Below the pieces are notes generated by a model that was not told the DNA's origin, made no database searches, and saw only the letters and a list, made by a program, of their open reading frames with translations. A program made the position numbers and the translations under genes. Below are positions 1 through 64,000 of a stretch of 64,000 bases of DNA, piece after piece; position 1 is the stretch's first letter; every line of letters starts with the position of its first letter. Source of the stretch: Odiellus spinosus (Eukaryota; Arthropoda; Arachnida; Opiliones; Phalangiidae); assembly GCA_963920705.1 (NCBI GenBank), contig OY987233.1, positions 8,896,959-8,960,958 on the forward strand, read 5' to 3'.

Positions 1-3000
1 GTACCGCCGGGCTTGTTGCAACTTCCCGGTGTGCAACTCCTGCTTAGAACAGTATTACGGTCACAAGGTGTCCGAAGGTATCGTCCAGATTGAGTGTTGT
101 AACCCGGCGTGTCAGAGCTACGTCCATCGCGAAGAAATCGCGGCCAGACTGAACACGGAGAAGAAGAATTTATTTTACAAGCTCCTGTGTCGGGCCAATC
201 AAGTGGATAATGTCAAGACGTGTCCTAGGTGCTGTCACGTTCTTTCCGTTGATCTCAAGGAACGCAAGAAGAAGAACAAAATTGAAGCTTCAAGGTAAGC
301 TCTATTTTAATAGAATAAACACTCTGATGGAACCTATATAATTAGATCAGTTGGTAGTGATTGTTACAAAATGGTATAAAGGGAGAATACAAACTAACAA
401 CAAATAATTTTATATCGATTCCTTATCGTCTAGTCCACCAGTAAACAATTTTACAAACAATATTAAAATAGAATTAAATTTAAAACTTATCAGGAAAATA
501 GGCTTAGCTGGATTTATTGAGATCATGAATTTCTTCGCATTGATGGGTCAGTGAGTACTCAGCGACCAATAAGCAAAGGCCCGTCGTTAAGTGAGATCTC
601 CGTGAGACTTGCATCTCAACACAACCCATCAATGCGAAGAAAGCCAGCTAAGCCTATTTTCCTAGTAAGTTTTAAATTAAAATCTAGTTTAATATTTGTG
701 TGTAATTAGGCCTATTTAAACTATAATCAATCGATAAAAATTCTTTTCTTGCTAGACTGCATTCTCACTTTAAAAGGAAATTAGTCATTTCCATCACGGT
801 TTCCCTATATGAATTTAGTAGAATGCCCATCTCTCTTAATATTATCTTTTTTTTAAACAACTCTTCAATTACGAGTTCTATGACTTTTAACATACTTTTA
901 GAGATATAACTCGATAAATGGTATCAAACGTTCTAAGGGTTCAATAGACAGGAGAATAACAAATTAGTCATTTCCATCACGGTTTCCCTATATGAATTTA
1001 GTAGAATGCCCATGTCTCTTAATATTATCTTTTTTTAAACAACTCTTCAATTACGAGTTCTATGACTTTTAACATACTTTTAGAGATATAACTCGATAAA
1101 TGATATCAAACGTTCTAAGGGTTCAATAGACAGGAGAATAACAAATTATAGCTAGAATCATAAGGATAAAATTTTCACTTTCATTAGATCAAGATGAAAA
1201 TCAAGTACGGAAGTTTATGAGCTAACTCGAATTACCCAATGAACTTCGGATTTTACAAGCAAAGATAGATTTTAGATTGTTTAGTTGCTAGTATTGTAGT
1301 AATGGTAGAAGTAAATACCTTAAAAGTGTTGAATTTGGAACACTGTTTTATTAATAATTAAAATAGACTTAATTATCCATACAAAAAATATGGGTAATTC
1401 ATGTACCATACAAGGTTTCAAGTCAAATTACTTTGACCATGGAGCAAAGACAAGTCTCCACAAGTTTTATAAGGCCCCATAAACGTCTTTTGCCAAAAGA
1501 AACAATTTCCTAAACAGAATCTAAAACTAGAGAAATTTAAAATTTATTCCGATTTAAAGAGAAGGTCAAAGAGATAAATTCTTTTACCTTAAAGGGTTTA
1601 TGAAACCAATCACTAAATTATTTCACAAAAATATTGTTAGAACGTTTTACCTAAAATTCTTTAGACGCGTTCATGCTAGATTTTGGAGTTTTTAAAAGGT
1701 TTCGCTGCAGTCGTGTGAACGGGAAACCGTTTTTCTCGAATCGATTTGAATCTATTTATCGAAACTGCTTCGGGAACCAGTTTCAAACTGATTCGGCTTT
1801 AACAGTCTACAGTTGAAACTATAATAAATCGGTTTCTTCAATATGATATCTGAACAGATGGCGTGATTCCGAACAATGCAAATATAAAAATTCTCTAGTT
1901 GTAATTCTCATTCCAGCTCGTACTGGTGTTCATTTAGTTTTGATATTCGTTGTAACTAAACGACGATTTTAGTTTCATTCCGCCTTTAGAAACTTAATCC
2001 TATCGACGCCATGTAGGTAGACAGCTATAGCTAACTCACTTATATAACCTGAAGCCGATGAAACCCTCCTTTGAAGTCTATTAATCAAATATTCCATATA
2101 GGATTCCTCTCTGAGGGGGTAAATTTTTCCTCTTTTAATTCATACCCCCTCTCTACAGAGAGAGCTCTAGCGTTCCCACGCGTACAATTCAAGCGGAATT
2201 TGCATGAGTTGTAAGAGACGTACAAATCAAATTTTTTGAAACTTACGCTATCAGAGAGACCCAGGACTAATAGAATTCAAAGGAGGGTTCATTCACTTCT
2301 GATATAACTGTTCTCAAATTACCTCAAATGATGTGGAATGTTTTAAAATTTTGTGAAAGAATGGTTTAGTATAATCTCTTCGTCAGATTTCGAATTGTCT
2401 CTTTATCTCGCATGCATTTTCTCGAACCCCATACGTGACATAATTCTCGTTTTTAAGGCTTTATAACTAGAATCTTAATTGGGCCAAAAATGAAACCTCG
2501 TAAATGCAATGACTCGTACTCGGTGATTACATAAGTACAGTTGGATTTAGTATAAAACTTCATCTAAGTTCTACAAAGGTTGCATTTTAAATTATAATTT
2601 TTCCATCCATTTATTTTTTTCTGGACTTTTCATAAGTTCAATTATTATACATAAGTAGATATACTTATACCATTACAGAAAGGCATTTTAAATTCTAGTT
2701 CACTTATGTTATTTCGTTTGGTCTGTTTGATCAAATTCTATTGTAATTTTAAAATTTATATCATTTTTGAGCAAGATAGGTTTTTACTCATTGGGTAAGC
2801 CTTTTTCTTTCGTTATTTTAATGGCGAACATTGAAATTAAAAGTAAAACTGACGTCACACTATAGATAAAAACCGGCTGGGGAGTTTTTTCTCTATATTA
2901 AATTTGTGAGTTTAGGGCCAAAGGCAATTTGACAAGGCCCTCGGAATCGAGTCAAGTTGCGTGTCTACTTCATAGGCTAAACTATCGAATGAATAGTGAA

Positions 3001-6000
3001 ATATAAATCTTTAAATCGTTAACGAAATGAAAAATTTAAGGCTAATGAATGTCTAGGGATTTAATTCATACGAGCATCTACATAAAATCTTCAGATACTA
3101 GGGTTTATTGTACAATGATTTCGACTAACCCAATTTTCAAATGATCCTTATATGGTTTCTATTATGGCGAGAGGGTTAGCTGCACTGCAACGATTGGTCA
3201 TCTTCGCCTCTTTTGAATAATGATGCAATTAAGAGTGTAAGCCCACCAATAGGAAACCTTTGAAAATTAAGCATGGTCGATAAAGACCATTTTTTTAATA
3301 CGATATGAAAGTATCTCTAGAGCCCAGCTTTTAATGATACAAGGTCATCCAAGAAAATCTAAAAGACTCCTCTAAGACCACTAACAAAGGCTTATAGACT
3401 CTTCTAAGTCCTTCCTACTCGCGGGTGACGAAATCACTAGTAAAAGTATATCACTGTTTGAGAGTAACTCCTCCCGTTCTAAATTGTCAGCACGAGCAAA
3501 GCAAGGCTCCATCATAAGCCTATCAAACCCACCCATAAGCCTGAATAAATATTAAGACCAAGTGTAACCTGAATTTTGTGCTGCTAGCAAAATCTGTGTC
3601 GAGAGTTTTGCCCAGACAATATCTAAAGCTAAATTCCCTCCAATTCAGACTTATGTGTTTGATAGGCTTATGGCTCCATATATATCTCTAAGTAAACACA
3701 ATTCATAGATATAATGAGTAGCGTAGTTTTGTACGCGCTGGAAAAATAACGACATTGCTTTGCAAACCTGGCCCTCAACTGCGAAGACCTACGAAAATAA
3801 AGGAAAATATTCTCAGAACTTATTAGTTTCGTTTTGATTTTTGTTTGTCAAGTATTAGGTAGGGAAATGATCTTCAGTGCAATACAGAATAATTTAGTGA
3901 ATATAAACACATGCTCCAATCTGATTATAACCCGGAGCGGAACAATTTATACGCTGGCTAGGATCCCTGAATTAAGTCAATCACATAAACCCTAAATTAA
4001 TCATGTTACGCTGACAAGCTCGTGACTCTAGTCTAGCGCGTTATGGTGTCTAATATAAAAAATCTAGCTTCAATTTCAAACGTTATTTCTTATAATAATC
4101 AACGGAAATGTTTTTTTTTAGAGTCCAATGTCCTAAGTGCGCCTTGGAATGGTGCTTCACGTGCCACGCGCCATGGCACGAGAATTTAAGTTGCCGGCAA
4201 TTTGTGAAAGGCGATAAGTTGTTGAAAAACTGGGCAAAAGAGGTCAGCTACGGCCAGGTCAATGCTCAAAAATGTCCGAAATGCAAGGTAATATCGCCTA
4301 ATAGACATCATAAGTTATGGTTAATGCAAGGCTGGTAAAAAAGACGAGTTAAACAAAACGTTGCGACTGTTCGGATACTGGGGCTTTAATTGCCAGAGCG
4401 AGTATGTTGTGCCGTATTGAATTTGAATGCCATTTATATTGCTTTTCAGTAAACATATAATTTACCTTTACCTGACGCATAACTAACCTTTGGTCAATAT
4501 AGGACTATTGACTATCATATTATGTTGTTGTTCATTTTAATGTTTTAAGACATGTGTCTGTTGTTAATAGTCCTAGGGTCAGTGTACACACTTTTACATA
4601 ATTTCAGATATTACAAATTTTTCCAGATTTACATCCAGCGTACCACGGGATGCGATCACATGCATTGCACAGGGTGTAAAACTGATTTCTGTTACCGATG
4701 TGGTGATCGTTTTCGACGGTTAAAATTCCTCGGGGACCATTACAGTAAACTTAGCATTTTCGGCTGCAAATATCGCTACAAAGCTGACAAACCTGTTCAA
4801 AGAAAACTAGTCCGTGGAGCCATATTAGGTACGGTTTCCGTAATTTTATGTTAAGTATTTAGTGATGGGACTAATATAAATCCTTATGACAAGTACTACA
4901 ATGGCTTGCTAATCTTGTTAAACTATTGAAGGGTTCTTGGTATTTAATTTTTATGGTCTTCATTATCAAAACAGAGCATATTTATCATGTCAAATTTATT
5001 ATTTACGGCCCAAAATACCTCTAATTTTTATGAGACGTGATTGAATAAGAGGATAAAGTGTAGAGTGCTCTCAAGCCAGACATTAGGCTAAGCTGTAACG
5101 CATGCTCTCCTATACACCCTTAATTTCAAATTTTTTATTTGCTGTATTATGCTAGTCACCAGAGATTTTACAGCCCTGTGCAATAGAGATGTGCCTCGTC
5201 CCTTACCCTTTGTCGTCGACAAACTGCAGGTTGATTGTAGCGCCATCTCTGAGTCGAGGATAATACGTGGCTTTGACAGCACCTCGTCGCTTTCCACCCC
5301 ACCTTGAGACTGGAGGTCACGTGTGTGACGCATGCGTATTAGGTTTCTAAAAATATACAAATTGATCTAATTTTTTAAAATATAACGTGTCCCCCGCGCT
5401 TATTTGAAAAAGGCGCGAATTTGAAATCTCATAAGCTTTGAAAAGTATGCATTTGTGACTGATTACTCATTTGGTATACATAGTTTTCACTAAAGGGGGG
5501 AAGTGCCGGTCCCCCATGTTGCCAGCCACTTGTGAGTGCAGAGGGAAAGGCTAGAGTTCAGTTTTGAAACTGATCTGTTCTGAACTGCACTCACAAGCTC
5601 CTGGCAACCTGGGAATGAAAGCAAAGCTGGGTAAGAGGGGTGGAATTTTCTTTTGCCCCTTTACTGAAAACTATGTATATGGCGCCAGCTTTCCAAATAA
5701 TTGACGTTATAATTTTGGGTCTTTTCATCCCCGCCTCGTGGATTGCGCCACCCGTCTCTATAAGTCACTTTTCCCAAGAGGCATATCTCTTTAGCGTTGT
5801 AAGATCTCTGATTCTAAACCCATTCTGGTTTCCACCCAAGAAGCCATATAAACGGGATGATATAGCAAAGAAATGGATATGGGATATGCAACAAAAATAA
5901 GGACTAAAGTGTTCCCAAATTGAGAACACATGATGCTCATTGTTTGGGCTTGTTTTTATTTATACCTTTTAAATCCCAACACACTGTACTAGGCTGTCTT

Positions 6001-6265
6001 AGTTTAAATCTTTGTTTTGATTATCATTCCAGGTAGCAAAATTATGGCAGCTCCAACATTAACAGTCTTGGCAGTATGCGCTGGCGTGATGGCCGTTGGT
6101 TTAGGATTATTCGCCTTACCTCTTTACGGAGGAATTCGACTGTTACGGTGCTACAAGGCTAAACATAAACCCATTGAATCGCCTGTCAGGCTAAGGGAAA
6201 ATGACTTTATCGCGCTACAGCTCGATCAACTGTCCTTGAGCGCCCCGCGTCTGCAGGGCGAATAA
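1..6265 (+). CDS. RNF217: RNF217-like RBR E3 ubiquitin ligase (3' part, four exons)
   Basis: RING-between-RING E3 ubiquitin ligase, expected to move ubiquitin from an E2 onto its own RING2 cysteine and then onto substrate. Exons read as 1-294 (cut by the window edge), 4122-4287, 4627-4828 and 6033-6265. Phases agree at every join and all introns are GT-AG, giving 297 residues in the window. In order: the end of RING1 (CC...VCNSC), a linker, the IBR (CPKC..EWCF.CH..WHENLSC), RING2 (CPKC...Q..TGCDHMHC..C..DFCYRC) and one hydrophobic helix near the C terminus (IMAAPTLTVLAVCAGVMAVG and on). The catalytic cysteine should be the C of TGCDHM. The stretch KGDKLLKNWAKE..YGQ.NAQKCPKCK and the SIFGCKYRY motif are hallmarks of RNF217 rather than RNF19 or RNF144. 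The membrane helix suggests it is held in an internal membrane. AATAAA signals overlap and follow the stop (264-273 of the 6,200s). The start lies outside the window. Confidence 0.93.
460..697. mobile_element. MITE family A, copy 1 (long terminal inverted repeats)
   Basis: The left arm carries AAAATAGGCTTAGCTGG at about 495-511 and the right arm carries its complement CCAGCTAAGCCTATTTT at 643-659. Pairing continues outward for about 50 bp with a few mismatches. Inside is a second inverted segment around GCATTGATGGGTCAG. The same element recurs near 9985-10225, 26885-27300 and 62590-62790, which identifies a dispersed non-autonomous family. No transposase is present. Confidence 0.8.
778..1143. 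repeat. 183-bp tandem duplication
   Basis: The segment starting AAATTAGTCATTTCCATCAC at 778 is repeated at 961 and is almost identical over its whole length. I see one C/G change, one A/G change and a one-base difference in a T run. Two copies only. The low divergence suggests a recent slippage or unequal-exchange event inside the RNF217 intron. Confidence 0.9.
1680..1865. repeat. Dispersed repeat B, copy 1
   Basis: This stretch matches 58040-58220 in inverted orientation. Shared landmarks include GGAACCAGTTTCAAAC, AAACTATAATAAATCGGTTT, the ATCGATTTGAAT block and the GAACAGATGGCG end. Matching is interrupted by substitutions. I see no coding capacity. It is an old dispersed element. Confidence 0.65.
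2041..2306. mobile_element. MITE-like inverted-repeat element (AACCCTCCTTTGAA arms)
   Basis: The left arm at 2041-2085 (TATATAAC...ACCCTCCTTTGAA.TCTATTA) pairs with the right arm at about 2266-2306 (TAATAGAATTCAAAGGAGGG and on to GATATA). There are scattered mismatches over about 40 bp. The inner part has a smaller hairpin made of CTCTGAGGGGGTA and TACCCCCTCTCTACAGAG. Noncoding. Confidence 0.7.
2760..2960. repeat. Dispersed repeat C, copy 1
   Basis: It matches about 57720-57890 in the same orientation. Shared strings include CTCATTGGGTAAGC, AAATTAAAAGTAAAAC followed by GACRTCAC, and CAATTTGACAAGGCC followed by GAGTCA. Noncoding and moderately diverged. Confidence 0.65.
3513..3671. mobile_element. 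MITE-like foldback (ATAAGCCTATCAAAC arms)
   Basis: Left arm CATAAGCCTATCAAACCCA followed by ATAAGCCTGAA pairs with right arm TTCAGACTTATGTGTTTGAT then AGGCTTATGG. The arms are about 30 bp with few mismatches, around a loop of about 100 bp. The flanks on both sides read GGCTCCAT in matching positions. Noncoding. Confidence 0.7.
4829..6032 (+). other. RNF217 intron 3 (1.2 kb)
   Basis: The intron runs from GTACGG at 4829 to AG at 6032. Short open frames inside it (about 5088-5360 and 5640-5900) show no family resemblance and no codon constraint that I can recognise. It contains one foldback at 5513-5612. Confidence 0.8.
5513..5612. repeat. Foldback inverted repeat in RNF217 intron 3
   Basis: Left arm 5513-5540 (GTTGCCAG..ACTTGTGAGTGCA) pairs with right arm 5585-5612 (TGCACTCACAAG..CTGGCAAC), with about 24 of 28 positions complementary. 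Spacer about 45 bp. Likely a small MITE remnant. Confidence 0.65.
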
Positions 6266-6556
6266 TAAATAAAATCAAAAAATATTCGTAAAACTCCACA
6301 TCTAACCCCTTAACATAGCTTCCATTATCTATAAGAACCCAATATCGGTTTCCAGAGTGCACCCTTAACTAAATACTTATAATCTTCCATGAATTTCAAA
6401 TCAAATTAGCGACAGGTCCGTCGTCAGATGGAGCTATAACCCTACCTAAAATTTTGGTCTTACGACCCATTAATGATGGGCTTTCTAAATACCACTCTGG
6501 CCAATGTGATCTGATCTAGAACTATTAACTATTCATCTTAATACCGATGAAAATTA

Positions 6557-6725
6557 AAACATGGCGTTCATAAGCGTCCTTTAACGGCAAACAGTGCAGG
6601 CGGCAGTAAGAACTAACAAAACCTCGTGCTTGGCTGCTATCAATAAAGAATAGGCATACACTCACGTGGTTTTGTTAGTTCCAACTTGTGCTCGCACTGT
6701 TTGCTGTTAGAGAACGCCATGTTTT
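6557..6725. mobile_element. MITE-like foldback (AAAACATGGCGTTC ends)
   Basis: The two ends, AAACATGGCGTTC at 6557 and GAACGCCATGTTT at about 6713-6725, are exact complements. Pairing extends inward through GCAAACAGTGC/GCACTGTTTGC and CTAACAAAACC/GGTTTTGTTAG. Arms are about 70 bp with gaps, with a short loop. Noncoding. Confidence 0.8.
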
Positions 6726-7070
6726 GTTATTTATCTTTATCTAATAAGGTAGGTGATCATTGTTAATAGTCTTAGCTGATCAACAGCTTCTAATTTGATC
6801 TTTGTGGCTCCACATTCCACAAAATGCGATATTTAATTTAAATCACACTTTTCTTGATTAATACCACATAACATTAAACCTAATCATCTTTGGTTTTGAT
6901 GATCAAAATGATTCGGTTTTTTCTCGCATTTGTTTAATTGCTGGAGAGTAGTCGATCGATCTTATGTTCACTAGCAAACCGATACTGTTCTAGAATTTAT
7001 AGTGTTTATTTTCTAGAAACAAAATAATCTATTTTTATCATACATTATCCTGGTTAATGGCCCGTGACAG

Positions 7071-7226
7071 CGGTTTCCAAAAAAAGGAAATCCAAGCCCA
7101 GAAAGATGTCTCGCAGTTGCCTAAGAGATAGGCATCGCGGTTGCTCGAGAGGTATGTCTCGCGGTTGTCCGAGAGGTATGTCTTGAGTCACCGTTGCCTT
7201 AGAAAAATCAGTTTTTTTGGAAACCG
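7071..7226. mobile_element. Short element with perfect 15-bp inverted ends
   Basis: CGGTTTCCAAAAAAA at 7071-7085 is the exact complement of TTTTTTTGGAAACCG at 7212-7226. Between them are three imperfect copies of a roughly 30-bp motif around GTCTCGCGGTTG and GAGAGGTATGTC. This looks like a small MITE carrying an internal tandem repeat. Confidence 0.6.
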
Positions 7227-8127
7227 TTAAGTCGATTAACTCCCTTTGATGGAAAAACACATAAATATATATTTTGTTATATTTTTGGGTTTTATTTTAT
7301 GAGTTAATTAGTTTTCGCTGGTCAGTATAGTTCAAAGTAATCTCGCTTCGAGGCTTGGGGAAGTTGTCTCCTCAAACTAAATTGTCTATTCTGTCTATAC
7401 AACAGTTTCAATAGATTTAAAACCCAATTAAATTTAAAAAAGCACAACCGGTAACTACTGAAGAACTTTTAAAATTTCCCAATTAACTTTCCCTGTTTTC
7501 TTCCATGATTAAAAGTCGCACTAGTTGGCGCTATCCAGGAGAGCTTGTAATATCTTGTCTATATGAAAAGCTGTTATGAATATTTACTGATACCATCCGG
7601 TACTCTGTATAGAACGAATGTAAAGCTCGTGTATGTTAAATAATATAATATATAATATAATAAAAATTAACAGAAATGGCCTTCCATATTAAAACAAGTT
7701 TCAACTAATTTTAAATGACAAAGGCCAATACGTAATTATTAACTGAATCGTATTCTGGGTTTACAATTTGGCCACGAGCAAGACAGCTCATCTTTATCTT
7801 TTATTTTTTGAATTTACCAAGAGACACGTCAAAACACAGAGATGTCTTGATTTTGCCTGAAAAATACAACTTAAGACAAGCTCGAACCTTGTGGTGCACG
7901 TGATAGACCATTATAGTCACGGTTCAAATTGAAACATTTTAAAATAACCCTGGTGCATAAATCCAAAACATTGCGGGGTCAAAGGTTAATTTCCAAAAAT
8001 TTTAATATTTTTCTGGCCAAATTATATGATTATATATCTACCCCATTAGAAAACAAAGAGGAGCAAGTTTTTTATGCTTTCCATAACCATTTTTAATCTA
8101 TTTATTTAATATTACATAATTTTTTAT

Positions 8128-8760
8128 TTACACAACTAATCTGTAGGAAATGTACCTACCCGCTGTGTCACTGGGTCTAATAATTTTTACAACCTGCCCT
8201 CTTTTCAGACCGAAGTACCTGGCCACCGGATCGGAGGCTTGAATTCTCATGAGATGGTGATCTTTTAATTTGTATCTAGTCAGGAGTTCGGTCTTTTCGT
8301 CGGGTGTTAGAAGTACGTGTTCTGGTACTAGGTCGTGTTCGGTAACGTTCGTCATCAACTCGGATTCCATGAAGTATTCCAGGATGTATTTGGGAGCCAT
8401 ATCCGTCAGAGCTTTTTTGGCCGAAGGTGTCATTCCTTGTTGAACGACGATGATAGCTTTCATGATGTTCTCTTGTTGCATTCTTTCGCAAAACATCTTG
8501 ATGTGTTTGACGCCGATTTTGGTATCATCCGGAAAAAAAATGAACATCTGGTCCGTGGGATCGTCATTGTGAGCCACCAAACTCGTCAGATCCGTACGAC
8601 CGGGTCGCTTTTCGCTCGGACGGTCACCGTACTGGTTTTTGAACTGATCCAAAGTTTGGTCCAGTTCCTCTTGGGTCACGAGGTAACCTCTGTCGTGACT
8701 AAGCTGAATTAGGGTTTTCTTGATTCGCCATAATTTGAAACATTCAAGCTCGTCATCCAT
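8128..8760 (-). CDS. POLR2E: DNA-directed RNA polymerases I, II and III subunit RPABC1 (RPB5)
   Basis: Shared subunit of all three nuclear RNA polymerases, sitting in the lower jaw near downstream DNA. The 210-residue frame is uninterrupted and has the normal length for the family. Residues 1-140 form the eukaryote-specific jaw domain ([50 protein letters not shown]). Residues 141-210 form the assembly domain shared with archaeal RpoH ([59 protein letters not shown]). The start codon at 8758-8760 (minus) sits in a good context (GACCATGG) and matches the conserved MDDE start. An AATAAA overlaps the stop (8123-8128, minus) and another lies at 8101-8106. No intron is needed. A conserved housekeeping gene that looks fully functional. 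Confidence 0.98.
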
Positions 8761-10450
8761 GGTCAGCGCTAAATTAAGGAATTAATCATTAGTAAGGTTA
8801 GTCTATTTTTCCACCCCCAAAACTGAGATTTCTCTTGGCACTATTAAACAAATCCTTTAAATCTCATTACCATTAGATACTAATATTTATAATATTAATA
8901 ATATTAGGACGAAAATTATGAAATTACTTAATTATCGATCTAATGTAATCCTATAACAATATATTACCTTGGAACAATAACTTGTAATCCTAGCTTTCGT
9001 TATCAAACCGCGTATACAAATAATAACCATAGGAGAAACCAAATTGCTTTTTATAAGAAACCTGAAGGTCATCTTATGTGCAAAATATTAGACGTTCAAA
9101 TTTTTTGGCAATTTAAAGTGTTCTCTATTTCATGACTGCGTTTACAATGCAGTAGAGTATAAAAAGACCAAGTACCTAAAGTTTATAAGCTAACTGACGC
9201 ATAAAATCCTTTAAAATTCAAATTCACACTTTATTAGGTCCTGCTACGATTGAAAATAGACATGGAACGACAATTTGAAACCAGTTAACCTTTCAAATGA
9301 TCGTTCCACTAGTATAGTATCCAATGAAAACGCGTTACGGAAGCGGAAATACAGTAATCGTTGTAAGATCTCTCTGGTTGTTATGGGTTAAATAATAGCT
9401 GTTTATTAGTTAAATAGTTAATAGTTGTCCGTCAGGCAACACCAGTGGCTAGTGACGTCGTGTGACAGATAATTCACCACTCATTGTGTAACTACTCTTT
9501 GGTATGTTTACTGATCCGTTTGAAATATATATTTTTTACGTTGTTAAAATTCTTGTTCACTGAGGCCGCAGTTACAGATTTGTGATGAAATATTATCTAG
9601 TGTATTGACTGAGTGAGGTAAGTGAAAACCGTAATTAGTCCTTGGCCTTTGCTGTGACATCTTTTTGAGTAAAGTCTTTCTTTAAAACCCTTTATGTACG
9701 TACATAATACTAACACGAACTATATTGTACAAATGGCACAATTTGTTTTACTTAAAAAAAGGTTTAAGGTTGAAGAGTTACCCCCTCATTTCAGCCCCTC
9801 ATTTGAAAGTTTATTCAAAAAATAGTTTTTTTCTCGAGAGAACCACCCTCGCATACTATTTTTGACAGCTCAAGAACTTAAGTGCAAGTCTTATTATAAA
9901 TTACGTTTTATGGTTAATGTGATAATGGTGACGAGAAGGATATTATATTTAGTTGAAGTTAGTTAAGCTTAATCCAACAGTAAAAATAAAATACAAATGA
10001 ATTTTAAACTAGAAATAAATTTAAAACGTAACCAGAAAAAAGGCTTAGCTGGATTCATAGATTCTAAATTTCTTTGAATTGATGGGTCAGCGACCAATGA
10101 GAAAAGAACCGTCGTTAAGGCGAGATCTCCTCGATACTTTCAATAACATTCGATTGGTCGATGACCCATCAATGCGAAGAAATTCTGAATCTTCATGAAT
10201 CCAGTTAAGCCTTAAAAATTAATTGTTAGGTTTTTTCCCCTGGGTAATGACGAGCTAGGGCATGCACCGGCAGATTCGTAGAATGTTCAGACAGAAACAC
10301 AATAGCCAAATTACAAAATGAATTATACATATTTATACATTTGTAGATGAGCTAGCTAGACCACCATAGCAAAAATTATATTAAATATCAAACGCAACAC
10401 AATTTAAAAATATTCTTGGTAGATTTAAATCCAGAGTTTTGAAGTAATAG

Positions 10451-10486
<36 letters not shown>

Positions 10487-12203
10487 GAGATCTATCCTTG
10501 AAAGATTTTTTGTAGTATGAGGGAGAAAAAACATAAACAAAACGACGCTCTTAATTTATCCCTTTTTTTCGTTCAAGGCTGTAATTGCTTTGAGCGAATG
10601 CAGTTACCCCGTGCTATACAATACTATATATCATTACATTATATAATAATATATACATCCTTTTTTTTCTCCCCCGAAACTAGGTCGTACGTATCTTAAA
10701 AACAAGATGCTGAGTTTACATTCCTCCGTTAGTCGACGATGTTTTCCAAAAAGCTTGTTCGTAGCTGTCTGTCAGGATGAATCCCGCGAAGACGAGCAAG
10801 TGTTTATTGTTATATTTGAAGAAGTGGCCTGTGTCTAGAGCGTTACTATTAGATAGCATCGAGTCAAGTAAAGAAGTCATTCATAGCTATGTTGCAACGA
10901 ATCCTAAGAAGGTGAGCGAATGTTTTGTTATATATGTATTTATTTCTGGGAATACAGGCCGCTAAGCTAAATAAGCTTATAAGTAACCGCCCCAAATATA
11001 CATAAAATCATAAGCTTATGATAAAATTAAATAACAAAAACAATTTCAGAATTTTTTTAATATGAGATTGAATCCATTGGTTCTAAAATTCTTGGGCGTC
11101 TTTAGCAACAGGTATTCTTCAGGCGTACTTTAAAGGGACTTGATTTATCAAAAGAATTAACCTAGGGTTTGACGAGCTTGGCGGAGTGACCTCTCATACT
11201 AAAATTTGTTGATGACATGAAAAGTGTCGTGATGGGGTGTAGTGTAAATATCAAGTAGATAAAGCAGGTAAAAGCGTCTAGAAAGAGAGCCAGTATTTAT
11301 GGGACAAGTACTTGTCTAGATAAGCCTCTTTTATACTTGAGGGAAAAATTGGTTCCTAAACCAATATTTGTGTTTTTCATTTGTCTCCTGGTTTACACCC
11401 TGACAAGATATTTCTTCCTGGTTCGTCCATGGCCAAGGCTTAGCTTCGTTTTAAAAAATGCCCAGAATTTAAAATTTTTAAATAATTATCTGAAACTAAT
11501 TAGTAAATCGTGTTTGTAACTCGTCGGTTAATTATTTTTGACAAAAAGTATAATTTTAATCGTGTTATTTTAAGATTTATTAGCAAATATGTCTCCCCCG
11601 TCTCATCAAATTACTTTCCATACAAACACGAACAGTGATTTCTCACATTAGTTTGATTGATTATTATTTATAGAAACCGAAGCGTATTTAGGTGTGTGTA
11701 TGAACTAGGGTTTAGCGTAAGAACCTCTAATTTCCCTAAAAAATAATTGGGCAACTTCGCCAAAATTTGACTATATCTCAGAACTTTATAGTTCACCTTC
11801 ATTTGTCAGTACGCTTCGAAATAGGCTCGCTGAATCTCTCAAGTTAACAAAAAGTTAAGATAATGGATACTGTAGTACCGCACTTGATGAAAAATCCCTG
11901 TGTACTAGACTGAACCTGAAACACGGCGCCCCTGGCGACTTTACCAGTTAATAATCGGGCCGCTTTAACGTTAAAAGTCAGATATAAAAATATTTTTATT
12001 AAGCGAATAAGAGCGACACGCGCCTGAAGTCGAGATTATGAAGTACCGGAATTTGAAATTAGAAATATTTTCTAGTTGGGTCGTCGTTACACTTTAGTTA
12101 CTTTTATTATTTCGATCAAACAATTAACTCGTACTAAAAACAAATTTTTCTCTTCAACTACAAGAATAATTTATTGAATTCGTGAGCAATTAATATCCGA
12201 AAT
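8761..12203. other. Intergenic region between RPB5 and the aminopeptidase gene (divergent 5' ends)
   Basis: This 3.4-kb stretch must contain the promoters of both flanking genes, which diverge. I could not place either promoter. A GTAAGT at about 9617 could end a noncoding first exon, but nothing else supports it. Contents include MITE family A copy 2 (9985-10225) and a poly-T run at about 10451-10482. Short open frames at 10517-10965 and 11337-11519 resemble nothing I know. Confidence 0.6.
9985..10225. mobile_element. MITE family A, copy 2
   Basis: It contains GGCTTAGCTGGATTCAT at about 10042 and the complementary ATGAATCCAGTTAAGCC near 10194-10210. The core is GATGGGTCAGCGACCAATGA, facing TCGATGACCCATCAATGCG. 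Same internal order as copy 1 at 460-697. Confidence 0.8.
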
Positions 12204-14538
12204 ATGGAATTCATTGTTATTTCCGTGTATTTAATGGGAATTTTAAGTTTAGGTAAGTTGTTTTCAACTTAATTACTTAATATTAATTTATAGTCATCAC
12301 GCAACATCATATAAATGTTAATGTTTTTATTGACATTAATTTTAATCTGTAATTTATCTCCTAGCCAAGATTTAAATGCACAAATTAGTATTTAATTCGG
12401 ATATAATTTCTACGCTCCTACTCAGAGTCTCAGACGCGTGTATCTTATTCGTTAACAGGATTTAATGACGAAACATATTTGCATACCTTCTGATTTTGGG
12501 ATTTAATTAAAAGGAGAACCTTGGCCACTAATTAATAGACACCCTTGTACCTTTGGTTTAATAAAATTCCCGCTCACGCGCTGCGGCATTTAACGTATTT
12601 AGCATTACCAAAAGCTTAAATCAGTTACGTAATTGGTGCGGAAAGTGCATGGTTAAATATAAGTTAATTTTAATTTCAATGTCTTGCCGCTAGGTGACAC
12701 AATTACTTTAAATTGAGAGTTATTTAGAAGGAAGTATATAGATATGAATCAGTTGGAGATTATCTCCCATTGTCCAACCATAACAGTATCTATTCAATTA
12801 CAAAAGTATTATCTAGTTTTGATACACATATCGGATGTAAATACTCAAATTACAAATGAAATGGCCTTCTATATGGTGTACAAATTATATTGTGTCTATC
12901 TTCATAACGTTCTGGACAATGGTGAATATTAATTTTAGTCGCGGTCACCATTTTTTCGGATGCCTATGGATTATATTTTTAGTTTTATCATACTATTAAA
13001 ATGCCATATTCAAAGTTTTACACCTCTGGGTTGACGAGTTCGAAAGAAACTTCAAAATGAAAATGTCAAAAATATATAGAACATTTTTTTTTCCCCCGAT
13101 ATATTTCTGGAGCGTAACTAACGATAATTTCCATACGAAAGGTAGTTGACTTTCTACATTTAGTACTTTTACGAAAAAGATTGCGCGAAAGCGACCTTAT
13201 CACTGGTGCCAGATCGCGACGAGAATCACCTGTAGGCTCTAGTTACAATAGTGAAATCGCGCGACCATAGTGATGACGTAGTATTGCGGGGAATTTTGAT
13301 TTTAAAAAATTCGAAAATGGCGATTATAAAACATGTTTATTTACAGTGGAATATTTAGCTTTTAACGATCTTTGCGAAATTTCTTTGCCTCCAAAACTTA
13401 AACGTAATTGAAACAACTATATTCCATCTAGGGCTTTATATGATAATTCGACCCTTGCATGAAATCACCTGCAAAAATAGTTACTCGTTAAACTTTAACG
13501 GTAAACGTATTTCAGAAAACACAGCTGACGATAGGTGAATGCTCCGAATATACAGGGTGTTTCGAAAATGGTGGTAGGACTGAGCTACAGTGAGTTCTAT
13601 GGGTCATTTTAAGACGAAAATGTTCTACGACGTTTTGTCGTACAGGGTGCCGTTTAAGAGTTACGAAATGAATCATGTGCCGATGACCCCTTAACGTACA
13701 TTAATAAACATATACTCAATGATAAAATACGCTAGTATTTAGCTGGCATTTTAATAAGCGTATTTTTTCATTGGTTATGTGTTTATTATAACCCACTGTA
13801 GCTCGGTCCTATGACCAGTTTCGAAGCATCCTGTATATTATATGGTAACTCAATGGCCCAAAGTCTCATCAATTTCCAAATACGCTAACATCTTTAGCAA
13901 TCGCATTCGATTTAAAAAACATTTTTCTCAAATTATAAGCTTTCTAAAATTACCGTAATTTTGGTAATTTACCGAATCACGGTAATTTACCGGAGTTCAA
14001 AAAATTATTTGTAATTGAATTTCTGCGATTTTTAAATGTTTAATTATTTTCTTTTAAACGGTTCAAATATCTAATTTCTGACTAAAAAACCCCTACACTC
14101 GTGAAAAATGCAATGTTTCGCTTTGAATTGATAGTGCTAGCTTGTAAGTTATTCAGATATAAAAAAAGGATTTTAAGATGTCCTTATCGACGCCAATCAA
14201 TAAATATACTCGTACACGATTTAAAAAGTTAAACTTAAACTTTTAGGAGCAAATAGTTCACTTTTAATCGAAAAAAAAAAAAAAAATGGTAATTTTACCA
14301 TCTGGATTAGGATTCTAGTTTTTTTCTGCTAACTTCCCTAATTCTCCAAAAGTTTTATGACAGGGTTTGGGCAAGATAATCCACAAATATTTAGTTAATC
14401 AGTTAATTATTAATAATAATCGGTTACATTTTTACATTACATTAAATTTATCATCGACTTTCCGTGGATAATTTCAAATTATGAATAAATAAAGATTGAA
14501 TAATCAGAAATATCTTGTCTAAACCTCTATCCAAAAGT

Positions 14539-14578
<40 letters not shown>

Positions 14579-17500
14579 TGCAATATAAGTTTTGGGTTAA
14601 ACTTATACAAATTAGTATTTGAAGAAAAATACGTCCAACGAATGGAGAACAAGTTTTTGGGAAATTTATATTGTTATAGATTAATTATGACACTAATTTT
14701 TATAACGCGGTAATTTACATTTACAATCTTTTTACAATTTCATTTTGTTTTTACAGCTGATAAACTAAACTAGGCGCAAGCGACGTCCTTATTTATGCTC
14801 CATTGGTCATAAATCATTTTAAAGGGAGCCTGAAGAAAAATAGAATCCCTATTTTGTTGTTGATAAAACAGTAGTACTGCAATAAAAAAAGACCCTTCCT
14901 CCATTGAAATTGTTTTACTCCACTTAATTTCTCTAAAATTAAGATTTACCCTCGACTTATTTAAATAGTCCACCATCTTGTTAAATGTAGAAAAAGGGAT
15001 ACCAGCCAATCAGAATTTTACTTTTGGGGGAAATTTTATGGGAAATACGGTGCCACCTTTTGGTGGCTTTCCTCTTGAATATATAATACTGTACTAAAAT
15101 GACGAGATTTTGATTGGCTCGTAGCCCCTTCTATTCGAGCGGGATTCAAAATGGTGGTCGACCTGTAGGCTCAGAATTTCAAAGTACTTATTTAAATAAT
15201 CGTTTTTTTTTTTTTGTAATTTAATTATTTTAGATACTTTTTTGTATACTAAATAATCTTTTTTATGGTCAGAGAAATCTAAAAATTAAGTCATCGTATA
15301 TTACAAACTATTTGCTTCAGTCTCCCTTTAAAAGCGGGGATTTGAACAGAACATCGGTTTTCCATATGATTTGGTTATATCTCAAGTTCAGTGCGCGTTG
15401 CTATAATTCGTTCTTAGGATGTTTTGTACCTTAGACGAATTATTTTCCGTTGGAACTCTTACTTCTAAGAAAACCCCTTAAGCCCTTGACAAAAATGTAT
15501 AAAGTGAGGCTGGCAAGGTTTTGGTTTAGCTCCAAATGGAATTTTGAATAGCATTTTCGGAAGATCGTTGAAAAGAGACTCTATATATACACATAAGCCA
15601 TACAAAATTACAGCGACAGTAAAAATGTATACTTTATAAACGCTCACCAGGAATTTTTTAAAACAAAATTTCCCCAATACTACAGTTCGTGCGATCTTTT
15701 CGGTGAAAGTACTTAATACAGAAACTCCTACCTTTCATATGAAAAGTATGTTTGAATACTATCCTAAACAAAACTACGACATAAATCTGAACTTTTCTTA
15801 ATAATGCGTCAACCAAAAGATGTAAAACTTTGAAAATGGCTTTTTAATGGTATGAAAAAACTAAAAATTTGTTTCTTAGTCTTTGAAACAATTGTGAGAG
15901 CTATCCTATCTACTATTGGTTGGTCCTCTGCTAAAATTATTTCTGTTCTTTATTAGTCATAGTGTTCATTTCATATTGAACCTTGAACCGACCAATAGAG
16001 AACTACAACCAATCATATCAACAAACGACGTTGACCAATCATGTTGGAATTAAGATTTGTACTCCTGTTAGCCCCATGGAATTTATTTATATTTCAAAAT
16101 ACTAATGCTATAAGTTATTTCAGCACCAAAACTGTCAAAAATATTAACATCAATTCACTTAGTTATTTTCTATCATAGATTACTTGTATTTTTTTAGGAT
16201 ATATTAGGATTTTTAAGTGTTTTGGATGATGATCAAATTTAGTCGAATATTTTACTATTTATAGCTCTTAAGTCGTTGCGGTTCGAATTTAAACGAATTT
16301 TTATAATAGCTAAATAAAGTCAGTATGTGTTTACAACAGCTTAGAAGGGAGATTATCCACTTTGTATAAGAAAACCAATCGTTCAGATTAATAATAGCGT
16401 AGAGCTATAGACACAGTGAAAACGAATTTTGACTTGCACATTATAGTTTAAAATTCGTCGGTTTATTATTGTTGAAAATCTGTTTCCTCCCACACATTAG
16501 GGTAAAAAAATTAGTCTTTGTTCAACAAAGTGAATAAGGGTGACTCAGTTTTAGAGGAAGATTTAAATAATTTTCTTCGCTACTACATTGTTAGTGATTC
16601 TCTAATATCGGCAATACTCCACCGCAGATGAAGAATATAAACATGGATTAATAATCAGCTTTCCTAAGGATAGACAGCAAGCAGAAAAAGTTCCAAAATT
16701 ATTTAGTCCTTCTAGTGAAATTCGAAGAATCTATGGTAGAGCTCAACCTTTATCAAAACTCATAGTTTGTCCTTGAGAGAATCGAAACAAGGCTTCGCGA
16801 CTTTCAAAGCTTTCGAAATTGCTTTAGTTCGATTGCCTAGTACGATTGGACGTGGAAAGGCTTCTGATCCTACTTATCTTTAGAATCATTTGTAACATCA
16901 GTAAGATGGAGAGGGTTTTGACTGTTGCGCGGAAAAATAGGTCTTTAACATCCAAAACTAGGGAAAAACGTTTTGCCTTAGCTCAAACAGGTGCAGAGGG
17001 CTGTAAAAATTGGGGGATTATAATTAAGAGTTTTTTTTTTGTTTTTTGTTTTTTTTTTTTTTTTGCAGTCACAAAATTGCCTCCTACTTCCGGTTTTCCT
17101 TTGTGTAATTCTTCCGTGGCTCCATTAGGACTAGAAATGGAATAGCATTCCATTTGATGATAAGCCCATAACATTTAACGCTTACGCGTTCACTGAATAT
17201 ACGAAATAAAAATTAAGATTGGGCTCACAGAAACGGGATTAAGGATTAAAAAAAATGTTCTTTCACGTTTTTATAACCTTCTCCTTCTTATGAGGGGTTG
17301 ATTTTGATGGTTTTTGCTACTCCCTCACTTAATAAGTGGACTACATCTTTGAACGAAATGTATGAAAAGGTTTATCTCCATCTTTAGATCTTTGTTTTAA
17401 TCTTCTACTTTTGTCGAGTAATTCCTAAGTGTATTGATGAAAGGGCTCAACGTCACTAGTGCTTGGAGTTAAGAGGAAGCCATTAATGACCTTAAGATCC

Positions 17501-20500
17501 GGGTATATTCTCTATTATCATGAAACCATCACTAAAATGTGTATAGTCAGCTTTCTGATTGGTTTATCTTTCAAATTAATTAAATAATTACGAATGTAAT
17601 CATTTAACAATATTTTTTTAACGAAGTAAATTTTGTTTAATTAAACTTTCAGGTTTCAATGTTTTGGGATCAACTGTTCAACGACTTGACAGATCAAAAA
17701 GAAGTTTTAACGATGACTCTTCAAAGGATGCCGAAGAAAACAGTTTTTGCAAGGTTAGGAAAAGTTTTGGTGTGAGAATGGCTGGAATAAGTAAATTCAG
17801 TGAACGCGCAAACATTCAATGTTATGAGGCTGATCGTCAAGTGTTATGCTATTCCTATCCCCGAAAAAATATTTGAATTGACTTGCTCAACTTGTTTCTT
17901 TGATCTCACTGATTACGTTACATGCCTTTTACTGACGATTATACTAAACTGAACAAGTTGAACAAGCTAAATACAAATATTTTATATATTTACCCATATT
18001 AATTACCGTCGGTTGAAAATTTGTATTTAAACTGTTTGCATTTTGTAATCGTCATATTCGAAATTTTTTAAAATCAAAAATACGAGATAGTTCTTAGCGT
18101 GACAATTATTGATTCAAACGCGTTCTGGCCATCTCATTAAAGTTCCTAATCCAGAAAGTCTTACCTTTCATTTTAAACTTAGTTTAATTTTCATAAAAAC
18201 TCGTCAAGCCATAGATGTAAATTGGTTTATATTAATTTGTATGAAAAACTTAAAAAATACAAAGATCGAAAAAGTGTGACCATATCGCTTTAATTTTTTT
18301 TAATTCAATCCAACGTGCGGAACTATAAAAAACTAAAACATACTAATCTTTATCGATTAATTCCTTATTCGTAGGTGGCGTCTCCTGTAAGAGTTAACAC
18401 TACTGAAAGGTTGCATCGCTTACGCCAACGTATAAGATTTTACGACCTCGATGCCTACATAGTATCTTCGGATGATGAACATCAGGTTTGATAATAAATG
18501 ACAGTGTTGAAATTTGGAAATAATCCTTCTTAATTTACTAATAGTATCCAATCTTAGAAACAGTAATATTTCCAGCAGAAACTCAGTTTTCTTTGTATTA
18601 ATATCTACTGTTTGCAAGTCTGGATTCTATTACATAACGTCATAGGCTAAAGACGCGCAACTAGTAGGAAGTTAAGGATATCATTTTTCGTAAACTTGTA
18701 CTGTTTTCACTATACCTTCGCCAGAATAGATCTAAATCTGTGATTTAGATCTCTTGATAACAGTGTGCGGTGGATAGAATCACTTAACACAAATTTGTAG
18801 ATGAACATTCGCAGTATATGTTTTGTAATCATTTTTCTTAAATTTCTCCATCTGTTTTTCTAGGTTTCGAACTTGGTCTCGTAAACCTTTTGTTATGGTA
18901 CCAATTGACTCAATATTCCATCTTTTTACAGAGCGAATACGTTGCTAATCACGACAAAAGAAGGCCGTACATTACCGGTTTCAGCGGGTCAAGTGGTAAG
19001 TAATTTATGAATTGAAATAAGTACGCCATACTTGACACTTTTAATCCATATGGTGATGGACAGGGACTGCGGTCATTTTGAGGGAAGATTTAGCAGCTTT
19101 ATGGACAGACAGTCGATATTACATCCAAGCCGAAGAGGAATTAGATTGCAATTGGATTTTAATGAAAGACCAATTAACGGGAACTCCAACACTGACCGAT
19201 TGGATTATTAAGCACGTTCCCAAAGGTCATTTGGTTGGTGCTGATCCTAGCCTCGTTGCGTTCAGAACGGTACCTTTTTCGCTTGACCCTTATGATAAGC
19301 ACCCCTCGAAAAAACCGAATTAAGAGCGTCTCTCCAACATGATTATGAATTGCATTTAGTAGTGGACCGAATGGGACGAAAAGTTTACGTCAGCCGGAAT
19401 AAATTTGTTATCCAATATCAGTAACTTGGTGGATGAAATTTGGAAGACAACGAACGGCAGGGAACCCGAACCGAATGGAAAGATCGTCGTACATGATTTG
19501 TCTTATACAGGTTTGGTTTCGAAACTTGAAATTCAAATTATTCTAGATACTATAAAATATGTTCTTAACCGCTTGTATTTAAAATCATTGTAGGCAAGTC
19601 TTGGACAGACAAGGTCACTGACGTGCGTTCGAGTCTTACGAAGAAAAATGTTGACGCTCTTATTGTGACTGATTTGAGTGAAATTGCTTGTAAGTATATC
19701 TACCATTAATTAATTTGAGTCAAAAGTTCGTTGCTTCTACCCAAATACTATACGTAACATAACCAAACCAGTATAAGCATAATCTAGTTCACATTAGTTA
19801 GGATTTTTCATACTAAGTTCATAATAAATCCTCTATTATTTTGCGTCTATAGCAACATTTCAAACAGATTTTTATTTTATTTTTCAAGGGCTTTTTAATT
19901 TAAGAGGATCAGATGTACCGTATGTTCCAGTTTTTAAAGCTTATGCTTTCTTGACCACTAAGGATATAACGTAAGTTACGCTGTAACAACAGATAGGCCT
20001 TGCAACATATCCTTGTAATTTTTTAACCATATTACAGGTTGTATGTTAAGCCAAATCGTCTAACTCAAAATGCGATCAAACACTTGGAAAGCAATGAATG
20101 CCCGACGGAAATCGTTTGCGAAAAGGTGCTTATTAACCAATTAAATACAAAAGTACTTTAGCGTTAGATATTTTTCCCACAACTATATATGATATTGTAA
20201 AGCAAAATAAAACAAACCCCAAACCCCAAAATCGAAAGGCCCACGTGGTAGATGGAGCTTTCTCAACCACGGGGTCTGGTATTGAACCCAAATATGTAGT
20301 AATCCCCAAGTAGGGATTAAGCTAATCTTCTGATTAATCGTGAATCTAGATTCACGATTAATCAGAAGATTAGCTTTGTTTTGTACGTAATTTCGAAGGT
20401 AGCTACAATTGTTAAGATTCGAACTCTACCTATAACACTTCGGATTAACTTAAATTTTATTTCAAAATGTTTTTCTTAGGTTAGAGTTATGAACTACACA

Positions 20501-23482
20501 GATCTGTTTTCTGATGTTAAATCAGTTTTACGAGCGGCAAGCTATAAAGTAATTATTTCACCAGCCGCTAGTTTCAAAATCTACAACAGTATACCAAAGG
20601 TAATTAGACGGCTATGTATTGGTTTGATATCTATGGCTGGCTGGCTGTTCATATTAACAATTTTATTGACTAACCAAACGCCGTATTTTCTTTGGTTTCA
20701 GGCTCAAGTATTATCAGAAAAGTCACCTGTTCTTGAAATGATGACCGTTAAAAATTCAGTGGAGGCAAAAGGAATGGAAAATGCAATGGTGAGCATCTAT
20801 AAATTTTTTAAGGGCAATACGCTATTTCATACGCCAAACGAATGTTCCGGTGAGATAACCGTGTACCGACCCCGGCCCTTGAATATGCTCAGGATATTTG
20901 TCGTTTTTTGATTAGTTAGGGTTAGATGAATGGTGACGTGACTACTTGTTGTCACATCCCTTAAGATCTTCTCCTGGACACTTACAATACTATGATTTCA
21001 TGTAAAATTATTTCAATATTTTTAGCTGAGAGACTCCGTAACTTTGGTAGACTTTTTCGCCCTTCTCGAAGAAGGAATAATGAAAGGGGAACAATATGAC
21101 GAAATCAGCGCCGCCGCCAAAGTAGAAGAACTTAGAAGGTGAGCATTCTTCTATAAATCCCATACATCTAGTGGCTTTGGGAATTAATATATAAACCTAC
21201 TAATTATCTAGCAAAAACGATTTATCGAAAGGTCCCAGTTTTGAAACCATATCAGCATTTGGATCAAACGCCGCATTAGCCCACTATACGCCACAAAAGG
21301 CAACAAACAAAGTGATCGATAAAAGCAGCCTTTACTTGCTTGACTCCGGTGGTCAATACTTGTAAAATATTACGAAATAATTAAGTATTTTCGTTCGAGT
21401 TCAATTTAATTTAATTGTTTTAGAGATGGTACGACTGACGTTACCCGAACTCTACATTTTGGAGACCCGACAGACTTCCAGAAGGTCAATACTTTTTCTT
21501 TGTTTTATCATACGGAATTATGACGTCAGATAAAGATTAATAAAAATATTCCGAGGAAGTCATAAGTCATATAATTATTATTGTAGGAAGCGTACACGCG
21601 TGTGTTACAAGGATCTATTGATCTCGCCAATGCGGTTTTTCCGCTTGGAACCAGTAGTAAGGTTACCAAACTATGAATTGGGCAACTGACCTCCCTAAAC
21701 ACTAACGACTTATCGCTCTGCCCTATTAATAGGCACAGCTATTGAAGTTTTGTCCAGACAGTATTTATATTTGTACGGCCTTGATTACGGCCATGGTACT
21801 GGGCACGGCGTTGGATCTTATTTGAGCGTTCACGAATGTATGTTCTTTTTCAAGGCACACGCGAATCAACTAAACTTCATATTTTTTTATTTTTCTAAAC
21901 AATTATAGATCCTCCTTTAATATCAAAACCGTCTCGGAATGCAAATGTGGACCAAATGAAAGCTGGCATGTTCACTTCCATTGGTAATATATGCTTCTAG
22001 AAAATCTACAATATATCTTGTTCGAAAGTTTGAAATAAATACCCCAAATTGGCTACTTTTATTTGTAGAACCTGGATTTTATCAAGAAGGAGATTTTGGA
22101 ATCAGAATAGAATCAATTTTTAAAATAGTTGAAGCCGAAACTGAGGTAGAGGATAATCTAAAATTTATTTCAGATAAAAAATTTAATTTGTATTTTCACA
22201 TTCAGTACAATTTCAACAATGCTACGTTCCTAAAATTTCAGCCGGTAGTATTTGTGCCATTTGAACCCAAACTAATTAAGACAGATTTGCTGACTAAAGC
22301 GCAAGTAATTATTTTACAGTACTGTCAATAATTTGATTTCAGCAGAAAGCTTATTCGGAAGCGACTGGTCAAGGGTGGAGCTCGCTGCCAAACTCCTTTC
22401 GTTATCAATATCATTACTAAAGACAAGAAAGGGTAAAAGTTACGCAGGAATATTTTTAGGGGCGCTTCGAATTGAGGGAGTTACCTACAAACGTTTTGAA
22501 ATTTAATTAAGTGACGTCTATAAAATGAATTTTTATTAATTTAAGGCTATAAATTCTAAAGATATTAGAGAAAACCCAATTTGAAAATTTTAAATCCAAA
22601 TTTATGCAAAAAACTTTAAAAAATTATAACTCGAGAAATAATTTTTTTGGAGTCTGAAACTTGGTAAATATCAGTTTCTTACGCTTATATATCCGTAGAA
22701 AAATAATGGTTGAAATTTAAAATTAGGCCCTTTTTCCTCAAGTCGAATTCACATGGATTTACCCTTGTACGTAACATAAAGGCCGAGAGAGAGGGTATGG
22801 GAAGAGGCATATATCTGTAAAGGCGGATGCACACAGACCTATTTTCACGCGTTTCACGCTCGTGCGCCCATAGAAGTACCATAAGCGCGTGAGCGTGAAA
22901 CGCGTGAAAATATTTCTGTGTGAATCCGGCTTAAGGCAGCGTTGTGTTATATGTGCGTTTGACAGTTTCATTACGTTATCTAGTAATACAAAAGTACCCT
23001 AGTTCGGAAACTGCTACTAGAAAGTCCGTACATAAGAATTCCCAGTGTAACCTTTATCCTTTCTTGCTACAGGCGATAGACTTAAAAAATGGTTAATCAT
23101 TGCTTCTACAATTGTAGCGTAAAACTGTTGGCAACTAGTTGCAAACTCGAAACTCCACCCACGACCCTTCGATTGATTTAGGGCTATGCTCAAACTGGCA
23201 CTCCTAGTCAAATTATAAACGATATTAGGATTTTTGCCATTTTGGTTAATTTAACCATTTCCTTATTTTTAACAGATAAAGTGGCTTAACAGCTACAATG
23301 CCAAAACAGTAAACCTTGTTGGCCTCGAATTGCGCAAGGCGGATAACGATAGAGCCTACAAGTGGTTAATTAAAAAGACTCCTTATATATCAGTGAATGA
23401 TTCGAACAACTTCGCAAAGTCGCTAACGTTATCTACAAGCCTTATTTGTTTCTTAGTCATAAATGCAGTAACCTTATTTTAA
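12204..23482 (+). CDS. XPNPEP2: Xaa-Pro aminopeptidase, membrane-bound XPNPEP2-like, 20 exons
   Basis: M24B metallopeptidase that removes N-terminal residues preceding proline. Exons: 12204-12252, 17653-17753, 18375-18485, 18932-18995, 19064-19269, 19363-19510, 19594-19689, 19889-19970, 20038-20125, 20480-20599, 20702-20788, 21026-21138, 21212-21361, 21424-21484, 21587-21656, 21733-21837, 21909-21983, 22069-22145, 22206-22304, 23276-23482. All phases agree, giving 702 residues. Creatinase-like N-terminal domains include [11 protein letters not shown] and [12 protein letters not shown]. Metal ligands are D466, D477, H540, E576 and E590; catalytic histidines are H446, H536 and H549. All are present, so the enzyme should be active. 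Residues 1-17 look like a signal peptide. The tail from about 684 is hydrophobic after a small-residue stretch (DSNN), as in a GPI signal. This points to the membrane-bound XPNPEP2 type rather than cytosolic XPNPEP1. Exon 1 is least certain, because it lies 5.4 kb upstream and rests on phase and hydrophobicity only. Confidence 0.88.
13551..13835. mobile_element. Mariner-like MITE with TACAGGGTGTTTCGAAA ends
   Basis: The left end TACAGGGTGTTTCGAAAATG, then GTAGGACTGAGCTACAGT, pairs with the right end (ACTGTAGCTCGGTCCTATGA, then CAGTTTCGAAGCATCCTGTA). About 36 of 42 positions match. TA dinucleotides flank both ends, as expected for Tc1/mariner target duplication. No transposase is present. TACAGGGTG-type ends are common in insect genomes. 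Confidence 0.8.
14541..14577. repeat. Poly-T run (about 37 T)
   Basis: An uninterrupted T run in the aminopeptidase intron. It could be the poly-A tail of an old retroposon on the minus strand, or simple expansion. No element body could be recognised next to it. Confidence 0.9.
14816..15334. mobile_element. MITE family D, copy 1 (TTAA-type insertion)
   Basis: Left end TTTAAAGGGAGCCTGAAG pairs with right end CTTCAGTCTCCCTTTAAA. It shares its ends and internal landmarks (CCCTTCCTCCA, GTGGCGCCACCTTTT-like core, GATTGGCTCGTA, TTATGGTC) with the copy at 57000-57415. A minus-strand frame at 14770-15009 is only a shadow of this element. The TTAA at the ends suggests a piggyBac-type origin. That is inference from target-site preference only. 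Confidence 0.75.
20319..20376. repeat. Perfect 58-bp palindrome with no spacer
   Basis: Each 29-base half is the exact reverse complement of the other, centred on TCTAGA (20345-20350). The left half begins AAGCTAATCTTCTGATTA. It sits in the aminopeptidase intron 20126-20479. As RNA it would fold into a perfect 29-bp hairpin with essentially no loop, and as DNA it could extrude a cruciform. Confidence 0.95.
22146..22205 (+). other. 60-nt stop-free mini-intron in the aminopeptidase gene
   Basis: The stretch starts GTAGAG and ends TTTTCACATTCAG. It has exactly 60 nt and no in-frame stop, so an ORF finder reads straight through it. Removing it joins ..EAETE to YNFNN.., which matches the family pattern (..KTKYNFNN.. 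in other Xaa-Pro aminopeptidases). If retained it would add 20 residues. Other introns of this gene are 62-93 nt, so 60 nt is a believable size. Confidence 0.75.
22305..23275 (+). other. Last intron of the aminopeptidase gene (971 nt)
   Basis: The intron runs from GTAATT at 22305 to ACAG at 23275. It carries a hairpin element at 22819-22932. A short frame after an alternative AG at about 22342 runs to a stop after about 26 codons. It does not match the conserved C-terminal domain, whereas the exon at 23276 does. Confidence 0.8.
22819..22932. mobile_element. MITE-like hairpin (TTTTCACGCGTTTCACGCTC arms)
   Basis: Left arm 22819-22867 and right arm 22885-22932 pair over about 45 bp. This includes an uninterrupted run TTTTCACGCGTTTCACGCTC and its complement. 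The loop is only about 17 bp. The ends read AAGGCGGATGCACACAGA and TCTGTGTGAATCCGGCTT. GC content is well above the surroundings. Confidence 0.8.
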
Positions 23483-25213
23483 CAATAGTAAAGGTCTTTG
23501 GCATAACGCGGGTCATTGGGTGAGTGAGAATCGTATAGGCGCGCATTGTCTCAAAACCGGTGGTAAGAAATGCTTAATGATGTAAGATGTTTACTTTTTG
23601 TGATAATGCTTATGTTGTTTTGTAATGGTATTATGAAGTAAAGTGTTGCGCTTGGAAGAAAAAGTCACGTTAAATATTAGGCAAGGACGATTACCACTTT
23701 TTATCTATTCAATTAGGAAATACATAACACACAATCCTGTGTGATTTGCGATAAGTTTTTAGATTTCTTGGATCATAAAATACATTATTTAGTACAAAAA
23801 GCATCTAAAATGATCTTTTTTATATATTATTTTTTTTTAAAACAATGGTAATTAAGTACTTTACAGGGACGGAAATAAGCACAAGTCACTGGTCATTGTC
23901 CGATAAATTTTACAAAATGTCCGATAACTTTTTATTTTTAAGAGGGGGTCACTGGACAAATGTCCGATAAAAAAAGTACTTTTTAATACAGGAAATGTAG
24001 CATTGTCTTGTAATTTTGTTAACTGTCCGATAACTTTTGAATTTTTAAGGGGGGTTACTGGACATTTGTCCACAAGAAAATTTTCTTATTTCCGTCCCTG
24101 CTTTTGAAGTTTTGAATATGCCTTAAAAATAACCTTGAATACGGATAAAAAGGCCGTTAAAAAGCACCAGTTTGTATTGAAGATGTTCCCTTTTTCCAAG
24201 GTTGGTTCAAAGTATAGGATTTTCTAACTAACAAAAAGAACCGTTAAATAGAACCCGTTTCTACGTAAGGAAGACTGGTGCCATCAAACAATTTCATGTA
24301 TATTTTCGAGACCAAAGTTAATTCGACTCTTTAATATTAAAAATACAAATAATAAGAAATTTAAAATGAATAAATCAATGTTTATACACTTAGCAATTAT
24401 ACTTGCTTCAACGCCTGTGCTGTCTCCGTCTCTCAGAGTTATAGCTATGACGTCACATTTAAATCCCAATGGAAAATGCTGTAAGGGAACACCTTAGCAA
24501 TCGACACTTCTGGTACTCTGTCTGAAGCATATCGGAGATACCGTCCACTAGAAAATGAGCAAAGAGGTAGCCTACCGCAAGCTTAGGTATTCGTCGCTGA
24601 ACACAGCTATTGAGTCCTGTTCAAGAGCACTTTTGAAAAGGTTTTTTAATGCTTTAGTAGTTTTAAAATTGCAGGCTATAACTGGTTGAAATTTTACAAA
24701 TGTATTATGTTCATTCAGTTGAGAATAGTCTATGTTTAAACAGTGATGCTACGGACTCGTTTCGGCTACACATCATTGTTATTACTCCACTTCTGACTTG
24801 AGCTACCACAAATCGTCTGCTTTAAATTATATCAGTTTTGGTCTTGTCAAACTAGGGTTAGACTTAACTCGAGTTTGTCACTTGGTTTGTTTATTTATTA
24901 ATGTTATTAAATTAATAATTTCCTAAAATTGTTTTAAAAAGTAATGTATAGCTAGTCAAAGTGTTGATATCGATCGCATTCTAATTGAATTTAGGCGTAG
25001 TGATCGCTGTTCATAATCAGTTTAGAAATTGTAGTCGCAAGGCCAAGGCTTCAGATAAGACAAAAGTCGACTTTAAGTCTTTAACTAATTTTGACGAAAT
25101 TGATAACAAACTTACCGAAATATTTCGGAAACGTAAGAATTATGCAGAGCTTTTTTATACGAAAACCGCCTTTCTGAAATTGTCATCATAACAATGTTTT
25201 TCAAAGGTACAAG
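23483..25213. other. Intergenic region between the aminopeptidase and Mff genes
   Basis: The genes run head to tail, so this 1.7-kb stretch holds the 3' end of one and the promoter of the other. A hAT-type MITE lies at 23874-24100. An open frame at 24985-25191 resembles no known protein and probably belongs to the Mff 5' region. No clear AATAAA was found just after the aminopeptidase stop. Confidence 0.65.
23874..24100. mobile_element. hAT-like MITE family E, copy 1
   Basis: It begins CAGGGACGGAAATAAG and ends with TTATTTCCGTCCCTG. The inside is built from repeats of TGTCCGATAA and CACTGGACA-type motifs in both orientations. The second copy is at 26951-27190 in the opposite orientation. No convincing 8-bp target duplication is visible at this copy. 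Confidence 0.8.
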
Positions 25214-28200
25214 ATGTCTAAAGGAAATAGTCCAACACATCGATTTTCAGGGTCTTACGACTCATTCTACGATCCAAATTTCACAGCAGAAATTAGCAAT
25301 AGAATGCAAGTTCCCGAACGTATCAGAGTGACTTCGGAAAACACTGCTGAACTGAATCCTCGGAGGAATAAGATGGAAATTGAGCAAGGAAAAATGTTTA
25401 TGCATGTTCCTGACAGGATTTTACTGACTGGTATTTCTTTTTCTTATATTACAGTTTATATTAAATAAAGCTAAGTTTAGGTGGTAAGCTTTGTGTAGTT
25501 ATTTTAGGATATTAGTATGCAATTATTTAAGCAAAGAGCGGTTTTATTTCTAACAGAAAATCAAACTTAACCAAAATTCATTGAGAAAACATGTACAAAA
25601 CCAAATTCACTATCACTGTTATAATAGTTACGAATTTACTTCTCTTAGAGATACATTAGGCTGTGTGGATTTTCAGACTAAATACAGAACAGTCAAACGT
25701 CCTCTGTATAATTGTGGGGATGCAAACATTTTGCAAAGTGATTGATACATCTAACCTTAGCCTAAAGAAATTTACAGCTTTGTTATTCAGTGTGTGATAG
25801 CCTGATAGGTATATAACAATAAAATTAATAAATCAAAGGACAAAACCTTGCCTTTAGCTGAAGCCAAAAATTTCTAATACATAATTAGAAGTCTAAAGAA
25901 AATATATTCTAAACTAATTGAAAAGTATGTCATAGTTTTGAAATGGTTAATGGCCATTTTCAAGAAAGCATAGAAGTTACACTGGGATTCTCAAGGGTTG
26001 ATGGGTGGCAGAGTTCAACTTAGAGTTATGGGATGCACAATGGACTTCTAGTCGAGGTGCACGGTCAGAGTAATCCGACCACCCATTCTCAATAAAAAAA
26101 AAAAAAATAGAGTTATGGGAGCGGCTTGTAAATTTTTGAAACGTTATTTAGTGATCTCGATCATCACTAACATTCCAGTTATGACGTCATTCATTCCCTT
26201 TGTCAGTTTTCTTTTATTAAATTGCCGGACACCTGGTTAATACCAACTGGATCTCTTAAAGCTCCTCTATCCCTTACCGAAAAAGTTGGTCATAAGAAGT
26301 CTTGAGAAAGTATTTCGGGTGTCTTATGTAGTCATAAGAGGTCTTGGGGAAGTCTTTCATTATGTCAAGAAGTCTTTGGGAAGTACAGTATTTAAGATGT
26401 CTTTAGCACCTTTGTAGTGTTCTTAAGGACCTCTTCAGATCCGACTAACTTTTTTCGGTAAGGGATATCGAGAAACTATCTCAATTATGTTCTCTATTCT
26501 TAAACTTCTAGCCTGATTTGTCCAAAAGCCTTTCATTAAAATATAAGCCCAGTGGTAAGCCTAAAAAGTTTAGGATAGAAATTGTGAACAAATTCCAGAG
26601 TTTATGTTATTTAATTACTAAAAACCAGGAAAAAAAAAAAAAAAAATGAAAATGCTAGTTAAATTTTCAGTCAGTCTTCCTTTAAACCTCTAAGCTTAAC
26701 AGGTTAGTTGGCCATCTACACTTTCAAATGTGTGCCTATATTTTTATTTTCTCTCTCTGATGGAAAAAAAAAGGTGATGAAGGCCAGTATCTGACATCAC
26801 GCAGTGTTGTGTCTTTGTTATGTACGTAAGATCATGGTGGCAAGGATATTCTAAATCCATCCTCGCATACTTCATACAGATTCGTTAAAGTTACCCGTAA
26901 AAATAGGTTTAGCTGGATTCATGAAGATTCTGAATTTCTTCGCATATAAGCAGGGACGGAAGTAAGAATTGTTTTACTGGGCAAATGTCCAGTAACCCCC
27001 TTAACAAATTTAAAAGTTATCGGACATTTAAAAAAAAAAAATACCACACATTGCTAGATTTCCTGTATTAATAAGCACTTTTTCTTTTCTGTCGAATGTT
27101 CAGTGACCCCCTCTCAAAAATAAACAGTTACGGGACATTTGGAAAATTTATCGGACAATGTCCAGTGACTTGTGCTTATTTATGTACCTGAATATAAGGC
27201 TAGGGGCAGTGACCAATGTTATTTTAAGTCTTATGGAGATCACGCCTTATTGACGGCCCTTCGATAAGAAATCGATTAAAATCACTTATTAGGTTGCATT
27301 CTCCCTTTATCGGGAGAAAGATTAAATGCCAGAGGGTTCTCTTACAGAAAAGCGGACAAATTTTTGCAAGAAAGTATGTGAGGAAGGTATATCAGAGGCT
27401 ATAATACTGTATTGCCATGGTCTTACGTAATCTAACGAGTGCTTTGTCTAAGAAATAGTTTTATTATGATTTAGGTGGTGATAATCATATGGGAGAAGAT
27501 GATACTCTCCCTGAACTACGTTTGGAATCAGCTGTTTTGGGTCAACCCATGCCTGGTATTCAGTTGGTGACACCGCCACACGTTATTACCCTAGACAATC
27601 ACAATTTTCCAACTATTGAAGAGGATAACAGTCACCATCGTAATAAATTGGAGAAAGCGCCTGTTTCTTCAGCTGTCCAAGTACACAATGGGTATGGAGA
27701 TGTTTCATTTTATGTAGGGGATCGTATGAGGTGAGATTTCAGTCAGGAACAGGAACACAGGGCTCCCAGACCACCTATAATACCTATAATTACCTATAAT
27801 TCTGAAGTGATCCTATAAAAACCTATAATTTCACTTTTTAACCTATAATACCTATTTTTTGGGGAATTTGTTCAACTTCGATGATAAAATTCGAAAGGAA
27901 TGAACTATATAACTATAAAAATTATACTCTTGCTTGAAAAAGTGCAAATGATTGAAAAAAAACAAGCTGTGGCAGAAACGTTTCCTCTCCTAGGTTACTG
28001 GTAATTATTACTCTTTTTTTTAGAGGTTAGGTAGACTTTCGAGATTGGCGTGATTAGCTAGTAGTGCCAAAGAAAGGCAGAGGGACAGGTCTAGAACCTA
28101 TATTGCATTACATGTCAGCGAAACCTACCTATAAAACCCCTATTTTTCGAAACTGAAAACCTATAAAAAGTCCTATAAATTGATATTTTTGGACCTATAA

Positions 28201-29243
28201 ATTACCTATATTTTTGGCTTTTAAAACCTATAATACCTATAATTTTTTCCGGGCTATGCGCTGGGAGCCCTGGGAACATGGAGAGAAAAAAACGTAAAGG
28301 TCGCGTTGTGGAGGGGTTTTACTAAATAATTTTTCAAATCAAGGGTTTTAAAGCAACAGGCGCGGCTCTGGGGTTTCTCCTAAATGCCCGCTTTTCCGCT
28401 ACACAAATAATTTACCTTACCAAAGGCAGAAGGGAGGGATTTTTAAGTTTATGTGCGTCCCATTGGCTCCCGTCTTTGACAAGGCATATTTGGTGCACCT
28501 CGGGGAAGAGACTTTCACTGGGGCTGCTCTGGAGACGCCAGTTACTTTAAATGCTTTTCATGGTTTTCAAAAGTATAGAAAAATGCTGGTATAATTCTAG
28601 CTAGCCAACTTCCGTTCCTGGCTCTAAAATGAGAGCGTATACCAATCTAAACCTTAATGTAGACACGCAACCTGTCACAAATATAATCGGTAGAAATCTA
28701 AAACATTCTCCTGGCTGTTTTTATAAACTTGTGACGTTGATTCGTATATATATATAAATTTCAATACGCTCCTGTAGAATAACTAAATAAGACAAAACTG
28801 CAGGGTATGCGCGTTGTAATCACCCAGCTTACTACATAACGCGGCTCTACAGGCCCACAGCTCGCGTATAAAAACCACAGCTTACTACGCTAAAATGTGG
28901 CGTCGTGACATTGATCAAAGAATTTACAACGTATACCATAAAATAAACAACTTTAAGATGGTCAAAACTGCTAATTTCAAAATAGATATATCACGCATTT
29001 AATTAGAATTAAGTAGGAAATAATTTTATTTTAAGTTATCCTGTCGCGCCATCAACACCTCCGAGCCTTCAATCTGAAGACGACGTTGTTACGCTTCGAC
29101 GACAAATGAGGACTCTCTCCAGAAGAGTCCTAGTTATCGAACAAGAAAATCAACAACGGCAACAGCGAGAAATCGTTTTGTATTCTGTTGGAATTGTATA
29201 TTTTGTTTTAAAGGGACTAATGTGGTTACATCGGCATTGGTAG
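25214..29243 (+). CDS. MFF: Mitochondrial fission factor (Mff / Tango11), three exons
   Basis: Tail-anchored outer mitochondrial and peroxisomal membrane protein that recruits the dynamin Drp1 for fission. Exons 25214-25430, 27475-27730 and 29036-29243 join in phase to give 226 residues, close to the short vertebrate isoforms. The two N-terminal motifs typical of Mff are present: RMQVPERIRV at 30-39, and MHVPDRILL at 63-71. TPPHVITL (in exon 2) corresponds to the family's TPPRVLTL. The C terminus has a heptad-like coiled coil (about 176-203, DVVTLRRQMRTLSRRVLVIE and on). A single membrane helix follows (about 204-222, IVLYSVGIVYFVLKGLMWL) with a short basic tail (HRHW). The start at 25214 gives an N terminus that leads straight into the first motif. 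Vertebrate Mff has alternative middle exons; none were recognised here. Confidence 0.93.
26034..26107 (+). mobile_element. 74-bp retroposed fragment with poly-A tail and 13-bp target duplication
   Basis: The insert starts TGCACAATGGACTTC and ends ..CCACCCATTCTCAATAAAAA with a run of A. It is flanked by TAGAGTTATGGGA at 26021-26033 and again at 26108-26120. An exact 13-bp repeat bordering a poly-A insert is the signature of target-primed reverse transcription. It is probably the 3' end of a SINE or LINE, truncated at its 5' end. Confidence 0.85.
26268..26467. mobile_element. MITE with TATCCCTTACCGAAAAA ends
   Basis: The left end TATCCCTTACCGAAAAA.GTT at 26268 pairs with the right end AACTTTTTTCGGTAAGGGAT ending near 26467. 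About 22 bp match with one indel. The inside repeats AAGTCTT/AAGACTT-like words. TA borders suggest a TA target site. Confidence 0.8.
26885..27300. mobile_element. MITE family A, copy 3, split by a later insertion
   Basis: The left part 26885-26950 (TAGCTGGATTCATGAAGATT, then CTGAATTTCTTCGCAT) and the right part from 27191 (GGCAGTGACCAATG, GGAGATCACGCC, TTGACGGCCC) line up with the other copies once 26951-27190 is removed. The far right end is degraded. Confidence 0.65.
26951..27190. mobile_element. hAT-like MITE family E, copy 2, nested in MITE family A
   Basis: It begins CAGGGACGGAAGTAAG and ends CTTATTTATGTACCTG, so the right end has decayed. Its inside matches 23874-24100 in reverse. The flanks are CATATAAG (26943-26950) and AATATAAG (27191-27198). 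This is an 8-bp duplication with one change, the size typical of hAT elements. Confidence 0.85.
27758..28272. mobile_element. hAT-like non-autonomous element filled with ACCTATAAT repeats
   Basis: The ends CAGGGCTCCCAG (27758-27769) and CTGGGAGCCCTG (28261-28272) are perfect 12-bp inverted repeats. GGAACA flanks both sides (27752-27757 and 28273-28278). The two outer thirds consist of degenerate ACCTATAAT or CCTATAAA words. The middle is unrelated AT-rich sequence. It sits 27 bp after the Mff exon 2 donor. No transposase is present. Confidence 0.8.
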
Positions 29244-30250
29244 ACATTTGTACCGGTAACTATACCTCTTAGTTTTAGCGATAAATTACTCAAAATTTCA
29301 GGAAATGCGAATGGTATTGAACCGATAGAATGTCTAGTGGTTTTCAAACACCCGGAAGAGAGTTAAATTACTAAATTATCAGTATTGAGAGCCAATTTGT
29401 ATATTTTCAGTTAGTATTGGTTAAGTTACTCGATACTTGTTAATTAAAATAGTTTTTTTCTTAATTTTAATTAAAAACAATTTATTTACTACAGTCATTC
29501 TCAGTCTCATTAATGAATATAGGATCATTCAATCAATGGATTTTAACGAAACGTGGTATACTTATCAATAAATTAAAAACCTTTTTCCTGAATATGTCAA
29601 GGAGTTCTTCAATTACGCTAAATAGGTGTGATACCAGTATTTAGATTTTTGATCAGCTTAAAAATAAAATATATACGGAGTATTGTATAGTTTATAAAGT
29701 ATAGAGTTTATTGGAAGGTAATAATTAATACTTGAAGTATCATTTTCGTTATTAATAGTCAACCCTTCGAGGCTTTGTAGTTGGGTCATTCCATGTGGTT
29801 TGACCTAGGCATGCAACCATGGGTCGGCAGATCATAATGAAATTTGGTACACTAGTTTCTATGCTTAAGAAACTAGGATTCCCAGATTTTAAGATGAAAT
29901 TAAAAAGCTTTGAATTTTTGGCGGAATTTAGAGTAAACCCCCAAGATTTTTAGAACGTGCAGCGAAAAAAAATTATGCTCTTGTGAAAATACCAATATCT
30001 TACTGGCGCTTCTGTTGATTCTTTGGAATTTACTCATGTTTATAGAGTAAAAGGCGAGCAATCCCATGGTCATCTCGGAAATGGTCTAACTCTTTTGGTT
30101 TTTAATTTTATTAGAGTTCGTGGGGGTCCTATACTTCGACGTGTGACGTCATGTGGGCCACTATATTCAAGAACCCGAGGTCAAATCTTTCACCTAGTAT
30201 ATATTTGGTTCTTGGTATTTGTTTCGTATCTAACTGGTAATCAACAACAA
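29244..30250. other. Sequence between Mff and the satellite locus
   Basis: About 1 kb after the Mff stop. It contains possible Mff poly-A signals (AATAAA at 29567 and near 29662). A dispersed repeat starts GGGTCATTCCATG at about 29784, and its beginning recurs at the right edge of the window (about 63919). An open frame at 30023-30334 runs into the satellite flank and shows no known domain. Confidence 0.6.
29784..30000. repeat. Dispersed repeat F (GGGTCATTCCATG start)
   Basis: It shares GGGTCATTCCATG and a downstream AAATTTGGTAC/AAATTTTGTAC word with 63919-64000 at the window edge. Both copies have the same orientation. The far end of this copy is not defined. Confidence 0.5.
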
Positions 30251-31017
30251 AAGTTTCAAATTTTTGGAATATATACACCCTGTAAAAAATTAAAAAAAAA
30301 AATCGATAATTTTACAAAGGGGAAAAAAAAATAATACAACCCCTGTAAAATAAATAATCAAAAATTTATCAAGGAGTATCCCTTGTAAAAAAAATTAATA
30401 CACCCCATGTAAAATAAATAATCAAAAATTTTACAATGTAAAATTTTTGACTATTTATTTTACAGAGGGTGTATTTATTTATTTTTTTTACAAGGGGTAC
30501 CCCTTGTAAAATTTTTGATTATTTATTTTACAGGAGGTGTATTTATTTTTATTTACAACGGGTACCCCTTGTAAAATTTTTGATTATTTATTTTACAGGG
30601 GGTGTATTTATTTTTTTTACAAGGGGTACCCCTTAAAAAAAAATAAAAAAATACACCCCCTGTAAAATTTTTGATTATTTATTTTAAAGGGGGTGTATTA
30701 TTTATTTTTACAATGGGTACCCCTTGTAAAAAAAATAGTTAAAAATTTTACAAGGGGTACCTTGTAAAAATAATAATACACCCCCTGTAAAATAAATAAT
30801 CAAAAATTTTACAAGGGGTACCCCTTGTAAAAAAAATACAACACCCCCTGTAAAATAAATAACCAAAAATTTTACATTTTTGATTATTTATTTTACAGTA
30901 GGTGTATTTTTTACAAGCGGTGTATTTTTAATAAGGGGTGTATTTTTTTCCAATTTTCCCTTGTAAAAAATCGGGAAAAAAAAAAAAAAAATATTACAAG
31001 GGGTACCCCTTCAACGC
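30250..31017 (+). repeat. Left junction region of the composite locus
   Basis: It is made of about ten degenerate modules in both orientations. Each combines the palindrome half TTTTACAAGGGGT (complement ACCCCTTGTAAAA), the spacer TTTTTGATTATTTATTTTAC, and the G-run motif ACAGGGGGTGTATT. The last 130 bp (from TGTATTTTTAATAAGGGGTG through TTACAAGGGGTACCCCTTCA to ACGCGTGATTTAT) matches, in reverse, the junctions at 51.75-51.9, 52.7-52.87 and 54.23-54.39 kb. It therefore defines the start of the 24-bp array. Confidence 0.85.
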
Positions 31018-31029
31018 GTGATTTATATT

Positions 31030-34000
31030 CAAAAATCTCAATTTTCCAAATTTCAAAAATCTCAGTTTTCCAAATCTCAAAAATCTCAATTTTCCAAATC
31101 TCAAAAATCTCAATGTTCCAAATCTCAAAAATCTCAATGTTCCAAATCTCAAAAATCTCAATTTTCCAAATCTCAAAAATCTCAATTTTCCAAATCTCAA
31201 AAATCTCAATTTTCCAAATCCCAAAAATCTCAATTTTTCAAATCCCAAAAATCTCAATTTTCCAAATCTCAAAAATCTCAATTTTCCAAATCTCAAAAAT
31301 CTCAATTTTCCAAATCTCAAAAATCTCAATTTTCCAAATCCCAAAAATCTCAATTTTCCAAATCCCAAAAATCTCAATTTTCCAAATCCCAAAAATCTCA
31401 ATTTTCCAAATCTCAAAAATCTCAATTTTCCAAATCTCAAAAATCTCAATTTTCCAAATCTCAAAAATCTCAATTTTCCAAATCCCAAAAATCTCAATTT
31501 TCCAAATCCCAAAAATCTCAATTTTCCAAATCCCAAAAATCTCAATTTTCCAAATCTCAAAAATCTCAATTTTCCAAATCTCAAAAATCTCAATTTTCCA
31601 AATCTCAAAAATCTCAATTTTCCAAATCCCAAAAATCTCAATTTTCCAAATCTCAAAAATCTCAATTTTCCAAATCTCAAAAATCTCAATTTTCCAGATC
31701 CCAAAAATCTCAATTCTCCAAATCTCAAAAATCTCAATTTTCCAAATCCCAAAAATCTCAATTTTCCAAATCCCAAAAATCTCAATTTTCCAAATCCCAA
31801 AAATCTCAATTATCCAAATCCCAAAAATCTCAATTTTCCAAATCCCAAAAATCTCAATTTTTCAAATCCCAAAAATTTCAATTTTCCAAATCCCAAAAAT
31901 TTCAATTTTCCAAATCCCAAAAATCTCAATTTTCCAAATCCCAAAAATCTCAATTTTCCAAATCCCAAAAATCTCAATTTTCCAAATCCCAAAAATCTCA
32001 ATTTTTCAAATCCCAAAAATCTCAATTTTCCAAATCTCAAAAATCTCAATTTTCCAAATCCCAAAAATCTCAATTCTCCAAATCTCAAAAATTTCAATTT
32101 TCCAAATCCCAAAAATTTCAATTTTCCAAATCCCAAAAATCTCAATTTTCCAAATCCCAAAAATCTCAATTTTCCAAATCCCAAAAATCTCAATTTTCCA
32201 AATCCCAAAAATCTCAATTTTCCAAATCCCAAAAATCTCAATTTTCCAAATCCCAAAAATCTCAATTTTCCAAATTTCAAAAATCTCAGTTTTCCAAATC
32301 TCAAAAATCTCAATTTTCCAAATCTCAAAAATCTCAATGTTCCAAATCTCAAAAATCTCAATGTTCCAAATCTCAAAAATCTCAATTTTCCAAATCTCAA
32401 AAATCTCAATTTTCCAAATCCCAAAAATCTCAATTTTTCAAATCCCAAAAATCTCAATTTTCCAAATCTCAAAAATCTCAATTTTCCAAATCTCAAAAAT
32501 CTCAATTTTCCAAATCTCAAAAATCTCAATTTTCCAAATCCCAAAAATCTCAATTTTCCAAATCCCAAAAATCTCAATTTTCCAAATCCCAAAAATCTCA
32601 ATTTTCCAAATCTCAAAAATCTCAATTTTCCAAATCTCAAAAATCTCAATTTTCCAAATCTCAAAAATCTCAATTTTCCAAATCCCAAAAATCTCTAAAT
32701 TTTCCAAATCCCAAAAATCTCAATTTTCCAAATCCCAAAAATCTCAATTTTCCAAATCTCAAAAATCTCAATTTTCCAAATCTCAAAAATCTCAATTTTC
32801 CAAATCTCAAAAATCTCAATTTTCCAAATCCCAAAAATCTCAATTTTTCAAATCCCAAAAATCTCAATTTTCTAAATCTCAAAAATCTCAATGTTCCAAA
32901 TCTCAAAAATCTCAATGTTCCAAATCTCAAAAATCTCAATTTTCCAAATCTCAAAAATCTCAATTTTCCAAATCCCAAAAATCTCAATTTTTCAAATCCC
33001 AAAAATCTCAATTTTCCAAATCTCAAAAATCTCAATTTTCCAAATCTCAAAAATCTCAATTTTCCAAATCTCAAAAATCTCAATTTTCCAAATCCCAAAA
33101 ATCTCAATTTTCCAAATCCCAAAAATCTCAATTTTCCAAATCCCAAAAATCTCAATTTTCCAAATCTCAAAAATCTCAATTTTCCAAATCTCAAAAATCT
33201 CAATTTTCCAAATCTCAAAAATCTCAATTTTCCAAATCCCAAAAATCTCAATTTTCCAAATCCCAAAAATCTCAATTTTCCAAATCCCAAAAATCTCAAT
33301 TTTCCAAATCTCAAAAATCTCAATTTTCCAAATCTCAAAAATCTCAATTTTCCAAATCTCAAAAATCTCAATTTTCCAAATCCCAAAAATCTCAATTTTT
33401 CAAATCCCAAAAATCTCAATTTTCTAAATCTCAAAAATCTCAATGTTCCAAATCTCAAAAATCTCAATGTTCCAAATCTCAAAAATCTCAATTTTCCAAA
33501 TCTCAAAAATCTCAATTTTCCAAATCCCAAAAATCTCAATTTTTCAAATCCCAAAAATCTCAATTTTCCAAATCCCAAAAATCTCAATGTTCCAAATCTC
33601 AAAAATCTCAATGTTCCAAATCTCAAAAATCTCAATTTTCCAAATCTCAAAAATCTCAATTTTCCAAATCTCAAAAATCTCAATTTTCCAAATCCCAAAA
33701 ATCTCAATTTTCCAAATCCCAAAAATCTCAATTTTCCAAATCCCAAAAATCTCAATTTTCCAAATCTCAAAAATCTCAATTTTCCAAATCTCAAAAATCT
33801 CAATTTTCCAAATCTCAAAAATCTCAATTTTCCAAATCTCAAAAATCTCAATTTTCCAAATCCCAAAAATCTCAATTTTTCAAATCCCAAAAATCTCAAT
33901 TTTCTAAATCTCAAAAATCTCAATGTTCCAAATCTCAAAAATCTCAATGTTCCAAATCTCAAAAATCTCAATTTTCCAAATCTCAAAAATCTCAATTTTC

Positions 34001-37000
34001 CAAATCCCAAAAATCTCAATTTTTCAAATCCCAAAAATCTCAATTTTCCAAATCCCAAAAATCTCAATGTTCCAAATCTCAAAAATCTCAATGTTCCAAA
34101 TCTCAAAAATCTCAATTTTCCAAATCTCAAAAATCTCAATTTTCCAAATCTCAAAAATCTCAATTTTCCAAATCCCAAAAATCTCAATTTTCCAAATCCC
34201 AAAAATCTCAATTTTCCAAATCCCAAAAATCTCAATTTTCCAAATCTCAAAAATCTCAATTTTCCAAATCTCAAAAATCTCAATTTTCCAAATCTCAAAA
34301 ATCTCAATTTTCCAAATCCCAAAAATCTCAATTTTTCAAATCCCAAAAATCTCAATTTTCTAAATCTCAAAAATCTCAATGTTCCAAATCTCAAAAATCT
34401 CAATGTTCCAAATCTCAAAAATCTCAATTTTCCAAATCTCAAAAATCTCAATTTTCCAAATCCCAAAAATCTCAATTTTTCAAATCCCAAAAATCTCAAT
34501 TTTCCAAATCTCAAAAATCTCAATTTTCCAAATCTCAAAAATCTCAATTTTCCAAATCTCAAAAATCTCAATTTTCCAAATCCCAAAAATCTCAATTTTC
34601 CAAATCCCAAAAATCTCAATTTTCCAAATCCCAAAAATCTCAATTTTCCAAATCTCAAAAATCTCAATTTTCCAAATCTCAAAAATCTCAATTTTCCAAA
34701 TCTCAAAAATCTCAATTTTCCAAATCTCAAAAATCTCAATTTTCCAAATCCCAAAAATCTCAATTTTCCAAATCCCAAAAATCTCAATTTTCCAAATCTC
34801 AAAAATCTCAATTTTCCAAATCTCAAAAATCTCAATTTTCCAAATCTCAAAAATCTCAATTTTCCAAATCTCAAAAATCTCAATTTTCCAAATCCCAAAA
34901 ATCTCAATTTTCCAAATCTCAAAAATCTCAATTTTCCAAATCCCAAAAATCTCAATTTTCCAAATCCCAAAAATCTCAATTTTCCAAATCCCAAAAATCT
35001 CAATTATCCAAATCCCAAAAATCTCAATTATCCAAATCCCAAAAATCTCAATTTTCCAAATCCCAATTTTCCAAATCCCAAAAATCTCAATTTTTCAAAT
35101 CCCAAAAATTTCAATTTTCCAAATCCCAAAAATTTCAATTTTCCAAATCCCAAAAATCTCAATTTTCCAAATCCCAAAAATCTCAATTTTCCAAATCCCA
35201 AAAATCTCAATTTTCCAGATCCCAAAAATCTCAATTTTCCAAATCCCAAAAATCTCAATTTTCCAAATCTCAAAAATCTCAATTTTCCAAATCCCAAAAA
35301 TCTCAATTTTCCAAATCTCAAAAATCTCAATTTTCCAAATCTCAAAAATCTCAATTTTCCAAATCTCAAAAATCTCAATTTTCCAAATCTCAAAAATCTC
35401 ATTTTTCCAAATCTCAAAAATCCAATTTTTCCAAATCCCAAAAATCTCAATTTTCCAAATCCCAAAAATCTCAATTTTTCAAATCCCAAAAATCTCAATT
35501 TTCTAAATCTCAAAAATCTCAATGTTCCAAATCTCAAAAATCTCAATGTTCCAAATCTCAAAAATCTCAATTTTCCAAATCTCAAAAATCTCAATTTTCC
35601 AAATCCCAAAAATCTCAATTTTTCAAATCCCAAAAATCTCAATTTTCCAAATCTCAAAAATCTCAATTTTCCAAATCTCAAAAATCTCAATTTTCCAAAT
35701 CTCAAAAATCTCAATTTTCCAAATCCCAAAAATCTCAATTTTCCAAATCCCAAAAATCTCAATTTTCCAAATCCCAAAAATCTCAATTTTCCAAATCTCA
35801 AAAATCTCAATTTTCCAAATCTCAAAAATCTCAATTTTCCAAATCTCAAAAATCTCAATTTTCCAAATCACAAAAATCTCAATTTTCCAAATCCCAAAAA
35901 TCTCAATTTTCCAAATCCCAAAAATCTCAATTTTCCAAATCTCAAAAATCTCAATTTTCCAAATCTCAAAAATCTCAATTTTCCAGATCCCAAAAATCTC
36001 AATTTTCCAAATCTCAAAAATCTCAATTTTCCAAATCCCAAAAATCTCAATTCTCCAAATCTCAAAAATCTCAATTTTCCAAATCCCAAAAATCTCAATT
36101 TTCCAAATCCCAAAAATCTCAATTTTCCAAATCCCAAAAATCTCAATTTTCCAAATCCCAAAAATCTCAATTATCCAAATCCCAAAAATCTCAATTTTCC
36201 AAATCCCAATTTTCCAAATCCCAAAAATCTCAATTTTTCAAATCCCAAAAATTTCAATTTTCCAAATCCCAAAAATCTCAATTTTCCAAATCCCAAAAAT
36301 CTCAATTTTCCAAATCCCAAAAATCTCAATTTTCCAGATCCCAAAAATCTCAATTTTCCAAATCCCAAAAATCTCAATTTTCCAAATCTCAAAAATCTCA
36401 ATTTTCCAAATCCCAAAAATCTCAATTTTCCAAATCTCAAAAATCTCAATTTTCCAAATCTCAATTTTCCAAATCTCAAAAATCTCAATTTTCCAAATCT
36501 CAAAAATCTCATTTTTCCAAATCTCAAAAATCCAATTTTTCCAAATCCCAAAAATCTCAATTTTCCAAATCCCAAAAATCTCAATTTTTCAAATCCCAAA
36601 AATCTCAATTTTCTAAATCTCAAAAATCTCAATGTTCCAAATCTCAAAAATCTCAATGTTCCAAATCTCAAAAATCTCAATTTTCCAAATCTCAAAAATC
36701 TCAATTTTCCAAATCCCAAAAATCTCAATTTTTCAAATCCCAAAAATCTCAATTTTCCAAATCTCAAAAATCTCAATTTTCCAAATCTCAAAAATCTCAA
36801 TTTTCCAAATCTCAAAAATCTCAATTTTCCAAATCCCAAAAATCTCAATTTTCCAAATCCCAAAAATCTCAATTTTCCAAATCCCAAAAATCTCAATTTT
36901 CCAAATCTCAAAAATCTCAATTTTCCAAATCTCAAAAATCTCAATTTTCCAAATCTCAAAAATCTCAATTTTCCAAATCCCAAAAATCTCAATTTTCCAA

Positions 37001-40000
37001 ATCCCAAAAATCTCAATTTTCCAAATCCCAAAAATCTCAATTTTCCAAATCTCAAAAATCTCAATTATCCAAATCTCAAAAATCTCAATTTTCCAGATCC
37101 CAAAAATCTCAATTTTCCAAATCCCAAAAATCTCAATTTTCCAAATCTCAAAAATCTCAATTTTCCAAATCCCAAAAATCTCAATTCTCCAAATCTCAAA
37201 AATCTCAATTTTCCAAATCCCAAAAATCTCAATTTTCCAAATCCCAAAAATCTCAATTTTCCAAATCCCAAAAATCTCAATTATCCAAATCCCAAAAATC
37301 TCAATTTTCCAAATCCCAAAAATCTCAATTTTTCAAATCCCAAAAATTTCAATTTTCCAAATCCCAAAAATTTCAATTTTCCAAATCCCAAAAATCTCAA
37401 TTTTCCAAATCCCAAAAATCTCAATTTTCCAAATCCCAAAAATCTCAATTTTTCAAATCCCAAAAATCTCAATTTTCTAAATCTCAAAAATCTCAATGTT
37501 CCAAATCTCAAAAATCTCAATGTTCCAAATCTCAAAAATCTCAATTTTCCAAATCTCAAAAATCTCAATTTTCCAAATCCCAAAAATCTCAATTTTTCAA
37601 ATCCCAAAAATCTCAATTTTCCAAATCTCAAAAATCTCAATTTTCCAAATCTCAAAAATCTCAATTTTCCAAATCTCAAAAATCTCAATTTTCCAAATCC
37701 CAAAAATCTCAATTTTCCAAATCCCAAAAATCTCAATTTTCCAAATCCCAAAAATCTCAATTTTCCAAATCTCAAAAATCTCAATTTTCCAAATCTCAAA
37801 AATCTCAATTTTCCAAATCTCAAAAATCTCAATTTTCCAAATCTCAAAAATCTCAATTTTCCAAATCCCAAAAATCTCAATTTTCCAAATCCCAAAAATC
37901 TCAATTTTCCAAATCCCAAAAATCTCAATTTTCCAAATCTCAAAAATCTCAATTTTCCAAATCTCAAAAATCTCAATTTTCCAAATCTCAAAAATCTCAA
38001 TTTTCCAAATCCCAAAAATCTCAATTTTCCAAATCTCAAAAATCTCAATTTTCCAAATCCCAAAAATCTCAATTTTCCAAATCCCAAAAATCTCAATTTT
38101 CCAAATCCCAAAAATCTCAATTATCCAAATCCCAAAAATCTCAATTTTCCAAATCCCAATTTTCCAAATCCCAAAAATCTCAATTTTTCAAATCCCAAAA
38201 ATTTCAATTTTCCAAATCCCAAAAATTTCAATTTTCCAAATCCCAAAAATCTCAATTTTCCAAATCCCAAAAATCTCAATTTTCCAAATCCCAAAAATCT
38301 CAATTTTCCAGATCCCAAAAATCTCAATTTTCCAAATCCCAAAAATCTCAATTTTCCAAATCTCAAAAATCTCAATTTTCCAAATCCCAAAAATCCAATT
38401 TTTCCAAATCCCAAAAATCTCAATTTTCCAAATCCCAAAAATCTCAATTTTTCAAATCCCAAAAATCTCAATTTTCTAAATCTCAAAAATCTCAATGTTC
38501 CAAATCTCAAAAATCTCAATGTTCCAAATCTCAAAAATCTCAATTTTCCAAATCTCAAAAATCTCAATTTTCCAAATCCCAAAAATCTCAATTTTTCAAA
38601 TCCCAAAAATCTCAATTTTCCAAATCTCAAAAATCTCAATTTTCCAAATCTCAAAAATCTCAATTTTCCAAATCTCAAAAATCTCAATTTTCCAAATCCC
38701 AAAAATCTCAATTTTCCAAATCCCAAAAATCTCAATTTTCCAAATCCCAAAAATCTCAATTTTCCAAATCTCAAAAATCTCAATTTTCCAAATCTCAAAA
38801 ATCTCAATTTTCCAAATCTCAAAAATCTCAATTTTCCAAATCCCAAAAATCTCAATTTTCCAAATCCCAAAAATCTCAATTTTCCAAATCCCAAAAATCT
38901 CAATTTTCCAAATCTCAAAAATCTCAATTTTCCAAATCTCAAAAATCTCAATTTTCCAGATCCCAAAAATCTCAATTTTCCAAATCTCAAAAATCTCAAT
39001 TTTCCAAATCCCAAAAATCTCAATTCTCCAAATCTCAAAAATCTCAATTTTCCAAATCCCAAAAATCTCAATTTTCCAAATCCCAAAAATCTCAATTTTC
39101 CAAATCCCAAAAATCTCAATTATCCAAATCCCAAAAATCTCAATTTTCCAAATCCCAAAAATCTCAATTTTTCAAATCCCAAAAATCTCAATTTTCTAAA
39201 TCTCAAAAATCTCAATGTTCCAAATCTCAAAAATCTCAATGTTCCAAATCTCAAAAATCTCAATTTTCCAAATCTCAAAAATCTCAATTTTCCAAATCCC
39301 AAAAATCTCAATTTTTCAAATCCCAAAAATCTCAATTTTCCAAATCTCAAAAATCTCAATTTTCCAAATCTCAAAAATCTCAATTTTCCAAATCTCAAAA
39401 ATCTCAATTTTCCAAATCCCAAAAATCTCAATTTTCCAAATCCCAAAAATCTCAATTTTCCAAATCCCAAAAATCTCAATTTTCCAAATCTCAAAAATCT
39501 CAATTTTCCAAATCTCAAAAATCTCAATTTTCCAAATCTCAAAAATCTCAATTTTCCAAATCCCAAAAATCTCAATTTTCCAAATCCCAAAAATCTCAAT
39601 TTTCCAAATCCCAAAAATCTCAATTTTCCAAATCTCAAAAATCTCAATTATCCAAATCTCAAAAATCTCAATTTTCCAGATCCCAAAAATCTCAATTTTC
39701 CAAATCTCAAAAATCTCAATTTTCCAAATCCCAAAAATCTCAATTCTCCAAATCTCAAAAATCTCAATTTTCCAAATCCCAAAAATCTCAATTTTCCAAA
39801 TCCCAAAAATCTCAATTTTCCAAATCCCAAAAATCTCAATTATCCAAATCCCAAAAATCTCAATTTTCCAAATCCCAAAAATCTCAATTTTTCAAATCCC
39901 AAAAATTTCAATTTTCCAAATCCCAAAAATTTCAATTTTCCAAATCCCAAAAATCTCAATTTTCCAAATCCCAAAAATCTCAATTTTCCAAATCCCAAAA

Positions 40001-43000
40001 ATCTCAATTTTTCAAATCCCAAAAATCTCAATTTTCTAAATCTCAAAAATCTCAATGTTCCAAATCTCAAAAATCTCAATGTTCCAAATCTCAAAAATCT
40101 CAATTTTCCAAATCTCAAAAATCTCAATTTTCCAAATCCCAAAAATCTCAATTTTTCAAATCCCAAAAATCTCAATTTTCCAAATCTCAAAAATCTCAAT
40201 TTTCCAAATCTCAAAAATCTCAATTTTCCAAATCTCAAAAATCTCAATTTTCCAAATCCCAAAAATCTCAATTTTCCAAATCCCAAAAATCTCAATTTTC
40301 CAAATCCCAAAAATCTCAATTTTCCAAATCTCAAAAATCTCAATTTTCCAAATCTCAAAAATCTCAATTTTCCAAATCTCAAAAATCTCAATTTTCCAAA
40401 TCTCAAAAATCTCAATTTTCCAAATCCCAAAAATCTCAATTTTCCAAATCCCAAAAATCTCAATTTTCCAAATCCCAAAAATCTCAATTTTCCAAATCTC
40501 AAAAATCTCAATTTTCCAAATCTCAAAAATCTCAATTTTCCAAATCTCAAAAATCTCAATTTTCCAAATCCCAAAAATCTCAATTTTCCAAATCTCAAAA
40601 ATCTCAATTTTCCAAATCCCAAAAATCTCAATTTTCCAAATCCCAAAAATCTCAATTTTCCAAATCCCAAAAATCTCAATTATCCAAATCCCAAAAATCT
40701 CAATTTTCCAAATCCCAATTTTCCAAATCCCAAAAATCTCAATTTTCCAAATCCCAAAAATCTCAATTTTCCAAATCTCAAAAATCTCAATTTTCCAAAT
40801 CCCAAAAATCTCAATTTTCCAAATCTCAAAAATCTCAATTTTCCAAATCTCAAAAATCTCAATTTTCCAAATCTCAAAAATCTCAATTTTCCAAATCTCA
40901 AAAATCTCATTTTTCCAAATCTCAAAAATCCAATTTTTCCAAATCTCAAAAATCTCATTTTTCCAAATCTCAAAAATCCAATTTTTCCAAATCCCAAAAA
41001 TCTCAATTTTCCAAATCCCAAAAATCTCAATTTTTCAAATCCCAAAAATCTCAATTTTCTAAATCTCAAAAATCTCAATGTTCCAAATCTCAAAAATCTC
41101 AATGTTCCAAATCTCAAAAATCTCAATTTTCCAAATCTCAAAAATCTCAATTTTCCAAATCCCAAAAATCTCAATTTTTCAAATCCCAAAAATCTCAATT
41201 TTCCAAATCCCAAAAATCTCAATTTTCCAAATCCCAAAAATCTCAATTATCCAAATCCCAAAAATCTCAATTTTCCAAATCCCAATTTTCCAAATCCCAA
41301 AAATCTCAATTTTTCAAATCCCAAAAATTTCAATTTTCCAAATCCCAAAAATTTCAATTTTCCAAATCCCAAAAATCTCAATTTTCCAAATCCCAAAAAT
41401 CTCAATTTTCCAAATCCCAAAAATCTCAATTTTCCAGATCCCAAAAATCTCAATTTTCCAAATCCCAAAAATCTCAATTTTCCAAATCTCAAAAATCTCA
41501 ATTTTCCAAATCCCAAAAATCTCAATTTTCCAAATCTCAAAAATCTCAATTTTCCAAATCTCAAAAATCTCAATTTTCCAAATCTCAAAAATCTCAATTT
41601 TCCAAATCTCAAAAATCTCATTTTTCCAAATCTCAAAAATCCAATTTTTCCAAATCTCAAAAATTTCATTTTTCCAAATCTCAAAAATCCAATTTTTCCA
41701 AATCCCAAAAATCTCAATTTTCCAAATCCCAAAAATCTCAATTTTTCAAATCCCAAAAATCTCAATTTTCTAAATCTCAAAAATCTCAATGTTCCAAATC
41801 TCAAAAATCTCAATGTTCCAAATCTCAAAAATCTCAATTTTCCAAATCTCAAAAATCTCAATTTTCCAAATCCCAAAAATCTCAATTTTTCAAATCCCAA
41901 AAATCTCAATTTTCCAAATCTCAAAAATCTCAATTTTCCAAATCTCAAAAATCTCAATTTTCCAAATCTCAAAAATCTCAATTTTCCAAATCCCAAAAAT
42001 CTCAATTTTCCAAATCCCAAAAATCTCAATTTTCCAAATCCCAAAAATCTCAATTTTCCAAATCTCAAAAATCTCAATTTTCCAAATCTCAAAAATCTCA
42101 ATTTTCCAAATCTCAAAAATCTCAATTTTCCAAATCCCAAAAATCTCAATTTTCCAAATCCCAAAAATCTCAATTTTCCAAATCCCAAAAATCTCAATTT
42201 TCCAAATCTCAAAAATCTCAATTTTCCAAATCTCAAAAATCTCAATTTTCCAGATCCCAAAAATCTCAATTTTCCAAATCTCAAAAATCTCAATTTTCCA
42301 AATCCCAAAAATCTCAATTCTCCAAATCTCAAAAATCTCAATTTTCCAAATCCCAAAAATCTCAATTTTCCAAATCCCAAAAATCTCAATTTTCCAAATC
42401 CCAAAAATCTCAATTATCCAAATCCCAAAAATCTCAATTTTCCAAATCCCAAAAATCTCAATTTTTCAAATCCCAAAAATTTCAATTTTCCAAATCCCAA
42501 AAATTTCAATTTTCCAAATCCCAAAAATCTCAATTTTCCAAATCCCAAAAATCTCAATTTTCCAAATCCCAAAAATCTCAATTTTCCAGATCCCAAAAAT
42601 CTCAATTTTCCAAATCCCAAAAATCTCAATTTTCCAAATCTCAAAAATCTCAATTTTCCAAATCCCAAAAATCTCAATTTTCCAAATCTCAAAAATCTCA
42701 ATTTTCCAAATCTCAAAAATCTCAATTTTCCAAATCTCAAAAATCTCATTTTTCCAAATCTCAAAAATCCAATTTTTCCAAATCCCAAAAATCTCAATTT
42801 TCCAAATCCCAAAAATCTCAATTTTCCAAATCCCAAAAATCTCAATTTTCCAAATCTCAAAAATCTCAATTTTCCAAATCTCAAAAATCTCAATTTTCCA
42901 AATCTCAAAAATCTCAATTTTCCAAATCTCAAAAATCTCAATTTTCCAAATCTCAAAAATCTCAATTTTCCAAATCTCAAAAATCTCAATTTTCCAAATC

Positions 43001-46000
43001 CCAAAAATCTCAATTTTCCAAATCTCAAAAATCTCAATTTTCCAAATCCCAAAAATCTCAATTTTCCAAATCCCAAAAATCTCAATTTTCCAAATCCCAA
43101 AAATCTCAATTATCCAAATCCCAAAAATCTCAATTTTCCAAATCCCAATTTTCCAAATCCCAAAAATCTCAATTTTCCAAATCCCAAAAATCTCAATTTT
43201 CCAAATCTCAAAAATCTCAATTTTCCAAATCCCAAAAATCTCAATTTTCCAAATCTCAAAAATCTCAATTTTCCAAATCTCAAAAATCTCAATTTTCCAA
43301 ATCTCAAAAATCTCAATTTTCCAAATCTCAAAAATCTCATTTTTCCAAATCTCAAAAATCCAATTTTTCCAAATCTCAAAAATCTCATTTTTCCAAATCT
43401 CAAAAATCCAATTTTTCCAAATCCCAAAAATCTCAATTTTCCAAATCCCAAAAATCTCAATTTTTCAAATCCCAAAAATCTCAATTTTCTAAATCTCAAA
43501 AATCTCAATGTTCCAAATCTCAAAAATCTCAATGTTCCAAATCTCAAAAATCTCAATTTTCCAAATCTCAAAAATCTCAATTTTCCAAATCCCAAAAATC
43601 TCAATTTTTCAAATCCCAAAAATCTCAATTTTCCAAATCCCAAAAATCTCAATTTTCCAAATCCCAAAAATCTCAATTATCCAAATCCCAAAAATCTCAA
43701 TTTTCCAAATCCCAATTTTCCAAATCCCAAAAATCTCAATTTTTCAAATCCCAAAAATTTCAATTTTCCAAATCCCAAAAATTTCAATTTTCCAAATCCC
43801 AAAAATCTCAATTTTCCAAATCCCAAAAATCTCAATTTTCCAAATCCCAAAAATCTCAATTTTCCAGATCCCAAAAATCTCAATTTTCCAAATCCCAAAA
43901 ATCTCAATTTTCCAAATCTCAAAAATCTCAATTTTCCAAATCCCAAAAATCTCAATTTTCCAAATCTCAAAAATCTCAATTTTCCAAATCTCAAAAATCT
44001 CAATTTTCCAAATCTCAAAAATCTCAATTTTCCAAATCTCAAAAATCTCATTTTTCCAAATCTCAAAAATCCAATTTTTCCAAATCTCAAAAATTTCATT
44101 TTTCCAAATCTCAAAAATCCAATTTTTCCAAATCCCAAAAATCTCAATTTTCCAAATCCCAAAAATCTCAATTTTTCAAATCCCAAAAATCTCAATTTTC
44201 TAAATCTCAAAAATCTCAATGTTCCAAATCTCAAAAATCTCAATGTTCCAAATCTCAAAAATCTCAATTTTCCAAATCTCAAAAATCTCAATTTTCCAAA
44301 TCCCAAAAATCTCAATTTTTCAAATCCCAAAAATCTCAATTTTCCAAATCTCAAAAATCTCAATTTTCCAAATCTCAAAAATCTCAATTTTCCAAATCTC
44401 AAAAATCTCAATTTTCCAAATCCCAAAAATCTCAATTTTCCAAATCCCAAAAATCTCAATTTTCCAAATCCCAAAAATCTCAATTTTCCAAATCTCAAAA
44501 ATCTCAATTTTCCAAATCTCAAAAATCTCAATTTTCCAAATCTCAAAAATCTCAATTTTCCAAATCCCAAAAATCTCAATTTTCCAAATCCCAAAAATCT
44601 CAATTTTCCAAATCCCAAAAATCTCAATTTTCCAAATCTCAAAAATCTCAATTTTCCAAATCTCAAAAATCTCAATTTTCCAGATCCCAAAAATCTCAAT
44701 TTTCCAAATCTCAAAAATCTCAATTTTCCAAATCCCAAAAATCTCAATTCTCCAAATCTCAAAAATCTCAATTTTCCAAATCCCAAAAATCTCAATTTTC
44801 CAAATCCCAAAAATCTCAATTTTCCAAATCCCAAAAATCTCAATTATCCAAATCCCAAAAATCTCAATTTTCCAAATCCCAAAAATCTCAATTTTTCAAA
44901 TCCCAAAAATTTCAATTTTCCAAATCCCAAAAATTTCAATTTTCCAAATCCCAAAAATCTCAATTTTCCAAATCCCAAAAATCTCAATTTTCCAAATCCC
45001 AAAAATCTCAATTTTCCAGATCCCAAAAATCTCAATTTTCCAAATCCCAAAAATCTCAATTTTCCAAATCTCAAAAATCTCAATTTTCCAAATCCCAAAA
45101 ATCTCAATTTTCCAAATCTCAAAAATCTCAATTTTCCAAATCTCAAAAATCTCAATTTTCCAAATCTCAAAAATCTCATTTTTCCAAATCTCAAAAATCC
45201 AATTTTTCCAAATCCCAAAAATCTCAATTTTCCAAATCCCAAAAATCTCAATTTTCCAAATCCCAAAAATCTCAATTTTCCAAATCTCAAAAATCTCAAT
45301 TTTCCAAATCTCAAAAATCTCAATTTTCCAAATCTCAAAAATCTCAATTTTCCAAATCTCAAAAATCTCAATTTTCCAAATCTCAAAAATCTCAATTTTC
45401 CAAATCTCAAAAATCTCAATTTTCCAAATCTCAATTTTCCAAATCCCAAAAATCTCAATTTTCCAAATCCCAAAAATCTCAATTTTCCAAATCCCAAAAA
45501 TCTCAATTTTCCAAATCCCAAAATCTCAATTTTCCAAATCCCAAAAATCTCAATTTTCCAAATCTCAAAAATCTCAATTTTCCAAATCTCAAAAATCTCA
45601 ATTTTCCAAATCCCAAAAATCTCAATTTTCCAAATCCCAAAAATCTCAATTTTCCAAATCCCAAAAATCTCAATTTTCCAAATCTCAAAAATCTCAATTT
45701 TCCAAATCTCAAAAATCTCAATTTTCCAAATCTCAAAAATCTCAATTTTCCAAATCTCAAAAATCTCAATTTTCCAAATCCCAAAAATCTCAATTTTTCA
45801 AATCCCAAAAATCTCAATTTTCTAAATCTCAAAAATCTCAATGTTCCAAATCTCAAAAATCTCAATGTTCCAAATCTCAAAAATCTCAATTTTCCAAATC
45901 CCAAAAATCTCAATTTTCCAAATCTCAAAAATCTCAATTTTCCAAATCTCAAAAATCTCAATTTTCCAAATCCCAAAAATCTCAATTTTCCAAATCCCAA

Positions 46001-48940
46001 AAATCTCAATTTTCCAAATCCCAAAAATCTCAATTTTCCAAATCTCAAAAATCTCAATTTTCCAAATCCCAAAAATCTCAATTTTCCAAATCTCAAAAAT
46101 CTCAATTTTCCAAATCTCAAAAATCTCAATTTTCCAAATCCCAAAAATCTCAATTTTTCAAATCCCAAAAATCTCAATTTTCTAAATCTCAAAAATCTCA
46201 ATGTTCCAAATCTCAAAAATCTCAATGTTCCAAATCTCAAAAATCTCAATTTTCCAAATCTCAAAAATCTCAATTTTCCAAATCCCAAAAATCTCAATTT
46301 TTCAAAACCCAAAAATCTCAATTTTCAAATCTCAAAAATCTCAATTTTCCAAATCTCAAAAATCTCAATTTTCCAAATCTCAAAAATCTCAATTTTCCAA
46401 ATCCCAAAAATCTCAATTTTCCAAATCCCAAAAATCTCAATTTTCCAAATCCCAAAAATCTCAATTTTCCAAATCCCAAAAATCTCAATTTTCCAAATCT
46501 CAAAAATCTCAATTTTCCAAATCTCAAAAATCTCAATTTTCCAAATCTCAAAAATCTCAATTTTCCAAATCCCAAAAATCTCAATTTTCCAAATCCCAAA
46601 AATCTCAATTTTCCAAATCCCAAAAATCTCAATTTTCCAAATCTCAAAAATCTCAATTTTCCAAATCTCAAAAATCTCAATTTTCCAAATCTCAAAAATC
46701 TCAATTTTCCAAATCCCAAAAATCTCAATTCTCCAAATCTCAAAAATCTCAATTTTCCAAATCCCAAAAATCTCAATTTTCCAAATCCCAAAAATCTCAA
46801 TTTTCCAAATCCCAAAAATCTCAATTATCCAAATCCCAAAAATCTCAATTTTCCAAATCCCAATTTTCAAAATCCCAAAAATCTCAATTTTTCAAATCCC
46901 AAAAATTTCAATTTTCCAAATCCCAAAAATTTCAATTTTCCAAATCCCAAAAATCTCAATTTTCCAAATCCCAAAAATCTCAATTTTCCAAATCCCAAAA
47001 ATCTCAATTTTCCAGATCCCAAAAATCTCAATTTTCCAAATCCCAAAAATCTCAATTTTCCAAATCTCAAAAATCTCAATTTTCCAAATCCCAAAAATCT
47101 CAATTTTCCAAATCTCAAAAATCTCAATTTTCCAAATCTCAAAAATCTCAATTTTCCAAATCTCAAAAATCTCAATTTTCCAAATCTCAAAAATCTCATT
47201 TTTCCAAATCTCAAAAATCCAATTTTTCCAAATCCCAAAAATCTCAATTTTCCAAATCCCAAAAATCTCAATTTTCCAAATCCCAAAAATCTCAATTTTC
47301 CAAATCCCAAAAATCTCAATTTTCCAAATCTCAAAAATCTCAATTTTCCAAATCTCAAAAATCTCAATTTTCCAAATCTCAAAAATCTCAATTTTCCAAA
47401 TCCCAAAAATCTCAATTCTCCAAATCTCAAAAATCTCAATTTTCCAAATCCCAAAAATCTCAATTTTCCAAATCCCAAAAATCTCAATTTTCCAAATCCC
47501 AAAAATCTCAATTATCCAAATCCCAAAAATCTCAATTTTCCAAATCCCAAAAATCTCAATTTTTCAAATCCCAAAAATTTCAATTTTCCAAATCCCAAAA
47601 ATTTCAATTTTCCAAATCCCAAAAATCTCAATTTTCCAAATCCCAAAAATCTCAATTTTCCAAATCCCAAAAATCTCAATTTTCCAGATCCCAAAAATCT
47701 CAATTTTCCAAATCCCAAAAATCTCAATTTTCCAAATCTCAAAAATCTCAATTTTCCAAATCCCAAAAATCTCAATTTTCCAAATCTCAAAAATCTCAAT
47801 TTTCCAAATCTCAAAAATCTCAATTTTCCAAATCTCAAAAATCTCAATTTTCCAAATCTCAAAAATCTCATTTTTCCAAATCTCAAAAATCCAATTTTTC
47901 CAAATCCCAAAAATCTCAATTTTCCAAATCCCAAAAATCTCAATTTCCCAAATTCCAAAAATCTCAATTTTCCAAATCTCAAAAATCTCAATTTTCCAAA
48001 TCTCAAAAATCTCAATTTTCCAAATCTCAAAAATCTCAATTTTCCAAATCTCAAAAATCTCAATTTTCCAAATCTCAAAAATCTCAATTTTCCAAATCCC
48101 AAAAATCTCAATTTTCCAAATCCCAAAAATCTCAATTTTCCAAATCCCAAAAATCTCAATTTTCCAAATCTCAAAAATCTCAATTTTCCAAATCTCAAAA
48201 ATCTCAATTTTCCAAATCTCAAAAATCTTAATTTTCCAAATCTCAATTTTCCAAATCCCAAAAATCTCAATTTTCCAAATCCCAAAAATCTCAATTTTCC
48301 AAATTCCAAAAATCTCAATTTTCCAAATCCCAAAATCTCAATTTTCCAAATCCCAAAAATCTCAATTTTCCAAATCTCAAAAATCTCAATTTTCCAAATC
48401 TCAAAAATCTCAATTTTCCAAATCCCAAAAATCTCAATTTTCCAAATCCCAAAAATCTCAATTTTCCAAATCCCAAAAATCTCAAAAATCTCAATTTTCC
48501 AAATCTCAAAAATCTCAATTTTCCAAATCTCAAAAATCTCAAAAATCTCAATTTTCCAAATCTCAAAAATCTCAAATTTCCAAATCTCAAAAATCTCAAT
48601 TTTTCCAAATCTCAAAAATCTCAATTTTCCAAATCTCAAAAATCTCAATTTTCCAAATCTCAAAAATCTTAATTTTCCAAATCTCAAAAATCTCATTTTT
48701 CCAAATCTCAAAAATCTCAATTTTCCAAATCTCAAAAATCTCAATTTTCCAAATCTCAAAAATCTCAATTTTCCAAATCTCAAAAATCTCAATTTTCCAA
48801 ATCTCAAAAATCTTAAAAATCTCAAATTTTCCAAATCTCAATTTTCCAAATCTCAATTTTCCAAATCTCAATTTTCCAAATCTCAATTTCCCAAATCTCA
48901 ATTTTCCAAATCTCAAAAATCTCAATTTTCCAAATTTCAA
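31030..48940 (+). repeat. 24-bp satellite array, 17.9 kb (about 745 unit lengths)
   Basis: The unit is three blocks in a row: AAAAATCTC, AATTTTCC and AAATCTC (or AAATCCC). The + strand is nearly free of G, which appears only in rare variants (AATGTTCC, CCAGATCC, CAGTTTTCC). Variants are not random. Doublets of AATGTTCC, usually preceded by a TTTTCTAAATCTC unit, recur as markers of a higher-order structure. Some units lack one AAAAATCTC block, giving 15 bp. The right end (after about 48,230) is more irregular, with extra AAAAATCTC blocks and lost blocks. It is not coding: three + frames and two - frames stay open simply because 24 is divisible by three, and small indels near 32,695, 45,520 and 46,325 move the frame. 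Confidence 0.97.
40680..45520 (+). repeat. 2,430-bp segmental duplication inside the 24-bp array
   Basis: The block 40,680-43,109 is followed directly by a second copy from 43,110 to about 45,515. In the stretches I could compare through the conceptual frames (40,680-42,413 against 43,110-44,843), I found no difference. 2,430 equals 100 full units plus two 15-bp units, as seen in each copy. The second copy loses register near 45,520 through a one-base deletion. Confidence 0.85.
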
Positions 48941-48959
48941 AAATTAAATTTATTTATTT

Positions 48960-50498
48960 ATTTTACAAGGGGCAGTATTTATTATTTATTTTTTTTTTAC
49001 AGGGGGTGTATTTATTATTTATTTTTTTACAGGGGGTGTATTTATTATTTTTTTTTTTTACATGGGGTATATTTATTTATTTTTTTACAGGGGGTGTATT
49101 TATTATTTTTTTTTACAGGGGGTGTATTTATTATTTATTTTTTTTTACAGGGGGTGTATTTATTATAAAATTTTTTTACAGGGGGTGTATTTATTATTTA
49201 ATTTTTTTACATGGAGTGTATTTGTTATTTATTTTTTTTTACAGGGGGTGTATTTTTTTTGCGGGGGGTGTATTTATTATTTTTTTACAGGTGGTGTATT
49301 TATTATTTATTTTTTTACAGGGGGTGTATTTATTATATATTTTTTTTACAGAGGGTGGATTTATTATTTATTTTTTTACAGGGGGTGCATATATTATTTT
49401 TTTTACAGGGGGTGTATTTATTATTTTTTTACAGGGGGTGTATTTATTATTTATTTTTTTACAGGGGGTGTATTTTTTATTTATTTTTTTACAGGGGGTG
49501 CATATATTTTTTTTTACAGGGGGTGTATTTGTTATTTATTTTATTACAGGGGGTGTATTTTTTATTTATTTTTTTACAGGGGGTGTATTTATAATTTTTT
49601 TTACAGAGGGTGTATTTATTATTATTTTTTTTTTACAGGGGGTGTGTTTATTATTTATTTTTTACAGGGGGTGCATATATTATTTTTTTTACAGGGGGTG
49701 TATTTATTATTTTTTTACAGGGGGTGTATTTATTTTTTTTTTTACAGAGGGTGCATTTATTTATTTTTTTACAGGGGGTGCATATATTTTTTTTTACAGG
49801 GGGTGTATTTATTATTTTTTTACAGGGGGTGTATTTATTATTTATTTTTTTACAGGGGGTGTATTTATTATTTTTTTTACAGGGGGTGTATTTGTTATAT
49901 ATATATTTTTACAGGGGTGTATTTGTTATTTATTTTTTACAAGGGGTGTATTTATTATTTATTTTACAGGGGGTGTATTTATTATTTATTTTTTTACAGG
50001 GGGTGTATTTATTATTTATTTTTTACAGGGGGTGCATATATTATTTTTTACAGGGGGTGTATTTGTTATTTATTTTTTTACAGGGGGTGTATTTTTTATT
50101 TATTTTTTTACAGGGGGTGTATTTATAATTTTTTTTTACAGAGGGTGTATTTATTATTTTTTTTTTACAGGGGGTGTATTTATTATTTTTTTTACAGGGG
50201 GTGTGTTTATTATTTATTTTTTACAGGGGGTGTATTTGCTATTTATTTTTTTTACAGGGGGTACCCCTTGTAAAAAAATAATAATTGATTTTTTTACAAG
50301 GGGTGCCCCTTGCATTTATTATTTATTTTTTTTACAGGGGGTGTATTTATAATTTATTTTTTTTACAGGGGGTGTATTTTTTTTTTTTTTTTTTGTACCC
50401 CTTGTAAAAAAATAATAATTGATTTTTTTACAAGGGGTACCCCTTGCATTTATTATTTATTTTTTTTACAGGGGGTGTATTTATTATTTATTTTTTTT
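48960..50498 (+). repeat. 30-bp tandem array, forward orientation
   Basis: About 50 degenerate copies of a unit with ACAGGGGGTGTATTTATTAT followed by TTA and a run of T (about 30 bp, varying with T-run length). It follows the 24-bp array after a short AT-rich bridge (TAAATTTATTTATTTATTTT, then ACAAGGGGCAG). At 50265-50300 and 50395-50450 it is interrupted by the palindromic module and a TAATAATTGATTTTTTTAC spacer. Open frames here (GGVFIIYFF-type peptides) are repeat artefacts. Confidence 0.93.
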
Positions 50499-51245
50499 AA
50501 ATACACCCCCTGTAAAAAAATAATAAATACACCCCCTGTAAAAAAATAAATAATAAATACACCAGCTGTAAAAAAAAAAATAATAAATACACCCCCTGTA
50601 AAAAAATAAATAACAAATACACCCCCTGTAAAAATTAAATATGTGCACCCCCTGTAAAAAAAATAAATACACCCCCTGTAAAAAAATAATGAATACACCC
50701 CCTGTAAAAAATAAATAACAAATACACCCCCTATAAAAAAAATAACAAATACACCCCCTGTAAAAAAAATAATAAACACACCCCTGTAAAAAATAAAAAA
50801 TAAAAACACCCCCTGTAAAAAAAAATAAATAATAAATACACCCCCTGTAAAAATATAAATAATAAATACACCCCCTGTAAAAAAATAAATAATAAATACA
50901 CCCCCTGTAAAAAAAAAATCAATAATAAAAACACCCCCTGTAAAAAAAAATTATAATAATAAATACACCTCCTGTATAAAAAATAAATAAAAACTCTCCC
51001 TGTAAAAAAAAATAAATAATAAATACACCCCCTGTAAAATAAAAATAAATAAATACACCCCCTTTAAAAAAAATAATAATAAATACACCCCCTGCAATAA
51101 AATAAATAATAAATACACCCCCTGTAAAAAAATGAATAATAAATACACCCCCTGTAAAAAAAAAATAATAAACACACCCCTGTAAAAAAAAATAATATAT
51201 ACACCCCCTGTAAAAAAATAAATAATAAATACACCCCGTGTAAAT
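50499..51245 (-). repeat. 30-bp tandem array, inverted orientation
   Basis: From about 50,499 the repeat reads as the complement (AATACACCCCCTGTAAAAAA). The turn is abrupt: the last forward unit ends in a T run and the next bases, AAATACACCCCC, start the inverted copies. About 25 copies follow, and then the bridge GTGTAAATAAATAATATCCC leads into an inverted 24-bp array. Confidence 0.93.
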
Positions 51246-51289
51246 AAATAATATCCCTTGTAAAATAAATAAATAAATATAATTTTCGA

Positions 51290-51755
51290 AATTTGGAAAA
51301 TTGAGATTTTTGAGATTTGGAAAATTGAGATTTTTGAGATTTGGAAAATTGAGATTTTTGAGATTTGGAAAATTGAGATTTTTGAGATTTGGAAAATTGA
51401 GATTTGGAAAATTGAGATTTGGAAAATTGAGATTTTTGAGATTTGGAAAATTGAGATTTTTGAGATTTGGAAAATTGAGATTTTTGAGATTTGGAAAATT
51501 GAGATTTTTGAGATTTGGAAAATTGAGATTTTTGAGATTGGGAAAAATTGAGATTTTTGAGATTCGGAAAATTGAGATTTTTGAGATTCGGAAAATTGAG
51601 ATTTTTGAGATTTGGAAAATTGAGATTTTTGAGATTTGGAAAATTGAGATTTTTGAGATTTGTAAAATTGAGATTTTTGAGATTTGGAAAATTGAGATTT
51701 TTGAGATTTGGAAAATTGAGATTTTTGAATTGTGGAAAATTGAGATTTTTGAAAA
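51290..51755 (-). repeat. Inverted 24-bp array, copy R1 (about 19 units)
   Basis: On the + strand the unit reads GAGATTTTTGAGATTTGGAA plus AATT, the complement of the main array. It ends at GAAAATAAAACACGCGTTGA, which is the mirror of the left start of the main array (ACGCGTGATTTAT). It includes one 15-bp unit pair near 51,400. Confidence 0.95.
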
Positions 51756-52227
51756 TAAAACACGCGTTGAAGGGGTACCCCTTGTAATAAATTCATTTTT
51801 TTTTCCGATTTTTTACAAGGGAAAATTGGGAAAAAATACACCCCTTATTAAAAATACACCGTTTGTAAAAAAAATAATACACCCCCTGTAAAATAAATAA
51901 TCAAATTTTTCAAAAAATAAATAATAAATACACCCTCTGTAAAAAAATAAAAAATAAATACACACCCTGTAAAAAATGAATAATAAATACACCCCCTGTA
52001 AAAAAAAATAATAAACACACCCCTGTAAAAAAAAATAATAAACACACCCCCTGTAAAAAAAATAAATAATAAAAACACCCCCTGTAAAAAAAAAATAATA
52101 ATAATAAATACACCCCCGTAAAAAAATAAATAATATATACACCCCCTGTAAAAAAATAAATAATAAATACACCCCGTGTAAATAAATAATATCCCTTGTA
52201 AAATAAATAAATAAATATAATTTTCGA
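51755..52227 (-). repeat. Junction module plus short inverted 30-bp array (after R1)
   Basis: AAAACACGCGTTGAAGGGGT followed by ACCCCTTGTAATAAATTC, then a CGATTTTTTACAAGGGAAAA stretch, ACACCCCTTATTAAAAATAC and about nine inverted 30-bp units. It is nearly identical to 52,706-52,960 and resembles 54,226-54,390, so it is a fixed part of a larger repeated unit. Confidence 0.9.
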
Positions 52228-52705
52228 AATTTGGAAAATTGAGATTTTTGAGATTTGGAAAATTGAGATTTTTGAGATTTGGAAAATTGAGATTTTTGAG
52301 ATTTGGAAAATTGAGATTTTTGAGATTTGGAAAATTGAGATTTTTGAGATTTGGAAAATTGAGATTTTTGAGATTTGGAAAATTGAGATTTTTGAGATTT
52401 GGAAAATTGAGATTTTTGAGAATTGGAAAATTGAGATTTGGAAAATTGAGATTTTTGAGATTTGGAAAATTGAGATTTTTGAGATTTGGAAAATTGAGAT
52501 TTTTGAGATTTGGAAAATTGAGATTTTTGAGATTTGGAAAATTGAGATTTTTGAGATTTGGAAAATTGAGATTTTTGAGATTCGGAAAATTGAGATTTTT
52601 GAGATTGGGAAAATTGAGATTTTTGAGATTTGGAAAATTGAGATTTTTGAGATTTGGAAAATTGAGATTTTTGAATTGTGGAAAATTGAGATTTTTGAAA
52701 ATAAA
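52228..52705 (-). repeat. Inverted 24-bp array, copy R2 (about 20 units)
   Basis: Same order and same ends as R1 (51,290-51,755). Both start from AATTTTCGAAATTTGG and end with GAATTGTGG, AAAATTGAGA and GAAAATAAAACACGCG. The shared unusual GAATTGTGG unit at the same place shows that R1 and R2 were copied as whole blocks. Confidence 0.95.
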
Positions 52706-54123
52706 ACACGCGTTGAAGGGGTACCCCTTGTAATAAATTCATTTTTTTTTTCCGATTTTTTACAAGGGAAAATTGGAAAAAAACACACCAATTATTAAAA
52801 ATACACCGTTTGTAAAAAAAATAATACACCCCCTGTAAAATAAATAATCAAATTTTTCAAAAAATAAATAATAAATACACCCTCTGTAAAAAAAAAAATA
52901 ATAAATACACCCCCTGTAAAAAAAATAAATAATAAATACACCCCCTGTAAAAAGAAAATAATAAAAACACCCCCTGTAAAAAAAAATAAATAATAAATAC
53001 ACCCCCTGTAAAAAAAAATAATAAATACACCCGCTGTAAAAAAATAAATAATAAATACACCCCCTGTAAAAAAAAAAAATAAATACACACCCTGTAAAAA
53101 AAAATTATAAACACACCCCTGTAAAAAAAAATAATAAACACACCCCCTGTAAAAAAAAATAAAAAATACACCCCCTGTAAAAAAAAATAAGAAATACACC
53201 CCCTGTAAAAAAAAATAATAAATACACCCCCTGTAAAAAAATAAATAATAAATACACCCCCTGTAAAAAAAAATAATAAACACACCCCTGTAAAAAAAAA
53301 ATAACAAACACACCCCCTGTAAAAAAAATAAATAATAAAAACACACCCTGTAAAAAAAAATAATAAATACACCTCCTGTAAAAAAATAAATAATAAATAC
53401 ACCCCCTGTAAAAAAATAAATAATAAATACACCCCCTGTAAAAAAAAATAATAAATACACCCCCTGTAAAAAAATAAATAATAAATAAACCCCCTGTAAA
53501 AAAATAAATAATAAATACACCCCTTGTAAAAAAAATAAACACACCCCTGTAAAAAAAATAAACACACCCCTGTAAAAAAAAATAAACACACCCCTGTAAA
53601 AAAATAAATAATAAAAACACCCCCTGTAAAAAAAAAAATAATAAATACAACCCCTGTAAAAAAAATAAATAATAAAAACACCCCCTGTAAAAAAAATAAA
53701 TAATAAATACCCCTGTAAAAAAAATAGATAATAAAAACACCCCCTGTAAAAAAAATAAATTATATATACACCCCCTGTAAAAAAAAAAAATAATAAATAC
53801 ACCCCCTGTAAAAAAATAATAAAAACACCCCCAGTAAAAAAAAATAAATAATAATAATAATAATGGTGTAAAAAAATAAATAATAAATACACCCCCTGTA
53901 AAAAAAAATAATAAATACACCCCCCTGTAAAAAAAAATATAATAAATACACCCCCTGTAAAAAAATAAATAATAAATACACCCCCTGTAAAAAAATTAAT
54001 AATAAATACACCCCCTGTAAAAAAAAATAATAAACACACCCCTGTAAAAAAATAAATAATAAATACACCCCCTGTAAAAAAAATAAATAATAAATACTAC
54101 CCCTTGTAAAATAAATAAATAAA
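52706..54123 (-). repeat. Junction module plus inverted 30-bp array (after R2)
   Basis: The junction as after R1, then about 40 inverted 30-bp units (AATACACCCCCTGTAAAAAA type), including a cluster of shorter AAACACACCCCTGTAAAAAA units near 53,520-53,600. Confidence 0.9.
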
Positions 54124-54225
54124 ATTTTTGAGATTTGGAAAATTGAGATTTTTGAGATTTGGAAAATTGAGATTTTTGAGATTTGGAAAATTGAGATTTT
54201 TGAGATTTGGAAAATTGAGATTTTT
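54124..54225 (-). repeat. Inverted 24-bp array, copy R3 (about 4 units)
   Basis: Only about four units of the GAGATTTTTGAGATTTGG type, ending in GAAAATAAAACAAGCGTTGA, a one-base variant of the R1/R2 end. This is the shortest copy and shows that the composite element can exist with almost no 24-bp array. Confidence 0.92.
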
Positions 54226-54934
54226 GAAAATAAAACAAGCGTTGAAGGGGTACCCCTTGTAATAAATTCATTTTTTTTCATTTTTTACAAGGGAAAATAG
54301 CCAAAAAAATACACCCCTTATTAAAAATACACCGTTTGTAAAAAAAAATAATACACCCTCTGTAAAATAATCAGATTTTTCAAAAAATAAATAATAAATA
54401 CACCCCCTGTAAAAAAAATAAATAATAAAAACACCCCCTGTAAAAAAAAAATAATAATAAATACACCCCCTGTATAAAAAATAAATAATAAATACACCCC
54501 CTGTAAAAAAAAAAAATCAATAATAAAAACACCCCCTGTAAAAAAAAAATAATAAATACACCCCGTGTATAAAAAATAAATAAAAACACCCCCTGTAAAA
54601 AAAAATAAATAATAAATACACCCCCTGTAAAAAAATAAATAATAAATACACCCCCTGTAAAAAAAAATAATACACCCCTTGTAAAAAATAATACACCCCC
54701 TTGTAAAAAAAATAATACACCCCCTTGTAAAAAAAAATAATACACCCCCTTGTAAAATAAATAATCAAAAATTTTACAAGGGTTACCCCTTGTAAAAAGA
54801 ATTATACACCCCCTGTAAAATAAATAATCAAAAATTTATATATTTTTTTTTTTATCTTTTTACAAGGGGTACCCCTTTTAAAAATATCGTTTTTTTTATA
54901 ATTCTTTTACAAAGGGTACCTTATGCAAAATTTC

Positions 54935-54979
<45 letters not shown>

Positions 54980-55440
54980 CTCAACATCTCTATTTTCCAA
55001 TCTCAACATCTCAATTTTCCAAATCTCAAAAATCTCAATTTTCCAATTTTTGATTATTTATTTCACAGGGGGTGTATTATTTTTTTTACAAGGTACCCCT
55101 TGTAAAATTTTTGATTATTTATTTTACAGGGGGTGTATTATTTTTTTTTTTTTTACAAGGGGACCCCTTGTAAAATTTTTGATTATTTTTTTTACAAGGG
55201 GTACCCCTTGTAAAAAAAATAATACACCCCTTGTAAAAAAATAATACACCCCCTGTAAAATAAATAATCAAAAATTTTACAAGTGGTACCCCTTGTAAAA
55301 AAAATAATACACCCCCTGTAAAATAAATAATCAAATTTTTTTTTTTTTTTTTTTTTTAATTTTTTTACAAGGGGTACCATCCCCTTGTAAAAAAATAGAT
55401 TTTTTTTTATGTTTTTACAAGGGGTACCCCTTTTTTTGTA
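54226..55440 (-). repeat. Right junction region of the composite locus
   Basis: Junction module, about 12 inverted 30-bp units, then palindromic ACAAGGGGTACCCCTTGT modules in both orientations. There is also a roughly 40-T run at about 54,936-54,973 and a small forward piece of the 24-bp repeat at about 54,976-55,047. The locus ends with ACAAGGGGTACCCC at about 55,418-55,431. Confidence 0.85.
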
Positions 55441-55504
55441 TTTTTATATGCAATAAAAATACACATTCATTTTTATTCTGGACAATGCATTCGATAAAAC
55501 CAAG

Positions 55505-55814
55505 AATCCATTCAGGTTCCATAAGAATATGGGAAGGCCGCGATTCAATAACCATCCTCCCAAACTTTGTAGCAAAAGTTCGTCTGCTTCGAATCAATTT
55601 TTCAAGTAAATCGCTCCTGACATTATATTATTAACCCGCGCCACTAACGACCTTGACATAATATTTTGGGTAATAAAAATGGAGCCGTCCGAAAAAAGAT
55701 CTAAGCGTACAAATGTTGCGAAAATTGCAGACGAACTTTTGCTACAAAGTTTGGGAGGATGGTACGAGAGGCTAAAGCTATGCTCCCATATTCTTATGGA
55801 ACCTGAATGGATTC
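55505..55814. repeat. Large inverted repeat with about 85-bp arms beside the satellite
   Basis: The left arm 55505-55587 (AATCCATTCAGGTTCCATAA, GAATATGGGA, CCATCCTCCCAAACTTTGTA, GCAAAAGTTCGTCTGC) pairs with the right arm 55727-55814. Long exact stretches are broken by one region of mismatch in the middle. The spacer is about 140 bp. Both arms read, in opposite directions, as a peptide containing SHILMEPEWI, and the right arm reads ADELLLQSLGGWYERLKLCS before it. I do not recognise this fragment. It may be a duplicated piece of a host gene or of a transposon. Confidence 0.85.
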
Positions 55815-56999
55815 CTGATAAAACACTATAATAAACTATATTTACATAATTGACTTTAATAATTAGACTAAACTTGATTTGGATTGGACTTAATTACGAG
55901 GTTATTTTTGGAAAATCTCTAAGTGAGATTAATCTCAGTGAATTTTGGATTACGTACTTCTGATATTGATATTGTTATAGTTATATATTTTTTAATAATT
56001 AAAAAACCAAAAAAATTTACTTATCTGATTTAAGTACTTTCAAGAAAAAGACTACCCAAAAGCATAAGCATCGCATTCCTATTTTTTTTTATTATTTTTG
56101 AGACTAGAAATGATTTGAGTTTTCCTGTAAAAATACGTAGTAATACCATACCCCTTTGTTTTTTTTTATAAATAATGGAGTATATTAAATTATTTACATA
56201 TTTTTTATTGGTAGCATTTTTCCAACTATGGCGTAAAACAATTATTTGGTAATTATTTTAATACTACTTCAATATTTACAATCCTTTTTATAGTTTATCA
56301 AACTGGCCTCATTTACTTAAACCACACACTCGCGCTCGTGATTGAAAATTTGTATTTACATCAGATATTGTTGAACTTTAACCTGAACACCACTACATAG
56401 TGAAAAAAAAAAATTGATTGGTACATCTAAAAAATATCGAACAGAATTTTTTTACTAGAAATGCTTATCTAAAATTAAACTTTAGTTACATTTACTTTAG
56501 AATCAGAGAAGTTTAAAGCAATTGAAAACTTTTCCTCCAATTAACTTTTTTAAAGGAATTTTTAAGGATTGGTTAAAACTGTACTTGACTAATATATGAG
56601 CCATGAACAAATAGACGAATTCGAAATTGAAGAGGAACTTGCAAAGGCAGCGCCACTGGGGTACACTCTTTACGCGCCGATCTATTAAGAGATGTCGCTA
56701 TAGTAATTACCATTCTGATCATTTTCCGATTGGCTAAATTATGAAGAGACAAACTAGACGGTAACCCCTCCCCTCGCGTTTGGAGACTCGACGCGTTTCC
56801 CATAGCAATTAGTGTAATAGGTGGATAGGTACGAGAGCGAGAGAGACTGAGGCGCGCCATCTATTGTGATAATTCATTATATTTGTACCCCAATGGCCGT
56901 AGCCCCTGGAAATTGGTTTATGAGTATGGAAATTTCGAATTCGTCAATTATACACAGAAATTTTGGGAAAAACTTGTTCAGGTACAATAACGTAACAGT

Positions 57000-57415
57000 T
57001 AAGGGGGAGCCTGAAGGAAAAAAATCGAAAGCCCTATTTAGTTGATAAATTTGTTATACAGTATTAAAAAACTGTCCCTTCCTCCAGTCACATATTTTTT
57101 AAATGTTTCGATAGATGACGCCACAGTCTTGAACGAGGTTGCGAAAAACTACTTTAGCTTGAATATAGATTTTTCATGGTAAATGTGGCGCCACCTTTTG
57201 GGGGTTTCCCGTTTGTATAATTTTTAATTAAAATACGAGATGTGATTGGCTCGTATCCTCTACTCTCCGAGCAGGATTCGAAATTTAAAAGTACTTAAAT
57301 ATATTTTTTTTTTGCAATTTAACTATTTTAAATACTTTTTAGTACTAAATAACATATTTTATGGTCTAAGGAATTTTCGCATATTACACACGATTTCCTT
57401 CAGCCTCCCTTAAAA
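57000..57415. mobile_element. MITE family D, copy 2 (TTAA target)
   Basis: The sequence TTAAGGGGGAGCCTGAAG at about 56999 faces CTTCAGCCTCCCTTAA ending near 57413. The ends are inverted repeats with TTAA at both borders. Internal landmarks match 14816-15334 in the same order, but this copy is about 100 bp shorter. Confidence 0.75.
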
Positions 57416-57719
57416 TTTGAAGTGGACACACAACTGCTGACTGAATTCGTGACTTATCGAATTGATCTCGCGTCCAAGGGAAATTTGAAGATTTTATGAG
57501 GTTGTTTTTTATTTCATTGTGTTCCCATATAATAGCCAAAGAAATCGACTTTCCCAATGAGGAAATATCTTTTAAATTGGTCAAACATGATCCAAATTTG
57601 AAAATTATAAAAGAAAGTGACGAAATAGATAAAATAACCCTAATTCAAACAAAAGTGGACCAAATTTAAAACGGCCTTTTTCCCACTTTTGTTTCATTCG
57701 AGTTATTTGATTCGGTTTA

Positions 57720-57890
57720 TTTTTGACCAAATGAGGGGATTTTTCCTCATTGGGTAAGCATATTTCTTTTGGTATTCTATGGGAGTACATTTAAATTAAA
57801 AGTAAAACCGACATCACGCATATGTAAAAATAAATTTGCTATGGGAGGTCAATTTGACAAGGCCTGAAACGAGTCAGACAATAAACAGGA
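57720..57890. repeat. Dispersed repeat C, copy 2
   Basis: It matches about 2760-2960 (CTCATTGGGTAAGC, AAATTAAAAGTAAAAC, CAATTTGACAAGGCC). Same orientation, moderate divergence. Confidence 0.65.
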
Positions 57891-58039
57891 CTAGAAAGAA
57901 GACCTTTTGTCTAAAACTGGATCAGGTGGCTGACTATTTTTCCCACAGGGAAAGACGTTATTTAAATGAGGTATGGTCACACTTGCATAGCCATATAGAT
58001 TTTAAACGGTGAAATAAAACTGATAATTAAATCGCTCGG

Positions 58040-58220
58040 AATGGTTTTAAGCGCCATCTGTTCACATATCATCAGCATAAACCGATTTATTATAGTTTCA
58101 TAGAAGCCAAATTGGTTTGAAACTGGTTCCCAAAGCAGTTTTGAGAAATTGATTCAAATCGATTCAAGAAAAACTGTTTCCACATTCACGTGACTACTGC
58201 AAAACCTTTGAATCGGTTTG
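58040..58220. repeat. Dispersed repeat B, copy 2
   Basis: It matches about 1680-1865 in inverted orientation, from CGCCATCTGTTC at its left end through AAACCGATTTATTATAGTTT and GTTTGAAACTGGTTCC to AAAACCTTTGAATCGG. Confidence 0.65.
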
Positions 58221-59297
58221 AATCATCTCCAGGGTCTATAACGTCAGTGAAACGGAACACACCCACGGGGCTTCTAATCCTGTTAATTGTCAATGCACTA
58301 GCCAACACTCGCGTTTCTGGTGACCAGAAATGAAAGCTAATCATTTCAAAGATTTTAACCCACCCTTTTAATTTGAAACGGTATAAACCTTTAATCAATC
58401 ACGTAGCTGAAAAAACAAGAATCAAATTCTCTGTCAAATGTCACTTGGAAGTTACCAAAGGTTGGCCATTATTGTTATTTAAACCATATTCTTTCGCAAT
58501 ACGTACATTGTCCACTTATTTTGTAATAAGGGACTTCAAAATTACAAAAATACTTTTGCACAATTAATTTGTCATTTCTTTTTATTATTAATTATTGCAA
58601 TCTTCCGCGGCATGCCTCTTTTAATTTTTTTTAAATAGCTTCTAGGAACTAGGTTGACTATTTATTAAATTAGTGCACCGTCGTTTATTTTACTAAATTT
58701 TAGTTTCCATGGAGTATGAAAACAATAAAAATGAGAATGAAACCGAACAAGTGATTTTATATCTTAGACCTATAAGATGCAAATTATTTAAATTTGATTA
58801 AAACAGGATTGTTAATAATTCCTATCCTTGTTGCTTTTTAATGTAGTTTCATCTTAATTTCCAGCTCAAATTATTCAAGGGAACAAGCTAGGTTTGTTTT
58901 GTTCTTGGAAGTCATCTTTATAAACAATAATCAAATAAATGCTTGTAGTGGAGATGTTTAGCTACAATTTCCAACATGCCAAACCCTGCTTTTTACGGTG
59001 TGGAAGGCGATATACAACGGGGCACAAAAGTGGTGCATACAATGATTGGATAAAGGGTGATTGGGAGAACTCTGGCTGTGAGGGTAGCTTGGAAATCGCT
59101 GCAAATGGCGGCAGTTAGGAGTGAGAGGCAAAGGCGGTGTTCAACATAGTATGGGATGTTACAATGAGACCAGGAATAAGTGTGGCCAGGCCAAATAGGT
59201 GTAGGATGGCGAGGTGATCGCGATGCAGCCAGGCGAAAAGGGATTCGCTTTGGGGGAGCATAAGGGTGGCTATTCGATCCCTAGCTTAGAAATTTAC

Positions 59298-59580
59298 TTA
59301 AGGTGTGGTTTTTAAATCCCCAGACGTAAAAGGGAGCGGCTTTTAAACCCCCACACTTAAAAGGGTGTGATTTTTAAGCCCCCAGATCTAAAAGGGTGTG
59401 GCTTTTAAACCTCCAGTTCTAAAAGAGTGTGGCTTTTAAACACCCCAGACTTAAAGGGGCGTGACTTTTAGACCCCTCAGACTTAAAAGGGCGTGGCTTT
59501 TAAACCCCTCCAGACTTAAAAGGGCGTGGCTTTTAAACCTCCACTACACCAGACTTTAAAAGGAGTGACTAAGCCTCCAC
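59298..59580. repeat. Minisatellite of about 32-bp units (GGCTTTTAAACCCC type)
   Basis: About nine degenerate copies of a unit containing TTAAAAGGGYGTGGCTTTTA followed by AACCCCYCCAGAC. The unit has an inner inverted symmetry (TTAAAAGGG/CTTTTAA). Noncoding. Confidence 0.85.
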
Positions 59581-60059
59581 ACCAAGTATTAAAGGGGTTA
59601 TTCTTAAAATAGAACAGTACGCTTGGTATTATGGAAATTGTAGAAATGATAAAATATAAATAATAGTCAGAATTAAGTAAATTGGGGGAAAAAAAAAGCC
59701 CTCACTAGAAGAGATGGCTATAACCTACCGAAGAAATATATTTTTTATACAAAATGGTGTCACACCTTCTCTAACAAGGTGACCCAACATTTTGGCTTGT
59801 ACAATAACAGGATAACTCATATTTATATTCAAAATAAAAACTCCTAAAACAAACATTAACTTTAAAAAGTATAATTAAACGAGAATAGCTATTCCAGAGC
59901 AATTTGACAATTATCCTGATTGATGGCAAAATGGTATTCGTACGCACTAATATGTTCCTAGTAAATAATCCTCATAAAATTGTAGATAAAATAAGAATTT
60001 ATTATCACAAATTATAGACTTTTTTTATCTCCCAGGCACGTTTACTGGATATGAATTCT

Positions 60060-60086
60060 CGGGGGGTGGGGGGGGGGGGGGGGGGG
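60060..60086 (+). repeat. Poly-G run (about 26 G with one T)
   Basis: GGGGGGTG followed by an unbroken G run. It stands out in otherwise AT-rich DNA and could form a G-quadruplex on the + strand. It lies about 200 bp downstream of the Hippo stop codon (Hippo is on the minus strand, where this would read as poly-C). Confidence 0.9.
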
Positions 60087-60285
60087 TTAAAATTGCGATA
60101 TAAGGCCTTTTTGTTTTAGAAATCTTTTCGGGAGCAGATCTAAATGCACATTTTCTATTACACGATGCGGAAGACTAGTTTACGCCACGTCTTATATTTT
60201 GTTTTTAGGGGCCCCAATCTCATCCGCAACTTAAATAGGAGTGTTTATATCGTAAAAATTTATCATTTAAAAAGAAAAAAAAATC

Positions 60286-63200
60286 CTAAAAGTTTTGTTG
60301 TCTTTTCTTTTTGGCATCCATGGCATCTAAAATAGGTTGGCGTTTGGTTTGATACCTTCGCCTTAATTCTTCAATCTCACGCTCCATCTCCGTGTCAAGA
60401 CTAGCCATTCTTTGATTAAGCTCTTCGTAGCTTAGGTACTTAAGCTGCGAATGAATTTTTTGGGGGAAAAATGTTTTTTTTTTTTTTTTAATATAATTTG
60501 TAACTTTATCTATGAGAACATGAAGTTATAACTTTCTATATGATGTTGTTCAAGAATTGGTGGTATCTTTATATATTTGCCAATCACAATTACACCTTTG
60601 AATTGAAAATACCTAAATGTTCTTAATTTACTTATTCTCCAACTTTCCTCATCTTTTAGCAAAATTTTAAAATTCCCTGACTTATCTGACCTTTTGGGGT
60701 GTTTTTAAATTTCATAACTTACCCCGAGACTTTTTTGCGACATTTTTAAATTCGCAAATCATCTTCCTGGGAATTTTTAAAATTCCCGGACTTTTCTGAT
60801 TTACCTCTGCCTTTTTGAGAAATTTTTGCAATTCCCCCGATCTTTTCAAACATATTTTTTCAAATTTCCCAATCTTTTCAGGATTTTTTTTCTTCAAATT
60901 TCCAAACTTTCCTGATCTTTGGCCAAATTTTTAAAATTCTCTGACCTTCCATTGAATTTTCGGGAATTTTTAAATTCTCCGACCTTCCATTGAATTTTCG
61001 GGAATTTTTAAATTCCCCGACCTTCCATTGAATTTTCGGGAATTTTTAAATTCCCCGACCTTCTATTGAATTTTCGGGAATTTTTAAATTCCCCGACCTT
61101 CCATTGAATTTTCGGGAATTTTTAAATTCCCCGACCTTCCATTGAATTTTCGGGAATTTTTAAATTCCCCGACCTTCCATTGAATTTTCGGGAATTTTTA
61201 AATTCCCCGACTTTCCATTGAATTTTCGGGAATTTTTAAATTCCCCGACTTTCCATTGAATTTTCGGGAATTTTTAAATTCCCCGACTTTCCATTGAATT
61301 TTTCAAATTCTCCGACTTTCCATTGAATTTTTCAAATTCCCCGACTTTCCATTGAATTTTTCAAATTCCCCGACTTTCCATTGAATTTTTCAAATTCCCT
61401 GACTTTCCATTGAATTTTTCAAATTCCCCGACTTTCCATTGAATTTTTCAAATTCCCCGACTTTCCATTGAATTTTTCAAATTCCCCGACTTTCCAATGA
61501 ATTTTTCAAATTCCCCGACTTTCCAATGAATTTTTCAAATTCCCCGACTTTCCAATGAATTTTTCAAATTCCCCGACTTCCCAACGAATTTTTCAAATTC
61601 CCCGACTTTCCAATAAATTTTTCAAATTCCCCGACTTTCCAATGAATTTTTCAAATTCCCCGACTTTCCAATGAATTTTTCAAATTCCCCGACTTTCCAA
61701 TGAATTTTTCAAATTCCCCGACTTTCCAATGAATTTTTCAAATTCCGACTTTACATTGAATTTTTAAAATTCCCCAACTTTACATTGAATTTTTCAAATT
61801 CCCCGACTTTCTATTGAATTTTTCCAATTCCCCGACTTTCTATTGAATTTTTGTGAATATTTAAAATTCCCCAACTTTCCATTGAATTTTCGGAAATTTT
61901 TAAAATTCCCTGATTTTCCAACGAATTTTCGGAAATTTTTAAAATTCCGACTTTTCCAGGCTCATCCCAACTCGTGGCAACCCTGATATATGCGGGGAAG
62001 ACCTTGCTAATTACTGACTACGTCACATTAAGATTATATAGAAACTAACTATAAATTTATAAATTCCAATTAACTGAGGTTAATTTAAATTAAACGATAG
62101 AAATAAATAATTGCAAATCAAATTCCACGTAGAATAAGAAAAAAGCAAAAAGTACTCACAAATTCAAAATCTCCATCAGCGAAAGAACGTTGAAATTTGA
62201 CTGGTTCAAGCAGCGCCAATCCTGGGCCGGCACTGCTGATTTGGTTCAACTGCCTTTGCAACTGATTAGAGAACTTCTTGTCTAGGAGGGCTGATTTGGC
62301 TTGTTGAATTTGAAAAGGGTGTGGTGTACCCGTGTGTGCAACCGTCCCATTTGTGCTTTGGTACTGTTGCGCCTGCTCACGCTCTTTCTTATCAAAATGA
62401 TCCAAAAAATATGGACGGTAATTTTCTTTTTTATCTCCTTGGGCCGTATCATGACCTGTGTTGATAGAAAAAAATTGGTTCACTTAAAGATATAATGCAA
62501 CTTAAAGAGTGATTTTAATTTTTTTAGCGATTTCTTATCGTTTAAATAGGCCTAATCCACTGGTAATTTTTTATATTTTATAAACAAATGAAATATTAAA
62601 CTAGAAATAAATTTAAAACTTACCCGGAAAATAGGCTTATCTGGATTCATGGAGATTCTGAATTTCTTCGCATTGAAGGGTCAGCGACCAATGAGCGAGA
62701 GCTCAATGAGACTTACAAAAACATTCGATTGGTAGCTGACCCATCACGAAATTCGGATTTTAGGTGAACAGGAGAAAGTTGCTCAAAATAAAAACCATGC
62801 AAAATCGCAAGTGCGACTAGCCAAGGCTTATTGGAATTTGAACATGATTACAAATTGAAATTGGCCTTAGAGTCTACAACAATTAAGTTGTCAAAGATAA
62901 TACTATAGTACGCTTTTTATTTATGCCTAAAATTTGATAGTACCCCAATTTTAATTTCAAATTCAGTTTAAAAACCTTCGAGTTCCCGTACTTGATCTCC
63001 CGGATATCATCGCCACATTATCCCACATATATTTAGATTTATATTCCAAGACATTTCTAGAAATTCACGGCTAATTACAGTACATTTGCTCTTGAAAGCC
63101 ATTCAAATATTTTCAATAACAAAGATAAAGGCCCAAGTTATGGGTTAGTAGGAAAACATCAGATCACACAGCAAGCAGCATGATTGGTATGAGAAACTCT

Positions 63201-63805
63201 TCCTCGCATTAAGACAAAACGGTGAATTCATTCAAAATGGGCGGTTCGCGATACTGACTGTAGCGGGGGATTAAGGTAAATAATCTATTTAAAAACGCGA
63301 TTTATCGATTCGTCATCATAAAAAACCTTGGCTCCATCGATTTAATTTGTTTTTAAATTATTTAATGGTGGATTAGGCCTATTTAAAAAATACGGAATGG
63401 AGTCTTAACTTACGTTTCATCGTGGATTCCTCCTCTTCCTCACCATCACTATTAATGACCAGAGTTCCAAGATCAGATTCAACATCACTATGTCCAATAA
63501 GAGTACCAGTATCACTAGGTCGAAGCGTTCCGTCATCAATTTTTTCTGGCACTAAAGTTCCCGAATCAGTGACAAACTGGACCATAGTTCGAGAATCAAC
63601 TTCATCATCGTCCTTTTAGTAGATGACGAGAAGTCGATCAAAAAATCAGGATAAGCGTATGTCTCTACGCCAGGGAGGAAAACCAACTTACGGAATCTAA
63701 ATTACTCCGATCTCTCCTGAAGACTTCGCTATCTTGGATCTCGCGAGCATCAGCGATCATTTGTTGTAAGATCGTGACTGGTTTCGCATTTCTGATGAAA
63801 TCGTG
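60286..63805 (-). CDS. hpo: Hippo / MST (STK3/4) serine-threonine kinase, C-terminal part (four exons)
   Basis: Core kinase of the Hippo growth-control pathway, which phosphorylates Warts/LATS and MOB. In transcript order the exons are 63692-63805, 63414-63612, 62160-62455 and 60286-60444. All phases agree, giving 255 residues; the kinase domain lies beyond the right edge. The first exon (HDFIRNAKPVTILQQMI and on) follows the kinase domain as in MST1/2. The second holds DDDEVDS and six T-L or T-M motifs ending in LGTLVINSDGEEEEESTMKR, the regulatory linker. The third has a PYFLDHFDKKE match to the MST SFMDYFDK motif, then a Gln/Ser-rich linker ending DGDFEF. The last is the SARAH helix (LKYLSYEELNQRMASLDTEM, EREIEELRRRYQTKRQPILD, AMDAKKKRQQNF), complete to the stop. 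SARAH mediates self-dimerisation and binding to Salvador and RASSF. Family identity is certain, and orthology to a single MST/Hippo gene is expected. Confidence 0.96.
60445..62159 (-). other. Last Hippo intron (1.7 kb), mostly minisatellite
   Basis: From donor GTGAGT (plus 62154-62159) to acceptor TTCGCAG (ends at plus 60445). It contains a T run at about 60477-60490, a degenerate lead-in of TTTTAAAATTCCC words from about 60640, and a minisatellite at about 60937-61960. No exon-like sequence. Confidence 0.85.
60937..61960. repeat. Minisatellite in the last Hippo intron, 38-bp units changing to 29-bp units
   Basis: The left part (about 60,937-61,300) has nine or so copies of a 38-bp unit (CCGACCTTCCATTGAATTTT, then CGGGAATTTTTAAATTCC). 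From about 61,290 the CGGGAATTT-like stretch is dropped and the unit becomes 29 bp (CATTGAATTTTTCAAATTCC, then CCGACTTTC), repeated about 17 times. At 61,850-61,960 the longer form returns with changes. Single-base variants (CCATTG to CCAATG) spread in blocks, a sign of local homogenisation. Confidence 0.92.
62456..63413 (-). other. Hippo intron with a family A MITE
   Basis: A 958-nt intron from GTAAGT (plus 63408-63413) to AACACAG (ends plus 62456). It contains MITE family A copy 4. TAGGCCTAATCCAC at about 62548 and GTGGATTAGGCCTA at about 63368 are further inverted ends of the same type, so either the copy extends or a second copy is present. No exon-like sequence. Confidence 0.8.
62590..62790. 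mobile_element. MITE family A, copy 4
   Basis: It contains AAAATAGGCTTATCTGGATT, then CATGGAGATTCTGAATTTCT and GGGTCAGCGACCAATGAG, facing CGATTGGTAGCTGACCCATC. Same order as copies 1-3. The right end is truncated relative to copy 1. Confidence 0.75.
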
Positions 63806-63918
63806 CTAGGTTAAGCGAATTAAAACGGGGTATTTATTAGTGTTGGCCAGTATCGTAAATTAAGCGATACTGATATTTTAAGTATATCTTAAATTTTAAT
63901 AAAACCGATACTTTTTAA

Positions 63919-64000
63919 TGGGTCATTCCATGACAAAACGTACAAGCGTGTCCACCCTCACATCTCAGAATTGGACCAAATTTTGTACCTGGGGTTCTTT
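63919..64000. repeat. Dispersed repeat F, copy 2 (cut by window edge)
   Basis: It starts GGGTCATTCCATG, as at 29784, and shares the AAATTTTGTACC word. It continues beyond the window. Confidence 0.45.

Follow-up and report, generated by a model that had tools for sequence, protein, structure and literature searches.

How a long block of short tandem repeats comes to be arranged as a mirror image of itself, and whether such a block is a transposable element, a satellite or an accident of assembly, is the question raised by this locus. The window, that is, the whole stretch of 64,000 nucleotides of Odiellus spinosus DNA that was analysed, carries a 25-kb tandem-repeat block at 30,267-55,440, in which the layers stand in mirror order about one point. 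The earlier note had read this block as a Foldback-type inverted-repeat element, or a satellite derived from one, with a single arm expanded. The window complex is a foldback-shaped satellite complex and belongs to a large dispersed family in this genome. In our judgement, the dispersal of short satellites and the origin and survival of long palindromes in animal chromosomes are open questions, and the presence of many mirrors of the same polarity that differ in centre and arm length makes fold-back copying versus transposition a testable matter.

Layout of the mirrored complex in the window

Inward from the left, a 63-bp palindrome satellite is followed first by the junction module (J) and then by the 24-bp and 30-bp arrays. 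The orientation of the 30-bp repeat reverses at 50,499/50,500, and the right side holds the same layers, reverse-complemented and in mirror order, with a composite unit 30-24-J present in three copies. The module order, the coordinates, the mirror reversal placed near 50,498 and the three successive composite copies on the right, all claimed in the earlier note, were borne out by mapping the layers and aligning the J copies. The features are as follows.

30267..30880, no strand: left outer layer, satellite of about 63 bp around the palindrome ACAAGGGGTACCCCTTGT (5,136 exact copies genome-wide; reversed-pattern control 0)
about 30885..31028, plus: left junction module J, aligned with the three right-arm J copies and six J copies from other loci
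31029..48951, plus: 24-bp array (CAAAAATCTCAATTTTCCAAATCY), the expanded left arm, 17,923 bp, 751 monomers in 42 forms
48950..50499, minus: 30-bp array of the left arm, with the G-rich strand on plus
50,263-50,310 and 50,395-50,447: palindrome pairs within the left 30-bp array, just left of the flip
50490..50510, no strand: centre, head-to-head flip of the 30-bp repeat, inside a predicted hairpin (50,440-50,560)
50500..51251, plus: 30-bp array, right arm, composite copy 1
51282..51752, minus: 24-bp array, right arm, composite copy 1, 471 bp
51753..51900, minus: J, right arm, copy 1, from the alignment of J copies
51912..52189, plus: 30-bp array, right arm, copy 2
52220..52698, minus: 24-bp array, right arm, copy 2, 479 bp
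52700..52850, minus: J, right arm, copy 2, 98% identical to right copy 1
52859..54122, plus: 30-bp array, right arm, copy 3
54124..54227, minus: 24-bp array, right arm, copy 3, 104 bp
54228..54380, minus: J, right arm, copy 3
54382..54765, plus: 30-bp array beyond the third J
54770..55440, no strand: right outer layer, palindrome satellite
54,977-55,047, plus: 24-bp remnant in left-arm orientation within the right outer layer
55,381: 26-bp motif in the right outer layer, common to two other right ends

The four J copies of the window could be aligned with each other. Each 30-bp unit contains TACA...TGTA, and the stretch 50,440-50,560 was predicted to fold into one long hairpin (z -10.2). Within the outer palindrome layers, small extra flips of the 30-bp core were located at 30.4-30.8 kb on the left and 55.1-55.2 kb on the right, the tail-to-tail flips of the window being in the left outer layer.

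The 24-bp layer measured 17.9 kb on the left versus 0.47, 0.48 and 0.10 kb on the right, which is a 38-fold expansion over the first right copy and agrees with the figure of about 40-fold given earlier. Wraparound alignment assigned 503 of the 751 left monomers to the two commonest of the 42 forms. Moreover, the left array has higher-order blocks, including a 2,430-bp block tandemly doubled from 40,476 with zero differences, across which the exact match extends over 2,525 bases. The left 24-bp array is young and grew recently. Because the right-arm monomers are mostly of the common T-ending form and the frequent left variants f, g and y are absent from them, the left expansion probably took place later than the formation of the arms. 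Arm lengths also vary independently elsewhere, as in the case of 22 versus 4 units at C2:0.609 Mb. Tandem repeats make up long inverted arms, as in Foldback-type transposons, and they also form head-to-tail arrays with homogenised monomers and higher-order blocks, as in satellite or minisatellite DNA.

The left 24-bp array (31029-48951) was nearly G-free on the plus strand, with a GC skew of -0.93 to -0.985. Plus-strand frames were open for kilobases across 30831-48947, the longest with 6,038 residues and another with 4,952, and the open frames of the window list within the complex were array frames only. The 6,038-residue stop-free frame was rejected as a gene because the unit length is divisible by three and few changes make stops.

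Recurrence of the layers and polarity of the centres

The genome sequence searched comprised 443,074,358 bases in 286 contigs. The 24-bp dimer pattern was found 1,916 times forward and 1,573 times reverse, and neighbouring 30-bp core pairs 49,513 times forward versus 29,298 times reverse, each with a control of 0. Chance was excluded because the patterns read backwards gave 0 matches versus 3,489 (24-bp dimers), 5,136 (palindrome), 153 and 14 (the two kinds of centre described below) exact matches in the genome. Since forward and reverse 30-bp pairs were unequal in number, not all 30-bp arrays are balanced mirrors. Some arrays (C11:5.00-5.02 and C2:31.98 Mb) looked one-directional in the stretch read.

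The layer order 24+ 30- / 30+ 24- was seen in complexes at C1:24.98, C1:27.6, C11:19.2 and C11:20.34 Mb, with partial complexes at C6:14.48, C6:18.07 and C11:9.47 Mb. Adjoining 24/30 array pairs, taken from nine regions with at least 3 units and at most 300 bases apart, were of opposite sign in 54 of 56 cases; one exception was a repeat of the outer palindrome layer, and the other a centre whose right 30-bp array was a single unit. All eight J-to-24 boundaries found with at most 3 mismatches were mirror-consistent (three left arms, all plus; five right arms, all minus), the arm at C6:18.07 Mb being assigned by layer order only. In addition, an 18-bp layer stood on both sides of the 30-bp layer at C2:1.451 and C4:25.07 Mb, and a 22-bp layer did so at C3:27.645 Mb. 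The 18/30 boundary pattern occurred five times: as a plus/minus pair at C2:0.609 Mb, as a pair at C4:25.07 Mb and once at C11:23.48 Mb. The stretch C1:458-479 kb, with its middle unread, is probably one complex. The 24/30 boundary was discarded as a family marker, being found with at most 3 mismatches at only four places, of which three belong to the window and the fourth to C11:9.47 Mb.

The direction of the centres was then counted. Compact 30-bp centres, having at most 30 bases between cores, were head-to-head at 153 sites versus tail-to-tail at 14 (reversed-pattern controls zero), nested and tandem matches being included among the 153 and centres with longer separators lying outside both counts. 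When matches less than 20 kb apart were merged, 33 head-to-head loci versus 5 tail-to-tail loci were obtained among the matches listed, the head-to-head list holding 50 of the 153 sites on both strands (one-sided binomial p about 2e-6, for the interval common to both lists). Because of this difference at the level of loci, random inversion and assembly artefact are both disfavoured as sources of the mirrors. In the loci read, flips with a palindrome between the cores were of both polarities, 6 and 5; flips without one were 31 head-to-head and 7 tail-to-tail, in loci that had been chosen for a head-to-head centre and are biased accordingly. The head-to-head rule holds only for compact centres. 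At L032 (C1:1,849,042-1,849,745), a 43-bp palindrome array is flanked by 30-bp repeats opposite to the main polarity rule.

Among 37 centres compared (the 50 sites listed, after removal of 13 that were nested, repeats of others or close neighbours; one A is in excess in the C5 entry), most differed from one another, and the loop was longer than 8 bases in 24. The unlinked centres at C2:14.41 and C3:17.18 Mb were one base apart, and a single centre type was found at several C3 loci; both sets look like copies of one mirrored ancestor. Hairpin energy was rejected as the cause of the polarity, as the energies predicted for the two strands were similar.

The mirror arrangement of the window is thus real and recurrent and has a preferred polarity. 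That the flip at 50.5 kb is an assembly join or a false inverted duplication is very improbable. Runs of N do adjoin two other complexes, and the array is longer than common long reads, both of which would suit such a join; however, the two arms of the window are unlike in length, layer copy number and sequence, and many centres of one polarity are not what artefacts favour. A misassembled inversion is also unlikely because layered mirrors were read at unlinked loci. The complexes adjoined by N are L011 and L023, and satellites of this kind may break the assembly.

Arms, flanks and ends

Symmetry beyond the centre was evaluated at 25 loci, all of them selected for a head-to-head centre (20 from the list and five read earlier), for which reason the result concerns symmetry and not frequency. 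With the centre set at maximal agreement, all cores within about 1 kb were mirrored on both sides at 21 of the 25. The spacer profiles of the arms were more similar within loci (mean 0.962) than between loci (0.858), and none of 10,000 permutations gave a value as high; 23 loci were used, L035 and L047 being left out for having fewer than four spacers in an arm. The opposite arm of the same locus was the best match for 8 of 23 left arms and 9 of 23 right arms. At C4:25.07 Mb, the arms were 97.5% identical to each other and 93.8-95.3% identical to those of two other loci. L034 and L041 had clearly different spacer types in their two arms, and arm lengths can differ greatly.

In a tree of 10 J copies, the left J of the window grouped with that of C11:9.47 Mb (support 0.97), and its plain identity was 94% both to this copy and to the first right-arm copy. 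At C11:20.34 Mb, the pair of J copies shared 89% identity, and the left member was 96% identical to the J of C6:14.48 Mb (support 0.71). Judged by J, the arms of one locus do not clearly appear to be nearest relatives. By the spacer similarity and the J relationships, then, there is exchange between arms, and there are also hints that some of the loci are younger than their mirrored modules.

The flanks were compared for traces of insertion. Shared words of at least 7 bases were scanned at four loci, where boundaries are uncertain and A/T-rich and duplications below 7 bases escape the scan, and only short A/T-rich or repeat-internal matches were obtained, none of them at both boundaries. Direct matching of flank to flank at a fifth locus gave nothing notable. 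A direct repeat around C1:24.98 Mb, where a run of N precedes the right flank, was dismissed as a CT microsatellite.

At C11:20.34 Mb, a 58-bp non-satellite stretch was present in both flanks in inverted orientation at 93% identity, and a fainter resemblance extended over about 240 bases. A 200-base query of this flank matched only its own two places in the genome, a result in which a missing match does not prove rarity. This was the one locus with an inverted flanking duplication among five with both flanks read; the other four, including the window, had no inverted flank of that kind. The best inverted flank score of the window was 39 versus 28-37 in cross-locus controls, and it came from a short repeat that also matched directly. 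Although a single case, the inverted unique flank of C11:20.34 Mb suggests local fold-back copying, by which a mirrored unique flank is predicted, unlike by a transposon with family-wide ends. Inverted pairs in the far flanks of the window (1,692-1,863 with 58,052-58,212, among others) were rejected as a part of the mirror; the one pair examined proved to be a common dispersed repeat, with 42 matches from the 40 scored of 1,787 candidates.

The window and C6:14.487 Mb have identical copies of the 26-bp motif just inside the right end, and C1:27.666 Mb has one with at most 2 changes. By eye, the outermost sequence varies between loci, and the palindrome layer is common to the J-bearing loci. 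The right-end motif in common and the single-base difference between the centres at C2:14.41 and C3:17.18 Mb speak for a single mirrored element as the ancestor.

Thus, the Foldback-type reading stood in part. Paired inverted ends, sought genome-wide as the earlier note had proposed, were found as layered arms recurring at unlinked loci with a polarity bias, and one layer was expanded in one arm. The target duplications sought with them were not found in the loci scanned, nor was a terminal sequence or centre common to the copies read. Directly right of the complex, a short inverted-repeat element was observed at 55463-55840, with a weakly similar piece at 27,347-27,400.

Known systems and the origin of the complexes

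The Drosophila Foldback (FB) element has inverted arms of successive short tandem repeats that differ in length. The window differs from it in repeat sequences and scale, and no target duplication was shown in the window complex. Dispersed satellite and minisatellite DNA has tandem arrays, higher-order blocks and recent homogenisation, whereas the window complex has strong polarity at head-to-head centres and concentric mirrored layers.

In Tetris of Drosophila virilis, an element of foldback anatomy, the inverted arms include a layer of tandem repeats from which satellite arrays grow (Dias et al. 2014, PMC4079207); it has target duplications of 8-10 bp, a flanking domain on the outside, arms of up to 1.7 kb and repeats of about 220 bp (PMC4079207). 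It is like the window in its foldback arms with a tandem-repeat layer, and structurally complete copies are described as having no conserved open frames (PMC4079207). However, the window arms reach about 20 kb, contain several layered short repeats and gave no target duplication. Galileo of Drosophila, with P-superfamily transposase sequence, 7-bp target duplications and arms of up to about 1.26 kb, shares long inverted ends in which internal tandem-repeat number is unequal between arms, and chimeric copies of it occur (PMC3573991). Tm1 of root-knot nematodes resembles the window in having composite inverted ends with domains and a short tandem motif in variable number; of its 53 complete copies, 45 are flanked by target duplications of 8-10 bp, and the family has defined terminal motifs and transposase-bearing members (PMC3169594). 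Among the papers listed by the literature searches none was on this mirrored layered design, the five repeat strings were unmatched in the text of 5.39 million papers, and the 26-bp palindrome had 0 matches in the viral contigs scanned. What is new here is scale, layering and polarity, not kind. The idea drawn from Tetris, that foldback arms are a source of satellites, is extended to tens of kilobases and several layers.

As to origin, we tentatively and by a small margin prefer fold-back copying, followed by independent growth of the arms, to a decayed Foldback-type transposon family. A strand ending within the G-rich 30-bp array would fold onto its own repeat, the unit of which holds TACA...TGTA; copying of the folded strand would then take in the outer layers, and at times adjoining DNA, and so give a palindrome. 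The arms would subsequently lengthen or shorten separately, by slippage or unequal exchange, while still exchanging some sequence with each other, and in the window the left 24-bp layer would have expanded to 17.9 kb and the right composite unit would have been tandemly triplicated. The preferred polarity would be expected if the G-strand with its T-rich spacers folds more easily than the A-rich complement. Points for this course of events are the polarity (153/14, or 33/5 as loci among the matches listed), the mirrored cores (21/25), the within-locus spacer similarity, the C4:25.07 Mb arms, the differing centres and the C11:20.34 Mb flank. Against it stand the inverted flank at 1 of 5 loci, the similar strand energies, the J tree, the unlike arms of L034 and L041, the sometimes very unequal arm lengths, the low share of arms best matched by their own partner (8 and 9 of 23), the long loops in 24 of 37 centres, the near-identical centres, the shared right-end motif and the unequal forward and reverse 30-bp pairs (49,513 versus 29,298).

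The main alternative is a non-autonomous Foldback-type DNA transposon family, with ancestral inverted arms that moved whole and whose internal repeats expanded later, as in Tetris and Galileo. This account is a serious candidate, though slightly less favoured. Layer order and J orientation are common to unlinked loci, both C2:0.609 and C4:25.07 Mb have the 18-bp/30-bp boundary as a mirrored pair, the arms of a locus do not clearly fall together in the J tree, arms expand independently, and Tetris, Galileo and Tm1 are published precedents. It was weighted slightly up because of the end motif shared by the window, C6:14.487 and C1:27.666 Mb and the two unlinked centres one base apart. It is opposed by the failure to find a target duplication of at least 7 bases at four loci, by centres that mostly differ from one another, by outermost layers that vary between loci and by the inverted flank, of which C11:20.34 Mb is the sole case. 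An improbable source is chance, whereby random inversions or unequal exchange would have left mirrored stretches in ordinary satellite arrays. The apparently one-directional arrays at C11:5.00-5.02 and C2:31.98 Mb, the genome-wide inequality of forward and reverse pairs and the palindrome-separated flips of both polarities (6 and 5 in the loci read) agree with such an origin. By our own definition a satellite has no preferred polarity about a symmetry centre, and random inversion would give the two polarities in equal number, but 153 versus 14 were seen, or 33 versus 5 as loci among the matches listed, and the outer layers are mirrored too. Returning to fold-back copying, its broadest form would be the formation, and perhaps the spread, of satellites free of transposase, in which G-rich strands repeatedly fold back and copy layers and neighbouring DNA into concentric palindromic satellites of one preferred polarity at many places in the genome; this we regard as a rather unlikely, speculative extension.

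Elsewhere in the window, an RPB5 gene with a single open frame lies at 8128-8781 on the minus strand, and its best solved-structure matches were animal RPB5 chains. Pieces resembling Xaa-Pro aminopeptidase were observed at 20480-22331 on the plus strand; Peptidase_M24_C was below the cut-off for one of them, and the remaining pieces are presumably of the same enzyme. Further repeats were a 182-bp near-perfect tandem duplication (98%) at 778-1148, a 31-bp array at 59,305-59,543 and a minisatellite block of related 38-, 29- and 39-bp units at 60926-61948.
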